Source: Xanthobacter autotrophicus
GTDB lineage: Bacteria; Pseudomonadota; Alphaproteobacteria; Rhizobiales; Xanthobacteraceae
Direction of reading: 5' to 3'
NCBI RefSeq assembly: GCF_005871085.1
Contig: NZ_VAUP01000031.1
Span: 248,001-312,000 of the forward strand
Length of the DNA: 64,000 bases
Shown: in pieces, positions 1-64,000 of the stretch
How positions within the stretch are numbered: position 1 is the stretch's first letter
Layout: every line of letters begins with the position of its first letter
The notes under the pieces: model-generated
Database searches by the model: none
The model's input: only the letters and a program-made list of their open reading frames with translations
Told to the model about the DNA's origin: nothing
Program-made: the position numbers and the translations under genes

Positions 1-364
1 CCTCGGCGCCGTCCATGAACAGCCGGCCGTGGTGGGGCGCGCCATAGAGGTCGAGGCCCGCCGCCCGGCCGAAGGCGGACAGGGGATGCAGGCTCGGGGT
101 ATGGATCCAGTGGGCGCCTACATCGAACGGGACGCCGAAGATGGAAGTGTCGGCGAAGGCGCGCCCGCCCACCCGGCCGGAGGCCTCGATCAGCGCATAG
201 CTGCGCCCGGCCTCGGCGATGCGGCGGGCCGCGGCGATGCCCGCCGCACCGGCACCGATGATGATGACATCGCTCTCCGACGCCTGCCCCAGGGCGGCAT
301 AGGGACCGGCAAGGGGCACCGCGGCCAGCGCGGCCCCCCGGGCGAGCAGTTTGCGGCGGTTCAT
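1..364 (-). CDS. FAD-dependent amine-oxidase-like protein, C-terminus beyond the left edge
   Basis: The first 121 residues are visible. The ATG at 364-362 opens MNRRKLLARGAAL, a twin-arginine-like export signal with a hydrophobic stretch ending near ALGQA. A classical FAD Rossmann motif follows (VIIIGAGAAGIAAARR), then an acidic residue at the end of the second strand (LIEAS) and the GRVGGRA motif typical of flavin monoamine oxidases and phytoene desaturase-like oxidoreductases. A VGAHWIH motif also fits the amine-oxidase family. By family it would oxidise an amine or similar donor, probably in the periplasm. The substrate-binding domain lies outside the window, so the substrate cannot be inferred. 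No convincing neighbour of the same strand and function is visible. Confidence 0.75.
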   Translation of the reverse strand, partial: MNRRKLLARGAALAAVPLAGPYAALGQASESDVIIIGAGAAGIAAARRIAEAGRSYALIEASGRVGGRAFADTSIFGVPFDVGAHWIHTPSLHPLSAFGRAAGLDLYGAPHHGRLFMDGAE

Positions 365-512
365 CACGATGGTCCGGCCTTGTCCGTCTCGGACGTGACC
401 ATAGGGCCGGATCGGTCCCGGTTGAACCGGCCTGATGGGCACGACCGTCACATGATCGCGCACGGCAGGGCGCGCGGGAACGGGGGAACGGGGGCGCGCG
501 CGGCAGGGGGGC

Positions 513-1439
513 TCAGTTCCGCCGGTTCGCCACGAACAAGGCGGCCTCGGCCAGCACCGCGCCGCGCGCGCCGAAGGGGGCGAGGGCGGCGGCGGCATCC
601 GCCACCAGCCGGTCGAGCAGGGTGCGGGCGGCCGACAGGCCGAGACGGGAGACCAGGGTCGCCTTGCCGGCGGCGGCGTCCTTGCCCACCTTCTTGCCCA
701 CCTCCTCGGCGGTGCCCTCCACGTCGAGGATGTCGTCGGCGATCTGGAAGGCGGCGCCCAGCGCCCGGCCGTAGGCCAGGAGCGCCGCGCGCTCGTCCGC
801 CGTGGCACCGCCCAAAAGCGCGCCGGCCTCCACGGAGACCGCCAGAAGCGCGCCGGTCTTCATGGCCTGGAGGTCGCGGATGGCGTCTTCCGCAAGGGCA
901 AGGGGGGCGCCGCCGGAGAAGCGACCCTCGGCGGTGAGGTCCAGCATCTGCCCGCCCACCATGCCGCCGATGCCCGCCGCCCGCGCCAGCGCCCGTACCA
1001 AAGCGATGCGCACGGCGGCATCGGGATGGGCGTCCTCCCCCGCCAGCAGGTCGAAGGCGAGGGTGAGCAGGCCGTCGCCGGCGAGAATGGCGGTAGCCTC
1101 GTCATAGGCCCGGTGCACGGTGGGCCGGCCCCGGCGCAGATCATCGTCGTCCATGGCCGGCAGGTCGTCATGGACCAGGGAATAGCAATGGATGCACTCG
1201 ATCGCGGTGGCCGCCGTCACCGCCTGATCGGCCGGGATGCCGAACAAAGCGGCGCTTTCGATCACCAGAAAGGGCCGCAGCCTTTTGCCGCCGCCGAGCG
1301 CGCCGTGGCGCATGGCGGCCATCAGCCGCTCGGGCCGCAGCCGCTCGCCGGGCAGCGCGGCGTCGGCGAGGGCGAGGGCCAGGCGGGTCTCGGTGGCCGT
1401 GGCGGAGGCGTCGAGCCGGTCCTTGAGGGAAAGGGTCAC
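513..1439 (-). CDS. ispA: Short-chain polyprenyl diphosphate synthase (farnesyl/geranylgeranyl type)
   Basis: This 308-residue cytosolic trans-prenyltransferase condenses IPP with allylic diphosphates to make farnesyl or geranylgeranyl diphosphate. The first aspartate-rich motif is DDLPAMD at residues 91-97, without the two-residue insertion of long-chain enzymes, and the second is DDILD at 235-239. The GGKRLRP substrate-binding motif is at about 50-56. The GTG at 1439 is preferred because AAGGTGA lies about 8 nt upstream. An in-frame ATG further upstream (1577) would add 46 residues of low family likeness that run into the mtgA leader. Length is normal. It is divergent from mtgA. Exact chain length (C15 versus C20) cannot be decided from sequence alone. 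Confidence 0.9.
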   Translation of the reverse strand: MTLSLKDRLDASATATETRLALALADAALPGERLRPERLMAAMRHGALGGGKRLRPFLVIESAALFGIPADQAVTAATAIECIHCYSLVHDDLPAMDDDDLRRGRPTVHRAYDEATAILAGDGLLTLAFDLLAGEDAHPDAAVRIALVRALARAAGIGGMVGGQMLDLTAEGRFSGGAPLALAEDAIRDLQAMKTGALLAVSVEAGALLGGATADERAALLAYGRALGAAFQIADDILDVEGTAEEVGKKVGKDAAAGKATLVSRLGLSAARTLLDRLVADAAAALAPFGARGAVLAEAALFVANRRN

Positions 1440-1615
1440 GATCGGGTCACCTTGGGCAAACGGGCCAAGACCAGCGGGCCGAGACCTGCGGGCCACAAAC
1501 GGGGCGGGAGGGAACGCCCAGGCCGGGCGCGCCGTTGACGGGGGCCACCGGGTGCCCCAACCAGAAGGCCGGGTCAAGCCGATTGGCCGCGCCCGGCGGG
1601 CGAGGGAGGATTTTG

Positions 1616-2287
1616 ATGGTCGCTCTGGTGCTGCGCGTGCTGCTGGCTCTCGCCGCCATCCCGCTGGTCCTGTCCCTCGCCTACAACGTGGTCAATCCGG
1701 TCTCCGCCCTCATGCTGCTGCGATGGGTTCAGGGCGAGCGGGTGGAGCGGGTCTGGACCCCCATCGAGCAGATGTCCCCGGTGCTGGTGCGCACCGTCAT
1801 CGCCTCGGAGGATGCGAGCTTCTGCAGCCATTGGGGCGTCGATCTCGACGAGATGCGCGCCGCCATCGACAAGGCGGACGAGCTGGAGGATGCGCGCGGC
1901 GCCTCCACCATTCCCATGCAGATCGCCAAGAACCTGTTTTTGTGGCCGGGGCGGGCGCTGATCCGCAAGGCGTTCGAGATCCCGCTCGCTCTGTGGCTGG
2001 ACCTGGTGGTGAGCAAAAGGAGGCTGATCGAGATCTATCTCAACATCGCCGAATGGGGGCCGAACGGGGAGTTCGGGGTGGAGGCGGGGGCGCGCCGGGC
2101 CTTCGGCATTCCGGCGGCGCGGGTGGATGCGCGGCAGGCGGCCCTGCTGGCGGTGACGCTGCCCAACCCCCGAAGGCGCAATGCGGGCAATCCCTCCCCC
2201 GGGCTCGAGCGTCTCGCCGCCCGGCTCCAGGCACGGGTGCCCCGGGAGGGGCCCGAGTTGACGGCCTGCCTCGGGCCGCTGCGTTAG
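1616..2287 (+). CDS. mtgA: Monofunctional biosynthetic peptidoglycan transglycosylase
   Basis: This 223-residue GT51 glycosyltransferase polymerises lipid II into glycan strands at the inner membrane. It has an N-terminal membrane anchor (about residues 3-25), the catalytic EDASF motif at 65-69, a STIPMQIAKNLFL block corresponding to the family's STITQQ-KNLFL, and the RRLIEIYLNIAEWG block. There is no transpeptidase domain, which fits MtgA rather than a class A PBP. The ATG at 1616 has a strong GGGAGGA Shine-Dalgarno at 1604-1610. Pro-Met replaces the usual Thr-Gln in the STITQ motif, a minor deviation. Confidence 0.92.
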   Translation: MVALVLRVLLALAAIPLVLSLAYNVVNPVSALMLLRWVQGERVERVWTPIEQMSPVLVRTVIASEDASFCSHWGVDLDEMRAAIDKADELEDARGASTIPMQIAKNLFLWPGRALIRKAFEIPLALWLDLVVSKRRLIEIYLNIAEWGPNGEFGVEAGARRAFGIPAARVDARQAALLAVTLPNPRRRNAGNPSPGLERLAARLQARVPREGPELTACLGPLR

Positions 2288-2312
2288 GGTTGCGGAATAC
2301 GACGAACCGCTC

Positions 2313-2366
2313 GATTGTGCCGCCCGCAAGCGCCAACGTTCTTGATTGTGCCGCCCGCAAGCGCCA
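2313..2366. repeat. Two-copy 23-bp direct repeat between mtgA and yciB
   Basis: GATTGTGCCGCCCGCAAGCG plus CCA occurs at 2313-2335 and again, identically, at 2344-2366, separated by 8 bp (period 31). It lies wholly between the mtgA stop and the next start. Two copies with one spacer are far too few for a CRISPR. It looks like a local slip duplication or a paired protein-binding site. Confidence 0.7.
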
Positions 2367-2421
2367 CATGGGAGCGCGTGGCGTCGGTGAACCGGCGCGC
2401 CTTCCTCCCACCGGCCCGGTC

Positions 2422-3009
2422 ATGACGCACTCCACCGCCCCCGCCCGCCCCAAGATGAGCCCCTGGCTCAAGATCGGCCTCGAAATCGGTCCCCTGGTGC
2501 TGTTCTTTGTCGTCAACGGCTACGGCGGCATCTATGTGGCTACCGGCGCGTTCATGGTGGCAACGCTGGCGGCGCTGGCCGCCATGTGGGTGCTGGCGCG
2601 GCGCATCGCGGTGATGCCGCTGGTGTCGGCGCTGGTGGTGATGGTGTTCGGCGGCCTCACCCTGTGGCTCCAGGACGACCATTTCATCAAGCTCAAGCCC
2701 ACCATGGTGAATGCCCTGTTCGGCGTTCTGCTCCTGGGTGGCCTCTACTTCAAGAAGCCGCTGCTGCCCTATGTCTTCGACGGCATGGTGAAGCTGACCG
2801 ACGAGGGCTGGCGGGTCCTCACCATCCGCTGGGGCGTGTTCTTTCTCGTGATGGCGGTGCTGAACGAGATCGTGTGGCGCACCGTCTCCACCGACACCTG
2901 GGTCGCCTTCAAGACCTTCGGCTACCTCCCGCTCACCTTCGCCTTCGCCATGGCCCAAGCCCCGCTGATGGCGCGCCATGAGCTGAAGGACGCCCCGCAG
3001 GAGGGTTGA
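2422..3009 (+). CDS. yciB: Septation protein A / YciB-type inner-membrane protein
   Basis: A 195-residue polytopic inner-membrane protein with about five hydrophobic segments. Family signature stretches include an early LEIGPLVLFFVVN helix, GGLTLWLQDDHFIKLKPT and a C-terminal NEIVWR segment. The family is needed for normal septation and envelope synthesis in some Gram-negatives, but its biochemistry is unclear. The start at 2422 follows a weak ribosome site. A second in-frame ATG at 2455 would still keep all helices and is a possible alternative. It is followed by an independent promoter for the next gene. Confidence 0.85.
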   Translation: MTHSTAPARPKMSPWLKIGLEIGPLVLFFVVNGYGGIYVATGAFMVATLAALAAMWVLARRIAVMPLVSALVVMVFGGLTLWLQDDHFIKLKPTMVNALFGVLLLGGLYFKKPLLPYVFDGMVKLTDEGWRVLTIRWGVFFLVMAVLNEIVWRTVSTDTWVAFKTFGYLPLTFAFAMAQAPLMARHELKDAPQEG

Positions 3010-3056
3010 TGCGCCGCCTCCCGCTGTCGTTCGCTGATTTTACAGGCTCCGGCCGG

Positions 3057-3085
3057 TTGACTGCGGCCGTGCACATCCGCATAAG
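3057..3085 (+). promoter_or_regulatory. Candidate sigma-70 promoter of the Rrf2 regulator
   Basis: TTGACT at 3057-3062 and CATAAG at 3080-3085 are separated by 17 bp and end 18 bp upstream of the ATG at 3104. Spacing and hexamers fit a housekeeping promoter. The short leader would leave little room for other control. Confidence 0.5.
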
Positions 3086-3103
3086 CCCGAAAGAGGGCGC
3101 AGA

Positions 3104-3550
3104 ATGCTGACGAAAAAAGGAAAGTATGGTCTCAAGGCCGCGGTCCACCTGGCCCGCCTGCCGCCGGGCGGGTCGACACAGGTGGCCGATATCGCCGAGG
3201 CCAACAACATCCCGAAGAAGTTCCTCGACGTCATCCTTGGCGAACTGCGCAACGCCGGCTTCCTGTCCTCCAAGAAGGGCAAGCTCGGCGGCTACCGCCT
3301 CGCCAAGGCGCCGGAGGACATCGTGGTGGGCGAGATGATCCGCGCCCTCGACGGGCCGCTGGCGCCCTTCCCCTGCGCCAGCCGCAACGCCTACGAGCCG
3401 TGCGAGGATTGCGACGTGGCCACCTGCGAGGTGCGCCTGCTCATGGTGCAGGTGCGCGACGCCATCGGCACCGTGCTCGACACCTACACCCTCGCCGAGA
3501 TGCGCGACCTCTCGCGGGAAGCTTTGTCCTCCTTCGTGGACTATATCTGA
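3104..3550 (+). CDS. Rrf2-family transcriptional regulator with an Fe-S type cysteine cluster
   Basis: 148 residues. The N-terminal winged helix (residues 1-75, starting MLTKKGKYGLKAAVHLA and including KKFLDVILGELRNAGFLSSKKG) is typical of Rrf2 regulators such as IscR, RirA and NsrR. Four cysteines at 91, 100, 103 and 108 in the C-terminal loop could ligate an iron-sulphur cluster, so it probably senses iron, NO, redox state or cysteine. It is not adjacent to isc/suf or iron genes, so its target is unknown. The efflux operon converges on it from downstream. Confidence 0.85.
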   Translation: MLTKKGKYGLKAAVHLARLPPGGSTQVADIAEANNIPKKFLDVILGELRNAGFLSSKKGKLGGYRLAKAPEDIVVGEMIRALDGPLAPFPCASRNAYEPCEDCDVATCEVRLLMVQVRDAIGTVLDTYTLAEMRDLSREALSSFVDYI

Positions 3551-3587
3551 GCCGGGCGGCGGCCCCTGTCTTCGGCCAGCGCCGGCC

Positions 3588-4757
3588 TCATTGCTGGGCG
3601 GCCAGGAAGGTGCGGAAACGCACCAGCGCCACGGCGAAGAACAGCACGCCCATGCCGAAGGTGGCCGCAAAGCGCGGCCACACCGTCTCGAGCCCCGCCC
3701 CCCGATAGAGGATGGCCTGGGCGAAGGCCACGAACTGGGTTGAGGGCGAGGCCTGCATCGCCACCTGCAGCCATTGCGGCATGCTTTCGAGCGGCGTGAA
3801 GCCGCCGGACAGCATGTTCATGGGCAGCACGGTGAGGAAGAACAACAGCCCGAACTGCGGCATGGACCCCGCCAGGGTGCCGAGGAAGATGCCGAGCGAG
3901 GCGGTGAAGAACAGGTAGAGCGCCGTGCCCGCGAGGAACAGCGGGATGGAGCCGGCGATCCCCATGCCGAGCCCCCATTTCAGCACCACCACGATGCTGA
4001 AGGCGGAGCCGGCGAGGATGACCGCGCCGTTGGCGAGGATCTTGGCCAGCATGATCTCGGACGGGTGCACCGGCAGCACGAGAAGGTGCTCCAGCGTGCC
4101 GTGCTCGCGCTCTCGGATCAGGGCGGCGCCGGCCAGCAGCACCGAGAGCATGGTGATGTTGGTGATGAGCCCCATGGTGCCGGTGAACCAGGAGGATTCC
4201 AGTCCCTGGTTGAAGGCGATGCGGACCTGAAGCTCCACCGGGCTCGCCACCCCCTCCGAATGCCGCAGCACGAAGCGGTTCACCTCCTCCTGGAAGATGG
4301 CGGAGATGTCGTTGGCGCCGAGGCCCGCCTGCATCAGGGACGTGGCGTCGATGAGAAGCTGCACCGAAGGCGCGCGGCCGGCCAGAACGTCCGACTGCAA
4401 GTCCGGCGGAAAGTTGATGACGAAGGTGTAGCGGGCCGCATCCATGCCCGGATCCACCTGCTGCGGGGCGAGCGGCACCGGCCGCTGGAAGCGCGGCGGC
4501 AGCAGGGCGTCGAGGATGGCGTTGGAGAGGGCGGAATTGTCCTCGTCCACGACGCCTACCGTGGCGCGGTTCAGGTCGTGCTTCATGCCGTTGGCCTGGA
4601 GCACGATGGCGAGGGTGAAGGCATAGGCCACCAGCACCAGCAGCGAGCGGTCGCGCCACAGGCTGATGAGCTCCTTCACCGCCAGCTCGCGCACATTGCC
4701 GAGGAAGGCGAGCCAGCGGGGAGGAGCCTTGGCAAGGGGAGGGGAGGGCGCGACCAT
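3588..4757 (-). CDS. ABC-2 type permease, YhhJ-like
   Basis: A 389-residue membrane subunit of an exporter. An N-terminal helix near residues 25-55 (ending VLQANGMKHDLNRA) is followed by a large extracytoplasmic domain to about 190, then five C-terminal helices beginning near TMGLITNITMLSVLL and including an REREHGTLEHLLVLP loop typical of ABC-2 permeases. It starts only 1 nt after the rbbA stop, so it is the third gene of an apparent operon (HlyD, RbbA-like, YhhJ-like). The same order is found in the enterobacterial yhiI-rbbA-yhhJ cluster. Substrate unknown. Confidence 0.88.
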   Translation of the reverse strand: MVAPSPPLAKAPPRWLAFLGNVRELAVKELISLWRDRSLLVLVAYAFTLAIVLQANGMKHDLNRATVGVVDEDNSALSNAILDALLPPRFQRPVPLAPQQVDPGMDAARYTFVINFPPDLQSDVLAGRAPSVQLLIDATSLMQAGLGANDISAIFQEEVNRFVLRHSEGVASPVELQVRIAFNQGLESSWFTGTMGLITNITMLSVLLAGAALIREREHGTLEHLLVLPVHPSEIMLAKILANGAVILAGSAFSIVVVLKWGLGMGIAGSIPLFLAGTALYLFFTASLGIFLGTLAGSMPQFGLLFFLTVLPMNMLSGGFTPLESMPQWLQVAMQASPSTQFVAFAQAILYRGAGLETVWPRFAATFGMGVLFFAVALVRFRTFLAAQQ

Positions 4758-4758
4758 G

Positions 4759-7494
4759 TCAGACCTCCTGCTTGCGCAGGATGAGGAAGGCCAGCGCCAG
4801 CAGCGCCGGCCAGAAGGCGGCGGTGGCGAGCACGAAGGGCAGGAGTTCGAAAAAGCCCAGCCCCTTGGTGAAGGCGCCCACGCTGATGCGCATGAAATAG
4901 GTGGTGGGGAAGAAGGTGCCCAGCACCCACGCCCCGCCCTCCAGCGTCGCCACCGGCTGCATCATGCCGGAGAACTGGGTGGCCGGCATCATGGTGCCGA
5001 TGGCGGTGCCGAACAGGGCCGCCACCTGGGTGTTGGTGAGGGTGGAGGAGACCAGGCCTATGGCGGTGGTGGCTAGCACATAGGCGAGCGCCCCCAAAGC
5101 CAGCCCGAGGAACGAGCCCTTCAGCGGCACCCCGAACAGGAACAGCGCCATCAGCACCATGACGACGAAGTTGAAGAAGGCCACCCCCGCATAGGGCAGT
5201 TGCTTGCCCAGCAGGAATTCCAGCTTGGTGACCGGCGTGACGTAGAGGTTTGTGATGGAGCCCAGCTCCTTCTCCGTCACCACCCCCAGGGCGGTGAGGA
5301 TGGCCGGGATGAAGATGAGCATGAGCGCGATGGTGGCCGGCACCATGGCGTCGAGGCTGCGGAACGACTGGTTGTAGCGGTAGCGCATCTCCAGCGTCGC
5401 CGCTGTCGACAGGGTCCGCCCCGCCTGCTGCGCCACGTCCGACAGGAACATGGCGTGGACCGCGGCCACATAGCCCTGGATGGTCTCGGCGCGGAACGGC
5501 ATGGCGCCGTCGATGGTCACCAGCACCTCGGTGGGCCGTCCGGAGCGCAGATCGGCGCCGAAATTCGGCGGCAGCTCGATGGCGAAGGCGATGGCGTTGG
5601 ATTTCAGCCGCCGGTCGAGGTCATCCGGGCTGGCCAGAGGCGGCTGCACCACGAAATAGGGCGAGTGGGCGAAGCCATCCACATAAGCCCGGCTTTCCGG
5701 CGTCTGGTCGCGATCGAGCACGGCGAAGCGCAGCTTGTCCACGTCGAGGGTGATGCCGTAGCCGAAGATGATCATGAGGAACGCCGTGCCCAGAAGGGCA
5801 AAGGCGAGCCGGACCGGATCTCGCTTCAGCTCCAGGGTCTCGCGCCAGGCATAGGCGCCGAGGCGGCGCGGGGAGAAGCCGGCGGGCTTGCCGGTGGCTC
5901 TCGGCGCCGGGGGTGGCAGCTGAGCGTCGGTCTGCGCCGCCCGGCCGCCCATCTCCATATAGGCGATGAAGGCGGCCTCCAGCGTCGCCGCCTGCTTCTC
6001 GTCCTTGAGCGCCTGCGGCGTGCCGGTGGCGATCACCTTGCCCGCATGCATGAAGGAGATGCGGTCGCAGCGCTCCGCCTCGCCCATGAAATGGGTGGAG
6101 ACGAAGATGGTGACGCCGTCCTCCCGCGACAGGCGCTGAAGATGGTCCCAGAAATTGTCGCGGGCCACCGGGTCCACGCCCGAGGTCGGCTCGTCGAGGA
6201 TCAGCACTTCCGGCTCGTGCAGCACCGCCACCGCCAGCGACAGGCGCTGGCGCACGCCCAGGGGCAGGCCGTCGGCAAGGGCGTCGAGGTGGCTGGCAAG
6301 GTCGAAGGCGCGCACCAGCTCGGCGATGCGCCGGTGTGCGTCTTCTTCCGGCAGGGAGAACAGATGCGCGTGCAGGTCGAGGTTCTGGCGGACCGTGAGT
6401 TCGCCATAAAGCGAGAAGGCCTGGCTCATATAGCCCACGCGCCGGCGGGTCTCGATGTCGCTGGGGTCCACCTGGACGCCGAACAGCAGCGCCTCGCCGG
6501 AGGAAGCAGGCAACAGACCGGTGAGCATCTTCATGGTGGTGGACTTGCCGCAGCCGTTGGAGCCGAGGAAGCCGAAGATCTCGCCCTTGCGGATCTTGAA
6601 GCTCACATGGTCCACCGCGACGAAATCCCCGAACTGCCGGGTGAGGCCGCGCGATTCGATGGCGATGGGCGCGTCGGCGGCGATGGCCTCGATGTGCTCC
6701 GTGCCGTCGCCGTCGCCGCGCTGGCCTTCCGGCAAGAGCGAGATGAAGGCGCGCTCCAGGTTCGGCTGGCCGGTGCGGGCCAGCAGCTCCGCGGGGCTAC
6801 CGTCGGCGAGGATGCGGCCGGCATCCACCATCACCACGCGCTCGAAGCGCGCCGCCTCCTCCATGTCGGCGGTGGCGACCAGCAGGGTCAGGCCCGGGCG
6901 GGCGGCGCGGATGGTCTCGATGAAATCCCAGAACTGGCGGCGCGAGAGAGGATCGACGCCGGTGGTGGGCTCGTCCAGCAGCAGCAGGTCGGGGTCGTGG
7001 ACCAGCGCGCAGCACAGGCCCAGCTTCTGCTTCATGCCGCCGGACAATTTGCGCATGAGCCGGTCGGCGAAGGGGTCAAGGCCGGTGGCGGCGAGCAAAG
7101 GTGCCACCCGGGCGCCCTTGGCGCCGGCCTCCTCGCCGAACAGGCGGGCGAAGAAGGCGATGTTCTCGGCCACCGTGAGGTTGGGATAGAGGTTGCGCCC
7201 CAGCCCTTGCGGCATGAAGGCGATGCGCGGCTGGGTCGCCTCGCGGGCGCGCCTGTCGGAGAAGTCCGCGCCCAGCACCTCCACCTTGCCCTGCTGGATG
7301 CGCTTGGCCCCGGCGATGAGGCCCAACAGGGTGGACTTGCCCACCCCGTCCGGTCCCACCAGGGCCACGGAGGCGCCTTCCGCGATGGTGAGGTCGAGCC
7401 CGTCCACCGCGAGGGTGCGGCCATAAAGATGGCGGATGCCTGCGAGATGCAAGGCAGCACCCGCCATCACCTCGCGCACCGGCTCCTCGCTCAC
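4759..7494 (-). CDS. rbbA: RbbA-like ABC transporter: two ATPase domains fused to a permease
   Basis: 911 residues, the same length as enterobacterial RbbA/YhiH. Domain order is nucleotide-binding domain 1 (about 12-235, Walker A GPDGVGKST, signature LSGGMKQK, Walker B LLLLDEPTTG), nucleotide-binding domain 2 (about 270-510, Walker A GSNGCGKST, Walker B VLILDEPTSG), then an ABC-2 permease domain (about 540-911). In domain 2 the signature is LPLGVRQR rather than LSGG, so its ATP site may be asymmetric. The GTG start at 7494 overlaps the stop of the HlyD gene (GTGA), implying translational coupling; the ATG at 7467 is an alternative. With the permease downstream it would form a heteromeric exporter. 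A ribosome-associated role was described for E. coli RbbA; here transport is the safer call. Confidence 0.88.
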   Translation of the reverse strand: MSEEPVREVMAGAALHLAGIRHLYGRTLAVDGLDLTIAEGASVALVGPDGVGKSTLLGLIAGAKRIQQGKVEVLGADFSDRRAREATQPRIAFMPQGLGRNLYPNLTVAENIAFFARLFGEEAGAKGARVAPLLAATGLDPFADRLMRKLSGGMKQKLGLCCALVHDPDLLLLDEPTTGVDPLSRRQFWDFIETIRAARPGLTLLVATADMEEAARFERVVMVDAGRILADGSPAELLARTGQPNLERAFISLLPEGQRGDGDGTEHIEAIAADAPIAIESRGLTRQFGDFVAVDHVSFKIRKGEIFGFLGSNGCGKSTTMKMLTGLLPASSGEALLFGVQVDPSDIETRRRVGYMSQAFSLYGELTVRQNLDLHAHLFSLPEEDAHRRIAELVRAFDLASHLDALADGLPLGVRQRLSLAVAVLHEPEVLILDEPTSGVDPVARDNFWDHLQRLSREDGVTIFVSTHFMGEAERCDRISFMHAGKVIATGTPQALKDEKQAATLEAAFIAYMEMGGRAAQTDAQLPPPAPRATGKPAGFSPRRLGAYAWRETLELKRDPVRLAFALLGTAFLMIIFGYGITLDVDKLRFAVLDRDQTPESRAYVDGFAHSPYFVVQPPLASPDDLDRRLKSNAIAFAIELPPNFGADLRSGRPTEVLVTIDGAMPFRAETIQGYVAAVHAMFLSDVAQQAGRTLSTAATLEMRYRYNQSFRSLDAMVPATIALMLIFIPAILTALGVVTEKELGSITNLYVTPVTKLEFLLGKQLPYAGVAFFNFVVMVLMALFLFGVPLKGSFLGLALGALAYVLATTAIGLVSSTLTNTQVAALFGTAIGTMMPATQFSGMMQPVATLEGGAWVLGTFFPTTYFMRISVGAFTKGLGFFELLPFVLATAAFWPALLALAFLILRKQEV

Positions 7495-8486
7495 TGGGCA
7501 GCCTCGGTCACGAGGTCGGACTGGAGCCAGGAGGGCCACTGGGCCTTGGGATCCATCCGCACGTAGCCGACGCCGGTCACGCCGGTCTTCACCTGCTCCA
7601 GGTATTTTTCCACCAGCGGGCGGGCCACGCGCAGCTTCACGCGGAACATCATGCGGTCGCGCTCGCGCTGGGTTTCCACCTGCTTGGGGGTGAACTGCGC
7701 CCGCGCCGACACGAACGAGACGGCGGCCGGGACGGCGCGGTCGGGCAGGGGCTCCAGCAGCAGGCGCGCCTCGGCGCCGAGGGTGATGGCGCCGGCGTCC
7801 GAGGCGGGCAGGAAGATGGTCATGTAGACATCGGAGAGGTCGATGAAGGTGAGCACCTTGCCGCCCGCGCCCAGCACCTCGCCGGGCTCGGCGAGACGGT
7901 AGATGACGCGGCCGGACTTCGGCGCCGTGAGGGTGCCGTCCTCCACCATGCGGGTCAGGCGCTCCACCTCCGCCTCGGCGGCGCGGATGGCGGATTCGCT
8001 GGCCGCAAGGCTGCTCTGCGCGGCGGCCAGCGCCGCCTGCGCGGTGAGCTTGGTGGTGCGGTATTGATCCACCTTCTGCTCGGTGGCAAAGCCCTTGGTG
8101 ACGAGGGTCTCCTGCCGCTCCAGCTCCTTGGCGGCGAGGTCCAGCTCGCCCTTGCGCTGCTCCACCACATGGGTGGCGGTATCGCGGGACTGGCGGGCCT
8201 GGCTCGCCTGCGCCTCGGCGGTGCGCAGGGCGGCGGCGGTCTCCGCCACATCCATATGGGCCACCACCTGGCCCTGGTGAACGAAGTCGCCCTCCTCCGC
8301 GAGCACGTCGAGCACCCGGCCGGCGGCCTTGGTGGCCACGTCCACCTGCGTCGCCTCGATGCGGCCGTTGCCATAGGCGAAGCCCGGCGGCAGGGCGCGG
8401 CTGCGGCTCGCCATGTACCAGGCGCCCGCTCCGCCTGCGCCGACGACGGCAAGGAGAGCCAGCAGGATGACAAGCGTGCGCTTCAT
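7491..8486 (-). CDS. HlyD/EmrA-family membrane fusion protein, YhiI-like
   Basis: A 331-residue periplasmic adaptor. One N-terminal membrane anchor (residues 4-24), a lipoyl half-motif (ATKAAGRVLDVLAEEGDFVHQG), a coiled-coil hairpin (about 85-180), then the second lipoyl half (TAPKSGRVIYRLAEPGEVLGAGG) and beta-barrel. It is first in the operon with the RbbA-like and YhhJ-like genes and would connect their inner-membrane complex to an outer-membrane channel. The ATG at 8486 is chosen over a start 28 codons upstream because the hydrophobic anchor follows directly and AAAGGTG lies upstream. Confidence 0.9.
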   Translation of the reverse strand: MKRTLVILLALLAVVGAGGAGAWYMASRSRALPPGFAYGNGRIEATQVDVATKAAGRVLDVLAEEGDFVHQGQVVAHMDVAETAAALRTAEAQASQARQSRDTATHVVEQRKGELDLAAKELERQETLVTKGFATEQKVDQYRTTKLTAQAALAAAQSSLAASESAIRAAEAEVERLTRMVEDGTLTAPKSGRVIYRLAEPGEVLGAGGKVLTFIDLSDVYMTIFLPASDAGAITLGAEARLLLEPLPDRAVPAAVSFVSARAQFTPKQVETQRERDRMMFRVKLRVARPLVEKYLEQVKTGVTGVGYVRMDPKAQWPSWLQSDLVTEAAQ

Positions 8487-8630
8487 GAAAGGACACCTTT
8501 TCGGCGTGCAGACGCGCCCGCGGAAGGTCCTGCGGAAAGGTGCCGGCAAGGGGATGCAACGGCAGGCCACTCCCGCGGGGCTTCGGGGCGGACTTGAAGA
8601 TACAACGTACGGCGGTGCAGCAATACGGCG

Positions 8631-8644
8631 TTGATCAAGGTCAA
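8631..8644. promoter_or_regulatory. FNR/FixK-like box, one mismatch
   Basis: TTGATCAAGGTCAA matches TTGAT-N4-ATCAA except for one base. It lies about 145 bp upstream of the HlyD start and overlaps the stop codon of the DUF72 gene, so the match could be chance. An operator position for the efflux operon is possible but unproven. Confidence 0.3.
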
Positions 8645-9438
8645 TCGTGATCGATCCGCGCCTGCAGGGCCATGGCCCCGGCCGGGTTGCGCACCTTGGC
8701 GCCGCTGATCAGGTAGATGAACACGTCGCGGCTGGCATTGCCGGCCTTCGCCGCCGGCGCGAGCGTGGGCAGGCCTTCCGGGATCGCACCCTTCTCCCAG
8801 TCATGGGCAGCCTTGGCCCAGCGGTCCAGCCCGGCATCATCATAGCCGGTTTCCACCTCCTCCCGCGTGCGCTGGAGGCGGGCATAGGTGAAGTCGGCGG
8901 TCATGTCGGCGATGGCGGGGTAGTCGTCGTGGTCGGCATAGACCACCGCCACCTTGTGCTTGCGCGCCAGCGCCACGAAGTCCGGCACCGCGAACGAGGG
9001 GTGCCGCACCTCTACCGCGTGGCGCAGCCTCACCCCCTCGTGGCTCTCCGGAAGCAGAGCGAGGAAGGCTGCGAAATCCTCCGGGTCGAAGGCCTTGGTG
9101 GCGGCGAACTGCCAGTTGATGGGGCCGAGCCGGTCGCCCATCTCGACAATGCCGCTGGCGATGAACTTAGCCACGCTCTCCTGCGCCTCCGCCAGCACCC
9201 GGCGATGGGTGACATAGCGGGTCGCCTTGAGGGCGAAGACGAAGCCGTCCGGCACCTGCCCCGCCCATTCGGAGCAGGATTTGGCCGAGGGCGTGCGATA
9301 GAAGGTGCCGTTGATCTCGATGGTCTTCAGGCGCTCGCCCGCGAAGGGCAACTCCTTCTTCTGGACCAGACCTTCGGGATAGAACACGCCCCGCCAGGGC
9401 TCGAACGTCCATCCGCCGATGCCGACGCGCACGCTCAT
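8641..9438 (-). CDS. DUF72 (YecE-family) protein
   Basis: 265 residues with the DUF72 TIM-barrel signature: VGIGGWTFEPWRGVFYP at the N-terminus, ERLKTIEINGTFYR, then the HAVEVRHPSF and YADHDDYP blocks. The family is widespread and its catalytic role has not been settled. A single-gene unit seems likely: 52 nt separate it from the Lrp gene upstream, on the same strand. Length is normal and no residue is obviously missing. Confidence 0.88.
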   Translation of the reverse strand: MSVRVGIGGWTFEPWRGVFYPEGLVQKKELPFAGERLKTIEINGTFYRTPSAKSCSEWAGQVPDGFVFALKATRYVTHRRVLAEAQESVAKFIASGIVEMGDRLGPINWQFAATKAFDPEDFAAFLALLPESHEGVRLRHAVEVRHPSFAVPDFVALARKHKVAVVYADHDDYPAIADMTADFTYARLQRTREEVETGYDDAGLDRWAKAAHDWEKGAIPEGLPTLAPAAKAGNASRDVFIYLISGAKVRNPAGAMALQARIDHD

Positions 9439-9489
9439 GGGGTTCCTCCTTGCCGTGTTGCCGACCGAGTTGATGCCGTCCGCGCGCCC

Positions 9490-9951
9490 TCAGGGCAGCG
9501 GCAGGACGTGGGAATATTTCACCTGCTCCAGCGAAAACGAGCTTTCGATGGAGGCGATCCCTTCCAGCCGGGTCAGCTTCTGCTTCAGGAACCTCTCATA
9601 GGCATCGAGGTCCGCCGCCACCACCCGTAAAAGGTAATCCCGCTGGCCGGTCATGAGATAGCATTCCAGCACCTCCGGCCATGTGCGGATGGCGGCGGCG
9701 AAGGCGTCCAGCGCCTCCTCCTTCTGCCGCTCCAGCTTGATGGAGACGAAGACGCTCACCGGCAGCCCGGCCTTGCGCTGGTCCAACACCGCCACGTAGC
9801 GGGAGATGAGCCCGTCCTCCTCCAGCGCCCGCACGCGCCGCAGGCACGGCGAGGGGGAGAGGCCCACCTCGTCCGCGAGATCCGCGATGCTCATGCGCCC
9901 GTCGCGCTGGAGGGCGGCGAGGATTTTACGGTCGATGGCATCAAGGCGCAC
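9490..9951 (-). CDS. Lrp/AsnC-family transcriptional regulator
   Basis: 153 residues: helix-turn-helix at about 4-60 (MRLDAIDRKILAALQRDGR, then VGLSPSPCLRRVRALEEDGLI) and a C-terminal RAM/AsnC effector domain containing YLMTGQRDYLLRVVA. It is transcribed divergently from the AceE-like gene with a 161-bp shared region, the usual arrangement for an Lrp-type regulator controlling its neighbour. A comparable arrangement is the Pseudomonas mdeR/mdeAB locus, where an Lrp-type regulator controls an E1-like alpha-ketobutyrate enzyme. An amino or keto acid effector is therefore plausible (inference). Confidence 0.9.
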   Translation of the reverse strand: MRLDAIDRKILAALQRDGRMSIADLADEVGLSPSPCLRRVRALEEDGLISRYVAVLDQRKAGLPVSVFVSIKLERQKEEALDAFAAAIRTWPEVLECYLMTGQRDYLLRVVAADLDAYERFLKQKLTRLEGIASIESSFSLEQVKYSHVLPLP

Positions 9952-10112
9952 GTTTCCGCTCCAAAGGCGACGGATATTGGCAGGATATGCCTCAACTGGT
10001 CCCGTGTTAATGTGGATTTGAGCGAACCTGCCGGCCGGCTCGCGCTAGACTGTGCGTCAGCGGCGCGCCGGCTCGAAGCGCGCCCCAAAAAACGCCCTTC
10101 GAGGACCGCCAC

Positions 10113-12572
10113 ATGGATCGCCACACCGCGCACCCGCCCGCTCCCTCGGCACTCTCCGCCCCCCTGCGCCCGCGCCCGGCGCCGCCGAGCGCGGAAGACC
10201 TTGCCATCCTCGCCGAGCTGGAGCGCAAGGTGCTGTGGCTGGCGAGCTGGATGATCCACAATGCCAACCACCTGCGCCCGAGCAGCGACGGGCTGAAGGT
10301 GGGCGGTCATCAGGCCTCCTCCGCTTCGCTAGCCGCCATCATGAGCGCGCTCTATTTCCACGTGCTGCGCCCGGAGGACCGGGTGGCGGTGAAGCCCCAC
10401 GCCAGCCCCATCTTCCACGCCATCCAGTATCTGTTCGGCCGCCAGACCCGCGACCGGCTGGCGCATTTCCGCGGCTTCAAGGGCGCCCAGTCCTACCCCT
10501 CCCGCACCAAGGACGCGGACGACGTGGATTTCTCCACCGGCTCTGTCGGCCTCGGCGTGGCGCAGACCCTGTTTGCGAGCCTCGCGCAGGATTACGTGCA
10601 CGCCCACGGCCTCGCCGGCGACCGTCCGAAGGGGCGCATGATCGCGCTGGTGGGCGATGCGGAGCTGGACGAAGGCAACGTCTTCGAGGCCCTGCTGGAG
10701 GGCTGGAAGCACGAGGTGCGCAACACCTGGTGGATCATCGACTACAACCGCCAGAGCCTCGACGGCGTGGTGCGCGAGGGCCTCTATGAGCGCTTCACCG
10801 GCATCTTCGAGGCCATGGGCTGGCAGGTGGTCCTGCTCAAATACGGCACCCTCCAGCAGGCCGCCTTCGCCGAGCCGGGCGGGGCTGCCCTGAAAAGCTG
10901 GATCGACACCTGCCCCAATGCCGAATATTCCGCACTCACCTTCCAGGGCGGCGCGGCCTGGCGCAAGCGGCTGATGGACGACCTCGGCGATCAGGGGGAG
11001 GTGTCCGCCCTCATCGCCCGGCGCTCGGATGCCGAGCTGTCCGCCCTCATGACCAATCTGGGCGGCCACGACATCGCCGCCCTCATCGCAGCCTTCGACG
11101 CCATCGACCACGACCGGCCGGTGGCCTTCCTGTGCTACACGGTGAAGGGCTTCGGCCTGCCGCTGGCTGGCCACAAGGACAACCACGCCGGCCTCATGAC
11201 CCCCGCCCAGATGGACGCCCTGCGCGCCGCCATGGGGGTGGGCGAGGGCCGCGAATGGGAGCCCTTCGAGGGCCTGAAGCGCCCGGCGGGCGAGCTTGCC
11301 GCCTTCCTTAACCGCGTGCCGTTCGCGCAGGGCGGCCCGCGCCGTTTCACCGACCCCGCCCTCACTGTCCCGGCCCTGGCGCCGCCGCCCAATCCGGTGA
11401 TCTCCACCCAGGCGGGCTTCGGCCTCATCCTCCAGGACCTGGCCAAGGGCGAGAGCGCGCTCGCCGACCGCATCGTCACCACCTCGCCGGACGTGACCGT
11501 CTCCACCAATCTGGGGCCATGGGTGAACCGGCGCGGCCTGTTCGCCCACGCGGCGCTGGCGGATGTGTTCAAGCGCGAGCGCATCCCCTCCACCTTCGCC
11601 TGGGAATTCTCGCCCAAGGGCCAGCACGTGGAACTGGGCATCGCCGAGATGAACCTGTTCCTGACGCTTTCGGCCTTCGGCCTGTCGCACTCCCTGTTCG
11701 GCGCGCGCCTCGTGCCGGTGGGCACGCTGTATGATCCCTTCATCTGCCGCGGTCTCGATGCGCTGAACTATGCCTGCTACCAGGACGCCCGCTTCATCCT
11801 GGTGGCGACGCCCTCCGGCATCACTTTGGCGCCCGAGGGCGGGGCGCATCAGTCCATCTCCACCCCGCTCATCGGCATGGCGCAGGACGGCCTCGCCGCC
11901 TTCGAGCCGGCCTTCGTGGACGAACTGGCGGTGCTGATGGAATTTGCCTTCGACTATGTGCAGCGCGACGGGGAGGGGGCAGGCGACGAGCGCAACTGGC
12001 TGCGCGACGAGACCGGCGGCTCGGTCTATTTCCGCCTCTCCACCCGCCCGCTGGAGCAGCCGAAGCGGGTGCTGACCGAGGCGCAGAAGCGCGGCATCGT
12101 GGATGGCGCCTATTGGCTGCGGGAGCCCGGCCCCAATTGCGAATTGGTGGTGGCGGTGCAGGGCGCCGTCACCCCCGAGGCCATCGCGGCGGTGGCCCTC
12201 ATCGCCGAGGACCGGCGCGACGTGGGCTTGCTCGCCGTCACCTCCGCCGACCGGCTGAACGCCGGCTGGACCGCCGCCGCCCGCGCCCGCGAGCGCGGCT
12301 TTGCCGGCGCCACCAGCCATGCAGAGCGCCTGATGGAGCCGCTGCCCCGCCATTGCGGCATCGTGAGTGTCATCGACGGCCATCCGGCGACATTGGGCTG
12401 GCTGGGCGCGGTGGCGGGCCATCGCCTGCGCGCGCTGGGCGTGGAGCATTTCGGCCAGACCGGGACGCTGGCCGACCTCTACGCCCATTACGGCCTCGAC
12501 ACCGCCGCCATCGTCGCCGCCGCCCAGGCCATCTCGCCCGGCCGCCCGCTGCGGCATCTCAAGGCGGTGTAG
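10113..12572 (+). CDS. AceE-like transketolase-family E1 enzyme (thiamine diphosphate)
   Basis: 819 residues, related to the homodimeric pyruvate dehydrogenase E1 (AceE, usually about 885) and to MdeB. The N-terminal third has the binding fold LKVGGHQASSASLAAIM, KPHASPIFHAIQYL and FSTGSVGLGVAQ. The thiamine diphosphate motif is GDAELDEGN then WWIIDYNRQSLDG, with Ala for the usual second Gly in GDGE. Pyrimidine-binding (about 440-640) and C-terminal transketolase-like domains follow. No E2 or E3 gene is nearby, so it either shares the housekeeping complex or acts alone on another 2-oxo acid. Control by the divergent Lrp regulator is likely. Substrate choice (pyruvate, 2-oxobutyrate or other) cannot be settled here. 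Confidence 0.82.
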   Translation: MDRHTAHPPAPSALSAPLRPRPAPPSAEDLAILAELERKVLWLASWMIHNANHLRPSSDGLKVGGHQASSASLAAIMSALYFHVLRPEDRVAVKPHASPIFHAIQYLFGRQTRDRLAHFRGFKGAQSYPSRTKDADDVDFSTGSVGLGVAQTLFASLAQDYVHAHGLAGDRPKGRMIALVGDAELDEGNVFEALLEGWKHEVRNTWWIIDYNRQSLDGVVREGLYERFTGIFEAMGWQVVLLKYGTLQQAAFAEPGGAALKSWIDTCPNAEYSALTFQGGAAWRKRLMDDLGDQGEVSALIARRSDAELSALMTNLGGHDIAALIAAFDAIDHDRPVAFLCYTVKGFGLPLAGHKDNHAGLMTPAQMDALRAAMGVGEGREWEPFEGLKRPAGELAAFLNRVPFAQGGPRRFTDPALTVPALAPPPNPVISTQAGFGLILQDLAKGESALADRIVTTSPDVTVSTNLGPWVNRRGLFAHAALADVFKRERIPSTFAWEFSPKGQHVELGIAEMNLFLTLSAFGLSHSLFGARLVPVGTLYDPFICRGLDALNYACYQDARFILVATPSGITLAPEGGAHQSISTPLIGMAQDGLAAFEPAFVDELAVLMEFAFDYVQRDGEGAGDERNWLRDETGGSVYFRLSTRPLEQPKRVLTEAQKRGIVDGAYWLREPGPNCELVVAVQGAVTPEAIAAVALIAEDRRDVGLLAVTSADRLNAGWTAAARARERGFAGATSHAERLMEPLPRHCGIVSVIDGHPATLGWLGAVAGHRLRALGVEHFGQTGTLADLYAHYGLDTAAIVAAAQAISPGRPLRHLKAV

Positions 12573-12587
12573 GGCACCAAGAACGGG

Positions 12588-12709
12588 TCATGCCATCGGC
12601 CTCTTGTGGTTGACCGAGGCCAAAGCGGTCCACTCCAAATGGCTCGCTCAGGCGCGGCGGGGGACTTGACCCACGGCCCATGAGTCAAGCTCACCGGCCG
12701 TGGGTATCC
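12588..12709. repeat. Interspersed intergenic stem-loop element, copy A
   Basis: This stretch aligns over about 110 bp with 58608-58713 (shared blocks such as CCATCGGCC, TTGACCGA/TCGACCGA, CTTGACC and AAGCTCAC). Its 3' part is a stem, CCCACGGCC at 12670-12678 pairing with GGCCGTGGG at 12696-12704. In the second copy the stem bases differ but still pair, around the conserved loop block AAGCTCAC. It sits just after the AceE-like gene and could act as its terminator. The rest of 12573-12911 shows no gene. Confidence 0.6.
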
Positions 12710-12911
12710 CCGCGACGGATGCAGCACCGCCCGCGTGCCGCCTGCCAGCACCCCACCCTGCGCCGGCGGGTGGCGGTGGCCGGTCGCCGATGTGCCCGTC
12801 GGCGGGCTTGTGGGGACATGACCTGCGATGTCATCGGACGGCTTGTCGTCGCGCTTCCGGTCCGCTAGAAGCGCAGAACCACACGCCCGGCGTCCCGCGC
12901 CGTGCCCTCGC

Positions 12912-13001
12912 GGAGAGGTGGCAGAGTGGTCGAATGCACCGCACTCGAAATGCGGCATACGGGCAACCGTATCGGGGGTTCGAATCCCCCCCTCTCCGCC
13001 A
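12912..13001 (+). tRNA. tRNA-Ser (anticodon CGA)
   Basis: A 90-nt class II tRNA. Acceptor arms GGAGAGG (12912-12918) and CCTCTCC (12991-12997) with discriminator G and encoded CCA. The anticodon loop CTCGAAA is flanked by CCGCA/TGCGG, giving anticodon CGA for UCG codons. The long variable arm (ATACGG-GCAA-CCGTAT) and the T-loop GGTTCGAATCC are present. The 3' end is followed at once by an AT-rich stretch. Confidence 0.97.
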
Positions 13002-13514
13002 GAAATCAATTATGATTTTGAAAAATATATAGAATTTTGGATTGCCGCGGGTGCCGGCCTCACTGCGGGCGCTACCGTGTGACGCGGGTTGCGGACGAAT
13101 GTTCCCGGACCGTGCGGATGATTGGCCGCTCAAACGGAAGGGCTTCACCCCGATCGGCGACCCATTGGGGCCTAACTCCATCGACCGAAATTCGACTTGT
13201 CGTCATCGTGCGCGCTGTCCGTCGTCGCGCGCCGGGTGAGCAACCCGCGCTGGGCGGTGACGTTGCCTATCGGATTGTCCACACTGACGGGGGCCTCTGA
13301 TGGGGCTTCCGACGGCGCCGCGCTTTCGTTGGTCCAACACAAACTGCGTCAGGACCACCTGCGCAGCCCCGCCGCCTGTGCAGCGATGCGGGGAACTTGC
13401 AGTTGGATCGGCGACCTTCCGGGATCGCTACAGGCCCAATCGCCAGATTCTGGGAATGCGCCTGTTTTCTGCATGGTCTGAACCGGTGCCACCGGGAGCC
13501 GGAACCGGGCGTTG
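13002..13514. other. 513 bp downstream of tRNA-Ser without a recognisable gene
   Basis: The first about 35 bp are very AT-rich (ATTATGATTTTGAAAAATAT), unlike the rest of the window. The remainder has only short open frames with no recognisable motif, no good ribosome site and no codon bias. It may be residue of an insertion at the tRNA 3' end, but I see no integrase and no second copy of the tRNA 3' end. Confidence 0.5.
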
Positions 13515-14225
13515 CTATGCCGGCAGGACGACTACCTTGGTTTTGACTGGGGTTCGTGCATAAAGGTCGATCATGTCCTGACTGAGAAGGCCGACACAAC
13601 CGCTTGTAACGCCAGAGCCGATCGACTCGGGATCGCTGGTGGCGTAGATTGTATAGAGCGTGTACGTGCCGTTCTGATAGAGATGCAGTGTGCGGGCGCC
13701 GAGGGGGTTGTCGAGGCCGCCCGGCATGCCGCGGGCATATTTGGCCACCTCGGGCTGGCGCTGGATCATCTCCTTGGGCGGGGTCCAGGTCGCCCATTCG
13801 CTTTTGCGCCCGACATACGCGTCACCGCTCCACAGGAACCCGGCGCGGCCGACATTAGCCCCATAGCGGGTGGCGGATCCGCCGTCCTCGACGCGGTAAA
13901 CGTAGTAATTGCCGGGATCGACGATAATGGTGCCCGGTGCTTCCTTGGTTTCGTAACTCACTGTCCGGCGAAAATATTTTGGATTGACCTTGTTGACATC
14001 GACCCCCGGGATCGGAAACTTCTCGGTGGGGACCGGCCCGTAGAGCTTCTCCGCCTCGGCGAGGCTCATGCCATCGGATGACGCGCAACCGGCCAGCCCC
14101 AGCGCGCCGAGACCGAGGGCAGAGCCGACCAGAAATGACCGGCGGCTGAGAGACCCCGACCGGAGCCCAGGCACGGCGACCTCGTCAGTCTCGCCAGCCG
14201 CGGCATTCCCATCGTCCATGATCAT
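13515..14225 (-). CDS. YkuD-family (L,D-transpeptidase-like) Tat lipoprotein with altered active-site motifs
   Basis: 236 residues. A twin-arginine signal SRRSFLVGSALGLGALGLAGC ends in a lipobox (GLAGC), so it is predicted to be exported folded and lipidated. The YkuD domain spans about 85-235. The catalytic Cys is kept in TSGCVGLLSQD, but the family's IHGT is IYAT here and the SGCIR arginine is Gly (SGCVG). So the motif His and Arg appear lost, and cross-linking activity is doubtful. The ATG at 14225 is preferred because GGGAAG precedes it at suitable distance; the longest frame starts at 14276. It stands alone between two gene-free stretches. Confidence 0.8.
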   Translation of the reverse strand: MIMDDGNAAAGETDEVAVPGLRSGSLSRRSFLVGSALGLGALGLAGCASSDGMSLAEAEKLYGPVPTEKFPIPGVDVNKVNPKYFRRTVSYETKEAPGTIIVDPGNYYVYRVEDGGSATRYGANVGRAGFLWSGDAYVGRKSEWATWTPPKEMIQRQPEVAKYARGMPGGLDNPLGARTLHLYQNGTYTLYTIYATSDPESIGSGVTSGCVGLLSQDMIDLYARTPVKTKVVVLPA

Positions 14226-14718
14226 GATTTCGCAGCTTCCCATGTCCTGTTGCCCGACGCGAAAATACGCCGGCATACACGCGCCGATCCTCTCGCGGAG
14301 CGGAGATTGCCGTCACTTGGCGCGGCTGGCAAGCTCGGGCTTCACTGCGAGGGGCTTGCCATGCACCAAAGCCGGGAACGCCCACGCGGTCTCGTCGTGC
14401 TGGCCGCGACTCAAACATGCAGATCATGGCAGCAGTCGGGTCAGCCGGGCCAAGGCCCATCCGCCAGGCTCGACAAGGGCTTCTCCACGCACACCCTTCG
14501 CCACCCATCTTCTGCTTCCTCAAATCGCCATAGCACCGCGAAGACCTTGACCGTCGCGCACGTCGGACCGTGGTTTCGGCCCTTGAGGCATTCCGACGCC
14601 GGCCCGCTGGTTTAGCCCTGCCGTGATCGGGTCGGCTTCCGAAGCCCTTCACAGCAGCGGACCTTTGGGAAGGTCTGCTTCAGGAGCCACCCCAATTGCG
14701 TATCGTGGAGGGCGGAGC
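14226..14718. other. 493 bp without a recognisable gene
   Basis: Both strands carry several short open frames, but none shows a family motif or convincing ribosome site. On the minus strand a 36-codon frame ending in VKPELASRAK just upstream of the transpeptidase gene looks faintly protein-like but was not identified. The promoter of the transpeptidase gene should lie in the left part. Confidence 0.4.
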
Positions 14719-15420
14719 CTAGATGCCGAGGTAGGCTTCACGTACCCGGGGATCGGCGATCAGTTCGTCCGCGCTTCCGCCCATGGTGACGCGGCCGGTC
14801 TCCATGACGTAGCCGCGGTCCGCGACGGACAGCGCGCCGAAGGCGTTCTGCTCCACCAGCAGCACGGTCACGTCGAGGGCCTTGAGCGCCTTCACCACCT
14901 CGAAGATCTGCGCCACCAGGATGGGCGCAAGGCCCATGGAGGGCTCGTCCAGCAGCAGGCAGGCGGGACGGCCCATGAGGGCGCGGGCGATGGCCAACAT
15001 CTGCTGCTGCCCGCCGGAAAGGCCGCCCGCGAGCTGGTTGCGCTTTTCCCTGAGTATCGGGAACATGGCGAAGGCGTCCGCCATGTCGCGCTCCACCCTC
15101 TCATCGGCGAAGATGAAGGCCCCGAGGCGCAGATTCTCCTCCACGCTGAGATTGGTGAAGATTTGCCGGCCCTCCGGGGACTGCGCCAGCCCGCGCGCGA
15201 CGCGCCGATAGGCCGGCACGCAGGTCATCGCCTCGCCGCGGAAGGTGATGGCGCCGCCCGACACCGGCTGCACCCCGGAGAGGCAGCGCAGCAGCGTGGT
15301 CTTGCCCGCGCCGTTGGCCCCCACCACGGTGACGATCTCGCCCGAGCCGACGAACAGATCCACGCCGTGCAAGACCTCGATGCGGCCGTAGCGCGAGCGC
15401 AATCCCTCAACCGTGAGCAT
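14719..15420 (-). CDS. livF: Branched-chain amino acid-type ABC transporter ATPase LivF
   Basis: 233 residues: Walker A GANGAGKTT, signature LSGGQQQM, Walker B CLLLDEPSMGLAP, and the LivF hallmark LLVEQNA. It energises uptake together with LivG. It is last in the liv operon and overlaps livG by 14 nt. Location beside an aromatic-CoA gene block suggests that the importer takes up an aromatic or branched acid, not necessarily an amino acid. Confidence 0.92.
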   Translation of the reverse strand: MLTVEGLRSRYGRIEVLHGVDLFVGSGEIVTVVGANGAGKTTLLRCLSGVQPVSGGAITFRGEAMTCVPAYRRVARGLAQSPEGRQIFTNLSVEENLRLGAFIFADERVERDMADAFAMFPILREKRNQLAGGLSGGQQQMLAIARALMGRPACLLLDEPSMGLAPILVAQIFEVVKALKALDVTVLLVEQNAFGALSVADRGYVMETGRVTMGGSADELIADPRVREAYLGI

Positions 15421-16192
15421 GGAGCGCCTCCGTGGTGCCGGCGCCGAGGTAGGCCTCGATCACCTTCGGGTTGCGGCTCACCACGGCGGGATCGCCCTCG
15501 GCGATCTTTTCGCCATGGTCCAGCACAACGATGGTGTCCGAGAGGCGCATCACCAGCTTCATGTCATGCTCCACCAGCAGGATGGCGACGCCAGTCCTGG
15601 CGACCTCGCAGATAAGGCGGTCGATCTCCTCGGTCTCCACCGCGTTGCAGCCGGCGGCGGGCTCGTCGAGCAGCAGCACGCGGGGGCCTGCGGCAAGCGC
15701 CCGCGCGATCTCCAGCCGCTTCAGCGCGCCATAGGAGAGGGCGCCGGCCTCGCGCTCCGCCGCCCGTTCCAGCCCCACCCGCTCCAACAGGACGCGCGCA
15801 CCCTCCGCCGCCGCGCGCGAGCGCCGCCGCGAGCCGGGAAGACCGAGCAGGTCGGACAGCACAGGCCCGCGCTCATGCATGTGGAAGCCGACGATGACGT
15901 TCTCCAGCACGCTCATCTCGTGGAAGATCTGCAGGTTCTGGAACGTGCGCGACATGCCTCGCCCGGCCAGCAGGTCCGGGCGCAGGCCGGTCACGTCCTC
16001 GCCATCGAGGAGCACTTTTCCTGATTTCGGCAGGTAGACACCGGAAATCATGTTGAACAGCGTGGTCTTGCCGGCCCCGTTCGGGCCGATGACGGAGACG
16101 ATCCTGCCCGTGTCGAGTGCAAAGGAGACGTCGTTGACCGCCTTCACGCCGCCGAAGGAGATGCCGAGGCCCTCCACTTGAAGCAGGCTCAT
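15407..16192 (-). CDS. livG: Branched-chain amino acid-type ABC transporter ATPase LivG
   Basis: 261 residues: Walker A GPNGAGKTT, the LivG-specific GVYLPKSGKVLLDGEDVTG and RGMSRTFQNLQIF stretches, Walker B VLLLDEPAAGCNA and switch LLVEHDM. The signature LSYGALKR replaces LSGG, common in LivG. It overlaps livM by 4 nt and livF by 14 nt, so one tightly coupled operon. The Cys in EPAAGCNA replaces the usual LN, a minor deviation. Confidence 0.92.
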   Translation of the reverse strand: MSLLQVEGLGISFGGVKAVNDVSFALDTGRIVSVIGPNGAGKTTLFNMISGVYLPKSGKVLLDGEDVTGLRPDLLAGRGMSRTFQNLQIFHEMSVLENVIVGFHMHERGPVLSDLLGLPGSRRRSRAAAEGARVLLERVGLERAAEREAGALSYGALKRLEIARALAAGPRVLLLDEPAAGCNAVETEEIDRLICEVARTGVAILLVEHDMKLVMRLSDTIVVLDHGEKIAEGDPAVVSRNPKVIEAYLGAGTTEALHAHG

Positions 16193-17145
16193 TCGCCCCT
16201 CCCCCGCAGAAGGCGCCGGGCGCTCGGAATGAGCCCCGCCGGCAGGAAGATCATCACCAGCATCATCACGAGGCCCAGCACCACGTGCTCATAATCCTGC
16301 AGCACGGTAAGCACCTGCGGCAGCAAAGTGAGCAGGGCGGCGCCGAAGATGCCGCCGAGCACCGAGCCTGCCCCGCCGAGCACCGCCATGGTCACGAGTT
16401 CGATGGAGTGCATGAAGCCGGCCACGTCCGGGGTGATCAGCCGGTTCTGCAACGCCAGCAGCGAGCCGGCGACCGAGGCATAGACGGCGGAGATGACGAA
16501 GGCATTCAGCTTCGCTTTCGCCACGTCCACGCCGGCGGTGCGCGCCGCCACCTCCGAGCCGTGCAGCGCCCTGAGCGCGCGGCCGGTGGGGCTGTCGTGC
16601 AGGTTCAGCGCCAGCCAGGCGCCGACGAACAGCACGAGGCCGCAGAAGGCATACCAGAACTGCGGGTTGGTCAATGTGATGCCGAGCGATTCCAGCAGCG
16701 CGCGCAGGCCGGGGTCGGGCACCTTGATGCCGTCCGGCCCGCCGGTCAGCCAGCCCTCGTTGGCGAGCACCATGGCCACCAGCACGCCGAAGCCGAGGCT
16801 CGCCACGGCGAGGTAATAGCCCTTCAGCCGCAGGATCGGCCGGCCCACCCCATAGGCGACTGCGCCGGAGAGCACTGCGCCGAGCACCACCGCCAACGCG
16901 GGGGGCACCCCGAGGTGCACCGGCAGGAGCGCGCAGGCGTAACCGCCGATGCCCACGAAGCCGGCATGCCCGAGGCTGATCTGCCCGGCATATCCGGTGA
17001 GGATGACGATGCCCACCACCGCGATGGCGTTGACGAAGACCAGTGAGCCGACGCGATAGTAATAATTGGACGGGAAGAAGAACGGGCTGATGATCATCAG
17101 CGCCGCCAGCACCAGCAAGGTGGACTGCTTGGACGAGAGCCGCAT
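16189..17145 (-). CDS. livM: Branched-chain amino acid-type ABC transporter permease LivM
   Basis: A 318-residue inner-membrane permease with 8-10 hydrophobic segments and the LivM motifs ILTGYAGQISLGHAGFVGIGGY and LALNLHDSPTGRALRALHGSE. The ATG at 17145 is preferred (GGAG 9 nt upstream); a GTG at 17151 overlapping the livH stop is the alternative. It pairs with LivH to form the channel. Operon order is livK, livH, livM, livG, livF. Confidence 0.92.
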   Translation of the reverse strand: MRLSSKQSTLLVLAALMIISPFFFPSNYYYRVGSLVFVNAIAVVGIVILTGYAGQISLGHAGFVGIGGYACALLPVHLGVPPALAVVLGAVLSGAVAYGVGRPILRLKGYYLAVASLGFGVLVAMVLANEGWLTGGPDGIKVPDPGLRALLESLGITLTNPQFWYAFCGLVLFVGAWLALNLHDSPTGRALRALHGSEVAARTAGVDVAKAKLNAFVISAVYASVAGSLLALQNRLITPDVAGFMHSIELVTMAVLGGAGSVLGGIFGAALLTLLPQVLTVLQDYEHVVLGLVMMLVMIFLPAGLIPSARRLLRGRGE

Positions 17146-17147
17146 GG

Positions 17148-18020
17148 TCACACGCGCTCCGTCGGATTGCTGCCGTAGAGGCCGCGCGGGAAGGCGAACA
17201 GCACGGCGAGGATGACGAAGAAGGCCACCGCATCCTTGTAGTGGGAGGAGATGTAGCCCGCCGTCAGCGCCTCCATGAGGCCGAGCAGCAGGCCGCCCGT
17301 CAGCGCCCCCTTTGGGCTGCCCATGCCGCCGAGCATGGCGGCGGCGAACCCCTTCAGCGCCAGCGAGATGCCCACCTCGAAGCTGGTCGGCAGGATCGGG
17401 GTGATGAGCACGCCCGCCAGCGCGCCGATGGCCGCGGACAGGGCGAAGGAGAGCGTCATCACGAAGCGGGTGTTGATGCCCACGAGCTGCGCCGCCAGCC
17501 GGTTGTTGGAGGTGGCGAGCACGGCGCGGCCGGTGAGCGTGCGGGTGAAGAACAGCCACAGCGCAACGAAGATCGCCACCGCCCCCGCCGTCACCCACAG
17601 GCTCTGCGGCAGCACGGTGGCGCCGAAGACGTGGAGCGGCTCGTCGCCCGAGAAGGACGGCAGGCGGTGCGTGCCCTTGCCGAGCACGATCTGGGTGACG
17701 CCACGGATGAAGATGGAGGCGCCGATGGTGATGATGATGAGCGACACCACCGGCGCCCCGCGTGCCGGCTCGATGGCGAAGGTGTTCAGCGCCACCCCGA
17801 TGGCCGAGGTGACGGCGATGGCGATGAGCGCGGCGAGCGGCAACGGCAGGCCGGCGGCGACGCCGGCCACCGAGATCATGCCGCCCAGCATCACGAACTC
17901 GCCCTGGGCGAAGTTCACCACGTCGGACGCGTTGTAGATGATGGTGAAGCCGAGGGCGACGAGCGCATAAACCGCGCCCACCGTGACCCCGGATGCCAGG
18001 AACTGCAGCAGATCGGACAT
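17148..18020 (-). CDS. livH: Branched-chain amino acid-type ABC transporter permease LivH
   Basis: A 290-residue inner-membrane permease, with LQFLASGVTVGAVYALVALG at the N-terminus, NFAQGEFVMLGG, and the loop motif GLNTRFVMTLSFALSA-like (here GINTRFVMTLSFALSA). All match LivH. It follows livK after a 235-nt spacer that holds a stem-loop, and overlaps the possible GTG start of livM. Confidence 0.92.
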   Translation of the reverse strand: MSDLLQFLASGVTVGAVYALVALGFTIIYNASDVVNFAQGEFVMLGGMISVAGVAAGLPLPLAALIAIAVTSAIGVALNTFAIEPARGAPVVSLIIITIGASIFIRGVTQIVLGKGTHRLPSFSGDEPLHVFGATVLPQSLWVTAGAVAIFVALWLFFTRTLTGRAVLATSNNRLAAQLVGINTRFVMTLSFALSAAIGALAGVLITPILPTSFEVGISLALKGFAAAMLGGMGSPKGALTGGLLLGLMEALTAGYISSHYKDAVAFFVILAVLFAFPRGLYGSNPTERV

Positions 18021-18173
18021 GTTCGCTCGCTCCCCGCGGGCGGTTCGAGGCGGCGGGCCGGACCCGGAGGGAGCGGCGAAGACCGTCTCACGCTGTGTGG
18101 AAGGGGGGCCGCGCCTGCCCGGCGGACGCGATGCGTCCTTGGGGGGCGGCTTGTCTTGGTGTCCGCCGCCGCT

Positions 18174-18205
18174 CCCGCGGCCACCCGTGAACGGGCGCCC
18201 GCGGG
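18174..18205 (-). terminator. Intercistronic stem-loop between livK and livH
   Basis: CCCGCGG (18174-18180) pairs with CCGCGGG (18199-18205), and an inner stem CCCGT/ACGGG closes a GA loop. There is no T-run on either side, so it is more likely a partial attenuator or 3'-stabilising hairpin, letting the binding protein be made in excess over the membrane subunits. Confidence 0.45.
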
Positions 18206-18255
18206 CCGGAGGCGAAGAATCCCTGGATAGAGAAGGTACCGCGCCGGTCGCCGGC

Positions 18256-19392
18256 CTACTGCACCAACTTCCAGCCGCCGTTGTTGATCTCGAGGATGCG
18301 GAAGGCGGAGAGATCGAGGCCGAGATGGTCGGTCTTCGAGTAATTGTACGTGCCGGTGGTGCCCACAAGGCCGGTGGTGGCCTCGATGGCGTCGCGGATC
18401 GCCGCCGGCTTGGCGGATGGCGCCTTGGCGATGGCACCGGTGAGGATGCGCATGGCGTCGTGGGCATAGCCGCCGAAGGTGGAGACCGGCGCGCCGCCGG
18501 CCGCCTTCTCGAAGCTCGCCTTGTAGGCCAGCACCACCGCTTTCTGCGGATCTTTCGGATCAAGCAGCTCGCCCACCAGCAGCGCGGTGCCGGGCAGGCG
18601 CACGCCCTCGGCATTCTTGGCGCCGGAAAGCTCGATGAAGGCGTTGGAGGCGACGCCGTGGGACTGGTAGAGCGGCAAGGTGATGCCGAGCTGCGCGTAA
18701 TTGCGGGTGATGGTGGCCGGCCCCTGGCCGAAGCCCGAGTTGAGGATGGCCTGGATGCCCGGCTTGTTGCGGATGTTGGTGAGCTGCGGGGTCATGTCCG
18801 CATCCTTCGGCCCGTAGGTCTCGTCGGCGACGATCTCGATGCCGGAGGACTTGGCGACCGTGAGGCACTGGGCGCGCATGGAGGCGCCGAAGCCGTCGGT
18901 GCCGGAGATGAGGCCGATCTTGACGAGGCCGCGGCTCTTCATGTCCTCGAAGATCTTCAGGCACGCCATGCGGTCGGTGTGCGGGGTCTTGAAGACATAG
19001 GGCTTGACCGGATCGATGATCTCGATTGCGCCGGCGAGCGAGATGAAGGGCACCTTGCTCTCCTCGGCCACTGCGAGGATGGCGAGCGAGGTGCCGGTGG
19101 TGGTGCCGCCGACCATGGCGACGACGCTGTCGTCCTCCACGAGGCGGGTGGCGAAGGTCTTGGCCTTCGAGGGGTCGCCGCTGTCGTCATAGAGGACGAG
19201 CTTCAGCTTCTCGCCCTTGATGCCGCCCCTGGTGTTCAGCTCTTCCACCATCATGCGGATGGTCCTGGCCTCGGGATCGCCGAGCGAGGAAGCCGGGCCG
19301 GTCTCCGAGACGATAGCGCCGATCTTGATGTCGGCGCTGGCGGCGGTGGCCATCAGGGCCAGCGCGACCACGCCCGTCACAATCCTCTTCAT
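18256..19392 (-). CDS. livK: Periplasmic substrate-binding protein of the Liv-type transporter
   Basis: 378 residues with a Sec signal peptide (MKRIVTGVVALALMATAASA, cleavage after ASA) and a type 1 periplasmic-binding fold (DIKIGAIVSETGPASSLG, MVEELNTRGGIKGEKLKLVLYDD). A strong GGGGAGGA ribosome site supports the ATG at 19392. It is first in the liv operon and divergent from the Rieske operon. A predicted TetR operator (19501-19516) lies 108 bp upstream of its start. Ligand unknown: homologues near aromatic catabolic genes bind aromatic acids. Confidence 0.9.
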   Translation of the reverse strand: MKRIVTGVVALALMATAASADIKIGAIVSETGPASSLGDPEARTIRMMVEELNTRGGIKGEKLKLVLYDDSGDPSKAKTFATRLVEDDSVVAMVGGTTTGTSLAILAVAEESKVPFISLAGAIEIIDPVKPYVFKTPHTDRMACLKIFEDMKSRGLVKIGLISGTDGFGASMRAQCLTVAKSSGIEIVADETYGPKDADMTPQLTNIRNKPGIQAILNSGFGQGPATITRNYAQLGITLPLYQSHGVASNAFIELSGAKNAEGVRLPGTALLVGELLDPKDPQKAVVLAYKASFEKAAGGAPVSTFGGYAHDAMRILTGAIAKAPSAKPAAIRDAIEATTGLVGTTGTYNYSKTDHLGLDLSAFRILEINNGGWKLVQ

Positions 19393-19500
19393 GTGTCCTC
19401 CCCAGGCTTGATGGTGACGCCGCCGGGCCGCCATCACGTCTCCAGCGCTGGAGAGCCTGCGGATGGAAAGCGGGGGGCATCACGCTTTCGATCTATTATC

Positions 19501-19516
19501 GTTAGATCGTTCGGTC
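19501..19516. promoter_or_regulatory. Predicted TetR operator 1 (livK side)
   Basis: The minus strand reads GACCGAACGATCTAAC, matching the block-wide pattern GACCGA-N4-TCGGTC in 9 of 12 defined positions. It is placed to control the livKHMGF operon. Confidence 0.55.
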
Positions 19517-19682
19517 TTTTTAATTCAGATCAAATCCCATTTCCACCAGAATCTGCGTTGCCCGTACGCAACGTCATTGGAGCGGACGTGCAAGGTTGAT
19601 CAACGCAATAATCCATTGCGACCTGAGGGCCTGCCGAACATGGTCGGCGAGAAAATTTGCGTCCACGCGGCGTGGACGGCGC

Positions 19683-19711
19683 TTGACAGGTTCCAAGGAC
19701 GAAGGAATATT
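19683..19711 (+). promoter_or_regulatory. Sigma-70-like promoter of the Rieske operon
   Basis: A perfect TTGACA at 19683-19688, then 17 bp, then AATATT at 19706-19711. Transcription would start near 19718, inside the operator at 19714-19729, so a bound repressor would block it. Confidence 0.6.
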
Positions 19712-19713
19712 TA

Positions 19714-19729
19714 GACCAATCGTTCGATT
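19714..19729. promoter_or_regulatory. Predicted TetR operator 2 (Rieske promoter)
   Basis: GACCAATCGTTCGATT contains the perfect inverted repeat AATCG-TT-CGATT and fits GACCGA-N4-TCGGTC. It lies directly downstream of the predicted -10, the classic place for a repressor. Confidence 0.6.
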
Positions 19730-19770
19730 AATTTTCCAACAATCCAACACAACCTCAGGGGTGGACCGCC

Positions 19771-21057
19771 ATGCCGCAAGCCGCCGTGTCCGAAGCCGCA
19801 GCCTCCGCCGGGGCGCGCGACTACCGCGCGCTCATCGAGCCCGCGCGCATCAACAGCCGGCTCTATTACGATCCGGCCATCTTCCAGGAAGAGCTGGAGA
19901 AGATCTGGTACAAGACCTGGGTATACGTGGGTCACACCAGCGAGATCCCCAACAAGAACGACTATGTCACCAAGTCGATCGGCCCCATGCCGGTGCTGAT
20001 GGTGCGTGACAAGGAAGGTGAGGTCCGCCTCCTGCTCAACAAGTGCCCCCATCGCGGCAACCAGCTGTGCGCCTACCAGAAGGGCAACCGCACCAGCTTC
20101 ACCTGCCCGTACCACTCCTGGACCTTCTCCAACACCGGCGACCTCATGGGCTATGCCCTGCCGGACGGCTACGAGGGCCAGAGCAAGGCCGGCCTCAACC
20201 TCGGCAAGGTGCCGCGCATCGCCATCTATCGTGGCTTCGTGTTCGGCTCGATGGCGGCGGAGGGCATCTCCCTGGAGGAGCATCTCGGTGGCGCCAAGGC
20301 GGCGCTCGACCAGTTGCTCGACAACTCGCCCACCGGCGAGCTGGAGCTGACCGCGGGCTTTCTCCAGCACCGCACCAAGGCCAACTGGAAGTTCATGTTG
20401 GAGAACGAGACCGACGGCTATCACCCCGGCTTCGTCCACGGCTCGGTCTTCCAGGTGACAAGCTCGGGCATCGGCAGCCTCTACGGCTCGGACTCCACCG
20501 CCCTGACCCGCGACTATGGCAACGGCCATACCGAGTTCGACCTGCGCCCCGAATGGCGCAAGAACGACAAGCCGCTGCAGTGGTTCGGCACCACGCCGGA
20601 GCGCCTGCCCGAGTACGTGAAGGCCATGAACGCGGGCTATGGCGAGGAGCGCGCCCGCCAGATCATGATCGACGGCTCGCCGCACGTCATGATCTTCCCG
20701 AACCTGTTCATCGCCGAGATCCAGATCTTCGTGCTGCAGCCGGTGGCGGTGGACGAAACCGTCCAGCACGTCACCGCCGTGCAGTTCAAGGGCGCGCCCG
20801 ACATCAACCGGCGCCTGCGCCAGCAGACCATGGGGTCGGTGGGCCCCGCCGGCCTGCTGCTCGCCGACGACACCGAGATGTACGAGCGCAACCATCGCGG
20901 CGCGCAGATCCTTGATCCCGAATGGCTGGTGCTCTCGCGCGGCCTGCACCGTGAGCGGCTCGACGACAATGGTTTCCGCATCGCCCATTCCACCGACGAG
21001 ACGCCGCAGCGCGGCATCTGGCGCCACTACCTCAACCTGATGACCGAGGCCCGCTGA
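19771..21057 (+). CDS. Rieske non-haem iron ring-hydroxylating oxygenase, alpha subunit
   Basis: 428 residues. The Rieske [2Fe-2S] ligands are C92, H94, C112 and H115 (CPHRGNQLC, then CPYHSW). The catalytic domain has the bridging Asp215 and iron ligands H218 and H223 (DGYHPGFVH), with the third ligand probably D366 or D367 in LLADDTEM. It should insert O2 into an aromatic ring, giving a cis-dihydrodiol or phenol. It is the benzoate/anthranilate/cumate-like alpha3beta3 type, since a beta subunit follows at once (1-nt overlap). The CoA-centred neighbourhood suggests a CoA thioester or side-chain acid substrate, as with IpfAB on ibuprofen-CoA (inference). Confidence 0.92.
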   Translation: MPQAAVSEAAASAGARDYRALIEPARINSRLYYDPAIFQEELEKIWYKTWVYVGHTSEIPNKNDYVTKSIGPMPVLMVRDKEGEVRLLLNKCPHRGNQLCAYQKGNRTSFTCPYHSWTFSNTGDLMGYALPDGYEGQSKAGLNLGKVPRIAIYRGFVFGSMAAEGISLEEHLGGAKAALDQLLDNSPTGELELTAGFLQHRTKANWKFMLENETDGYHPGFVHGSVFQVTSSGIGSLYGSDSTALTRDYGNGHTEFDLRPEWRKNDKPLQWFGTTPERLPEYVKAMNAGYGEERARQIMIDGSPHVMIFPNLFIAEIQIFVLQPVAVDETVQHVTAVQFKGAPDINRRLRQQTMGSVGPAGLLLADDTEMYERNHRGAQILDPEWLVLSRGLHRERLDDNGFRIAHSTDETPQRGIWRHYLNLMTEAR

Positions 21058-21590
21058 TGACCGCGCTCGCCCAATCCTTCGCGGACGTATCCGCTCCCGA
21101 TCTTGCGGCAACCGATGCCGTGGCGCTCCACCACCAGGTGGCGCAGTTCCTCTATCTGGAGGCCCGCCTCGCCGACACCCACGACTATGACGGGTGGGAG
21201 GCGCTGTGGACGGACGACGCCATCTACTGGGTCCCCGCCAATGGCGACGACACCGACCCAGAGAAGGAGATGTCGGTACTTTACGATAACCGCTCGCGCA
21301 TCGGCGTGCGCATCCGCCAGCTCAAGACCGGGCGCCGCCACACCCAGACCCCGCGTTCGGAGCTGGCCCGCGTCATCTCCAATATCGAGATCGCCGAAGT
21401 CCGCGGCAACGAGGTGGAGGTGCGTGCCAACGTCCTCATCTACGAGGACAATCTGCGCGGCGATACTTTGTGGGCGGCGCGCAACACCTATCGCCTGCGC
21501 ATGGTGGACGGCGGCTTCCGGCTGGTGCGCAAGAAGATCGCGCTCGTGAACAACAACAAGCCCATCTTCACCCTCTCCTTCCTGGTCTGA
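21057..21590 (+). CDS. Ring-hydroxylating oxygenase, beta subunit
   Basis: 177 residues, the usual length of the small non-catalytic cone-fold subunit. Family blocks are QFLYLEARLADTHDYDGWEALW, DDAIYWVPAN, EMSVLYDNRSRIGVRI and NTYRLRMVDGGFRLVRKKI. Its ATG overlaps the alpha TGA (TGATG), so expression is coupled and stoichiometric. It stabilises the alpha3beta3 hexamer. Confidence 0.93.
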   Translation: MTALAQSFADVSAPDLAATDAVALHHQVAQFLYLEARLADTHDYDGWEALWTDDAIYWVPANGDDTDPEKEMSVLYDNRSRIGVRIRQLKTGRRHTQTPRSELARVISNIEIAEVRGNEVEVRANVLIYEDNLRGDTLWAARNTYRLRMVDGGFRLVRKKIALVNNNKPIFTLSFLV

Positions 21591-21598
21591 GACCTTCC

Positions 21599-22498
21599 AT
21601 GACACACAGCACTTCCGAGGCCTCTGCCCAAGCGCCTGCGGCCTCTTCCCAAGCGCCTGCGGCCTCTTCCCAAGCGCCCGCGGCCAATAATGCGCCTGCA
21701 CCCGAGAGCTGGATCGGCGAAGGGCCGGTCCTGCTCGACTATGCGGAGGGCGTCGCCACCCTCACGCTGAACCGTCCCGGCTCGGCCAACGGCATGAACA
21801 TCGAACTCATGCAGGCGCTGTACCGTGCGATCATGGTGGTGCACCGCGCGCCGGACGTGCGGGTGCTGCACCTGCGCGGCGCCGGCGCCAATTTCTGCGC
21901 CGGCGGCGACGTGCGCGAGTTCGCCTCCAAGGGCGAGGCGCTCGGCGATTTCCTGCGCGAGGTGACGGCCTATCTGCAGGTCGCCATCGGCGCACTCATC
22001 CGCCTGAAAGCCGTCGTCGTCACCGAGGTCCACGGCTATGCCGCGGGCGGCGGCGGGCTCGGCCTCGTCTGCGCCTCCGACGTCGTGATCGCCGGCGCCG
22101 GCGCGAAGTTCCTCGCCGGCGCCACGCGCGTAGGCATGGCGCCGGACGCGGGCTCCTCGGTGATCCTGCCGCATCTCGTCGGCTTCCGCCGGGCGGCGGA
22201 GATCATGCTCTCCAACCGCATTGTGGATGCGGCGGAGGCGCAGGCCATCGGCCTCATCACCAGATGCGTGCCCGACGACGCCCTTCAGGCCGAGGCGAAG
22301 AAGGCCGCGCGCCTCTATGCCTCCGGCGCGCCGCTGGCGCTCGCGGCCACCAAGCGTCTCCTGTGGAACGCGCTGGACGTGGAGCGGGCGTTGCCGGAGG
22401 AGGCGCGCACCGTCTCCGAACTCTCCTTCACCGCCGATTCCCGCGAGGGCCTCGCCGCGGTGATCGGGAAGCGCAAGCCCGTCTTCACCGGCCGATGA
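21599..22498 (+). CDS. Crotonase-superfamily protein, PaaG-like, with unusual active site
   Basis: 299 residues. A low-complexity Ala/Gln/Ser/Pro tail (about residues 1-40, encoded by a 21-bp tandem repeat) precedes the crotonase fold. The oxyanion-hole segment is GANFCAGGDVREF, with the second at GYAAGGGGLGLVCASD. The two hydratase glutamates seem absent (CELA-type Glu is Leu in GGGLGLV; the QPE Glu is not seen in FLAGATRVGMAPDAGS). The Asp of GMAPDAG matches the catalytic Asp of PaaG-type isomerases (LVPDSGG). An isomerase or ring-modifying role on an aromatic-derived CoA ester is more likely than simple hydration. The next gene overlaps its stop by 4 nt. Confidence 0.82.
   Translation: MTHSTSEASAQAPAASSQAPAASSQAPAANNAPAPESWIGEGPVLLDYAEGVATLTLNRPGSANGMNIELMQALYRAIMVVHRAPDVRVLHLRGAGANFCAGGDVREFASKGEALGDFLREVTAYLQVAIGALIRLKAVVVTEVHGYAAGGGGLGLVCASDVVIAGAGAKFLAGATRVGMAPDAGSSVILPHLVGFRRAAEIMLSNRIVDAAEAQAIGLITRCVPDDALQAEAKKAARLYASGAPLALAATKRLLWNALDVERALPEEARTVSELSFTADSREGLAAVIGKRKPVFTGR
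21629..21691 (+). repeat. 21-bp tandem repeat in the crotonase N-terminal tail
   Basis: CAAGCGCCTGCGGCCTCTTC plus C occurs at 21629-21649 and 21650-21670, with a diverged third copy at 21671-21691, encoding repeats of QAPAASS. Copy number variation by slippage would change the tail length in frame. Confidence 0.75.
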
Positions 22499-23232
22499 GC
22501 ACGGCGTCTCCCGGGCGCCGCGCGCTCGTCACCGGAGGTGGCGCCGGCATCGGCGCCGCCATCGTCAAACGGTTGGGCGCGGACGGCCTCAACGTGGTCT
22601 TCTGCGACCGCGACGCCGAAACCGGCACGGCGCTCGCGGCCGCGAGCGGCGCCGCCTTCGTGCACATGGACGGCACGGATGCGGCGGCGGCCGAGGCGCT
22701 GTTTTCCGCCCACGGCCCGTTCGACGTGCTGGTGAACAATATCGGCGCTGACCAGCACGCCTTCTTCACGCAGACCACGGCGGAAGACTGGCGCTTCCTG
22801 CTGTCGGTGAACCTTGAGACCGCCTTTCTCTTCACCCGCCTCGCGCTGCCGGCCATGCAGGCGGCGCGCTACGGCCGGCTGGTGAACGTCGCCTCCGAGG
22901 CGGGGCGGCTCGGCTCGAAGGGTGGCGCCGTCTATGCCGCCGCGAAAGCGGGGCTGATCGGCTTTACCCGTTCCATCGCCCGCGAGAATGCCCGCTACGG
23001 CATCATCGCCAACGCCGTGGCGCCGGGTCCCATCCGCACCCCCATGGTGGAGCGCGCGGTGGCCGAGGTGGGCGAGACGATCCTCGCCGATATGGCCGCC
23101 CTCACCCTTCTGCGCCGCATCGGCGAGCCGGAGGAAGTGGCGGCGGCGGTGGCCTTCCTCGCCTCCGAGGGCGCCTCCTTCGTCACCGGCGAGGTGCTGG
23201 GCGTCTCCGGCGGCATGGGCTGCGGCGCCTGA
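22495..23232 (+). CDS. Short-chain dehydrogenase/reductase
   Basis: 245 residues. The cofactor motif is TGGGAGIG (residues 14-21), followed by CDRD at the end of strand 2, suggesting NAD(H) preference. NNIGA is in the usual NNAG place. Catalytic residues appear as Ser (NVASEAGRLGS), then YAAAK. The C-terminal ITGEVLGVSGG-like motif (here VTGEVLGVSGG) is present. In this operon it could oxidise a cis-dihydrodiol made by the Rieske enzyme or a 3-hydroxyacyl-CoA. Sequence alone does not decide. ATGA overlap with the crotonase gene. Confidence 0.85.
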   Translation: MSTASPGRRALVTGGGAGIGAAIVKRLGADGLNVVFCDRDAETGTALAAASGAAFVHMDGTDAAAAEALFSAHGPFDVLVNNIGADQHAFFTQTTAEDWRFLLSVNLETAFLFTRLALPAMQAARYGRLVNVASEAGRLGSKGGAVYAAAKAGLIGFTRSIARENARYGIIANAVAPGPIRTPMVERAVAEVGETILADMAALTLLRRIGEPEEVAAAVAFLASEGASFVTGEVLGVSGGMGCGA

Positions 23233-23273
23233 GCCTGCCCTCAAGCAAGAACCAATATCCACGGGGAGCCCCG

Positions 23274-23594
23274 ATGACCCGGATTACCTTCGTCACGCCC
23301 GCCGGCCAGCGCATCGAGATCGATGCGGAGAACGGGCTCAGCGTCATGGAATGCGCCCGCCGCGCCAACGTGCCGGGCATCGTCGCCGAATGCGGCGGCG
23401 CCTGTTCGTGCGCCACCTGCCACGTGCATGTGGACCCCGAGTGGTGCGCCGCGGCGGGCGAGGCCGCCGGCATGGAGCGCGACATGCTGGAATTCGCCGA
23501 GGACGTGCGCGACAGCTCCCGCCTCTCCTGCCAGGTGAAGGTGGCGCCCGCGCTGGACGGCCTCGTCGTCCACCTGCCCGCCGGCCAGGGCTGA
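23274..23594 (+). CDS. [2Fe-2S] ferredoxin, adrenodoxin/putidaredoxin type
   Basis: 106 residues. Cluster ligands C40, C46, C49 and C87 (CGGACSCATCHVH, then LSCQV) give the C-x5-C-x2-C...C pattern of vertebrate-type ferredoxins. It probably carries electrons from the FAD reductase encoded at 28165-29385 to the Rieske oxygenase, making a three-component system. A GGGGAG ribosome site precedes the ATG. It is cotranscribed with the SDR and racemase genes. Confidence 0.92.
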   Translation: MTRITFVTPAGQRIEIDAENGLSVMECARRANVPGIVAECGGACSCATCHVHVDPEWCAAAGEAAGMERDMLEFAEDVRDSSRLSCQVKVAPALDGLVVHLPAGQG

Positions 23595-23599
23595 GGCCG

Positions 23600-24721
23600 A
23601 TGCCGGGACCGCTTTCGGGATTGCGCATCGTCGAGATGGTCGGCCTCGGGCCGGCCCCGTTCGCCGCCATGATGCTGGCAGATGCGGGCGCCGAGGTGAT
23701 CCGCGTCCACCAGAGGGGCCAGCGGCCGGAAATCCCGCTCATGAACACGCGTTTCGACGTGTTGGCGCGGGGCCGCAGGTCCATCGCCCTCGACCTCAAG
23801 GCGGAGAGGGATCTTGAGGTGATGCGCGATCTCCTCGCCCGCGCGGACGGCCTCATCGAGGGCTTCCGGCCGGGGGTGATGGAGCGCCTCGGCCTCGGGC
23901 CGGAGCCCTGCCTCGCCGCCAATCCGCGCCTCGTCTACGGCCGCATGACCGGCTGGGGGCAGGAGGGGCCGCTGAAGGACGCCGCCGGGCACGACCTCAA
24001 CTATCTCGGCGCCACCGGCGCGCTGGCCGCCATGGGCCCGGCGGATGCGCCGCCGCCCGTGCCGCTGAACCTCATCGCCGATTTCGGCGGCGGCGGCATG
24101 CTGATGGCGTTCGGCATGGTGGCGGCGCTGCTGGGGGCGAAGACCACCGGCGAAGGCCAGGTGGTGGATGCCGCCATGACGGATGGCGCGGCGCTGCTCG
24201 CCGCCATGTTCTGGGGCTTCCGCGCCGGGGGGCTGTGGGGCGCTGCGCGGCAGGCGAACCTGCTGGACGGCGGAGCCTATTTCTACGGCACCTATGCGTG
24301 CGCTGATGGAAAATTCCTCGCTGTGGCGCCGGTGGAGGGCAAGTTCCACCGCATCCTCATCGACACCCTCGGGCTGGACCCCGCCGAATTCACCCACGCG
24401 GCCGAACCCGCCGCCTGGGGCCGGCTGCGCGCCCGGCTCGCCGCCCTCTTCCTGACCGAGCCGCGCGACCACTGGGCCCGGTTGTTCGCCGGCACCGACG
24501 CCTGCGTCTCCCCCATCCTCGACTGGGACGAGGCCGCCGCCGATCCGCACGCGCGGACCCGTGGCGCCTTCGTGAGCGTGGACGGCGTGGTGCAGCCGGC
24601 GCCCGCGCCGCGCTTCTCCGCCACCCCCTCCGCCATCGCCTCCGGGCCAGCGGCACCGGGTGCGCACGGTCGCGAGATCCTCGCCGGCTGGGGCCTCGAT
24701 CCGGCTCGGCTCGATCCCTGA
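23600..24721 (+). CDS. Alpha-methylacyl-CoA racemase-like family III CoA-transferase fold protein
   Basis: 373 residues of the CaiB/BaiF fold. It matches the racemase branch: H131 (AGHDLNY), D161 (LIADFGGGG) and E246 (APVEGKFH) correspond to the catalytic His126, Asp156 and Glu241 of mycobacterial MCR with a constant offset of 5. The family epimerises the 2-methyl centre of acyl-CoAs. In this operon it would fit a chiral 2-substituted arylacyl-CoA, such as a 2-arylpropionyl-CoA. A CoA-transferase function is less likely but cannot be excluded. It is last in the plus-strand operon, starting 5 nt after the ferredoxin stop. Confidence 0.85.
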   Translation: MPGPLSGLRIVEMVGLGPAPFAAMMLADAGAEVIRVHQRGQRPEIPLMNTRFDVLARGRRSIALDLKAERDLEVMRDLLARADGLIEGFRPGVMERLGLGPEPCLAANPRLVYGRMTGWGQEGPLKDAAGHDLNYLGATGALAAMGPADAPPPVPLNLIADFGGGGMLMAFGMVAALLGAKTTGEGQVVDAAMTDGAALLAAMFWGFRAGGLWGAARQANLLDGGAYFYGTYACADGKFLAVAPVEGKFHRILIDTLGLDPAEFTHAAEPAAWGRLRARLAALFLTEPRDHWARLFAGTDACVSPILDWDEAAADPHARTRGAFVSVDGVVQPAPAPRFSATPSAIASGPAAPGAHGREILAGWGLDPARLDP

Positions 24722-24763
24722 GCCTCAAAAAATGGGCCCCCAAAAATAGGCCCCAAGAAAGAA

Positions 24764-24792
24764 CCGGCCTCCCGGCGATGGCGGGAGGCCGG
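24764..24792. terminator. Strong hairpin between two converging operons
   Basis: CCGGCCTCCCG (24764-24774) pairs perfectly with CGGGAGGCCGG (24782-24792) around a 7-nt loop. It lies between the racemase (+) and hydrolase (-) 3' ends. Reading the minus strand, T-rich tracts follow after a few bases, so it may terminate both ways. The preceding 24727-24755 carries two AAAAAT-GGCCCC half-repeats. Confidence 0.65.
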
Positions 24793-24855
24793 CGAGTGAA
24801 CCCGGCACATGCGACGGCGAAAGGGGTCGAGCCGTCGGGAGGACGTGTCCGGGTG

Positions 24856-25767
24856 TCAGAGGGCGCGCAGGAAGGCGCCGATGCGGGCGAGGGAGAGGGC
24901 CGCCTCGGGCAGTTCCTCGAACACCTGGAAATGGTGGCACATGCCTTCGAACACCTCGACCTCCACCCGCCCGCCCTGCGCCGCCGCATTGCGGGCGAGG
25001 AGATGGCTATCGTCGAGGGTGATGTCGGCGCCGCCCGCATGGACCAGGATGGGTGGCAGGCCGGAGAGATCGCCCAGCACCGGCGAGGCCGTGGGGTCGG
25101 CGGGCGCATGGTCGCGGCCGAGATAGGTGCGGGCCATGGCCTTCAACTGCTCCGGGCGGGAGAAGATGTCCTGCTCCACCAGCGCGCTGTAACTCTCCCC
25201 GCTCATGGTCAGGTCGAGCCAGGGCGAGAGCAGCACCAGCGCCTTCGGCAGCGGCAGGCCGGCATCGCGCGCCCTGATCGCGGTGCCGAGGGCAAGCGCC
25301 CCACCGGCGGAATCCCCCACGAGCGCAAGCGGGATGTCGCCCGCCTCCACCAGCACCCGGTAGACGGCGAAGGCGTCGTCCGGCGCCGCGGGAAAGCGGT
25401 GCTCGGGGGCGAGCCGATAGTCGAAGCCTAGCACCCGCATGCCGCTCGCCGCGGCAAGGCGCGCCATCAGCCCGGCATGGGAGCGCACGGAGCCGATCTG
25501 GAAGCCGCCGCCGTGGCAATAGAGCAGCGTGCGGCCCGCCTCTGCCTCCGCCGCATCGAAGGCGCAGGCGGGAAGGCCGGCGAGCGCGTGCGGCGAGCGC
25601 GTGACCTGCGGGGCGCCTTCGCCCGCCCCGAGGAAGTCCTCGAAGCTGGCGCGGATCTCGGCGAGGCTCATGCCCGCCGCCCAGGCGGAGGTCGCGGCCT
25701 TGATGCGTGCGCGCACCCGCTCGAAAGCGACGGCGCTGTCGGCGGGGCTGGGAAGGGGTTGGGTCAT
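24856..25767 (-). CDS. Alpha/beta hydrolase of the hormone-sensitive-lipase (HSL) family
   Basis: 303 residues. HSL marks are the HGGG oxyanion motif (YCHGGGFQIGS), the nucleophile elbow GDSAGG, an Asp in VLVHAGGADITLDDS and the final His in MCHHFQ. It would hydrolyse a carboxylic ester or possibly a thioester. It lies 68 nt downstream of the CoA ligase on the same strand and is likely cotranscribed. It could free the acid from an ester before CoA activation, or act as a thioesterase (inference). Confidence 0.87.
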   Translation of the reverse strand: MTQPLPSPADSAVAFERVRARIKAATSAWAAGMSLAEIRASFEDFLGAGEGAPQVTRSPHALAGLPACAFDAAEAEAGRTLLYCHGGGFQIGSVRSHAGLMARLAAASGMRVLGFDYRLAPEHRFPAAPDDAFAVYRVLVEAGDIPLALVGDSAGGALALGTAIRARDAGLPLPKALVLLSPWLDLTMSGESYSALVEQDIFSRPEQLKAMARTYLGRDHAPADPTASPVLGDLSGLPPILVHAGGADITLDDSHLLARNAAAQGGRVEVEVFEGMCHHFQVFEELPEAALSLARIGAFLRAL

Positions 25768-25835
25768 GACGGCATCCGGCGCGCGGGGCCGGCGGACGCA
25801 TCCGCCCGCCGCTCCCCGCCAGGAAAAGACAAGCC

Positions 25836-27161
25836 TCAGTGCGCAGCTTCCGACCGGTGCAGCACGCGCGTGGCCTTGGCTTCGTAGCGCGGCAGCGCGC
25901 CCTCCGCATGGCACTCCACGTTCACGTTGATGCCAAGGCGGGCCTTGATTTCTCGGCGCACGTCGGCGGCGCACACCTCGCCGGGGCGCTGCTCGGCGCT
26001 GACGGATTCCACCGCCACAGTCATCTTGCCGATGGTGGTGGCCTCCTTGTCCACGTAGATCTGCCAGGCCTCCTTGGCGAGGCCGGGGATGCCGGCGATC
26101 ACGTCCTCGATCTGCGATGGGAAGACGATGACGCCCTTGAACTTGATCATGTCGTCGGTGCGCCCGATGATCCGGCCGATCTTGCGCATGCCGCGACGGC
26201 CCGAGGGGCAGTCGTAGGGGCGTGGGGAAAGGCGCACCAGGTCGCGGGTGCGCCAGCGCACCACAGGCGAGGCCTCCTTGCGCAGGGTGGTGACGACGAT
26301 CTCGCCCACTTCGCCGTCCGACACCGGCTTCATGGTCTTGGGATCGAGGATCTCGACGATGACGGTGTCCTCGTTGAGGAGCTGCAATTCGTCGTCGGCG
26401 TGGGTGTAGGGCGTGGAGATGGCGAGGATCGGCCCGCCCGCTTCCGTGGTGCCGTAGATGTTGTGGCTCATGAAGCCCTGGGGCAGTTCCGCCTCCAGCT
26501 GGGCGCGGAACTCGGCGGAGACCGACTGCCCGCCGAGGATGGCCACCTTCAGCGTCCACTCCGTGCGCGGATCGATGCCCTGGTGCTTGGCCGCCTGGAC
26601 CAGCGTCATCAGCCACAACGGCGACATGGAGGCCACGTCATAGGCATGGTCGCGCAGCCAGCGGGCGGCAAGCTCGCCGCGGCCGGGGCCGATGGGAAAG
26701 TTGGTGCAGCCCACGGCGGAGAAGCCGGCGTCCAGCGCCGGGCCGCCGATCCACAAGCCATAGCCGTAGCCTTGATAGGCCCGGAAGCCGCTGCGCACGC
26801 CCGCGGCCGTCAGCAGGCGCGCCATCTGGTAGGGCAGGAGGCCGTGCAGGTCGTTCTTCGTCATGCCGAACGTCACCGGCAGGCCGGTGGTGCCGGAGGT
26901 GGCGACGAAGCGCTCCACCTTCTCCATGGGCACGGTGAGGAAGGGAAAGGGATAGCGGTCGCGCAGCAGCGACTTGTCCATGAAGGGGGCGTTGGCGAGG
27001 CCGTCCTCGGAGGCGAGATCCTCCGGCTTCATGCCGGCTTCGGCAAAATGCGCCTTCCAGGCATCGCACTGCGCGAGGCGCGCGCCGAGGCCGGCAAGGC
27101 CCTCGCGCTGGACTTTCAGAATACCGTCGCGGTCGAGCGACTCCACCTCAGGATGCTGCAT
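25836..27161 (-). CDS. PaaK-family (phenylacetate-type) aryl/acyl-CoA ligase
   Basis: 441 residues, the size of phenylacetate-CoA ligases. AMP-forming motifs are ATSGTTGLPVTFG (phosphate loop), NIYGTTEAGGP and GRTDDMIKFKGVIVFPSQIE (hinge region). It would activate a carboxylate with ATP and CoA. GGAGGAAG just upstream supports the ATG at 27161. It is divergent from tetR, with two predicted TetR operators and a perfect FNR/FixK-type box between them. It is probably the entry enzyme of the pathway. Substrate identity cannot be read from the sequence; it need not be phenylacetate. Confidence 0.9.
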   Translation of the reverse strand: MQHPEVESLDRDGILKVQREGLAGLGARLAQCDAWKAHFAEAGMKPEDLASEDGLANAPFMDKSLLRDRYPFPFLTVPMEKVERFVATSGTTGLPVTFGMTKNDLHGLLPYQMARLLTAAGVRSGFRAYQGYGYGLWIGGPALDAGFSAVGCTNFPIGPGRGELAARWLRDHAYDVASMSPLWLMTLVQAAKHQGIDPRTEWTLKVAILGGQSVSAEFRAQLEAELPQGFMSHNIYGTTEAGGPILAISTPYTHADDELQLLNEDTVIVEILDPKTMKPVSDGEVGEIVVTTLRKEASPVVRWRTRDLVRLSPRPYDCPSGRRGMRKIGRIIGRTDDMIKFKGVIVFPSQIEDVIAGIPGLAKEAWQIYVDKEATTIGKMTVAVESVSAEQRPGEVCAADVRREIKARLGINVNVECHAEGALPRYEAKATRVLHRSEAAH

Positions 27162-27230
27162 GTGCTTCCTCCCCCATCCGACCGTTGGAACACGCGGCTC
27201 TTGCGGCCGCTCTCGGTTGATGAATTAATA

Positions 27231-27246
27231 GATCGAACGGATGGTC
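27231..27246. promoter_or_regulatory. Predicted TetR operator 3 (ligase side)
   Basis: The minus strand reads GACCATCCGTTCGATC, fitting GACCGA-N4-TCGGTC. It lies 70 bp upstream of the ligase start and would control the ligase-hydrolase operon. Confidence 0.55.
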
Positions 27247-27263
27247 TATGTAAACGGGGAAAT

Positions 27264-27277
27264 TTGATCTGCATCAA
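27264..27277. promoter_or_regulatory. Perfect FNR/FixK-type box
   Basis: TTGATCTGCATCAA has both complete half-sites TTGAT and ATCAA with a 4-bp spacer, centred about 110 bp upstream of the ligase ATG and 170 bp upstream of tetR. It suggests that an FNR/FixK/CRP-superfamily regulator links the pathway to oxygen supply. Confidence 0.55.
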
Positions 27278-27375
27278 CCGCCCGGGAAAACGCCACCGCG
27301 GACAGGGGGCCAGAGGTAAGGAGCTGACCGCGCCGCTGGCCGCGCCCGGGAGCTACCCGTTTCCCGGCCCTGCAC

Positions 27376-27404
27376 TTGGCACCGGGGGCCTTCGCGCTTA
27401 TAGA
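27376..27404 (+). promoter_or_regulatory. Promoter of the tetR gene
   Basis: TTGGCA (27376-27381), 17-bp spacer, TATAGA (27399-27404). The -10 overlaps operator 4 (27403-27418), consistent with autorepression. Confidence 0.6.
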
Positions 27405-27418
27405 CCGAATGATCGGAA
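27403..27418. promoter_or_regulatory. Predicted TetR operator 4 (autoregulation)
   Basis: GACCGAATGATCGGAA has the inverted CCGA/TCGG half-sites and fits the block-wide pattern well. It overlaps the tetR -10 region. Confidence 0.6.
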
Positions 27419-27439
27419 CATTCTTGCAGGTATGACGTC

Positions 27440-28129
27440 GTGGCGAGAACGCGCTCAGCCGAGTACGACAATATTCACGATACCATACTCGAGCGGGCGG
27501 CATCCGTCTTCGCGCAGCGCGGCTATGCGGCCACCTCCATCGGCGACATCGCCGAGGCCTGCGAGTGCTCCAAGTCGCGCCTGTATCACTATTTCACGTC
27601 CAAGGAGGCCATCCTTTCCGACATGCTCACGTCGCATGTGGAAAGCCTCCTCATGAAGTGCCGGCAGACCCTCTACGGCTACCAGGACCCGGAGGAGCGA
27701 TTCCGCCAGCTGACGCGCCTGTTCCTCGACGTCTATTCGGTCTCGCGCGACCAGCACGTGGCGTTGCTCACCTGCTCGGAGTTCCTGGTGCCTGAGACCC
27801 GCAAGGTGCTGGTGGCCAAGCAGCGCGAGCTGATCGCCTATGTGCGGGACATCTTGCTGCAGCTGCGGCCGGACCTCGCCAAGGACTCCACCATGGCCCA
27901 CGTGGACACCATGCTGTTCTTCGGCATGATCAACTGGACCTATACGTGGTACCACGCCGACGGCGCGGTGACGCCCAGCGAACTCGCCGACCGCACCGTG
28001 GACCTGTTCGTGAACGGCTACGCCCACGCGGCCGCACCATCCAATGGCACCCAGCCCCACGCGAAACAGGATGCGCGCCACCCTGCGCGGCAGGATGGCC
28101 GGGCCGATCCCCGCTCCGGCAAGGACTGA
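27440..28129 (+). CDS. TetR-family regulator, probable repressor of the aromatic-CoA block
   Basis: 229 residues. An N-terminal helix-turn-helix (about 10-60; RAASVFAQRGYAATSIGDIA, then CSKSRLYHYFTSKEAIL) is followed by an all-helical ligand domain. The start is GTG at 27440; the nearby ATG at 27432 is out of frame. The last about 30 residues are polar and low-complexity. It is divergent from the CoA ligase and central to the block. Six copies of one 16-bp motif at the block's promoters suggest it controls all of it, probably induced by a CoA ester intermediate as with PaaR-type TetR proteins (inference). Confidence 0.88.
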   Translation: MARTRSAEYDNIHDTILERAASVFAQRGYAATSIGDIAEACECSKSRLYHYFTSKEAILSDMLTSHVESLLMKCRQTLYGYQDPEERFRQLTRLFLDVYSVSRDQHVALLTCSEFLVPETRKVLVAKQRELIAYVRDILLQLRPDLAKDSTMAHVDTMLFFGMINWTYTWYHADGAVTPSELADRTVDLFVNGYAHAAAPSNGTQPHAKQDARHPARQDGRADPRSGKD

Positions 28130-28164
28130 CCGCGCAAGGATTGACGCCGGGAGCCGGGACCGCC

Positions 28165-29385
28165 TCAGGCGGCCGGCCGCCGCATCCGTGCCACAGGGTC
28201 GAACCCCTCCTGCGCCGCCTCTTCGAGTGAGACGGCGATGCCGCCTTCCAGCAGCTTCTTGGCCGCCATGTAGGTGCGCGCATCGTTGAGGGCGTCCACC
28301 GCGATCATCCGGCCCTCGCGGAAGTACCAGAGCGATTCGCCGCGCTCCGTGCGCCGGCGGAGCACCGCGTCATAGCCGCGGTTGAGACCGACGATCTGGA
28401 GCTTCATGTCGTACTGGTCGGACCAGAACCACGGCACCGGCTCATAGGCGCGCGGGCGGCCGAGCATGTCGTCGGCCGCGCATTCCGCCTGGTCCACCGC
28501 ATTCTGCACGCTCTCCAGCCGCGTCGGGATGCCCGCCAAGGGAAAGGCCGCGCAATCGCCGGCCGCCCAAATGCCCGGCGCCGAGGTGCGGCCGTGGACA
28601 TCCACTGCGATGCCGTTGTCGCAGGCGATGCCCGCGGCGCGGGCCAGCTCGTCGCGGGGCAGCACGCCGATGCCGACGAGGACCGCATCCACCTCCATGC
28701 GCGTGCCGTCGTCCAGCGTCACCGCCGCGACCGCGCCGTCCCGCGCTGTCACGGCGACCACGCTGCGCCCTTCCAGAATACGCACGCCGTGGCCCGCGTG
28801 CAGGGCGCGGATGGCGTCCGATGTCTCGGCGCAGGCCACCCGCTCCAGGATGCGCGCGGCGCGCTCCACCACGGTCACGGAAAGGCCGGCCTTCACCGCC
28901 ACCGCCGCTGTCTCCAGCCCCACATAGCCGCCGCCCAGCACCATGAGGTGTCGGCCCGGACGAATGGCGTCCTGAAGGCGTTCTGCATCGGCGAGGCCGC
29001 GCAGTTCGTACACGCCCTTGAGCCCGGAAAATTCCGGCGGCAGGGTGCGCGGGCGGGTGCCCGTCGCCAGCGCCAGCTTGCTCCATGGCACCGTGCGGTC
29101 GTTCACCTCCAGCGTGCGCCCTGCCGGATCGAGGGCGGTGACGCGCGCGTCCGTCACCAGCGCGACACCGAGGTCGCTCCAGAAGTCGGCCGGGCGCAGA
29201 TAAAGCCGATCAACCGTCCATTCTCTTTTAAGATAGGCCTTGGAGAGCGGCGGACGCTGGTAGGGAGGGTGCGGCTCATCGCCATAGAGCGTCAAGGCGC
29301 CGGAATATCCGCTATGTCGCAGGCGCATGGCTAGGGATGCCGCAGCCTGTCCGGCACCGACGATGGCGATGTGTTCCTGCTCCAT
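28165..29385 (-). CDS. FAD-dependent ferredoxin reductase
   Basis: 406 residues, putidaredoxin-reductase type. The FAD motif is IAIVGAGQAAASLA (residues 6-19), the NAD(P) motif is MVLGGGYVGLETAA (around 150), and the second FAD motif is GIWAAGDCA (around 270). A C-terminal reductase domain contains PWFWSDQYDMKLQIVG. It would pass electrons from NADH to the ferredoxin encoded at 23274-23594. It converges on tetR and diverges from the HMGCS-like gene across a predicted TetR operator. Confidence 0.92.
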   Translation of the reverse strand: MEQEHIAIVGAGQAAASLAMRLRHSGYSGALTLYGDEPHPPYQRPPLSKAYLKREWTVDRLYLRPADFWSDLGVALVTDARVTALDPAGRTLEVNDRTVPWSKLALATGTRPRTLPPEFSGLKGVYELRGLADAERLQDAIRPGRHLMVLGGGYVGLETAAVAVKAGLSVTVVERAARILERVACAETSDAIRALHAGHGVRILEGRSVVAVTARDGAVAAVTLDDGTRMEVDAVLVGIGVLPRDELARAAGIACDNGIAVDVHGRTSAPGIWAAGDCAAFPLAGIPTRLESVQNAVDQAECAADDMLGRPRAYEPVPWFWSDQYDMKLQIVGLNRGYDAVLRRRTERGESLWYFREGRMIAVDALNDARTYMAAKKLLEGGIAVSLEEAAQEGFDPVARMRRPAA

Positions 29386-29407
29386 GGCGTCCCTCTCTGA
29401 ATATTTA

Positions 29408-29434
29408 TTGACCGAACGTTCTGGTTATTATAAT
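29408..29434 (+). promoter_or_regulatory. Promoter with embedded TetR operator 5 (29410-29425)
   Basis: GACCGAACGTTCTGGT, a near-palindrome around ACGT, lies between a TTGACC (29408-29413) and a perfect TATAAT (29429-29434; spacing 15, slightly short). It is shared by the ferredoxin reductase (-) and the HMGCS-like gene (+). Transcription from TATAAT would leave a leader of about 115 nt before the GTG at 29556. Confidence 0.55.
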
Positions 29435-29555
29435 GCCAAATCGCGGGTGGCAACCGGGTTTCCTGCGCATCGTCGGCCCCGACGGCGGCGCGTGCGGACC
29501 GAGCGCCTCCTCCCGGCCGGGCGCCGCAATCACAGATCAGGGCGAGGAACCCAAG

Positions 29556-31001
29556 GTGACGGGCATCACAGCGATCGCAATCCACCTGCCGCGCCTGCGC
29601 CTCCAGCGCGCGAGCATGGCTGCCGCCATGGACTGGCTCTGTGCCCGCTCCGACACGCGCGGGGCCCGCACCCTCGCCTTCTGGGACGAGGACCCGGTGA
29701 GCATGGGCGTCGCCGCCGCGCGGGCCTGCCTCGATCAGGCTCCGGAGGCGCGCACGGCCGTCCGCGCCCTCACCTTCGCCACCACCACGCCGGTATTCGC
29801 CGAGCCGCAGCAGGCGAGCTTCCTGTGTGCCGCGCTCCGCCTCCCGGAGGCGATCCGCACCCAGGATGTCGGCGGCACCATGAGGTGCGGCCTCCTCGCC
29901 CTTCACGCCGCGCTGGAGGGTTCGGATCCGGCTCTCCTGATCGCTTCCGACATGCCATCCAATACCCCGGGAGGACTTGCCGAACTACGCTATTCGGACG
30001 GGGGTGCCGGGGTTCTCGTCGGCGCCGGGCCGAACCTGCTCGCCTATCGCGGCGGCGCCAGCCTGTCCGCGCCCTTCATCGAGCGCTACCGCGGCGCCGG
30101 CCACGCCCTCACCACCGATTGGGAAGAGCGCTGGGTGCGCGAGGAGGGTTTCCTCGATCTGGTGCCGCGCGCCATCTCGGAAGCCCTCGATAGGGCGCAA
30201 CTTTCGCCGGAGGACATCCAGAGTTTCGTCCTGCCCTGCGTCATTCCCGGCGCCGCAAAAGCGGTGGCGCAAGCCGCCGGCCTGAGCCAGGCAAAGCTGG
30301 CCCAACCCCTTGATCTGGAATGCGGAGATACCGGCGCCGCCCACGCGCTGGTGATGCTGGCGCGGGCCATGGAAGACATGCGCCCCGGCGAGCGGCTGGT
30401 AGTGGCCCAGTTCGGCCAGGGCGCGACTGCCCTTGTGCTGGAGGCGACCGCCGCCATTGCCGGCTTCGCACCCGCCGCGTCCGCCATGATCGACACCGGC
30501 ATCGCCGAGACCAACTATCTGAAACTCCCCGTCTTTCGCGGCCTTCTGCCGTGGGAGCGGGGCCTGCGCGGCCGCCTTCCCGTGAGCGAGGCGCTGACCA
30601 CCGCCTATCGCAATTCCCAAGCACTCCTCGGCTTCGTCGGCAGCCGCAGCCCCGAGACCGGTCAGGTGCAGTTCCCCCCCTCCCGCCTCGCCGTGGCGGA
30701 GGCCGGCTTCTTCGCGGAGCCGCAGGAGCCGTGGCCGCTGGCCGACCTCGGCGGCACGGTCGCCACCGCCACGGCGGACCGGCTCGCCTTCTCGCGCAGC
30801 CCACCCAATTGCTACGGGCTCATAGACATTCCCGGCGGCGCCCGCCTGATGATGGACTTCACCGACCCCGACGCGGCGCGCCTCGGCCCCGGTGACGCCG
30901 TGCGTTTCGTGTTCCGCATCAAGGATATGGACGAGCGCACCGGCTACCGCCGCTATTTCTGGAAGGCGGTCGCGGCGTCCGCGCTGCCGGCCGCAGCCTG
31001 A
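29556..31001 (+). CDS. HMG-CoA-synthase/KAS III-like protein fused to an OB-fold (DUF35) domain
   Basis: 481 residues. The N-terminal 350 or so residues are thiolase-fold HMGCS-like, with candidate nucleophile C111 (VGGTMRCGLLAL) at the position of the HMGCS catalytic Cys. The C-terminal about 110 residues (GLIDIPGGARLMMDFTD, LGPGDAVRFVFRIKD) form an OB-fold DUF35 domain. The zinc-ribbon cysteines usual before that domain are absent (QFPPSRLA). The GTG at 29556 is chosen; an upstream ATG at 29433 overlaps the -10 box. The thiolase gene starts 17 nt downstream. DUF35 proteins dock thiolases in BbsAB, IpfDE and the archaeal thiolase/HMGCS complex, so a complex with that thiolase is likely. Confidence 0.8.
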   Translation: MTGITAIAIHLPRLRLQRASMAAAMDWLCARSDTRGARTLAFWDEDPVSMGVAAARACLDQAPEARTAVRALTFATTTPVFAEPQQASFLCAALRLPEAIRTQDVGGTMRCGLLALHAALEGSDPALLIASDMPSNTPGGLAELRYSDGGAGVLVGAGPNLLAYRGGASLSAPFIERYRGAGHALTTDWEERWVREEGFLDLVPRAISEALDRAQLSPEDIQSFVLPCVIPGAAKAVAQAAGLSQAKLAQPLDLECGDTGAAHALVMLARAMEDMRPGERLVVAQFGQGATALVLEATAAIAGFAPAASAMIDTGIAETNYLKLPVFRGLLPWERGLRGRLPVSEALTTAYRNSQALLGFVGSRSPETGQVQFPPSRLAVAEAGFFAEPQEPWPLADLGGTVATATADRLAFSRSPPNCYGLIDIPGGARLMMDFTDPDAARLGPGDAVRFVFRIKDMDERTGYRRYFWKAVAASALPAAA

Positions 31002-31018
31002 TCGAAAGGCGACGCACG

Positions 31019-32212
31019 ATGGCCAAGGGAATCAAGGACAGGGTCGCCATTCTCGCCATGGGTTGTTCGCGCTTCGGCGAGCGCTGGGACGTGGGCCAGG
31101 AAGAGCTGATGGCCGAGGCCTATCTGGAGGCCTTGGGCCATGCCGGCATCAGGCCGGACCAGATCGAGGCGGCCTGGTATTCCTCCCACTATGACGACAT
31201 CGGCGCCGGCAAGGCGGGCACGCCCATGGCCCAGGCCCTGCGCCTGCCGGCCATCGGCGTCACCCGCGTGGAGAACTTCTGCGCCGGCGGCACGGAGGCA
31301 TTCCGCGGCGCGGTCTATGCGGTGGCGTCCGGGGCGGTGGACATCGCCCTCGCCGTGGGCGTGGAGAAGCTGAAGGACACCGGCTTTGCCGGCCTGCCGC
31401 CGGCCTCGCGAGGGACGCTCGCGCCCATGTACCTGCCCACCCACACCAATCCGGGCAACTTCTCCCAGCTCGCCCGGGCCTATGGGGCGCGCCACAACAT
31501 CTCCTCCGGCGACCTGAAGCGGGCCATGGGGCACACCTCCATGAAGAGCCACGCCAATGCGGTGACGAACAAGAACGCCCACCTGCGCAAGGCCATCACC
31601 ATCGAGCAGGCGGTGAACGCCCCCATGGTGGCGGACCCGCTCGGCCTGTTCGACTGCTGCCCGGTGTCGGACGGTGCGGCTTGCGCCATCGTCACCACGC
31701 CGGAGATCGCGAGGAGCCTCGGCAAGACGCCGGTGCTGGTGAAGGCCATCCAGCTTGTGGCATCCAACGGCTGGGAAGTGCAGCAGAGCGGCTGGAACGG
31801 CTCCTATGTCCATACCGCCCGCATCGCCGCGCGGCGGGCCTACGCGGAGGCGGGTATTGCCGACCCGCGCACCGCGCTGAGCTTCGCCGAGCTGCACGAT
31901 TGCTTCTCCATCACCGAGCTGGTGACGCTGGAGGATATCGGCCTTGCCGATGAGGGCACCGCCTGGAAGCGGATGCTGGACGGCGCGTTCGATGTGGACG
32001 GCGTCATGCCCTGCCAGGTGGATGGTGGCCTGAAATGCTTCGGCCATCCTGTGGGAGCCTCGGGGCTGCGCATGCTCTACGAATGCTGGCTGCAACTGAC
32101 CGGCCAGGCGGGCGAGCGCCAACTGGCGAGCCCCAGCCTTGCCCTCACGCACAATCTCGGCGGCGCGCCGGCCCAGAACGTTTGCTCCATCACCATTGTC
32201 GGTGCCGCCTGA
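31019..32212 (+). CDS. SCPx/BbsB-type thiolase
   Basis: 397 residues of the non-decarboxylating thiolase family that works with DUF35 partners. Nucleophile C88 (ENFCAGGTEAFRGAV), H293 (ELHDCFS) and the GHPVGASG motif near 342 are all present, so it looks active. It would cleave a 3-oxoacyl-CoA or, as in ibuprofen catabolism by IpfD, release an acyl-CoA from a dihydroxylated ring side chain. It is the second gene after the HMGCS/DUF35 fusion and ends at a strong terminator. Confidence 0.88.
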   Translation: MAKGIKDRVAILAMGCSRFGERWDVGQEELMAEAYLEALGHAGIRPDQIEAAWYSSHYDDIGAGKAGTPMAQALRLPAIGVTRVENFCAGGTEAFRGAVYAVASGAVDIALAVGVEKLKDTGFAGLPPASRGTLAPMYLPTHTNPGNFSQLARAYGARHNISSGDLKRAMGHTSMKSHANAVTNKNAHLRKAITIEQAVNAPMVADPLGLFDCCPVSDGAACAIVTTPEIARSLGKTPVLVKAIQLVASNGWEVQQSGWNGSYVHTARIAARRAYAEAGIADPRTALSFAELHDCFSITELVTLEDIGLADEGTAWKRMLDGAFDVDGVMPCQVDGGLKCFGHPVGASGLRMLYECWLQLTGQAGERQLASPSLALTHNLGGAPAQNVCSITIVGAA

Positions 32213-32236
32213 CCCGACCGTGGCGGCCCGCTAACT

Positions 32237-32275
32237 CCCCCGCCGCCCGGCTTGCGCCGGCGGCGGGGTTTTTCT
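32237..32275 (+). terminator. Rho-independent terminator after the thiolase
   Basis: A GC-rich stem (CCCGCCG-C-CCGGC against GCCGGCGGCGGG, one bulge) with TTGC loop at 32252-32255 is followed by GTTTTTCTT. It ends the plus-strand operon and separates it from the converging FadB-like gene. Confidence 0.85.
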
Positions 32276-32289
32276 TGTCCTGAAGGGCC

Positions 32290-34368
32290 TTACGCCTTCC
32301 GCCAGTCGGCGAAGCTGCGTCCGTCGCGGGCGAGGGCCAGCAAGAGCGGCGCGGGCTCGGATCCGGCGCCGCCGGCGGCGTGGGCGGCTTCCACTTCGGT
32401 GACGACCGCGCGCAGGCCCATCTGGTCGGCGGCCCACATCGGCCCGCCTCTGGTGCGCGGGAAGCCGTAGCCATGGACGAAGGCGAGATCGATGTCGGAG
32501 GCCCGCAGCGCGATGCCCTCCGCCAGCGCCTTGGCGCCCTCGTTGGCCATGACGGCGAGCAGCCGGCGCTGGATCTGCTCGGGTGTGAAGGAGCGCGGGA
32601 CAATGGCCTTCTCCGCGCGGCTTTCGGCGATCAGCGCCTCCACCACGGGATCGGCGGATTTGTCGCCCACCGCGTCATAGGCATACCAGCCGGCGCCGGT
32701 CTTGCGGCCGAGGCGGCCCTGTTCCACCAGCCGGTCGGCGATGGCGACATAGCGCTCGGCCGGATCGCGGGCGGCCGCCCGGCGCTTGCGCATGGCATAG
32801 GCGATGTCGAGGCCGGACATGTCGGACACGGCGAAGATGCCCATGGCGAAGCCGTAGGCCTCCAGCGCCGCATCCACCTCCTGCGGGCTGGCGCCGTCCT
32901 CCACCAGAACCTCGGCATGGCGGCGGTAGAGCGCATAGATGCGATTGCCGATGAAGCCGTCGCAATTGCCGGCCACCACCGGCTGCTTGCCCATCTTCTT
33001 CGCCAGCGCCAGCGCCGTGGCGATCACATCGGGCGCGGCGAGAGCCGGGCGCACCACCTCCAGCAGCTTCATCACGTTGGCCGGGGCGAAGAAGTGCAGG
33101 CCCACCACGTCCTGCGGGCGGGAGGTGACGGCGGCGATGGTGTCGAGGTCGAGATAGGAGGTGTTGGTGGCCAGCACCGCGCCGGGCTTTGCCACCGCAT
33201 CGAGACGGCGGAAGATGTCGGCCTTGACGGCGAGGTCCTCGAAGGCGGCCTCCACCACCAGGTCGGCGGCGGCAAGAGACGCCCAGTCGGCGGTGGGGGT
33301 GACGCGGGCGCGGCGCTCGACGCCTTGCGCATCGGTGAGGCGACCGCTCTTCACCTGCCGGGCATAAAGGTCGGCCACCCGCTGCAAGCCGGCGGCGGCG
33401 GCCACCCCATCCCGCTCCACCAGGGTGACGGAAAACCCCGCGTCTGCCAGCGCCACGGCGATGCCGGCGCCCATGGTGCCGGCGCCGATCACCGCTACCG
33501 CCTCCAGCGGACGGGGCGCGACGCTCTCCAGCCCCGGCACCTTGCCTGCCTCGCGCTCGGCGAAGAAGAGATGGCGCAGCGCCTTTGCCTCGGCGCTCTC
33601 GCGCAGGGCGAGGAAGGCGGCGCGTTCAAGGGCGAGGCCGGTCGCAAACTCAGCCTCCCCCACCGCGCGGATGACGCGGATGGCCTCGTCGATGGCCGGG
33701 ACGCCCTTCGCCCCCTTGCGGGCGCGGGCAATGGCCGCCTCCGCCCCGTCGTCGCCGGCGGGAACCGGCAGTTCCGAGAGCCGGCGCTTCGTGACGCCCG
33801 GTGCGCGGGCGATGGCTTCGGCGAGGAGGTCACCCTCCACCACTTCGTCGAGCAGGCCAAGGGCAAGGGCATCGCCCGCCTTCAGCACCCGCCCCTCACA
33901 GATGAGGGCGATGGCCTGGGCCACGCCGACGAGGCGCGGCAGGCGCTGGGTGCCGCCGGCGCCGGGGATGAGGCCGAGCCGGGTCTCGGTGAGCCCCATC
34001 AGCGCCTTCGGCCCGCCGAGCCTGAGGTCGCAGGCGAGCGCGATCTCGCAGCCGCCACCCAGCGCCGCCCCGGCGATGGCCGCCACCACCGGCTTTGCGC
34101 AGGCGTCGATGGCCGCCACCACATCCGGCAGGAAGGGCGCATCCGGCGGCTGGCTCATCTCGCGGATGTCGGCGCCGGCGATGAAGCGGCCCGGCCCGCC
34201 GCTGATCACCAGCGCCGCCACATCGGGATCGGCCTCCAGCGCGCGCACGGCATCCAGCAGCCCTTGCCGCACCGCCTTCGACAAGGCATTCACCGGCGCA
34301 AACTCAATGGCGATCACGCCGACCTTGCCTTGCCGCGCGACGGTGACCGGAGGTGTCACGGCATCCAC
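32290..34368 (-). CDS. Bifunctional enoyl-CoA hydratase / 3-hydroxyacyl-CoA dehydrogenase
   Basis: 692 residues, FadB/FadJ-like. The crotonase domain (1-190) keeps both hydratase glutamates ([24 protein letters not shown]). The NAD domain opens with [12 protein letters not shown] (around 295), and [16 protein letters not shown] and [10 protein letters not shown] mark the dehydrogenase. Two C-terminal dehydrogenase domains follow. It would carry out two consecutive beta-oxidation steps. It starts 3 nt after the stop of the internally deleted thiolase, so it was probably part of a thiolase-containing operon under operator 6. It may still serve the main pathway or general beta-oxidation. Confidence 0.92.
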
Positions 34369-34371
34369 GGC

Positions 34372-34599
34372 TCAGACCCTCTCGATGAGGGCGGCGATGC
34401 CCTGGCCGACGCCGATGCACATGGTCGCCACCGCCCGCTTACCCCCGCGCACCTCCAGCGCGCTCACCGCCGTCATCGCAAGCCGCGCCCCCGACATCCC
34501 AAGAGGATGGCCAAGCGCAATGGCGCGTACTTCTTTCAGGGCATCGGCATAGCGTCCGATGGGGGGGCGCGCGAAGTCCCGGATTAAGGCGTCAGCCAT
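34372..34599 (-). pseudogene. Internally deleted acetyl-CoA acyltransferase (beta-ketoadipyl-CoA thiolase type)
   Basis: A 75-codon frame joins a thiolase N-terminus ([20 protein letters not shown], like the RTPIGRYGG start of PcaF/PaaJ-type enzymes) directly to the thiolase C-terminus ([30 protein letters not shown]). About 320 middle residues, including the nucleophile Cys, are missing, yet the reading frame is kept. It cannot be catalytic. It may simply survive as the leader of the FadB-like operon. Confidence 0.85.
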
Positions 34600-34710
34600 G
34601 GTCGTCTCCCAGATGAATGAGGGCTCAGGCAGCGGCGCTGGACACCGCGGCATGCCCCGGAACCGCTCGTCTATTGAGTTGTCCCTGGGGGCTGAGGTGC
34701 GGGTGCGGCA

Positions 34711-34753
34711 TTGACAATACGGCCTATTCAAATAAAAGATCAACCGATCGTAT
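34711..34753 (+). promoter_or_regulatory. Promoter with predicted TetR operator 6 (34738-34753)
   Basis: TTGACA at 34711-34716 and TAAAAG at 34733-34738 (16-bp spacing) could read into the paaG remnant. GATCAACCGATCGTAT at 34738-34753 is the weakest of the six motif matches. It lies between the two decayed genes, which suggests that both once belonged to the same regulon. Confidence 0.45.
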
Positions 34754-34794
34754 TTTTAATTCAAGGGGCTCGCCAGAACCAGGAAGGCGCGTCG

Positions 34795-35340
34795 ATGCCC
34801 ACATGGCCCACCACAGCAGTGCAGTCGGCCGCCCCGCTCCTGCTGGAGCGGGGCGACGCTTGGATGGAAGGTGGCAGCCCTCGATATGCCCGCTGCCGAT
34901 GATTGCCGTGCTGCCCTGATCACCGGAGCTGGCCGCGGCTTTTGCGCCGGCCAGGATCTCGCCGCCCGCGCTCTCGCAGACCAGACGCCGGACCTGAGCG
35001 CCAGCCTCGAAGCCCATTACAATCCGCTCGTCCGAGGCATCCGTGCTTTGCGCAAGCCTGTCATTTGCGCCGTAAATGGGCGCGTGGCCGGGGCCGGGGC
35101 GAGCATTGCGATTGCTTGCCATATCGTGCTGGCGGCGCGGTCGGCGAAGTTCATCCCGTCGTCCGTGAGGATCAGCCTCATTCCCGATTCCGGAGGAACC
35201 TTATTTCCCCCTCGTTTCATCGGCGACGCACGGGCGCGGGCGCTCATGCTCCTCGCAGAGCCGCTCCCCGCTGAGACGGCCACCGAATGGGCCTCGTCTG
35301 GAAGGTGGTGGACGGCGCTTTCCTATTCGATCTTGATCCG
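34795..35340 (+). pseudogene. paaG: Remnant of a PaaG-type enoyl-CoA isomerase
   Basis: The frame from 34871 encodes AALITGAGRGFCAGQDLAAR, HYNPLVRGIRALRKPVICAV, VAGAGASIAIACHIVLAARS and SLIPDSGGTLFPPRFIGDAR, clear PaaG homology including the catalytic Asp. The N-terminus is broken: PLLLERGDA, a plausible start fragment, is in another frame at about 34838-34864 and the first 40 or so residues are missing. At about 35287 the continuation WGLVWKVVDGAF is in a second frame, as if one G were lost from a GGGG run. After that homology fades, so the protein is lost. Confidence 0.8.
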
Positions 35341-35581
35341 AGGATCGTGAGCTGCCTCGAACTGGGTGGGCTCCTTGGAAGGCCAAGCTTGCCCCCAAGA
35401 GCGAACCTTCCTGTAGGGGGCGATGAGCCGGAAGCCGAAATGCCACGTTGGGCCCCGTCAGATCAGGTCGTCATGAACGCCATCGCAATGCGGCCCATGT
35501 AGCGCGTGCATGTCGCAATGGGCAGGCGCAAGCTATTGGTCATGCTTATTTCTTCGCCCAACCAAGGCCTTGAAGAAGGCT

Positions 35582-35657
35582 TGGCGCTCCCAAGGGGAAT
35601 CGAACCCCTGTTTTCGCCGTGAGAGGGCGACGTCCTAGACCGCTAGACGATGGGAGC
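35582..35657 (-). tRNA. tRNA-Glu (anticodon CTC)
   Basis: 76 nt on the minus strand. Acceptor arms GCTCCCA and TGGGAGC pair perfectly, followed by G and an encoded CCA. The anticodon loop CCTCTCA gives CTC for GAG codons. The T-arm contains GGTTCGATTCC. All arms are standard. Confidence 0.97.
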
Positions 35658-35700
35658 ATCTCGCGAGAGGGGTGCTCTATAGCGGCGTTCGGCGGGGACT

Positions 35701-36399
35701 TCAAGCCTCTCGGGGCAGGGATCTGTGGCCAAAGATGGCGCTGCCCACACGTATGTGGGTCGCGCCCTGGCGGATCGCGGCCGGAAAGTCGGCGCTCATG
35801 CCCATGGAAAGCCCTGAAAGCCCGTTGCGGGCGGCGATCTTGGCCAGCAGCGCGAAGTGCGGGTCGGGCACCTCCGTGGCCGGCGGAATGCACATCAGGC
35901 CGAAAATCTCCAGCCCATGCTGGTCCCGGCACTCGGCGATGAAGGCATCCGCGGCTTCTGGCAGAACGCCGGCCTTCTGCGGCTCGGCCCCGGTGTTCAC
36001 CTGCACGAACAGCCGCGGGCGCCGGCCCTGGCGGGCCATCTCCTCGGCCAGCGCGATGGCGATCTTCGGTCGGTCCACCGTGTGGATCACGTCGAACAGG
36101 GCAACGGCCTCGCGCGCCTTGTTGGATTGCAGCGGTCCGATGAGGTGCAGCTCGATGTCCAGATGCTCCGCGCGCAAGGCGGGCCACTTGCCTTGGGCTT
36201 CCTGCACCCGATTCTCGCCGAACACCCGTTGGCCGGCTTCGATGACCGGTGCGATCTCGGGCGCGGGAAAGGTCTTGGAGACCGCCACCAGCGTCACGGA
36301 TGCCGGATCGCGACCGCCATCGTGGCAGGCGGACAGGATCTGCGCGCGCACCGCCTGAAGGCCCTCTGCCGCGCCCTGTGTCTCGGCTTGCCTGTTCAT
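35701..36399 (-). CDS. yggS: YggS-family pyridoxal-phosphate homeostasis protein
   Basis: 232 residues, an alanine-racemase-like single-domain PLP protein. The PLP lysine lies in TLVAVSKTFP. FGENRVQEAQGKW, ELHLIGPLQSNKAREA and GLSMGMSADFPAAIRQGATHIRVGSAIFG are conserved. It buffers free PLP in the cytosol. The ATG at 36399 has GAGG about 9 nt upstream; an earlier ATG at 36474 adds a non-conserved tail. A single-gene unit with tRNA-Glu on the same strand. Confidence 0.92.
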   Translation of the reverse strand: MNRQAETQGAAEGLQAVRAQILSACHDGGRDPASVTLVAVSKTFPAPEIAPVIEAGQRVFGENRVQEAQGKWPALRAEHLDIELHLIGPLQSNKAREAVALFDVIHTVDRPKIAIALAEEMARQGRRPRLFVQVNTGAEPQKAGVLPEAADAFIAECRDQHGLEIFGLMCIPPATEVPDPHFALLAKIAARNGLSGLSMGMSADFPAAIRQGATHIRVGSAIFGHRSLPREA

Positions 36400-36646
36400 G
36401 ATACCTCGACTTCTTCCTCTGGGCATTTTTAAAGGGGGGATACCGCCTAGCTTGAAAGAAAATGCGGTAAACAAAACTCAGGAAAGGTTCCCCGGAAGGT
36501 TCAAGCGGAAACTGTTTTCGCCGTGACCGGCCTGTTCGACCGGCCCTCGGGCAGCAGATGAACCGATCTCCCCATCCGATCAAGAAGCGCTTACAACACT
36601 CCTGGCGACGGTTTCGAGATTTTGTCCTGAGGGGGCATGGCCAAGC

Positions 36647-38311
36647 ATGGTCGAGCGTAGCGGCGAAGAGGCGCCAGTCGCTTCAAGACGGCTTTCGAGC
36701 CTGCGCCTGCGCATTCTGTTTCTCATCTGCCTCGTTGCCGTGCCGCTGTCCATCGAGCGCATCATGGCCCTTCTGGCGGATCGACAGGATCAGATCCAGT
36801 CCATCAAGGACGATGTCCGGGACCTTGTCCGCCGCGCCACGCTCGCCCAGCTTGAAGGCCTGACGCGGGCCCGCACCGTGCTCGACGTGGTGTCACGGCA
36901 GGCGGAAAGTCTGCTGGAGGATCCTGATACCTGCATTCGTTTCGTGACACGGCTCGCCGACCAGGTGGCGGGCATCCAGGGCGTTTTCATCGCCACGCCT
37001 GAAGGCGACGTGAAATGCGCCCACGCGCCGCTTGTCATGGGCGTCAACATCGCCGACAGGCCGTTCTTTCGGCAGGCTCTCGCCGCCGAAGACATGTTCA
37101 TGACCGACCTGTTCTTTTCGCGGATCAGCGGCCGCAACTCCGTTTTCCTGCTGCGGACGGAGCGCGCCCCAAGTGGGAAGCCGCTTGCCGTCGCCGGCAT
37201 CATCCTGGACCTGCAATGGCTGTCGCGGATTGCCGCCGGCAGCGCCGTGGAATCGGGCGCGGTGGTGGATGTGGTGGGTGAAGGCGGGGCCGTGCTGGTG
37301 CGCTATCCGACCCTGGCCGACGTGGTGGAGCACCGTTTCCCCGATCATCCGCTGACGCGGCACATCATGGCCGCCGAGGAAGGCGTGGTCGCCACCATCG
37401 GCTACGACGGCAAGGAGCGGATCTTCGCTTTCAACCGCTTCGAGGGGCTCGACCTGCGCGTGGTGGTGGGCATCGACACCGCCAAGGTCCTCACCCCCAT
37501 CGACGCCAAGATCCAGACCACGGCCATCGCCTATTTCGCCGCGCTGGGGTGCTTCCTGCTGGTGTCGTGGTTTGCCGCCGAGCGCATCGTCATCACCCCC
37601 ATCGCGCGGCTGACGCGCTCGGTTGCCGCCGTGGGTCGCGGCGAAGCCGACCACGTGAAGGACAACAACGTCGCTGAATTCGCGCCTTTGGTGCGGGCAT
37701 TCAACGAGATGGCCCGCCGCCTGTCCCAGCGCAACAGTGAGCTGCGCACCATGAACGGGCGCCTTGCCTCCCTCGCCCGCACCGACGGGCTCACCGGCCT
37801 TGCCAACCGCCGCACCTTCGATGTGCAATTTTCCCAGGACTGGGTGCGCGCCCGCGGCGATGGTGCCCCCCTGACCCTGGTGATGCTGGACGTGGACCAC
37901 TTCAAGGCGTTCAACGACGCGCGCGGCCACCTGTCCGGAGACGAGGCCCTGCGTGGGGTGGCGCGCATGCTGTCGGCCGCGGCGACAGGGACGACCCATC
38001 TCGTCGCCCGCTACGGGGGCGAGGAATTCATCGTGCTGATGTCCGGCGTGGATCTGGCGGCGGGCCGGGCCTTCGCGGAAGATGTCCGCCGCCTCTTGAG
38101 CGAGGTGGCCATCGCCCATCCGGCCTCGCCGCGCCGTCGCCTGACGGCGAGCTTCGGCGTGGCCAGCGCCATCCCCACGCTGGATGACAGCCCGGATACG
38201 CTGGTCGCCGCGGCCGATGCCGCGCTTTATGAGGCCAAGCGTTCGGGGCGGGATCGTGTGGTCGCCAATACCGACCGGTTTGCCGGCGGGGCCAACGGCG
38301 CCTTCGCCTAG
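36647..38311 (+). CDS. Membrane diguanylate cyclase with periplasmic sensor and HAMP
   Basis: 554 residues. Membrane helix 1 at about 20-40, a periplasmic dCache-like sensor (about 45-285), helix 2 (about 290-315), a HAMP domain (about 315-370), then GGDEF. The active-site motif is GGEEF at 457-461, with the preceding DGLTGLANRR and DVDHFKAFND blocks intact, so it should make c-di-GMP from GTP. No RxxD product-inhibition site is seen at the usual position upstream of GGEEF. No EAL domain. The ligand of the sensor is unknown. Confidence 0.92.
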   Translation: MVERSGEEAPVASRRLSSLRLRILFLICLVAVPLSIERIMALLADRQDQIQSIKDDVRDLVRRATLAQLEGLTRARTVLDVVSRQAESLLEDPDTCIRFVTRLADQVAGIQGVFIATPEGDVKCAHAPLVMGVNIADRPFFRQALAAEDMFMTDLFFSRISGRNSVFLLRTERAPSGKPLAVAGIILDLQWLSRIAAGSAVESGAVVDVVGEGGAVLVRYPTLADVVEHRFPDHPLTRHIMAAEEGVVATIGYDGKERIFAFNRFEGLDLRVVVGIDTAKVLTPIDAKIQTTAIAYFAALGCFLLVSWFAAERIVITPIARLTRSVAAVGRGEADHVKDNNVAEFAPLVRAFNEMARRLSQRNSELRTMNGRLASLARTDGLTGLANRRTFDVQFSQDWVRARGDGAPLTLVMLDVDHFKAFNDARGHLSGDEALRGVARMLSAAATGTTHLVARYGGEEFIVLMSGVDLAAGRAFAEDVRRLLSEVAIAHPASPRRRLTASFGVASAIPTLDDSPDTLVAAADAALYEAKRSGRDRVVANTDRFAGGANGAFA

Positions 38312-38396
38312 CGCGTGATCCGGGCAGACTGAACCGTTGCCAGTGTGTGGCCGGCCTGGCTGAAAACCAAAGCGCTCCCAGCCAGGTGCGGCTGCC

Positions 38397-39236
38397 TCAG
38401 GCGAGCCGGCGGATGCTGCGCAGCGCAAGCCCGGCCGCCGCGATGCGGGTCAGCGCCTCGGCGAGGGGCTCGCGCGCCACCGCCATGTGGAAGGCGTTGG
38501 CGTGCAGCAGGGTATCCGCCGCCTCGACGATGCCCACATGGCCGGGCCAGAACAGCAGGTCGCCGCGCCGAGGCTCGGCGTCCAGCGGCAACGCCTTGCC
38601 GAGGGCGGCTTCCTGCATGTCGCTGTCGCGCGGGGCGGCAACGCCGGCGGCGGCGAGCGCGGTCTGGACCAGTCCGGAGCAGTCGAGGCCGAGGCTGGAG
38701 CGGCCGCCCCACAGATAGGGCACGCCCAGGAAGCGCGCGGCCACGGCGACGAAATCGCCTTCCCGCTCGGCGGGCTCGGCCAGATGCACGATGGGCAGGA
38801 AGCCGTCGGGCGTCACCGCGAAGCCGCCGCGGACCTCCCTCACCGCCACCTTGCTGCCGAGCACCAGCGCCTCGCGCGGCGGCAGCTTGATGTCGGGGCC
38901 GGGGAACAGGAAGGTGCGCAGCGCGCGCACCGTGTGGGTGGGCGCGGTGCCGGGCGCGGCAAGGGCTTCCGTGGGCAGGTAGCCCACATAGCGGTCGGCC
39001 TCGAGCTGGACCCAGGACCAGCCTTCGGGGTCGTCCTCGAACACGCGGACGGTCTCGCCGAACAGGGCCTGGGTTTCGAGCGGGGCATCGCTGGCGGGGC
39101 GACGACGCAGCGGCGCCACCGGGACGGCCACGCGGCGCAGGTCGCCCTCCACATAGCGGGCGGCCTCCACCTGTCCCTTCAGGGCGGCCGAGGCGAGGTC
39201 CGGGCGGGCCGGGGTGAGGCGGGGATCCAGCGGCAT
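38397..39236 (-). CDS. NlpC/P60 cysteine peptidase with SH3-type domains
   Basis: 279 residues. SH3b-like segments cover about 40-165 (APLRRRPASDAPLETQALFGE, WSWVQLEADRYVGYLP), then the NlpC/P60 domain with catalytic Cys in LDCSGLVQ, His in GHVGIV and a third polar residue in LHANAFHM. The family cleaves gamma-D-glutamyl-diamino acid bonds in murein peptides, often for recycling. No signal peptide is visible, so it may be cytosolic. The ATG at 39236 has AAGG upstream. It is downstream of the aminopeptidase gene on the same strand, with the repeat element between. Confidence 0.88.
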   Translation of the reverse strand: MPLDPRLTPARPDLASAALKGQVEAARYVEGDLRRVAVPVAPLRRRPASDAPLETQALFGETVRVFEDDPEGWSWVQLEADRYVGYLPTEALAAPGTAPTHTVRALRTFLFPGPDIKLPPREALVLGSKVAVREVRGGFAVTPDGFLPIVHLAEPAEREGDFVAVAARFLGVPYLWGGRSSLGLDCSGLVQTALAAAGVAAPRDSDMQEAALGKALPLDAEPRRGDLLFWPGHVGIVEAADTLLHANAFHMAVAREPLAEALTRIAAAGLALRSIRRLA

Positions 39237-39245
39237 GGCGGGCCT

Positions 39246-39347
39246 TAGAGCGTTTTCGAGCGAAGTGGGCACCGGTTCGCGTGAAGAGAACGCGTCAACC
39301 AGAGAATCTAGAGCGTTTTCCGTGAGCCAATGCGAACGGAAAACGCT

Positions 39348-39350
<3 letters not shown>
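39246..39350. repeat. Rhizobial-type AGAGCGTTTTC palindromic intergenic element
   Basis: AGAGCGTTTTCGAGCGAAGT at 39247 onwards, a GGTTCGCGTGAAGAGAACGC block, then a perfect 15-bp stem: TAGAGCGTTTTCCGT (39309-39323) and ACGGAAAACGCTCTA (39336-39350) with a 12-nt loop. The right arm supplies the stop codon of the aminopeptidase gene and may help terminate it. Elements of this sequence type are frequent between genes in rhizobial-order genomes. Confidence 0.75.
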
Positions 39351-40715
<1,365 letters not shown>

Positions 40716-40908
40716 GAATGAACTCCTGCGTGCCGGCGGCGTCGTGGATGCGACGGCGTGGCACGCGAAAGGACCTGTAGGCCAATGGGTAGAGCGCGAT
40801 CCGCCGGTATGGCAACGGTTTCGTTGCCGTCCCGACGGCAAAATCGCCTTCACGCGGGCCGAGAGCGTGCGCGCCTGCCCCAACGTCGCCGTCAGCGGCG
40901 GGGAGGGG

Positions 40909-41385
40909 TCAGCCGGTGCCGAGCAGGCTGGAGAAGGGATGCAGCAGCAACCCGGCGCCGGCCAGGGCGACACCGTAGGGGATGGTCTGGCGGGGAACTG
41001 CGACGGCGGTGTCCAGCTGTTCCGCCGGGCGGTGAACGGCCAGGGCGGCGAGGGTTAGGAAACCGCCGATGAGGCCGCAGGCGAGCACGAACAGAGGTAA
41101 CTGCGCCGGGTCCGTCCACAGCATCAGCACCCCCGCGAGCTTGGCGTCGCCCGCCCCCACGACATTCTCCGCGAACAGGGAAAAGCCAAGCCCCGTGACG
41201 GCCGCCGCCAGCAGCAGGCGCAGCGACAGGTCGGGCAGGGGCGTGAGAATGGCGAGGGCGGTGAAGCCGAGCAGCAGGGCGGCGATGACGGCATTGGGAA
41301 TGATGCGGCGGGCAATATCCGTTCCGATGCAGAGGCACAGGGCGGCGGGATAGAGCCCGAGAAGGAGGAGTTCAGCCGCCGGCAT
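40909..41385 (-). CDS. cpaA: Prepilin peptidase, CpaA/TadV type (A24)
   Basis: A 158-residue inner-membrane aspartic peptidase with about 5-6 helices. The two catalytic aspartates are in GTDIARRIIPN and GAGDAKLAG. It lacks the N-methyltransferase domain of PilD, as usual for Flp/Tad systems. It lies 20 nt downstream of the Flp pilin gene that it should process. No other tad/cpa genes are in the window, so the rest of the pilus must lie elsewhere. Confidence 0.88.
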   Translation of the reverse strand: MPAAELLLLGLYPAALCLCIGTDIARRIIPNAVIAALLLGFTALAILTPLPDLSLRLLLAAAVTGLGFSLFAENVVGAGDAKLAGVLMLWTDPAQLPLFVLACGLIGGFLTLAALAVHRPAEQLDTAVAVPRQTIPYGVALAGAGLLLHPFSSLLGTG

Positions 41386-41405
41386 GGGTGCGCCTGTCCG
41401 TGCCG

Positions 41406-41570
41406 TCAGTTTCCGGCCGCGGCCGAGGACGCCTGAAGCCGGGCGAAGGTGGCGGCGATCTGCACCAGCACGGTGACGATGGCGATGGAGAGGCCCGCGG
41501 CGATGAGCCCGTATTCGAGGGCGGTGGAGCCCTCTTCCTCCCTGATGAAGCGCCAGAACAATAGCTTCAT
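41406..41570 (-). CDS. Flp/Fap-type pilin subunit
   Basis: A 54-residue prepilin. A short basic leader (MKLLFWRFIREEEG) is followed by the cleavage site G/STALEYGLIAAGLSIAIVT: Glu at +5 and Tyr at +6 are diagnostic of Flp pilins. One hydrophobic helix, then a short Ala/Ser-rich tail. It starts at the ATG at 41570, the only one with the full leader. Cotranscribed with cpaA. Confidence 0.9.
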   Translation of the reverse strand: MKLLFWRFIREEEGSTALEYGLIAAGLSIAIVTVLVQIAATFARLQASSAAAGN

Positions 41571-41796
41571 GGCTTGAAAATCCGGTACCACGCGGCAGAT
41601 GCGCCGCGGTGAGGCCGACGCTAGGGGCGCCCCCTTGCGGGGAAGTAAAGAACGCGCCCGCGGCAGCCCTGACGGCGCCACCGGATGATCTGAGGGTTAA
41701 CGCTCCCCTCCCGGGTGCAACCTGCGGGCGCCCTTTGACCGCGCCGTAGGATGGGGGCAAGCTTCCAGGGACGTGCCTTGCCAGGGAGTGCCCGCC

Positions 41797-42753
41797 GTGA
41801 GCTTTGCCCCGTGCCCCGACCCCACGCCCGGAGACGCCCGCAGCTGCGACGCGGTGGAGACGGTGATCATCCCGCGGGCGCACGACATCGGCGGCATGGA
41901 GGTGGCCCGCGTGCTGCCCTCGCCACAGGGGCAGATGATCGGGCCGTTCATCTTCTTCGATCGCATGGGGCCGGTGCGCTTCACCGCCCATCAGGCGCAG
42001 GATGTGCGCCCGCATCCCCATATCGGCCTAGCCACCGTCACCTATCTGTTCGACGGCACCATGGTCCACCGCGACAGCCTGGGCAACGAGCGGGTGATCG
42101 CCCCCGGCGCGGTGAACCTGATGACCGCCGGACGCGGCATCGTCCATTCCGAGCGGCACGAGGCGACGGTGAAGGACCGCGGCGGCCCCCTGTTCGGTAT
42201 CCAGAGCTGGATCGCCTTGCCCAAGGCGCGGGAGGAGGACACGCCCGATTTCCTCCACACCAGCGCCGAGGACCTGCCGGTGGTGTCCGAGGGCGGCCTG
42301 ACCGCGCGCATCATCCTCGGCAGCGCCTTTGGCGTGTCCTCGCCGGTGGCGCTGGCTTCGCCCGCCACCTATGCCGAAGTCACACTGGCGCCCGGCGCGC
42401 GCCTGCCCATCGATCCCACCCATGAGGACCGGGCGGTGTTCACGCTGGAGGGCGAGGTGGAGGTGGATGGGGTCCCCTTCGAGCCGGGGCGCATGCTGGT
42501 GATCCGCCGGGGCCTTGCCACCAGCGCGCGGGCGCTCACGCCGGCGCGGCTCATGCTCATGGGCGGCGAGCCGCTGGAGGGCCCGCGCTACATCTGGTGG
42601 AATTTCGTTTCGTCGGACCTGGAGCGGCTCGACGCCGCCAAGGCCGCGTGGCGGGCGGGGCGGTTCGACCTCATCCCCATGGATCATGACGAGTTCATCC
42701 CGGCCCCTGAGGACGGTGCCGGCCGCCCGAGACCTCAGGCGCCGCGCCCGTAA
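41797..42753 (+). CDS. Pirin-family protein
   Basis: 318 residues, two-domain cupin fold. The N-terminal metal-site motif (DVRPHPHIGLATVTYLFDG, HRDSLG, MTAGRGIVHSE) is intact, with three His and one Glu as iron ligands. Some pirins show quercetinase activity and others modulate regulators; the role here is unknown. The GTG at 41797 is chosen because AGGGAG lies 8 nt upstream. Upstream in-frame GTGs at 41773 and 41788 have poorer ribosome sites. Confidence 0.87.
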   Translation: MSFAPCPDPTPGDARSCDAVETVIIPRAHDIGGMEVARVLPSPQGQMIGPFIFFDRMGPVRFTAHQAQDVRPHPHIGLATVTYLFDGTMVHRDSLGNERVIAPGAVNLMTAGRGIVHSERHEATVKDRGGPLFGIQSWIALPKAREEDTPDFLHTSAEDLPVVSEGGLTARIILGSAFGVSSPVALASPATYAEVTLAPGARLPIDPTHEDRAVFTLEGEVEVDGVPFEPGRMLVIRRGLATSARALTPARLMLMGGEPLEGPRYIWWNFVSSDLERLDAAKAAWRAGRFDLIPMDHDEFIPAPEDGAGRPRPQAPRP

Positions 42754-42820
42754 GGCCGGTGCGCGCGAAGACCGCGCCGCGTCCTGCTCCAGGGATCGCG
42801 GCCGACGCTCACGGGCAAAA

Positions 42821-43255
42821 TCACGGGATCGGGCAGTTCTGCGCCGCCTCGTCGTTTTCGTCCGGGCCGTGGGGCTGGACGATGGCCGGGGGATCGCTGG
42901 CCGGAAAGCTCTCGTCGAGGGCCTCGTCGAGGGTCTGCGAATCGTGAGCCTTGTGCTCGCATCCGGCGGCGCGCGCAGCTTCCTCCTGCGCTGAGGGCTC
43001 GGGAGAGCGGGCGGGCGCCGGGTCGGGGCGCGAAACGGCGGGGGGATCGCTGGCCGGAAAGCTCTCCTCCAGCGCTTCGTCCAGCCGGGCTTCGGTCTGG
43101 GCGGAGCGATCCGGCGACACAGATGGCCTGCTGTTCACGGCAACATCCTCCAAGGTGCGGAAAAAACCCCTCCGCAGCTCGGAATCAACGCCGGTGCCGG
43201 GCTTGCGTTCCGCTTTCGCCCCGCTTTCGTCCTTGGCGATTGCGTGATCGGGCAT
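42821..43255 (-). CDS. Small acidic protein with two LDEALxESFPASDPPA repeats
   Basis: 144 residues, soluble and rich in Asp, Glu, Pro and Ala. The segment LDEALEESFPASDPPAVSRP recurs as LDEALDESFPASDPPAIVQP about 50 residues later. Such LDExLxESFPASDP motifs occur in short uncharacterised rhizobial proteins; the function is unknown. The ATG at 43255 follows a region with a perfect hairpin. It converges on the pirin gene. No signal peptide or membrane helix is seen. Confidence 0.7.
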   Translation of the reverse strand: MPDHAIAKDESGAKAERKPGTGVDSELRRGFFRTLEDVAVNSRPSVSPDRSAQTEARLDEALEESFPASDPPAVSRPDPAPARSPEPSAQEEAARAAGCEHKAHDSQTLDEALDESFPASDPPAIVQPHGPDENDEAAQNCPIP

Positions 43256-43269
43256 CGACGCGCGCCGAC

Positions 43270-43300
43270 ACCGGAGACCCGGGGGAATCGGGTCTCCGGT
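43270..43300. other. Perfect 11-bp inverted repeat upstream of the small acidic protein gene
   Basis: ACCGGAGACCC (43270-43280) and GGGTCTCCGGT (43290-43300), 9-nt loop, 15 bp before the start codon. In the mRNA it would sit just 5' of the ribosome site, so it could be a leader control hairpin or an operator. The rest of 43301-43584 shows no gene. Confidence 0.5.
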
Positions 43301-43584
43301 CCAGGCGCATGGCTGTCGGCCCTCCATTAGAAGGTGGTAAAAGACGCGAGAAGAAAAAACCGGGGGTGGCTGCAACCGGCCCCCGCGCCGAGGACGCGCT
43401 CAGTGAGCGCGAGACCAAGAGAAGCGTCGGAAGCTTCTCTTTTGCTGGGTTGGAGACGCATTCACCGCTCCGGCTGCTTCACCTGAACGGGTCCGGCTCC
43501 AGGCCACCCCCGGCAAGATGCCCCGGGAGGGGGGCAAACTTGGAAGATGCCGGGTCCGGACGATGCCGAACCCGTCAACAGGCT

Positions 43585-43616
43585 TCAGAAGAACCCGAGT
43601 TCAGAAGAATCCGGGC

Positions 43617-43632
<16 letters not shown>
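43585..43632. repeat. Three 16-bp tandem repeats spanning the aldehyde dehydrogenase stop codon
   Basis: TCAGAAGAACCCGAGT (43585-43600), TCAGAAGAATCCGGGC (43601-43616) and TCAGAAGAACCCGAGC (43617-43632). The last copy encodes the dehydrogenase C-terminus LGFF and its stop; the other two lie just beyond it. This looks like tandem duplication of the gene's 3' end. Confidence 0.75.
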
Positions 43633-45137
<1,505 letters not shown>

Positions 45138-45171
45138 TATTCCCTCCCGAGAGTTGGTGACGCAGACGGTT

Positions 45172-45188
45172 TGCAGCGCCCGTGCCAG
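45172..45188 (-). promoter_or_regulatory. Sigma-54 (-24/-12) promoter of the aldehyde dehydrogenase
   Basis: The minus strand reads CTGGCACGGGCGCTGCA. TGGCAC (-24 element) and CTGC (-12; consensus TTGC) have the required spacing, with GG and GC 10 bp apart. It lies about 35 bp from the ATG at 45137. It fits the sigma-54-type activator encoded opposite. Confidence 0.75.
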
Positions 45189-45341
45189 ATCTCGCGGGGG
45201 TGGTCGGCGGCTTTATTTGCACTGCGGGAAGATGCTGGCCTGTCTTGATTTTGCCAACGGTGGCCAAGCCTTGCCGGAAGGTCCGCTGGACGCGACACGA
45301 ATAGTCGTGCCAGACTGACGCACATAAGAACAAGAACTGCG

Positions 45342-45368
45342 ACACCTGTCGCGATTTGCGACAGGTGT
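45342..45368. promoter_or_regulatory. Perfect 11-bp palindromic activator site upstream of acoR
   Basis: ACACCTGTCGC and GCGACAGGTGT flank GATTT. A further GCGACA at 45339 onwards makes overlapping GCGACA/TGTCGC half-sites. It is about 160 bp upstream of the sigma-54 promoter, right for an enhancer, and 32 bp from the acoR start, right for autoregulation. Confidence 0.7.
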
Positions 45369-45399
45369 TTCAGGGAGAAACGCCAAGCGAGGGACCAAG

Positions 45400-47460
45400 A
45401 TGCCTGCTGCGCCGACGCCTGCCGTGTCGACCTCTGCACTGTCGTCCTGCGCCGCGACCGATGCCGTCCTTGCCGCCCGGCGCCGCTTCTTCTCCGGCGC
45501 GCCGGTGCCCGAGGACGCGCTGGCGCAGCCCATCCTGCGCTCCTGGACCCGCTGCGCCGCGCGGGGCCTGGGGCCGCAATCCCGCTCGCGGATGGAGCCG
45601 CTGACGGACGGCGAGTTCGCCGCCCGGCGCGAGCGCCACGAGGCCCTGCGCCGCCGCTGCCGCCCCGAGCTGGAGGCGCTGCATGCCGCCGCCCGCGCGG
45701 CGGACAGCATCGTCATCCTCACCGATCCGTCCGGACTGGTGCTCGACACCGTCGGCAGCGCCGACTTCGCCGACCGCGCCGCCAAGGTGGCGCTGCGCCC
45801 CGGCGTGAGCTGGAGCGAGGCTGAGACCGGCACCAACGCCATCGGCACCGCCTTGGTGGAGCGCCGCCCGGTGGAGGTGCGCGGGGCCGAGCATTATGCC
45901 GAGGCCAACGGGATCCTCAGCTGTGCCGCGGCCCCCATTCACGACCCGTTCGGGGAACTGGTGGGCCTGCTCGACCTGTCGGGTCCGGCCTCGGTGCCGC
46001 ATCTGCATGCGCTGGCGCTGGTGGAGCTGGCCGCCGGCCAGGTGGAGCACCGCATGTTCGAGGGCGCCTTCCCCGACCATAGCCTGGTGCGCTTCCATGC
46101 CGACCCGAGCTTCCTCGGCACGGCGCGGGAGGGCATCCTGGTGTTCGAGGATTATCGCCTCGTCGCCGCCAACCGGCCGGGCCTCGCCCTGCTCGGCCTC
46201 GGCTGGGATGCCTTGGGCGCCAAGCGCTTCGGCGACCTGTTCGAGGGCAGCCTCGGCAAGGCAGGGGAAGAGCGACGGGTGCGCACCCGCCGCGGCGACG
46301 TGGCCATGCGCCTCGAACGGCAGGGCCTGCCGGTGCGCACCATTGCGCCGCGTTCCGCACCTGCCGTGGAGCGTCAGCCCGCGCCTGTGCCCGCGCAGCC
46401 GCCCGCCCCGACGGGCCCGCGCTTCGATGCTGCTACGGAACGCGACCTCGGCCGCGCCGTGCGCCTGATGGAAGCCGGCGTGCCGGTGCTGATCCAGGGC
46501 GAGACCGGCGTCGGCAAGGAAGTGTTCGCCCGCCAGATCCACCGGCGCGGCAACCGGGGCGCCAAGGCGTTCGCGGCGGTCAATTGCGCGGCCCTGCCCG
46601 AGGGCCTCATCGAATCCGAGCTGTTCGGCTACGAGGAAGGCGCCTTCACCGGCGCCCGTCGCGCCGGCTTCAAGGGCCTGTTCCGCGAGGCGGACGGCGG
46701 GGTGCTGTTCCTCGACGAGATCGGCGACATGCCGCTCTCCCTCCAGAGCCGCCTCTTGCGCGTGCTCCAGGAGCGGGAGGTGACGCCGCTCGGCGGCGGG
46801 CGGCCGGTGGCGGTGGATTTCGCCCTCGTCTGCGCCTCCCACCGCGACCTGAAGCAGCGGGTGGAGGAGGGCAGCTTCCGGGCCGACCTCTATTTCCGCA
46901 TCGCCCAATATACGGTGACGCTCCCGGCGCTGCGCACGCTTGCCGATCGTGAGGCGCTGGTGGATCGCCTGTGGGCGGAGCTGGCGGGGACCGGCCCCGC
47001 TGCGCCGTCGCTTTCGGCTGAATGTCGGGCTGCGCTCGCCGGCCACGGCTGGCCGGGCAATTTCCGCCAGCTGGTGGGTGTCCTGCGGGTGCTCCACGCG
47101 CTGGCGGAGCCGGGCGAGATCCTGGGCGTCGATGCCCTGCCGGCGGACGTGCGCAGCGCGCCGCTGGAATGGCGCGGCGCCGGCCGGCCGGCGGAGATCA
47201 TGCCCGCCCGAGCCGAGGCGGACACTGCCCCATCGCAGGATTTTGGCGCCCGTGATCTTGGGGCAGGTGATCTTCGGGCAGGTGATCTTCGGGCAGGTGA
47301 CCTTCGGGCAGGTGATCTTGGGACGGTGACGCGTGCGGCCATGGACGCGGCCCTGGCCGCCAGCGGCGGGAATGTCTCCCAGGCGGCGCGCCGGCTCGGC
47401 ATCCACCGCAGCACCCTGCATCGCCATCTCGCCGGCCGGGGAGCCCGCGGCGGGCATTGA
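45400..47460 (+). CDS. acoR: AcoR-family sigma-54-dependent transcriptional activator
   Basis: 686 residues. N-terminal sensory part with a GAF domain (about 95-225) and PAS-like segment (about 235-310), AAA+ domain (about 340-575) with Walker A GETGVGKE near 368 and the sigma-54 contact loop GAFTGA at 414-419, and a C-terminal Fis-type helix-turn-helix (NVSQAARRLGIHRSTLHRHL). Five AGDLR-like pentapeptides (residues 616-640) link the AAA+ and DNA-binding domains. It should activate the divergent aldehyde dehydrogenase gene in response to acetoin, an alcohol or an aldehyde. Confidence 0.9.
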   Translation: MPAAPTPAVSTSALSSCAATDAVLAARRRFFSGAPVPEDALAQPILRSWTRCAARGLGPQSRSRMEPLTDGEFAARRERHEALRRRCRPELEALHAAARAADSIVILTDPSGLVLDTVGSADFADRAAKVALRPGVSWSEAETGTNAIGTALVERRPVEVRGAEHYAEANGILSCAAAPIHDPFGELVGLLDLSGPASVPHLHALALVELAAGQVEHRMFEGAFPDHSLVRFHADPSFLGTAREGILVFEDYRLVAANRPGLALLGLGWDALGAKRFGDLFEGSLGKAGEERRVRTRRGDVAMRLERQGLPVRTIAPRSAPAVERQPAPVPAQPPAPTGPRFDAATERDLGRAVRLMEAGVPVLIQGETGVGKEVFARQIHRRGNRGAKAFAAVNCAALPEGLIESELFGYEEGAFTGARRAGFKGLFREADGGVLFLDEIGDMPLSLQSRLLRVLQEREVTPLGGGRPVAVDFALVCASHRDLKQRVEEGSFRADLYFRIAQYTVTLPALRTLADREALVDRLWAELAGTGPAAPSLSAECRAALAGHGWPGNFRQLVGVLRVLHALAEPGEILGVDALPADVRSAPLEWRGAGRPAEIMPARAEADTAPSQDFGARDLGAGDLRAGDLRAGDLRAGDLGTVTRAAMDAALAASGGNVSQAARRLGIHRSTLHRHLAGRGARGGH
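47246..47320 (+). repeat. Five in-frame 15-bp tandem repeats in acoR
   Basis: Units begin at 47246, 47261, 47276, 47291 and 47306; the core unit is GGGCAGGTGATCTTC. They encode an AGDLR/AGDLG linker before the helix-turn-helix. Units 2 and 3 are identical, so recent slippage is likely. Confidence 0.85.
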
Positions 47461-47550
47461 TGCCGAGAGGGCCCGGCTTTCATCGGCTCCGCAAGGGCAA
47501 CAGGCCGGTGCATCGCGCGCCCTCGCTTCTGCCGTGAGAGCCCCGCCCGA

Positions 47551-48684
47551 TCAGGTCACCGGCCGGGCGGCCTCGCCAGCCTGCATCACCTCGGCGAGGG
47601 CGGGAAGCACGCTCTCGCGCATGCGGCGGCCGTAGAACAGCGCGAAATGGCCCGCGTGGGGCACCACCATCTGGCGCTTCAGGCCGGCTGGAATGTTCAC
47701 GCACAGATCGTGGGCGGCCTCGGTCTGGGTCCGGGCCGAGATGTCGTCCACCGCCCCCTCCACGGTGAGGAGGGCGGTGGTGGACAAGGCCTGCGCCCGC
47801 ACCGCGTGCCCGGCGACGGTGAGGCGGTCGCGGGCCAGCGCATTCTCCCGGAACACGGTGGCGACATTCTCCATGAAGAACTCGCCGGCCACATCCATCA
47901 TGTTCCAGCACAGCCGCGCGAGGGGAAAGCGCATGGGATCGTCGCCGTCGTCGAAGGCGAGGCGGAACGGCAGGTCGCCGCCCGTCATGCCCTGGCGCCA
48001 CAGATAGAGGGCGAAGGCGTCGATCTGCCGCCAGGCGGGAAAGATGCGCCGCCCGGCGCCGGGAAAGGCGCTGGAGACCGTCTCGATCACCTGCTGCTCC
48101 AGAGCCTCCAGCGAACGCTCCTGTAGCACGCGCCACAGGCGGGTGGGGTTGCGCGAGGGGTCGATGGGGCCGCCGATCAGGCTGAGGCTCAACGGCGCCG
48201 CGCCTGCTTCGGCAAGCAGGCAGGCGGCGGCCAGGGCCGGCAGCGCCCCCTGGCAGACGCCGATGATGTGGATGCCGTCCCCATCCTCGGACAGGGCACG
48301 CGCCATCTGCGCGGTCTCCATGCAGTTTTCCGCGAAGCCGAAGCGCCCGGCCGAGACCGGCACATAGCGGGCGTTGGGCCATTCGGTGATCGCCGCCGCG
48401 TCGGCGATGTCGAGCAGGGCAACCATCAGGTCGCGCATGAGGAAGGGATAGGCCCCGGAGAGGGGCGCCACCACCAGCACCCGGCGGCGCGGCTGCGGGC
48501 TGCGCGAGAAGATCCGCAACTGGCCGAACGGCAGGTGGGCCCCCACCACATCGCGGGCCCCCACCACGTTCGCCACAGTCGCGCCGCTTCCGGCGATGCC
48601 GAAGGCTTGGTAGGCCCCCTCGCTCAGGCGCTCGCCTTCGGCGGGCGCACCGAATTGAAGCGGGCGCAGATCGTCAAGCCACAT
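47551..48684 (-). CDS. phaZ: Intracellular polyhydroxyalkanoate depolymerase
   Basis: 377 residues, alpha/beta-hydrolase fold. The lipase-box serine is replaced by Cys144 in IIGVCQGALPA, as in native-granule PHB depolymerases of the PhaZa1 type. The PHAGHFALFYGRRMRESVLPAL stretch supplies the catalytic His. It degrades stored PHB in the cytosol to hydroxybutyrate units. No PHB synthase gene is in the window. It converges on acoR; the AcoR block and PHB turnover both concern C2-C4 metabolism but direct linkage is unproven. Confidence 0.88.
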   Translation of the reverse strand: MWLDDLRPLQFGAPAEGERLSEGAYQAFGIAGSGATVANVVGARDVVGAHLPFGQLRIFSRSPQPRRRVLVVAPLSGAYPFLMRDLMVALLDIADAAAITEWPNARYVPVSAGRFGFAENCMETAQMARALSEDGDGIHIIGVCQGALPALAAACLLAEAGAAPLSLSLIGGPIDPSRNPTRLWRVLQERSLEALEQQVIETVSSAFPGAGRRIFPAWRQIDAFALYLWRQGMTGGDLPFRLAFDDGDDPMRFPLARLCWNMMDVAGEFFMENVATVFRENALARDRLTVAGHAVRAQALSTTALLTVEGAVDDISARTQTEAAHDLCVNIPAGLKRQMVVPHAGHFALFYGRRMRESVLPALAEVMQAGEAARPVT

Positions 48685-48877
48685 GGTGCCGGGTCATCCT
48701 CCAGCTTGGTCGGCGGGCATCATAGGGCCAGATGCACCCGCCGCACCATGGCCTTGGCAGGACAGGCAAAAGTATCCATACCCCGATCCACCAGCCGCTT
48801 TCGTCCGGCCCGTGGCGCGGCGCTTGGGCGAGCCCACTTGGCCGCCTAGGCATCGGTCGAAGCCCGGGCCCACGGGG

Positions 48878-49411
48878 TCAGAGCGAAGCGGCGGCGCGGG
48901 CGGCCTGGTCGTAGTGGCCGGAGAGGGTGCGCATGAGGGCGGCGATCTCCGAGAGCGTGTCGGGCGGGACGCCGGTGGCCGCCACGGCGCCGGTGAGCAG
49001 GGCCTCACGCACGTCGCGGTAGCGCTCGCAGGTGGCGCGGCCCTGCTGCGAGGCGATAAGGGTCTTCTCCTTCCCCCGCCGACCAGAGGTGACGAGGCCG
49101 AGGGCCTGGAGCTTCTTTGCCGCATAGGTGACGAGGTGGGTGTCCTCCACGTCCAGCACGAGGCACAGGTCGGCGATGGTCTTCGGCCGGTCGCGATGCA
49201 CCACGTGGTGGAGCACCTGCACGTCGAGGGGCGACAGGTCCGGCACGCCGGCAGCCGCCATGCAGCGCACCATCCAGCGGCCATAGGCGTGGGTGAGCAT
49301 GTTGAGGCCGAATTCGAACTCGGAGAGCGCGGGCAGGGTGCCGGTGGCGAGGTGGGCGGAAGAGACGATGGCGGGGCCGGGGCGGCCGGCTTCCCTGATG
49401 CTGTCACTCAT
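48878..49411 (-). CDS. MarR-like winged-helix transcriptional regulator
   Basis: 177 residues. A winged helix lies at about 60-125 (SPLDVQVLHHVVHRDRPKTI, VLDVEDTHLVTYAAKKLQALGLV, RRGKEKTLIASQQG). The wing is basic as in MarR proteins. The ATG overlaps the stop of a 41-codon frame upstream (ATGA), so translation may be coupled. Target genes are unknown; phaZ lies 193 bp downstream on the same strand. Confidence 0.82.
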   Translation of the reverse strand: MSDSIREAGRPGPAIVSSAHLATGTLPALSEFEFGLNMLTHAYGRWMVRCMAAAGVPDLSPLDVQVLHHVVHRDRPKTIADLCLVLDVEDTHLVTYAAKKLQALGLVTSGRRGKEKTLIASQQGRATCERYRDVREALLTGAVAATGVPPDTLSEIAALMRTLSGHYDQAARAAASL

Positions 49412-49533
49412 CGGCTCACCCCACCGGCGGGATTGGCCACCGCAGGGCTGGCCACTGCCACGGGCGCTGCCATGGGCAAGCCAGGCGCCACGGCAGCCCC
49501 CATTCCGTAAGGAAAACCCGACAGAGTGCCCAT
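49408..49533 (-). CDS. Small 41-residue frame coupled to the MarR gene
   Basis: The frame begins MGTLSGFPYGMG at the ATG at 49533, with GAGG six bases upstream (GAGGAACACCATG), and ends in a TGA overlapping the MarR ATG. The peptide is Ala/Val/Pro-rich, ends GGVSR and resembles no family I know. It may be a real small protein, or a leader frame that sets translation of the regulator. The rest of 49534-49719 has no gene. Confidence 0.5.
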   Translation of the reverse strand: MGTLSGFPYGMGAAVAPGLPMAAPVAVASPAVANPAGGVSR

Positions 49534-49719
49534 GGTGTTCCTCATCTCTGGCGGGCGCGGCCGTTCGGTGGCGTCATCACGGCGGGCGGCTGGTCCCTCG
49601 CGGCAGGATTGTTGAGTGATCTCGATAACTCGTCAACGAACTATCGATGTTTCTTCTTGGTGGGCTCCGGCGCCTAGGCGATCGTAGGGAATTCGGGCGG
49701 GAACAGCCGAGCGGATCGC

Positions 49720-49756
49720 CAAGCAAAAAGGGCGCCCACGTGGTGGACGCCCTTTG
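49720..49756 (-). terminator. Rho-independent terminator of the small secreted protein gene
   Basis: AAAGGGCG-C-CCAC (49727-49739) pairs with GTGG-A-CGCCCTTT (49743-49755). On the minus strand the stem runs into TTTTTGCTT. It lies 24 bp after the stop codon of the gene at 49780-50154. Confidence 0.85.
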
Positions 49757-49779
49757 CTGCAGTGCGTTGGATGGGTGGC

Positions 49780-50154
49780 TCAGAAGGAGAGCGCGCCGAC
49801 CTTCTCGACTTCCACGTGGTCGGCCACGCGGCTGATCTTCAGGGTGGTGCCGCTGCGGCCCACCGGGCCGGGCAGGGAGATCACCTGCTGCTGGCCGGGC
49901 TGGAGCAGCGTGGACACGCGGATCACGGCCGGAGCGGCGTTGGGCTCGGCGGCGGCATCGACGGTGGTGATCACCTCGTAGCCCTTGGCATCCTTGACCC
50001 AATAGGTCACGGCGGAAGCCTTGCCACCCAAGTGAGTCACGATGGCCTGACGCTCCGCGGGAAGCGGCTCGCCGGCGAAGGTGGTGGCGGCCACGGTCAC
50101 AGCCGCCGTGGCAAGGAGGCCGGCCGCGCCGACGATCTTGAGGATGTTGTTCAT
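49780..50154 (-). CDS. Small secreted protein of unknown function
   Basis: 124 residues: a signal peptide (MNNILKIVGAAGLLATAAVT, cleavage near TFAGE) and a short beta-rich domain containing VTYWVKDAKGYEVITTVDAA and RVSTLLQPGQQQVISLPGP. No family recognised. It is a monocistronic gene with a clear terminator, which suggests substantial expression. Confidence 0.75.
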   Translation of the reverse strand: MNNILKIVGAAGLLATAAVTVAATTFAGEPLPAERQAIVTHLGGKASAVTYWVKDAKGYEVITTVDAAAEPNAAPAVIRVSTLLQPGQQQVISLPGPVGRSGTTLKISRVADHVEVEKVGALSF

Positions 50155-50305
50155 GTCAGCCTCTGCGCACGCGTGCGGCCGACGGCCTAGGTTTCGGTGC
50201 GCTTATCTGCGTTGAACATATCGTGATTGTTGCAATGCACAATCCGCATTTTCCGCAATACAGAAATGCATTCCATTCATGTCAGGCGCCACCCTGATAC
50301 CGATT

Positions 50306-51145
50306 CTACCCGGGCGGCCCGAACAGGACGCGTAGCTTGCCGCCCAGTCCCGGAGTTCGCCGGGCATCGCGAAACAGGGCGATCCACTCGCGGACCACGA
50401 TGGCGAGCGGATTGCGGCTGCTTGTGGCTCCGGCGACGCCGAAGCTCAGCGGTTCATCATCCGGGGCCTCGGCGAAGGTGCCGAACAGGCGGTCGAACAC
50501 GATGAGGACGCCGCCGAAATTGCGGTCGATGACGCTGGGATTGGACGCGTGGTGCACGGCGTGGTGGCGCGGCGTGTTCAGCACCCATTCCAGCGGGCCG
50601 AGATGGGGCGGCCGAGCCAGATGCAAGAAGAACTGGTAGGCCAGCCCTGCGCCAAGCACGCCAAACACGGCGAGGGGCGGAAAGCCCAGCGCCACCAGCG
50701 GCAGGTAGAACAGGAGCCCTCCGGTGAGGGGGCCGCCCCAGCCCAGCCGCACCGCGGCGGACAGGTTGAGACGCGTGGCCGAGTGATGCACCGCGTGTGT
50801 CGCCCACAGCCAGCGCACCTTGTGCATGGCGAGGTGGTGGAGGAAGTAGCAGAATTCCACCGCGAGGAAGAGCGCCGCCCAGGCCGCGACGCCCTGCATG
50901 GGAATGTCCAACAGGCGGTGCTGGTGGATCAGGATCGCTGGCGCGGCGGCCAGCGATGCGGTGAGCGCGCCGATAATCTTGTTGCCCGCCGCGATGGCCA
51001 GGGAGGCGGCGGTCTCACCAGCGTCATGGCTGTCCACGTGGTTCACCTTGTGGAATAGGTATTCTGCTGCCATCAGGGCGAGGACGATCAGCGCGAAGCC
51101 CCCGGACTGGGGCAGGATGGCGCCGTTGGTAAAAAAGCCGGACAT
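50306..51145 (-). CDS. Sterol desaturase / fatty acid hydroxylase family protein
   Basis: A 279-residue membrane di-iron enzyme. Histidine boxes HHLAMH (about 103-108), HAVHH (about 117-121) and HHAVHH (about 194-199) are intact in the FA-hydroxylase spacing, with four or so membrane helices. The family hydroxylates or desaturates lipid substrates such as hopanoids, sterols or fatty acids. No hopanoid or carotenoid genes adjoin it, so the substrate is open. Confidence 0.88.
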   Translation of the reverse strand: MSGFFTNGAILPQSGGFALIVLALMAAEYLFHKVNHVDSHDAGETAASLAIAAGNKIIGALTASLAAAPAILIHQHRLLDIPMQGVAAWAALFLAVEFCYFLHHLAMHKVRWLWATHAVHHSATRLNLSAAVRLGWGGPLTGGLLFYLPLVALGFPPLAVFGVLGAGLAYQFFLHLARPPHLGPLEWVLNTPRHHAVHHASNPSVIDRNFGGVLIVFDRLFGTFAEAPDDEPLSFGVAGATSSRNPLAIVVREWIALFRDARRTPGLGGKLRVLFGPPG

Positions 51146-51240
51146 GGCTTCACCTCTTGCATGTCGAACGCCCCCCGCCGCGCCCCGCGTGCCGTGTCCG
51201 CGCGCCGGCCTCGGGCAGAGCGTCCGGCCGTACAGGTCGA

Positions 51241-51277
51241 CCGGGCCGCGGCTTTGGGGCGGATCGCCGCGGCCCGG
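51241..51277. other. Perfect 11-bp inverted repeat between two minus-strand genes
   Basis: CCGGGCCGCGG (51241-51251) and CCGCGGCCCGG (51267-51277), 15-nt loop, without a T-run. It lies 32 bp after the stop of the gene at 51309-51617 and may be its terminator. Confidence 0.45.
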
Positions 51278-51308
51278 CGCTCCGGGCGGTGAGGCCCGGA
51301 AGGGGGGC

Positions 51309-51617
51309 TCAGTAGCGCGACACGGTGCCGGAGCGGCTCACGCTGTTGCCGTAGGGCCCGGTGGTGGTGCGGGAATAATTGTAGGTGCCCGGCGCCGTCC
51401 GCGTGACACTTCCGGAGCGCGCCACCGAGCCGCCATAAGGGCCGGTGGCGACAGCGCTGCGGCTGCAAGTGCCCCCGGCGCAGCCGCCCGCTGCGGCGCT
51501 GCTGTAGGTGCCGCGCGGCGTGGTGGTGGAGCCGGTCCGCGTCCAGGCGGCGGCCTCGGTGACGGCGGCGATGGAGACGACGGCGGTGAGGGAGAGGGCG
51601 AGCACCGTGCGGTTCAT
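51309..51617 (-). CDS. Small secreted Ser/Thr/Gly-rich repeat protein
   Basis: 102 residues with a signal peptide (MNRTVLALSLTAVVSIAAVT, cleavage near AEAAAW). The mature part holds repeats: ATGPYGGSVARSGSVTR, then TTGPYGNSVSRSGTVSR. Two Cys (GGCAGGTC) could form a disulphide. Such short exported proteins are common in rhizobial-order genomes and uncharacterised. CAGGAG precedes the ATG at 51617. Confidence 0.72.
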   Translation of the reverse strand: MNRTVLALSLTAVVSIAAVTEAAAWTRTGSTTTPRGTYSSAAAGGCAGGTCSRSAVATGPYGGSVARSGSVTRTAPGTYNYSRTTTGPYGNSVSRSGTVSRY

Positions 51618-51846
51618 GTCTGACTCCTGGTGGTTCAAGCGCGACGGATGAACCCCATCTGTCGCGGGCCGGGTGAACGGCGAAGCCCTGATCCGCAGGG
51701 ATGGACCGTGTCGCCCGTTTGCAATGACGCCACCTTCAGTCGCGGCCGTTGCATCGGATTTGCACCGGGGTGAGGCGCTGTAACGTTTTGTAACCGACGC
51801 TGCCGCGCGTATTGCTGGCTGCTCCCGGCTTGGCGACACTCCCCTC

Positions 51847-52563
51847 ATGGCCCAGCGCACCCTTCTCCTCGTCGAGGACGATCGCGAAATCCGCTCCCTC
51901 CTCGCCGATTTCCTCGGACGGGAGGGCTATGGCGTGCTGGCGGCGGAGGATGGCGCCGCCATGGACCGCCTGCTTGCCACCACGCGGCCGGACCTGGTGG
52001 TGCTGGACCTGATGCTGCCGGGGGAGGACGGGCTTTCCATCTGCCGGCGGCTGCGGGCGCGGGGTGGGCTGCCCATCCTCATGCTCACCGCCAAGGGCGA
52101 CGACGTGGACCGCATCGTCGGCCTCGAAATGGGGGCGGACGACTATCTGGCAAAGCCGTTCAACCCGCGCGAGCTGCTGGCCCGCATCCGCGCCGTGCTG
52201 CGACGGGCCGAGGGGGCCATGCCGCAACCCCAGCTCCCCTCGCGACGGGTCGCTTTCTCCGGCTTCGTGGCCGATCTCGACGCGCGCAGCGTGGAGCATG
52301 CCCAAGGCGTGGTGCTGGAGCTCACCTCCGCCGAATTCGAGCTGCTCGCCTGCTTCCTGGAGCGGCCCAAGCGCGTGCTCTCCCGCGACCAACTGCTCGA
52401 CTGGACCCGCGGGCGCAACGCCGATCCGTTCGATCGCACCATCGATGTCTCGGTGAGCCGGCTGCGGCGCAAGCTCGTCATCGCCGCGCCGGAGGCGGCC
52501 CTTCTCATCAAGACCGTCCGCAATGGCGGCTATCTCTTCGCCGCCGATGTCCGCACCCTCTGA
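51847..52563 (+). CDS. OmpR-family two-component response regulator
   Basis: 238 residues. Receiver domain with acidic pair ED near 11-12, phospho-acceptor Asp in LVVLDLMLPGEDG (about 55), Thr in ILMLTAKGDD and Lys in YLAKPFNPRELL. C-terminal OmpR winged helix (about 140-235, LTSAEFELLACFLERPKRVLSR). It is coupled to the following kinase gene by a 17-nt overlap. The signal and regulon are unknown. Confidence 0.93.
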   Translation: MAQRTLLLVEDDREIRSLLADFLGREGYGVLAAEDGAAMDRLLATTRPDLVVLDLMLPGEDGLSICRRLRARGGLPILMLTAKGDDVDRIVGLEMGADDYLAKPFNPRELLARIRAVLRRAEGAMPQPQLPSRRVAFSGFVADLDARSVEHAQGVVLELTSAEFELLACFLERPKRVLSRDQLLDWTRGRNADPFDRTIDVSVSRLRRKLVIAAPEAALLIKTVRNGGYLFAADVRTL

Positions 52564-54034
52564 ACCCGCCCCTGGCACCAAACGGGAGCTTCGCCCCAAG
52601 GACCGCGGCACGGACCGCGGCACCGACCGCTCCTGGCCCCGCTTCGGCATCGCCGCGCGTATCGCGGTCATCGTGGTCGGCGCACTGGTGGCGGTGCAGG
52701 TGCTGATGTTGGTGGCCTATATCACCGAGCGCCGCAGCGCCGCCCCCCTCGGCCCCTTCGTGCCCATGCTGCAGCGGGTGGCGGCGCTGGCCCAGCTCCT
52801 TGGCGAGGTGAGCCCCAGCCAGCGCGACCTCGCCTTGCGCGCCACCACCGTGTCCGGATTCGCGCCGGTCTATGGGGTCGAGCGCCCGCAGGTGGAGACG
52901 CCGGCCTATCTCGGTTTTGCCGCGGCCCGGATCCGCCAGCTCATGGGCGGCCCGCCGGATCGTTTTGTGGCACTGGCTCTCATCGGCGGGGAGGCAGCGG
53001 GGCTCGGCAGGGTGGAGCGCCTGCGGGACCTGCGCGGGGCGCGGCTCCGGGTGGTGGTGGCGCTCGATGGCGGCGGCTATCTCGACGTGCTGGCGGGCGG
53101 TGACCTGACGGTTCGCCTGCTCGGCCTGCCGGTGGGGCTGATCGCCGGCATCCTCGGCTTCCTCGTGGCGCTGGTCGCTCTGTTCGCCGTGCGGCGGGAG
53201 ACGCGCCCGCTTTCCGATCTTGCCGCGGTGGTCGAACGCTTCGGCGCGCGGCTGGAGCCGCTGGAGGTGCCCGAGCGCGGCGCGCCGGACGTGCGGCTCG
53301 TCATCCGCGCGGTGAACGCCATGCAGGCGCGCATCGCCGAGCTGGTGCGCATGCGCACGCTGGTGCTCGGCGCCATCAGTCACGATCTGCGCACCTATCT
53401 CACCCGGCTGCGGCTGCGGCTGGAGCTGCTGCCGCCGGGGCCGCAGGTGGAGAAGGCGCAGGCCGACCTCGCGGGGATGCAGGCGCTGGTGGACGACGCC
53501 CTTGCCTTCGCCCGCGCCACCTTTGCGCCGGCCTCAGGCGAGCGGGTGGATCTTTCCGCGCTCGCCCGCGACGAATATGAAGCCCATCTTGCTGAGGGAG
53601 GCGCGGTGAGCTTGTCCGACGCCGATGGCCCCCTGCTGGTGGATGGCACGCGCGGGGCGCTGGCGCGGGTGCTGGCCAATCTCGTAGGCAACGCCCTGGC
53701 CTATGGTCAGTGCGCCGACATCACGCTGCTCGATCTCGGCGACCAGGTGGAACTGCGCGTGGACGATCGCGGACCGGGCATTCCGCCGGCCGAGCGGGCG
53801 AGCGTGTTCGAGCCCTTCTACCGGGTGGAGCCCTCGCGCAGCCGGGAGAGCGGCGGGGCGGGGCTCGGTCTCACCATCGTGCGGCAGATCGTGGAGGGGC
53901 ACGGCGGCGAGGTCGTCATCGCCGACCGCCCCGGCGGCGGCGCCCGCCTGCGGGTGCTGCTGCCGAAGACGGGTGTCGGCGCTCAGTCGGCCAGCGCCGC
54001 TTCCACCCCCGCCGCGACGGCGAAGAGGGATTGA
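52547..54034 (+). CDS. Membrane sensor histidine kinase, EnvZ-like
   Basis: 495 residues. Two membrane helices (about 38-60 and 188-212) bracket a periplasmic sensor of about 125 residues, then HAMP (about 212-265), the phospho-acceptor His in GAISHDLRTYLTRLRLRLE, the N box (VLANLVGNALAYG), VDDRGPGIP and GAGLGLTIV. The ATG at 52547 gives a short polar tail and overlaps the regulator gene; an ATG at 52523 is the alternative. Its 3' end overlaps the convergent amidase gene by 52 bp. Confidence 0.92.
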   Translation: MSAPSEPAPGTKRELRPKDRGTDRGTDRSWPRFGIAARIAVIVVGALVAVQVLMLVAYITERRSAAPLGPFVPMLQRVAALAQLLGEVSPSQRDLALRATTVSGFAPVYGVERPQVETPAYLGFAAARIRQLMGGPPDRFVALALIGGEAAGLGRVERLRDLRGARLRVVVALDGGGYLDVLAGGDLTVRLLGLPVGLIAGILGFLVALVALFAVRRETRPLSDLAAVVERFGARLEPLEVPERGAPDVRLVIRAVNAMQARIAELVRMRTLVLGAISHDLRTYLTRLRLRLELLPPGPQVEKAQADLAGMQALVDDALAFARATFAPASGERVDLSALARDEYEAHLAEGGAVSLSDADGPLLVDGTRGALARVLANLVGNALAYGQCADITLLDLGDQVELRVDDRGPGIPPAERASVFEPFYRVEPSRSRESGGAGLGLTIVRQIVEGHGGEVVIADRPGGGARLRVLLPKTGVGAQSASAASTPAATAKRD

Positions 54035-55326
54035 TCGGTCCCCGGCGCGCCGGCCAGCATCAGGCCCACCGGCGCGCCGGGGAGGGGCAGGGAGATGGCG
54101 CAGCCGTCGATCATGTTGATGAGGGTGGGGTTGCGCAGGGCCAGCAGGTTGGCGCGGCCATAGGCGTCGTCGTCGGTGGCGAGATCGGCGATCTTCGGCG
54201 GCAGGATGGCCACCGTGGGCATCACCAGCGCGTCGAAGCCTGCGAGCCGCGCAGCGGCCCGCGCAACCAGCGCCCGGCGCGCGGCTACCAGCTCCACGTA
54301 ATCGGCGGCGGACTGCTCCGCCCCGCGCTTGATGCGGCCGGCGACGCGCGGGTCGTAGGCGTCGGCCTTCTCCGCCAGCAGGCGGCGGTGCACCGCATAG
54401 CTCTCCGCCGCCGAGAAGCCGCCCTTGGCGTTGATGGTGGCCACTTCGCCGAATTCCGGGAAGGGGGCGGAGACGATGTGCGCGCCGGCCCGCGCCAGCG
54501 CCTCCACCGCCGCCTCGAAGGCTTTCGCCACCTCGGGATCGAGCCCGTCCAGCGCCACGGTGGTGGGCACCAGCAGGCGCAGCCCCTTGACGGGGCGCAC
54601 CGCCAGCGGCGCCGGCTCGACGCCTGCGAGGATAGCGTCCAGCGCCGCGCAGCAGGCCACCGAGCGGGCGATGGGGCCGATGGAATCCAGCGTCGTGGAG
54701 AGCGGGAAGGCGCCCTCGCGCGGCACCCGGCTGGCAGTGGGCTTGTAGCCGGTGATGCCGCAGAAGGCGGCCGGGATGCGGCAGGAGCCGCCGGTATCGG
54801 TGCCCAGCGCCGCGTGGGCCATGCCGTCCGCCACCGCCACCGCCCCGCCGGAGCTGGAGCCGCCGGAGACGCGGCCACCCTCAGCCCGCTCGAACGGGGC
54901 GCGCGGGTGGCCATAATGCGGGTTCATGCCGAGGCCGGAATAGGCGAACTCGGTCATGGTGTTGCGGCCGAGGAGGACGAACCCCGCCCGGCGCAGGCGC
55001 GCAATCGCCGGGGCATCCGCCGTGGCCGGGGCATTGTCCTTCAGCACCTTGGAGCCGGCCGCGGTGACCTCGCCGGCCACGTCGAACAGGTCCTTCACCG
55101 AAATGGGGATGCCGGCGAAAGGCGAGGGTGCCGCCCCCGCCTGCCGCAGGTCGTCCTGCGCCTGCGCCGCCTTCAGCGCGCCCTCCCGGTTCACGCTGAC
55201 GAAGGCGCGGGGGCCTTCGCCGTCGGGGTCCGCGATGCGATCGAGGCAGGCTTCCGCCAGGGCCCGCGCCGTGGTGCGCCCGGAGGCGAGGTCTTCGGCG
55301 AGGGCGGCAAGGGTCGGCTGGGGCAT
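53983..55326 (-). CDS. Amidase-signature enzyme
   Basis: 447 residues. The Ser-cisSer-Lys triad is present: Lys in GIPISVKDLFD, cis-Ser in GGSSSGG and nucleophile Ser in GTDTGGSCRIPA. It would hydrolyse a carboxamide or related C-N bond. It is the last gene of a four-gene operon (reductase, HpaB-type oxygenase, cupin, amidase), so the pathway substrate may carry an amide. It is not GatA, because the gat partners are absent. The 3' end overlaps the kinase gene. Confidence 0.88.
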   Translation of the reverse strand: MPQPTLAALAEDLASGRTTARALAEACLDRIADPDGEGPRAFVSVNREGALKAAQAQDDLRQAGAAPSPFAGIPISVKDLFDVAGEVTAAGSKVLKDNAPATADAPAIARLRRAGFVLLGRNTMTEFAYSGLGMNPHYGHPRAPFERAEGGRVSGGSSSGGAVAVADGMAHAALGTDTGGSCRIPAAFCGITGYKPTASRVPREGAFPLSTTLDSIGPIARSVACCAALDAILAGVEPAPLAVRPVKGLRLLVPTTVALDGLDPEVAKAFEAAVEALARAGAHIVSAPFPEFGEVATINAKGGFSAAESYAVHRRLLAEKADAYDPRVAGRIKRGAEQSAADYVELVAARRALVARAAARLAGFDALVMPTVAILPPKIADLATDDDAYGRANLLALRNPTLINMIDGCAISLPLPGAPVGLMLAGAPGTDQSLFAVAAGVEAALAD

Positions 55327-55361
55327 GGCGAAGTCCGGGTCAGCAGAAGGGGCGGGCGGGA

Positions 55362-55742
55362 TCAGGCGGGGTCGAAATAGTGGATTTCGAGCAGTATGCA
55401 GCCCTTATCCGATTTGAACGGACCATGGAACGCGCCCGGGGGGCGCACCGCATAGGTGAAGGGGGAGAAGCTCTCGCCGCCCTCGCCCTTGTCGTCATTG
55501 CCAACGGTGAGGTCGCCAGTGACCAGGAACACCTCTTCCCAATACTCATGCACGAACGGCTTGGTGGTGAAGACGCCCGCATCGAACTTCAGCAGGCGCG
55601 TGCGCGAGCCGCTCTTGTTCTCCTCGTCCAGCGCGCCGGAAAGGATCTTCTGCTTGATGCCTTCCGGATAGCCGGGCGGCACTTCCCAGCCGGTGGCGAG
55701 GTCGAGGGTGTGGAACTCGTCGTGGATCTTGGTGATGGGCAT
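55362..55742 (-). CDS. Single-domain cupin protein
   Basis: 126 residues. Cupin core: HEYWEEVFLVTGDLTVG (motif 1 with His and Glu) and RPPGAFHGPFKSDKGCILLE (motif 2 with His). It could be a small dioxygenase, isomerase or sensor for the pathway. AGGA precedes the ATG at 55742. It lies 26 nt after the oxygenase stop and 35 nt before the amidase start, clearly within the operon. Confidence 0.82.
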   Translation of the reverse strand: MPITKIHDEFHTLDLATGWEVPPGYPEGIKQKILSGALDEENKSGSRTRLLKFDAGVFTTKPFVHEYWEEVFLVTGDLTVGNDDKGEGGESFSPFTYAVRPPGAFHGPFKSDKGCILLEIHYFDPA

Positions 55743-55768
55743 GGGGGCAGTCCTGCGATGAAAGGGGA

Positions 55769-57253
55769 TCACTCGGCGGCGCGGGCGGCGGGCTGGGCCA
55801 CCTCGTCGGCGAGGGAATAGGAGGAGAGCATCATGTCGAGCAGGCGCTCGGCGCCGGCCCAGTCATAGGTGCGGAAGGAGTGGTTCTTCACCACGAAGCC
55901 GGCGCCCGCATAGAACATCTCGTACTGGGCGTGGCGGGAGGCGAATTCCGAGCCCACCGCGTCCCAGGCGAGCTTGTAGAACTTCACCTTTTCTTCGGCG
56001 CTGGCGGCCGGCGACTGCTGGGTCTTGGCGATGAGGGCGGCCAGCTCCGGGTTTTGATAATCCTGCACCGAGGAGGGCAGCATGATCATGCCGCCGCCGG
56101 CCAGTTCGCGAAGGCTGGTGATGAACTTGCCGTAGAGCTGCTGGGTCAGGGTCTGCGCCGCATAGAGGGTGTGGCGGTCGGGCACGAAATAGGGGCCGTA
56201 ATAGCTGCCCTTGGCCTCCATGGCGGCCACGAAGGCATCCACCATGGCGGCCTCGGCGGCGAGCTGGCCCAAGGTCTCGCGCACTTGCGGGAAGCCGGTG
56301 GTGCCGTTCACCTCGGCGGTGCGCCGGGCGATGGCGAGCAGGAATTTCAGCTTCACCGACAGGCGGATCTGGGCCTGGTAGTTCTGGTAGACATGGGCCG
56401 GGGTGGCATGGAACTGCCGGCCGGTCATGGCGATGTCGCCGGCGATGAAGACGCGGTCCCACGGCACCTTCACGTCGTCGAAATACAGCACAGCGTCATT
56501 CTCGTCGAAGCGGCTCGACAGGGGATTGTCGAACACCGACGGGGCGCCCGCCTCATAGGACTTGCGCGACAGGATCTTCAGGCCCCTGGTATTCATGGGA
56601 ATGGCGAAGGAGAGGGCATAGGCCTCCTCGCCCTTCTGCAGCGGCTGGATGCAGGTGACGAACACTTCGTTGGCCATGATGCCGCCGGTGGCCAGCATCT
56701 TGGCCCCGCGCACGGTGATGCCCGAAGTATCCTCGTCCACGATGGCGGCGGAGAGGAACGGGTCGGCCTGCTCGGCCGCGTTCTTGGAGCGGTCGGCCTG
56801 CGGGTTGATGATGACGTAGGTGAGATAAAGATCGTTGTCGCGGGCGTGGCGATAGTAGTCGCCAAGCGCCCGGGCGCGGGCCGGGTCGTACAGCTCGAAC
56901 TGGTCGAGGCCCATGTACATGCCGGAGATGCAGGACGCCACATGGTCCGGCGCGCGGCCGAGGAAGCCGGCGTGCAGCTCGGTCCAGGCCTCAAGGCCCC
57001 GGCGGCGGGTCTTCAGCTCGTCATAGCTGGTAGGCAACTGCCAGATGCGGTTGGCGAGCGTGCCGGTGTCGGTCTCGAAGGTCATCAGCGCGCGGTTGTC
57101 CGGCGCGCTGTGGAAGTCGAACATGCGCCCCACCGAGGCCACCGCGCGGCGGAAGGCGGGGTGGGCGGTGGCGTCGGAAATCTTCTGGCCGTCGAGGAAG
57201 ATCTCGCGGCCGTCCCTGAGGCTGGCGATATGGGCGCTGCCGGTCTTGATCAT
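55769..57253 (-). CDS. HpaB-family FADH2-dependent monooxygenase
   Basis: 494 residues, of the 4-hydroxyphenylacetate 3-monooxygenase oxygenase-component family. Typical blocks: YLTYVIINPQADRSK, DEDTSGITVRGAKMLATGG, NDAVLYFDDVKVPWDRVF and NYQAQIRLSVKLKFLLAIA. It uses reduced flavin and O2 to hydroxylate a phenol, pyrrole or heteroaromatic. The partner flavin reductase gene lies 21 nt upstream. The neighbours (cupin, amidase, MarR) are not those of the classical hpa meta-pathway, so the substrate is probably not 4-hydroxyphenylacetate. Confidence 0.9.
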   Translation of the reverse strand: MIKTGSAHIASLRDGREIFLDGQKISDATAHPAFRRAVASVGRMFDFHSAPDNRALMTFETDTGTLANRIWQLPTSYDELKTRRRGLEAWTELHAGFLGRAPDHVASCISGMYMGLDQFELYDPARARALGDYYRHARDNDLYLTYVIINPQADRSKNAAEQADPFLSAAIVDEDTSGITVRGAKMLATGGIMANEVFVTCIQPLQKGEEAYALSFAIPMNTRGLKILSRKSYEAGAPSVFDNPLSSRFDENDAVLYFDDVKVPWDRVFIAGDIAMTGRQFHATPAHVYQNYQAQIRLSVKLKFLLAIARRTAEVNGTTGFPQVRETLGQLAAEAAMVDAFVAAMEAKGSYYGPYFVPDRHTLYAAQTLTQQLYGKFITSLRELAGGGMIMLPSSVQDYQNPELAALIAKTQQSPAASAEEKVKFYKLAWDAVGSEFASRHAQYEMFYAGAGFVVKNHSFRTYDWAGAERLLDMMLSSYSLADEVAQPAARAAE

Positions 57254-57274
57254 GGCTGGTGCTCCGGAAGGGGG

Positions 57275-57781
57275 TCAGGACGCGATGGCCGAAAGGCTGC
57301 GATAGCGTCCGGCATGGAAGACGAGGGGGGCCGCCTCGGGCTCGCAGCGGTGTGCGAGGACGCGGGCGATGAAGATCTCGTGGTCGCCGCCGTCATGGAT
57401 GGCGTGGGGCGCGCATTCCAGATGCGCCGCCGCCTCCGCGATCAGCGGCGCGCCGCCGGCCCCCCGCAGGTGCGCCACCCCGGCCCATTTCTCCCCCTGC
57501 GCGCGGGCGAAGCGGCCGGAGAGATCCTGCTGGTGGTGGGCCAGCACGGAGATGCCGTAGGCGCGCGCGGACTTCAGCGCGGGCAGGGACAGGGCGGCCC
57601 GCGCCACCGAGAACAGCACCAGCGGCGGATCGAGGGACACCGCGTTGAACGAACTCATGGTCATGCCGACGAGGGTGCCGTCCTCGCCCTCGGCGGCGAC
57701 GATGGCGACGCCGGTGGCGAAGGCGCCGAGGGTGCACCGGAAGGCGCGGGTGTCGAAGGGGTCTGCTGGGATGGCCGACAT
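57275..57781 (-). CDS. HpaC-like flavin reductase
   Basis: 168 residues of the flavin reductase-like domain (FMN-binding split barrel): FRCTLGAFATGVAIVAA, GMTMSSFNAVSLDPPLVLFSV, and HAIHDGGDHEIFIARV. It supplies reduced flavin to the monooxygenase encoded next. It is the first gene of the operon, with a 19-bp perfect palindrome (57802-57820) 20 bp before its start. Confidence 0.92.
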   Translation of the reverse strand: MSAIPADPFDTRAFRCTLGAFATGVAIVAAEGEDGTLVGMTMSSFNAVSLDPPLVLFSVARAALSLPALKSARAYGISVLAHHQQDLSGRFARAQGEKWAGVAHLRGAGGAPLIAEAAAHLECAPHAIHDGGDHEIFIARVLAHRCEPEAAPLVFHAGRYRSLSAIAS

Positions 57782-57801
57782 GGGGCAATGTCCGCTTCAA
57801 T

Positions 57802-57820
57802 TAGCTTTGTAACAAAGCTA
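57802..57820. promoter_or_regulatory. Perfect 19-bp MarR-type operator
   Basis: TAGCTTTGT-A-ACAAAGCTA. It is directly upstream of the flavin reductase gene and within the region shared with the divergent MarR gene. On the minus strand a TTGACG (57839-57844) could be the -35 box, which would put the palindrome over the -10 and start site: repression is expected. Confidence 0.8.
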
Positions 57821-57977
57821 TTATGAAGAGGCGATAGACGTCAAGCCGATTCCGCGCCTATGAAGCGCGAACACGATACGTCTGCGTCGGGGCAAGGCGG
57901 GTCGGGACCCGGCGGTTCAGGGATTGCGCCCGCCGTCCGATCCGCGCCCGCCGCCGGCCCGGCTAGGGAGCGCCCGC

Positions 57978-58565
57978 ATGCCGCAATCCACGTCCAAAGT
58001 CCGTCGGCGACTGCCTTTGACCGCGTCCCGCGCCGCCCTGCTCGTGAACGGGTCGGATCTCGAATTCCGCGAGATGGTGCACAACATGCTGGCGTTCGCC
58101 GCCGCCCTGCAGGAGGTGCGCAACCGGCTCGGCGGCCTCATCGGGCTGTCGGGCACCCAATACACCATCCTCAATTCCATCGCCCGGCTCAGCCGGGGCA
58201 CGCCGGAACTGGGGGTGAACGCGCTGGCGGAACACCTGCACCTGTCGGGGGCGTTCGTGACCATCGAGGTCAACAAGCTGGTGCAGGCCGGCCTCGTCAC
58301 CAAGGTGCCGAACCCGGATGACCGCCGCCGCGTGGTGCTGGCGGTGACCGTGGAGGCCGAGCGCCGCCTCGCCGAGCTGACGCGCGTTCAGGTGCCGGCC
58401 AACGACGCTTTGTTCGAGCCGCTCTCGGCGGCCGATTTCAAGGCGCTGCGCGCCATCATCGCCAAGCTCGCCGGCACCGGTGAGCGCACCCTTCGGCTCA
58501 TCGAATATCTCGCGCCCAAGGGCACGCTGGACGATGTCGCCGACCACCTGCCGCCGGTGGTGTAA
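57978..58565 (+). CDS. MarR-family regulator divergent from the monooxygenase operon
   Basis: 195 residues. The winged helix is at about 50-130 (LSGTQYTILNSIARLSRG, LHLSGAFVTIEVNKLVQAGLV, NPDDRRRVVLAVT), including the DxR wing motif. AGGGAG upstream supports the ATG at 57978 over an upstream frame start at 57924. It probably binds the palindrome at 57802-57820 and is released by the substrate or product of the monooxygenase. Confidence 0.9.
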   Translation: MPQSTSKVRRRLPLTASRAALLVNGSDLEFREMVHNMLAFAAALQEVRNRLGGLIGLSGTQYTILNSIARLSRGTPELGVNALAEHLHLSGAFVTIEVNKLVQAGLVTKVPNPDDRRRVVLAVTVEAERRLAELTRVQVPANDALFEPLSAADFKALRAIIAKLAGTGERTLRLIEYLAPKGTLDDVADHLPPVV

Positions 58566-58607
58566 GGGGCTGCGATCCGGAAGCTGGAAAACCGGCCGGA
58601 CGGCGAC

Positions 58608-58713
58608 TCATACCATCGGCCCCGGTGTTCGACCGATGCCAGGTGGGTCCGCTCGAACGCCGCGCGGGCTTGACCATTGACCCTTGAGCAAAGCTCACGG
58701 GGCAATGGTCTCA
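58608..58713. repeat. Interspersed intergenic stem-loop element, copy B
   Basis: Partner of the element at 12588-12709. Stem CCATTG (58674-58679) with CAATGG (58703-58708) plus inner CCC/GGG, around the conserved AAGCTCAC block. The arms differ from copy A while pairing is kept. It overlaps the stop codon of the exporter ATPase gene and may terminate both converging genes. Confidence 0.6.
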
Positions 58714-59451
58714 CACCTGCAGCCGCGCCTTCATGGCGCCGCCGGGGCGGACTTCCACCACGCGGCCGTCGCTCATCTCCACGATGCGGTCGAAGATGTC
58801 GGACCAGCGCGGATCGTGGGTGACCACGCACACCGCCACCCGGTGCACGTCGGCGAGCGTGCGGAACACCTCCATCACCTGCCGTCCGCGCGAGCCGTCC
58901 AGCGCCGCCGTGGGCTCGTCCGCCAGCAGCATGACGGGATCGTTGGCGAGCGCCCTCGCGATGGACACGCGCTGCTGCTCGCCGCCGGACAATTGGGAGG
59001 GGTAATTGTTCTCCCGGTGGTCGAGGCCGAACTGGGCCAGAAGCTCCCGCGCCCGCGCCTTCGCCTGCTTGGGCCGCACGTCGTTGATCTCAAGGGCGAT
59101 CTGCACATTCTCCACCGCGGTGAGGAAGGGGATCAGGTTCGCCTTCTGGAAGATGAAGCCCACATGGGTGCGGCGGAAGTCGCGCAAATTGTTGAGGCGG
59201 GTCGCGGCGTTGGCGATCGGCTGGTCGCGGAAGTGCACGGTGCCGTTGGTGGGCGGCTCCAGCAGGCCGGCGATCATCAGGAAGGTGGTCTTGCCTGATC
59301 CGGACGGGCCGACGATGCCGGTCAGCTCGCCGGATTTCAGCGCCAGCGTCATGTCGGTAAGAGCGCGCACCTCGTTGGCCCCGGAAAGGTAGGTCTTCGA
59401 GGCGTTGCGCACCTCCATCACCACATGGCTGGGCCAGAATTGAGCGGTCAC
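58711..59451 (-). CDS. DevA-type ABC exporter ATPase
   Basis: 246 residues, LolD/MacB-DevA branch: Walker A GPSGSGKTT, signature LSGGEQQRVSIARAL, Walker B VMLLADEPTAALD and switch VVTHDPR. The GTG at 59451 overlaps the permease stop (GTGA). With the permease and adaptor upstream it makes a DevBCA-like exporter. Confidence 0.9.
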   Translation of the reverse strand: MTAQFWPSHVVMEVRNASKTYLSGANEVRALTDMTLALKSGELTGIVGPSGSGKTTFLMIAGLLEPPTNGTVHFRDQPIANAATRLNNLRDFRRTHVGFIFQKANLIPFLTAVENVQIALEINDVRPKQAKARARELLAQFGLDHRENNYPSQLSGGEQQRVSIARALANDPVMLLADEPTAALDGSRGRQVMEVFRTLADVHRVAVCVVTHDPRWSDIFDRIVEMSDGRVVEVRPGGAMKARLQV

Positions 59452-60593
59452 GCCAGCACCTCCTGCGCCCGGACCTTCATGGCCCGCCGGATGGCGAACC
59501 AGCTCGCGCCAAGGCTGATCACCAGAAGCGCCCCCCCGATACCCGCGAGGTCCTCCGACACCAGAAGCACGGTGCGCGGGAAATGGGGATAGATCGTGAA
59601 GGAGATGAGCAGAGCCACCGAGAAGCCAAGCACAGCGATCCACAGGGCCTGCTGCACGATCAGGCCGATGATGACCCGGTCCCGCGCCCCGATGAGCTTC
59701 AGCAGAGCGATCTGGTTGATTTTCTCCAGGGTCAGCATGTAGATCGTGAGCGCGATGATGGAGCCCGCCACCAGAAGCGTCATGGCGGTGAAGGCGAGGA
59801 TCTGCACCCGGAGGCGCCACAGCCGCCCGTCGAGCAGCATGGAGCGCTCCTCCTCCTTGGTCAGCACCTCCACGTCGCCCCAGGCCTTGATCTGGGCCTT
59901 CACCAATTGCGGGTCGGCATTGGGCTTCAGCTCCACCATCACCGCCGCCAGCGCGCCGCCGTCGCCGAGGCCCATGCGCGAGCGGCCCTTGGCCACCCGG
60001 TTCAGCAGGATGGCCTCGGAGGGCAGCACCCGGTTGATCGCCTGCGAGTCCGGGATGGTGACGAAGAACATGCCGTCGCCGCCCATGTCCACCTGGCCCT
60101 TGGTCAGGCCCACCACGGTGTAATCATCGTGGCCGAGGCGGATCACGTCGCCCACCAGAAGGCCGGTGGTCTGGTCGGCGATGGCCTCGTAGCGGGTGGA
60201 GCGGAACAGCCTGCCGTCGATGAGCGGGATCCAGCTTCCGGAATCCTTGGGATAGTCGATGCCGGTGACGGCGAGGCGCACGCTCTTGCCGTTGATGTCG
60301 TATTGCTGGTTGTACTGGATGAAGCGGCGGGTGGCGGCCACCCCCGGCACCCCTTCCACCCGGCGGTCGAGGCTGGAGGGCACGGCGGAGGTCTCGGCGA
60401 AGGGGCCGGAGCGGCCGCCCTCCACCACCCACAGGTCGGCGCCCACGTCGTTGATGATGAGCAGCGCCTCGTGGACGATGCCGCGATAGAGCCCGATCAT
60501 GCCCATGGTCGCCCCCAACAGGAGGCCGATGCCCACCGCCGTTAGGGCGAAGCGCAGCATCGAGAACCGCATGTCCTTGAGGGCGATGTTCAT
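59448..60593 (-). CDS. DevC-type FtsX/MacB-like ABC exporter permease
   Basis: 381 residues. One N-terminal helix (about 13-35), a large periplasmic domain (about 40-260) and three C-terminal helices, the MacB/FtsX topology. MNIALKDMRFSMLRFALTAV and LEKINQIALLKLIGARDRVI are DevC-like. It starts 24 nt after the adaptor stop and overlaps the ATPase gene. It probably moves a periplasmic or inner-leaflet lipid-like substrate outward. Confidence 0.9.
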   Translation of the reverse strand: MNIALKDMRFSMLRFALTAVGIGLLLGATMGMIGLYRGIVHEALLIINDVGADLWVVEGGRSGPFAETSAVPSSLDRRVEGVPGVAATRRFIQYNQQYDINGKSVRLAVTGIDYPKDSGSWIPLIDGRLFRSTRYEAIADQTTGLLVGDVIRLGHDDYTVVGLTKGQVDMGGDGMFFVTIPDSQAINRVLPSEAILLNRVAKGRSRMGLGDGGALAAVMVELKPNADPQLVKAQIKAWGDVEVLTKEEERSMLLDGRLWRLRVQILAFTAMTLLVAGSIIALTIYMLTLEKINQIALLKLIGARDRVIIGLIVQQALWIAVLGFSVALLISFTIYPHFPRTVLLVSEDLAGIGGALLVISLGASWFAIRRAMKVRAQEVLA

Positions 60594-60617
60594 GGGCCTC
60601 CGCCTCCGCCACCCGCC

Positions 60618-61808
60618 TCAGGGCACCTCTTCGCCGAGATCGACCGGCTCGAACGCATAGCGGCCGACCGGTGAGAGCACCACGTCGCCGGCCTTGAGGC
60701 CGCGGGAGACCTCGATGTTCGTTCCGCTGGTATAGCCGAGCGACACCGGCGTCCAGGTCGCCCGGCCGGACCGCGCCAGCCAGACCCCGGCGCGCCCGTC
60801 GCGGCGGGTCACGAAGGTCTCCGGCACGCCGATGGCCACTGCCGGGGATTGCGCCTCCACCGCCACATTGGCGCGTTGCCCGATGGCCCAGCTCTCGGGC
60901 AGGGCATCGAGGGTGATGTCGATGGTGAACTCGCGGGTCTCCTGGTCCACCTGCCGGGACAGGCGCAGCACCTGCCCGGTCCATACCCGCGTGGGGTCGG
61001 AGGCGAAGCGGATGCGCGCCGGCTGGCCCGGCCTGATGGCGGAGCGGGCGGATTCGTCGAAGCGCGCGGAGATGATGATGGTGGACAACTCTACCACCTG
61101 CATCAGGTTGGCGCCGGGCAACAGCAGGTCGCCGGGATTGCGCTCGCGGGAGATGACCACGCCGTCCAGCGGGGCGGTGATGGTGGCATCGGCGAGCCGG
61201 GCCTCCAGCACCTTCACGTTGGCCTGCTGGGCGAGCAGTTCCGCCTTCGAGCGCTCGATGGCGGCGTCGGCGCGGGCCATGTCCGCCTGGGCCTGCAGGA
61301 AGTTGGATTCGGCGGTGGTCAGCTCGGCGGGCGAGATGACATTGGTGCGGGCAAGCGTGGTGCGCCGCTCGAACTCGATCTTGGCCCGGTCGAAGCCGGC
61401 CTTGGCGCGGGCCCGTTCGCTCTCGCTCCCGGTGATGCCGAGGGCGGCGGCGCTCGCCTGCGCCTCGGCGGTGGCGAGCTGGTTCTGGAGGTCGACGGAT
61501 TCCAGCCGCGCCAGCACCTGGCCGCGCTTCACCACGTCGTTGCGGTCCACCTCGATGGATTTCAGGAAGCCCTGGATGCGGCTCGTCACCACCACGCGAT
61601 TGATGGCGTCGAGCAGGCCGGGACCGTTGATTTCAAGGCTCATGGGGCGCGCCTGCACCGCATGCCAGGCGGCGGTGCGCGGCACCACGTACCAGTAGCC
61701 GAGCAGGGCCCCCGCCACCACGGCGAGGGCGAGCACGACGGCAAGACGGCGCCACCCTGCGGAATAGTCCGTCTCGGTCAGGGCGGGGGGAAGAGGTTGC
61801 GGTTTCAC
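60618..61808 (-). CDS. DevB-type membrane fusion protein
   Basis: 396 residues. N-terminal anchor (about 21-42), lipoyl halves, a long coiled-coil hairpin (about 95-200, Ala/Glu-rich), beta-barrel and a C-terminal domain. The GTG at 61808 has GGAGGGG upstream; the intervening ATG is out of frame and stops at once. It lies 55 nt after the condensation-domain gene, which suggests one operon of four genes. Confidence 0.88.
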   Translation of the reverse strand: MKPQPLPPALTETDYSAGWRRLAVVLALAVVAGALLGYWYVVPRTAAWHAVQARPMSLEINGPGLLDAINRVVVTSRIQGFLKSIEVDRNDVVKRGQVLARLESVDLQNQLATAEAQASAAALGITGSESERARAKAGFDRAKIEFERRTTLARTNVISPAELTTAESNFLQAQADMARADAAIERSKAELLAQQANVKVLEARLADATITAPLDGVVISRERNPGDLLLPGANLMQVVELSTIIISARFDESARSAIRPGQPARIRFASDPTRVWTGQVLRLSRQVDQETREFTIDITLDALPESWAIGQRANVAVEAQSPAVAIGVPETFVTRRDGRAGVWLARSGRATWTPVSLGYTSGTNIEVSRGLKAGDVVLSPVGRYAFEPVDLGEEVP

Positions 61809-61863
61809 CGCATCCCCTCCGCCGCCGCAAGGGGGGGGCCCGTGCGGGCGCTGGCGGCCTGTC

Positions 61864-64000
61864 TCACGCGTTCTTCTCCTCCGCGTCGGTGTCCACGATG
61901 GCTTCGCAGCCATCGGGGCCGACACCCAGGCGATCGAGCACGTCGGCGACGAGCTCCAGTCCTTCCGCCGCCGTCAGCGCCGTGGTGTCGTAGCCGAGAC
62001 GATAGGCCAGACCATCCGCGCTCTGGAAGGACCTGAGGTCGATCTCGTTGATGGCGTAGCGCAGCAGCTTGGCCGAAAGCGGCGCCACCTTGATGAGACC
62101 GAGGTCCAGTTCCTCCGTCTTGCCCTGACGCTGGAGCGCGGAGGTGGTGGCCCCCCGGGCGAAGCGGTCCGGCGTCTGCATGCCGCTGACGAAGAGCGCC
62201 AGATAGGAGCCTTTGGCCACCAGATCGTCGTGCAGGTCGCCGTCGAGGAAGCAGAATTCGAACGGGGTGTAGACGAGGGCCCGGTTGAGCTGGTCCGACA
62301 GCATCACGCCGAGCACGTCGAGATCGGCGACCGCCCCGCCGGGGGCGCGCAGCAGGGTGGAGCCGTGCACCCAGCCCACGAAGTTGTTCAGCCGGCGGTC
62401 GGTCCGCATGGCCGCCGGGATGTTGAGGATCACGTCCTCCACCCCGCCGCGCACGGCGATGGCCTGGGCCACGGCGGCGTTGAGGAGCGAGGTCTCGGTG
62501 ATGCCGATCCGGCGGGCGCGGGTCTGCACCCTTTCGTGCCCGGTGGCGTTGAGGAAGGCGAAGATCTCGCCGCCCGGACCGGCCTGGGTGCGGTCGAGGT
62601 TGGGCGCGAGGCCCTTCGCCTTGCGGCCGAAATTCGGCAGCGGCGGCGGATTGGCCCCGTAAAGCTCGCGCACATAGGCTTCGCGCTCGGCCATGAAGAC
62701 GGGGTCCGTCGCCCGGTCGAACTCGTTCACATACTGTTCGACGGTCATCTCGGGGGGGCCAAGCGGAATGCCGAGGAAGGCCTGGAACACTTCCTCCACG
62801 AAGACACCCAGCGCCCAGCCGTCGAAGATGAGGTGATGGCCCTGAGCCACCACCACGTCGCCGTCTTCGCCGCCGCGCAGCACGGTGACGCGGTAAGGCG
62901 CCTCCGCGAAGGGGTCGAGCGGGGAGTCCAGCAGGGCCGACAGGCGCGCCTGCACGGCCGCGGCATCGGCCCCGGGCATGTCCTCCACCACCAGGGGCGG
63001 CTCGCCGCACGGCAGGATGAGGGCGCGGGGTTGCCCGTCGTTGTCCACCACGAAGCGGGTGCGCAGGGATTCCTGCCGCTCCTCCACCAGCTTCAGGGCC
63101 CGGCGCAGGCGATCGATATCGGCGCGGGGGGCGATGCGGAAGGCGCGGCCGATGGACCAGAACACCCGGTAGGCGTGGTTGGTCCCCGGCTTCATCAGGG
63201 ACCGCAGAACGTTGTTCTGCTTGACGGAAAGCGGAACCTGCCGTTCGCCGGCGGGGGTCAGGCCGGGGGTCGCGGGGGCCGCCACGACGGGAGGCGGCAG
63301 GGGGGCCGCGGCCGCCGCGCGGCGGGCTGTTCCCGTGGATCCGTGCCAGGTGGCTGGTCCCATCGTCGCCGGCGTGCCGGAGAGCTCCGCCACGGCGGTG
63401 GCGATGGCGTCGAGGAGGGCGCGCCCGACTTCGGTCGGGAAGGCGGCGGTGTCGAGGGCGAGCCGCAGCTTGAGGCTTGCGCCGTCCGCCGTCGCGTCGA
63501 GCCGCAGCTCGTTGAACGGATCGGTGAGGGCCGCCAGCGGCTCGGCGATGCCGAGGGCCTTGGCCCGAGCCGCGCCGTCCGCGTCGATAAAGGCGAAGCC
63601 CACCTGTCGGAGCGCCGCGCCGGCGGCGTTGAGGCGGTCCGCCAGCAGGGCTTCCACGGCCGCCGTGTCCAGCGCCCGGTGGCTGCGCGCGGCGGCGAGC
63701 CGCTGGCGGGCCCGGCGGATCAGCCAGTCGGCGGGGGCGTCGAGGCGGTCCAGCAGCACCGGCATGCCCGTGCCCACGGGACCGATCAGGGTCGCGGGGA
63801 CCTCCCGCCGGGCTGGGTCATGGCATTCCACCAGCGCCCGGTCGATGCCGGAGCCGGCGGCCAGCGCACGGCCCAGCGCGGCGATGAGGAGCGCTTCCTG
63901 GTCCGGCGCGGACAGCGCGTCGAAGCCTGGTACGGTCAGGGTGGCGTCGAAATGGCCCACCGCGCCGCGATTGAGGCCGAAGCCCGTGGGCGCGGATGCG
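61864..64000 (-). CDS. Condensation-domain (NRPS-like) protein, N-terminus beyond the right edge
   Basis: At least 712 codons. The reading frame stays open to the window edge (upstream residues include GFGLNRGAVGHFDATLTVPG, itself condensation-domain-like), so the GTG at 63960 is probably not the start. A full condensation domain covers roughly the last 460 residues, with the active HHLIFDG motif (HHxxxDG). The first about 200 residues look like the C-terminal half of another condensation-type domain. No adenylation or carrier domain is seen here. It may condense an acyl or aminoacyl group for a product exported by the DevBCA-like system (inference). Confidence 0.8.
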   Translation of the reverse strand, partial: ASAPTGFGLNRGAVGHFDATLTVPGFDALSAPDQEALLIAALGRALAAGSGIDRALVECHDPARREVPATLIGPVGTGMPVLLDRLDAPADWLIRRARQRLAAARSHRALDTAAVEALLADRLNAAGAALRQVGFAFIDADGAARAKALGIAEPLAALTDPFNELRLDATADGASLKLRLALDTAAFPTEVGRALLDAIATAVAELSGTPATMGPATWHGSTGTARRAAAAAPLPPPVVAAPATPGLTPAGERQVPLSVKQNNVLRSLMKPGTNHAYRVFWSIGRAFRIAPRADIDRLRRALKLVEERQESLRTRFVVDNDGQPRALILPCGEPPLVVEDMPGADAAAVQARLSALLDSPLDPFAEAPYRVTVLRGGEDGDVVVAQGHHLIFDGWALGVFVEEVFQAFLGIPLGPPEMTVEQYVNEFDRATDPVFMAEREAYVRELYGANPPPLPNFGRKAKGLAPNLDRTQAGPGGEIFAFLNATGHERVQTRARRIGITETSLLNAAVAQAIAVRGGVEDVILNIPAAMRTDRRLNNFVGWVHGSTLLRAPGGAVADLDVLGVMLSDQLNRALVYTPFEFCFLDGDLHDDLVAKGSYLALFVSGMQTPDRFARGATTSALQRQGKTEELDLGLIKVAPLSAKLLRYAINEIDLRSFQSADGLAYRLGYDTTALTAAEGLELVADVLDRLGVGPDGCEAIVDTDAEEKNA

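Follow-up and report, generated by a model that had tools for sequence, protein, structure and literature searches.

Six operator sites and a local TetR-family regulator delimit a predicted aromatic-acid regulon in Xanthobacter autotrophicus

The window analysed here is a stretch of 64,000 nucleotides of Xanthobacter autotrophicus (contig NZ_VAUP01000031.1, positions 248,001 to 312,000). Within it lies a block of catabolic genes punctuated by six palindromic sites, which are listed below in window coordinates; the operator scores come from a final matrix that includes these sites themselves.

14719-19437, minus strand: branched-chain-type ABC transporter operon (substrate-binding protein gene, SBP, 18256-19437; two permeases; two ATPases)
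19501-19516, no strand: operator 1, 29.7 bits
19714-19729, no strand: operator 2, 33.8 bits
19771-21590, plus strand: Rieske ring-hydroxylating dioxygenase (alpha, 19771-21057; beta, 21057-21590)
21725-24721, plus strand: enoyl-CoA hydratase, SDR (domain from about 22522), 2Fe-2S ferredoxin (23274-23594) and class III CoA-transferase (domain from about 23612), gene starts in this stretch being estimated from domain matches
24856-27161, minus strand: alpha/beta hydrolase (to about 25800, estimated) and PaaK-like aryl-CoA ligase (25836-27161)
27231-27246, no strand: operator 3, 30.2 bits
27403-27418, no strand: operator 4, 25.2 bits, the weakest of the six
27440-28129, plus strand: TetR-family regulator (TetR_N and TetR_C_24), proposed owner of the operators
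28165-29385, minus strand: ferredoxin reductase (HcaD-like; FdR)
29410-29425, no strand: operator 5, 31.2 bits
29556-32212, plus strand: HMG-CoA-synthase-like/OB-fold protein (HMGS) and thiolase-like protein (31019-32212)
32290-34368, minus strand: FadJ-like bifunctional protein
34375-34526, minus strand: last 50 codons of pcaF, contiguous with fadJ
34738-34753, no strand: operator 6, 28.3 bits
34871-35350, plus strand: decayed paaG (enoyl-CoA hydratase fragment), with an intact counterpart in orthologous locus L035

For the HMGS-like gene, the GTG at 29556 is a more likely start than the ATG at 29433. Comparison with solved structures matched the dioxygenase to several dioxygenases, the ligase to phenylacetate-CoA ligases and the thiolase to thiolases of several pathways. 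The block is predicted from its genes to encode a catabolic route, the substrate of which would be an aromatic acid. Neither a ring-cleavage dioxygenase nor any paaABCDE gene is found among its annotated genes, and a paa cluster with its own TetR gene is located on another contig (C11). Three plasmid records, examined out of 41, carry related dioxygenase clusters with no named substrate, and among the open-access papers listed we found none on this gene cluster.

A letter-by-position check of the window located all six sequences where the earlier note had placed them, and each is flanked by divergently transcribed genes, as had been claimed, with four divergent pairs in all. Sites 1 and 2 separate the substrate-binding protein gene (minus) from the Rieske dioxygenase (plus), sites 3 and 4 the ligase gene (minus) from tetR (plus), site 5 the ferredoxin reductase gene (minus) from the HMGS-like gene (plus), and site 6 fadJ (minus) from the decayed paaG (plus). 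The two promoter elements named in that note are likewise present: TTGACA-N17-AATATT of the dioxygenase operon ends 2 bp before operator 2, and the candidate -10 box of tetR (TATAGA, 27399-27404) is overlapped by operator 4, through which we propose that tetR may be autoregulated. Operators 1 and 3 fall within the spacers of candidate minus-strand promoters, TTAAAA-N17-GATAAT for the transporter operon and TTTACA-N18-TATTAA for the ligase operon.

The regulator matches PF00440 (5.6e-16) and PF17932, TetR_C_24 (2.3e-22), and combines an N-terminal HTH and a TetR C-domain with a palindromic site at its own and its target candidate promoters. It is the single TetR among the selected ORFs scanned between 14.7 and 41 kb, which agrees with the claim that the only TetR gene lies in the middle of the block. 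Its best-matching solved sequence is PDB 3ccy (residues 1-196, E 5e-93), a putative TetR-family regulator whose molecule name carries no assigned function. The HTH-region peptide SKSRLYHYF is identical in the window protein and 24 orthologs. Among the best 80 of 129 orthologs, selected by exact peptide patterns, and in the tree, the gene set is present in Xanthobacter, Azorhizobium, Bradyrhizobium, Rhizobiaceae and Paracoccaceae. Window-type regulators make up one clade of 27 rows (support 100/99), in a tree that warns of long branches adjoining.

The operator had been described as a 16-bp element, GACCGA-N4-TCGGTC. At up to three mismatches this pattern occurs 46 times in the window, against 49.1 expected, and at up to two mismatches 413 times in the genome, against 331 for a reversed control. 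The pattern as written therefore has little or no signal, and we dropped it as a search tool. When we instead aligned the sites over the whole palindrome, A/T flanks included, leave-one-out analysis placed each at the top of all positions outside the training sites (6/6). A matrix built from 26 unique sites at nine distant loci returned the six as ranks 1-6 in the 64-kb window, with scores of 31.4-23.5 bits and a seventh position at 7.6, a gap of 16 bits. The final matrix comprises 75 unique sites. Of 300 column-permuted versions none gave six positions of at least 23 bits, the largest count being 1; across 200 block-shuffled windows the mean of the best scores was 8.7, and the maximum (25.7) slightly exceeded the weakest real site. 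Judged by this shared pattern, the six sites are one operator family. The family proposed in the earlier note thus stands, while its length does not: conservation spans about 30 bp, with a distinct centre and positions -6 to +8 of each half. As for the motif being equally frequent at random places, this holds for the loose 16-bp pattern and not for the full element. In a QacR-like binding mode, two dimers on about 28 bp, the operator would hold two overlapping palindromes. Secondary palindromes offset by 4 bp do reach 27.1 bits, but the core resembles itself when shifted by 4 bp, and the arms are perhaps promoter A/T.

Orthologous loci tie the operator to particular genes. Across 26 loci, 91 sites of at least 20 bits were found, none inside a mapped gene (that is, a gene mapped by tblastn of the window proteins, with a 30-bp margin). 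Upstream counts were restricted to genes of at least 45% identity whose 5′ end was nearly complete and which had 350 bp of sequence in front of them, with L002 and L003 left out. On this basis an operator precedes the SBP gene in 12/12 loci, the dioxygenase alpha gene in 19/19, the PaaK-like ligase gene in 23/23, HMGS in 7/7, FadJ in 3/3, FdR in 14/15 (the L038 site falls below the cut-off at 19.0 bits) and tetR in 22/24 (L046 and L051 have no 20-bit site there). Genes that are usually internal to operons have none in front, as for ECH (0/19), CaiB (0/8) and thiolase (0/14). The alpha/beta hydrolase gene is preceded by an operator in three of 19 loci (L050, L051 and L053), where it is divergent from FdR and the first gene of its unit. 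Operators in the 24 orthologous loci hence precede operon-leading genes even in loci whose gene order is reshuffled. Upstream of the dioxygenase alpha operator, 17 of 19 loci have a TTGAC box at roughly the spacing of a promoter. A few sites depart from this arrangement: L052:411 and L057:10886 are operator-like and adjoin no mapped block gene, and in L036 and L037 the thiolase gene is followed by weak sites of 18.0 bits.

A sequence model of 24 bp (R1) was trained on 50 of the 75 unique sites, all six included, and scored only 150 candidates per genome. We applied it to 22 genomes picked from 397, of which two have an ortholog of the window TetR, six a weaker TetR match and 14 none at E≤1e-30. 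At E≤0.5 the two ortholog-bearing genomes (61% and 54% identity) gave eight matches at four places and six at three places; 18 of the 20 others gave no match, and two gave one weak match each. In three plasmid-borne dioxygenase clusters that have no close TetR ortholog the operator is absent, the best position scoring 17.0 bits. By these comparisons, the operator is clustered in both of the other genomes that have the regulator, and it tracks the TetR gene at 27440-28129.

In the 5.01-Mb genome itself, where 150 of 462 candidates were scored, R1 at E≤10 gave 11 matches at seven places, namely the six sites and one place in the paa cluster. Their E-values, 0.046 to 2.5, are weak, which is what a model only 24 bp long should give. 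A degenerate 24-bp pattern found five places at up to one mismatch (one in the reversed control), 22 at up to two, comprising the six sites and 16 others, and 123 at up to three (72 in the control). These 16 include the paa place on contig C11, which scores 19.1 bits as listed and 30.1 in its best register, and C38:221830 (25.7 bits). The latter and L121:3885 (24.1 bits), both scored by the matrix, are absent from the R1 output for the 150 candidates scored. C38:221830 equals the weakest of the six in score; we rejected it as a regulon site, its ownership being judged from position only, since its neighbours are an OsmC gene and another TetR gene. The expectation of few hits outside the block is therefore correct as to few and not as to none, the same genome holding a PaaR-type operator family.

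Site 6 was said to cover decayed thiolase and paaG genes that once belonged to the regulon. For paaG this is probably so, given that Azorhizobium doebereinerae has kept paaG whole next to an operator of this type. The decayed thiolase was rejected as a lost regulon gene: it is the pcaF tail, which lies with fadJ in a 2.2-kb stretch that matches the genome's paa operon, located elsewhere, at 96.6% identity. We consider it possible, if less probable than continued function, that site 6 serves no working regulon gene here and is a remnant of a divergent fadJ/paaG promoter, with paaG dead and the DNA close upstream of fadJ replaced. The break in paaG fits such a history, as does the match to the paa operon up to 34526, owing to which the operator stands about 370 bp from fadJ, whereas in L035 the mapped start is about 114 bp away. 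Against it, the operator still scores 28.3 bits, and fadJ is a full-length open reading frame that still comes first on its side.

Among the closest known systems is PaaR of Burkholderia cenocepacia, a TetR repressor of phenylacetate degradation. As described in PMC2770484, PaaR resembles the window TetR in having several dispersed operators in core promoters, each an inverted repeat with the half-site ACCGA. The X. autotrophicus genome encodes a PaaR-type paralog with the paa cluster on contig C11 (L121), 34-35% identical to the window TetR and outside the window-type clade (100/99). Like the block, its cluster includes a branched-chain-type ABC transporter and a PaaK-like ligase, the two ligases being 35.8% identical; PaaR lies beside the PaaABCDE epoxidase genes, whereas the window TetR is located in a Rieske-dioxygenase block. 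The operators differ in their core, ACCGGT with a mostly T flank in the PaaR type and mostly AACGTT or ATCGAT with an A flank in the window type. The window TetR and PaaR are sisters with distinct operator variants.

Could the six sites nevertheless belong to the PaaR-type protein, alone or jointly with the window TetR, and the block to a wider phenylacetyl-CoA regulon? Most positions are common to both operator types, and fadJ sequence is common to the block and the paa operon. All six sites, however, fit the window-type matrix better than one with the PaaR core ACCGACCGGTCGGT. With the tested site left out, their window-type scores exceed their PaaR-type scores by 2.9 to 8.7 bits, in a comparison for which the window-type matrix retained near-identical sites from close relatives and the PaaR-type matrix held only 15 hand-picked sites (13 of 30 listed places and two from L121). 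Three paa sites favour the PaaR type by 2.5 to 5.3 bits under the same procedure. Site 6 is the least distinct (27.7 versus 24.8 bits). The place between paaG and paaN (L121:12937) scores high with both matrices (30.1 window type, 32.6 PaaR type), so the two regulons may overlap and cross-talk is possible. Two genomes (G218 and G364) that have a PaaR-clade regulator by a paa-type ligase and no window-type ortholog gave no R1 match at E≤0.5. Ownership by the PaaR-type protein is, on balance, improbable.

QacR, which controls a drug-efflux gene, aligns with residues 11-65 of the window TetR (HTH region, E about 1e-5). Unlike QacR, the window protein has TetR_C_24 and is surrounded by operons for catabolism. 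The conserved footprint resembles the QacR operator IR1, quoted in PMC9210681: the central 24 bp of IR1 score 38.6 bits, more than any of the 75 native sites (largest 36.9), and IR1 measures 28 bp, against about 30 bp here. We searched the open-access literature for five 14-bp versions of the core; in the text covered, the PaaR form appears in PMC2770484 and PMC9493321, and the QacR form in PMC9210681 and no further paper. MbdR of Azoarcus sp. CIB is described in PMC4424350 as a TetR repressor with operators over promoter elements and 3-methylbenzoyl-CoA as inducer; it differs from the window TetR in its operator (ATAC-N10-GTAT) and in serving an anaerobic pathway.

We are fairly confident that the TetR at 27440-28129 is the local repressor of the block, acting through the six operators and probably induced by a CoA ester. 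Without inducer, it would bind six operators of about 30 bp, with the core GACCGAACGTTCGGTC and A/T arms; in or next to candidate -35 and -10 elements, its own promoter included, the bound protein would block RNA polymerase. The sites, their conservation, their position at candidate promoters and their occurrence together with the regulator are observed, whereas we infer the binding, the repression, the CoA-ester inducer and the class of substrate; repression is suggested by the positions of the candidate promoters. The block would supply uptake by the ABC transporter, CoA activation by the PaaK-like ligase, attack by the Rieske dioxygenase with its ferredoxin and reductase, and then lower steps resembling beta-oxidation. 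By analogy with PaaR and phenylacetyl-CoA, the most likely inducer would be the aryl-CoA thioester made by the ligase; it would free the repressor from the DNA, and the operons would be switched on together. That the TetR is instead an activator or mixed regulator at these sites is very unlikely: operator placement does vary, from the spacer (sites 1 and 3) to overlap with the -10 box (4) or a position just downstream of it (2), yet these positions should hinder polymerase, and two studied relatives, PaaR of Burkholderia and MbdR of Azoarcus, are repressors. That the six sites are a chance set chosen by eye has practically nothing left to recommend it beyond the chance-level count of the loose pattern, being refuted by the recovery of the same six with a matrix trained on other genomes and by the upstream counts, genome co-occurrence, permuted matrices and shuffled windows.

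We also entertain, as a speculation that is more probably wrong than right, that this sister of PaaR, with the core AACGTT replacing ACCGGT, took over an undescribed aerobic CoA-dependent route. In that route an aryl-CoA would be the target of a three-component Rieske dioxygenase, ring opening would need no ring-cleavage dioxygenase, and the products would pass to a FadJ still trading sequence with the phenylacetate pathway.

Phylogenetic footprinting and the co-occurrence of operator and regulator give good support to the claim of one TetR regulon defined by six operators. Gene control of this kind is ordinary in bacteria, though well conserved here. With one repressor and six operators the regulon is bounded and testable, and the operator marks regulon genes in other genomes, across rearranged gene orders. 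Two sister repressors in one genome are, moreover, a good case for how operators may be kept apart by few positions.

Comparison with related loci clearly supports the proposal that six copies of one operator define a single TetR regulon, which on sequence grounds would be real, conserved and local. The putative operators (start positions) and the regulator gene proposed to own them are:

19501: site 1, before the SBP gene
19714: site 2, before the RHO alpha gene
27231: site 3, before the PaaK-like ligase gene
27403: site 4, before the tetR gene
27440-28129 (+): the window TetR gene
29410: site 5, between the FdR and HMGS genes
34738: site 6, between fadJ and a decayed paaG

The surrounding catabolic genes encode:

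Uptake, dioxygenase and ligase: an ABC transporter; Rieske dioxygenase alpha and beta subunits, 2Fe-2S ferredoxin and reductase; the PaaK-like ligase
Further enzymes: enoyl-CoA hydratase, SDR, class III CoA-transferase, alpha/beta hydrolase and FadJ
Further enzymes: an HMG-CoA-synthase-like/OB-fold protein with a thiolase-like partner

No ring-cleavage dioxygenase is found among the annotated genes of the block.

All six sequences lie where the earlier note placed them. The pattern by which it described them, GACCGA-N4-TCGGTC, is uninformative as written: with up to three mismatches the window holds 46 matches against 49.1 ± 6.7 expected, and with up to two the genome holds 413 against 331 in a reversed control. 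Mutual alignment of the sites yields one full 16-bp palindrome, GACCGAACGTTCGGTC, the arms of which are A/T-rich in a window of 69% G+C; some of the arm sequence may belong to promoters. Each half carries information from position -6 to +8, with a fall in conservation at -7, which points to a footprint of about 30 bp.

In leave-one-out scoring each site outranked every other position of the window, the five used for training aside (6/6). A matrix built from the 26 unique sites of nine rearranged loci places the window sites at ranks 1 to 6, with scores from 31.4 down to 23.5 bits; no other position in the window exceeds 7.6 bits. Conversely, the six-site matrix finds 29 sites of at least 20 bits in those nine loci, none of them within a mapped gene; when its core columns were permuted, 200 such matrices gave a mean of 0.55 sites and a maximum of 25, none attaining 29. 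A further control used the final matrix, to which the six window sites contribute: none of 300 full column permutations put six positions of the window at 23 bits (the most was 1), and 200 block-shuffled windows had a mean best score of 8.7, the highest (25.7) being about that of the weakest real site (25.2).

In the genome collection, orthologous loci of the window TetR number 24 (L031-L053 and L057; 52-98% identical) among the best 80 of 129 relatives, and gene order differs in nine of them (L046-L053, L057). When L002 and L003 are added, the 26 loci contain 91 sites of at least 20 bits and 95 of at least 17 bits, none inside a mapped gene. The table gives, for the 24 loci, how often an operator of at least 20 bits lies upstream of each gene; genes were counted if they were at least 45% identical, nearly complete at the 5′ end and preceded by 350 bp of sequence.

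Operators upstream of block genes in the 24 orthologous loci
SBP: 12/12
RHO alpha: 19/19
PaaK: 23/23
TetR: 22/24 (exceptions L046, L051)
FdR: 14/15 (exception L038, 19.0 bits)
HMGS: 7/7
FadJ: 3/3
Alpha/beta hydrolase: 3/19 (L050, L051, L053)
ECH: 0/19
CaiB: 0/8
Thiolase: 0/14
Distant ATPase gene: 0/4

In L050, L051 and L053 the hydrolase gene is divergent from FdR and first in its unit. Being present before lead genes and absent before the others, the operator tracks the first genes of operons through rearrangements. The misfits are L052:411 and L057:10886, which adjoin no mapped block gene, and 18.0-bit sites that follow the thiolase gene of L036 and L037.

The operator likewise tracks the regulator across genomes. 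A sequence model of it was run on 22 genomes at E≤0.5. The two genomes with a TetR ortholog (61% and 54% identical) gave eight matches at four places and six at three, all on the regulator's contig. The other 20 comprise six with a weaker TetR match and 14 with none at E≤1e-30; at E≤0.5 the operator model found nothing in 18 of the 20 and one match in each of the remaining two (E 0.43 and 0.46). In three plasmid-borne clusters that hold a related dioxygenase (from three of 41 records), no site exceeds 17.0 bits. The TetR of one is 35% identical to the window TetR, and the other two gave no match at E 1e-10, though Rhodococcus opacus has other annotated TetR genes. Two of the plasmids, those of Variovorax sp. 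SRS16 and R. opacus PD630 (L124, L125), carry the dioxygenase/HMGS-OB/thiolase core without a close regulator relative or the operator, which makes the enzyme module more widespread than the regulon.

The expectation of few matches elsewhere in the genome held largely. A model trained on 50 sites, the six included, found at least seven places in 5.01 Mb at E≤10 (E 0.046 to 2.5), a lower bound since the filtered search missed at least two places scoring 24-26 bits by matrix. Six are the claimed sites; the seventh falls in the paaG-paaN interval of the phenylacetate (paa) cluster, on a different contig. A degenerate 24-bp pattern gave 123 places with up to three mismatches (72 in a reversed control) and 22 with up to two, including the six. 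The remaining 16 scored 25.7, 20.7 and 19.1 bits for one each and at most 17.7 for the rest. The 19.1-bit place is that of the paa cluster and scores 30.1 when read in its best register. The 25.7-bit place (L122:9831-9854, C38:221830) is a perfect palindrome, GACAGACCGGTCTGTC, with a TetR gene (TetR_C_13) on one side and an OsmC gene on the other, and probably represents a further TetR operator with the same overall shape.

The paa cluster (L121, contig C11:52000-71999) has its own TetR, of PaaR type and 34-35% identical to the window TetR; the cluster also carries a PaaX-like regulator and a branched-chain-type ABC transporter, whose SBP shares 63.5% identity with its counterpart in the block. 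We compiled 15 hand-picked PaaR-type sites beside TetR genes of this kind (13 of 30 candidates, mostly paa-linked, plus two from the own paa cluster). These share the half-site with the window-type sites but have mostly C, not A/T, at position 7, and the flank position is more often T than A. Their best word, AATTAACCGACCGGTCGGTTAATT, includes the Burkholderia cenocepacia PaaR repeat ACCGACCGGTCGGT as given in PMC2770484. With the tested site left out, the window-type matrix gives every one of the six window sites an advantage of 2.9 to 8.7 bits, and the PaaR-type matrix gives three of three paa sites one of 2.5 to 5.3 bits. The comparison is biased in that near-identical sites of close relatives were retained in the window-type matrix and the PaaR-type sites were found using it. 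The window TetR falls in a 27-row clade (support 100/99), next to which branches are long, and the own PaaR-type protein falls elsewhere. The window regulon would work like PaaR, yet is not PaaR. A third group (L055, L056, L058) has regulators 37-40% and ligases 59-62% identical, with near operator variants of its own; these loci, from Rhodospirillaceae and a Myxococcota bin, have a PaaK-like ligase and GACCGAACGGTCGGAC-like sites, and two also carry a CoA-transferase and a transporter protein.

The TTGACA-N17-AATATT sequence reported before site 2 is confirmed, the site starting 2 bp behind the -10 box, and 17 of 19 RHO alpha loci (not L042, L057) have a TTGAC box with comparable spacing. TATAGA overlaps site 4, as had been noted, and sites 1 and 3 occupy the spacers of candidate minus-strand promoters of the transporter and ligase operons, with moderate consensus matches. 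These positions suit repression by occlusion, in which TetR on its operators would block the promoters. The QacR operator IR1, as quoted in PMC9210681, scores 38.6 bits with the window-type matrix, more than any native site (largest 36.9); as QacR occupies IR1 as a pair of dimers (PMC9210681), two-dimer binding is a fair guess for the window TetR. We infer by analogy that the inducer may be a CoA thioester, because the TetR repressors of aryl-CoA pathways PaaR and MbdR respond to such compounds (PMC4424350) and the PaaK-type ligase gene of the block lies beside the regulator.

Site 6 had been taken to control a decayed thiolase and paaG. Window positions 32301-34526 are 96.6% identical to the own paa operon (L121:15844-18066) over a stretch that spans the last 50 codons of pcaF, so the "thiolase" is a pcaF tail, which most simply arrived with fadJ by gene conversion or duplication, and not a former regulon gene. 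The regulon and paa fadJ copies (L133-L138) are 77% identical in Azorhizobium doebereinerae, against 94.3% and 92.3% in two further genomes of Xanthobacter. This suggests repeated exchange (gene conversion) between the two catabolic clusters in Xanthobacter, with the caveat that in the 92.3% case the regulon locus as a whole is just as similar between the two genomes (92.2%). In a fourth genome, that of L031, FadJ had no match at E≤1e-150. The paaG remnant, on the other hand, was probably once in the regulon, since in A. doebereinerae the gene is whole (80% identical to the genome's paaG) and adjoins a 30.6-bit operator of the site 6 type.

This kind of system is already known, and this member did not appear among the papers listed by searches of open-access literature; the regulon is a predicted member of the known TetR/PaaR-like kind of control.
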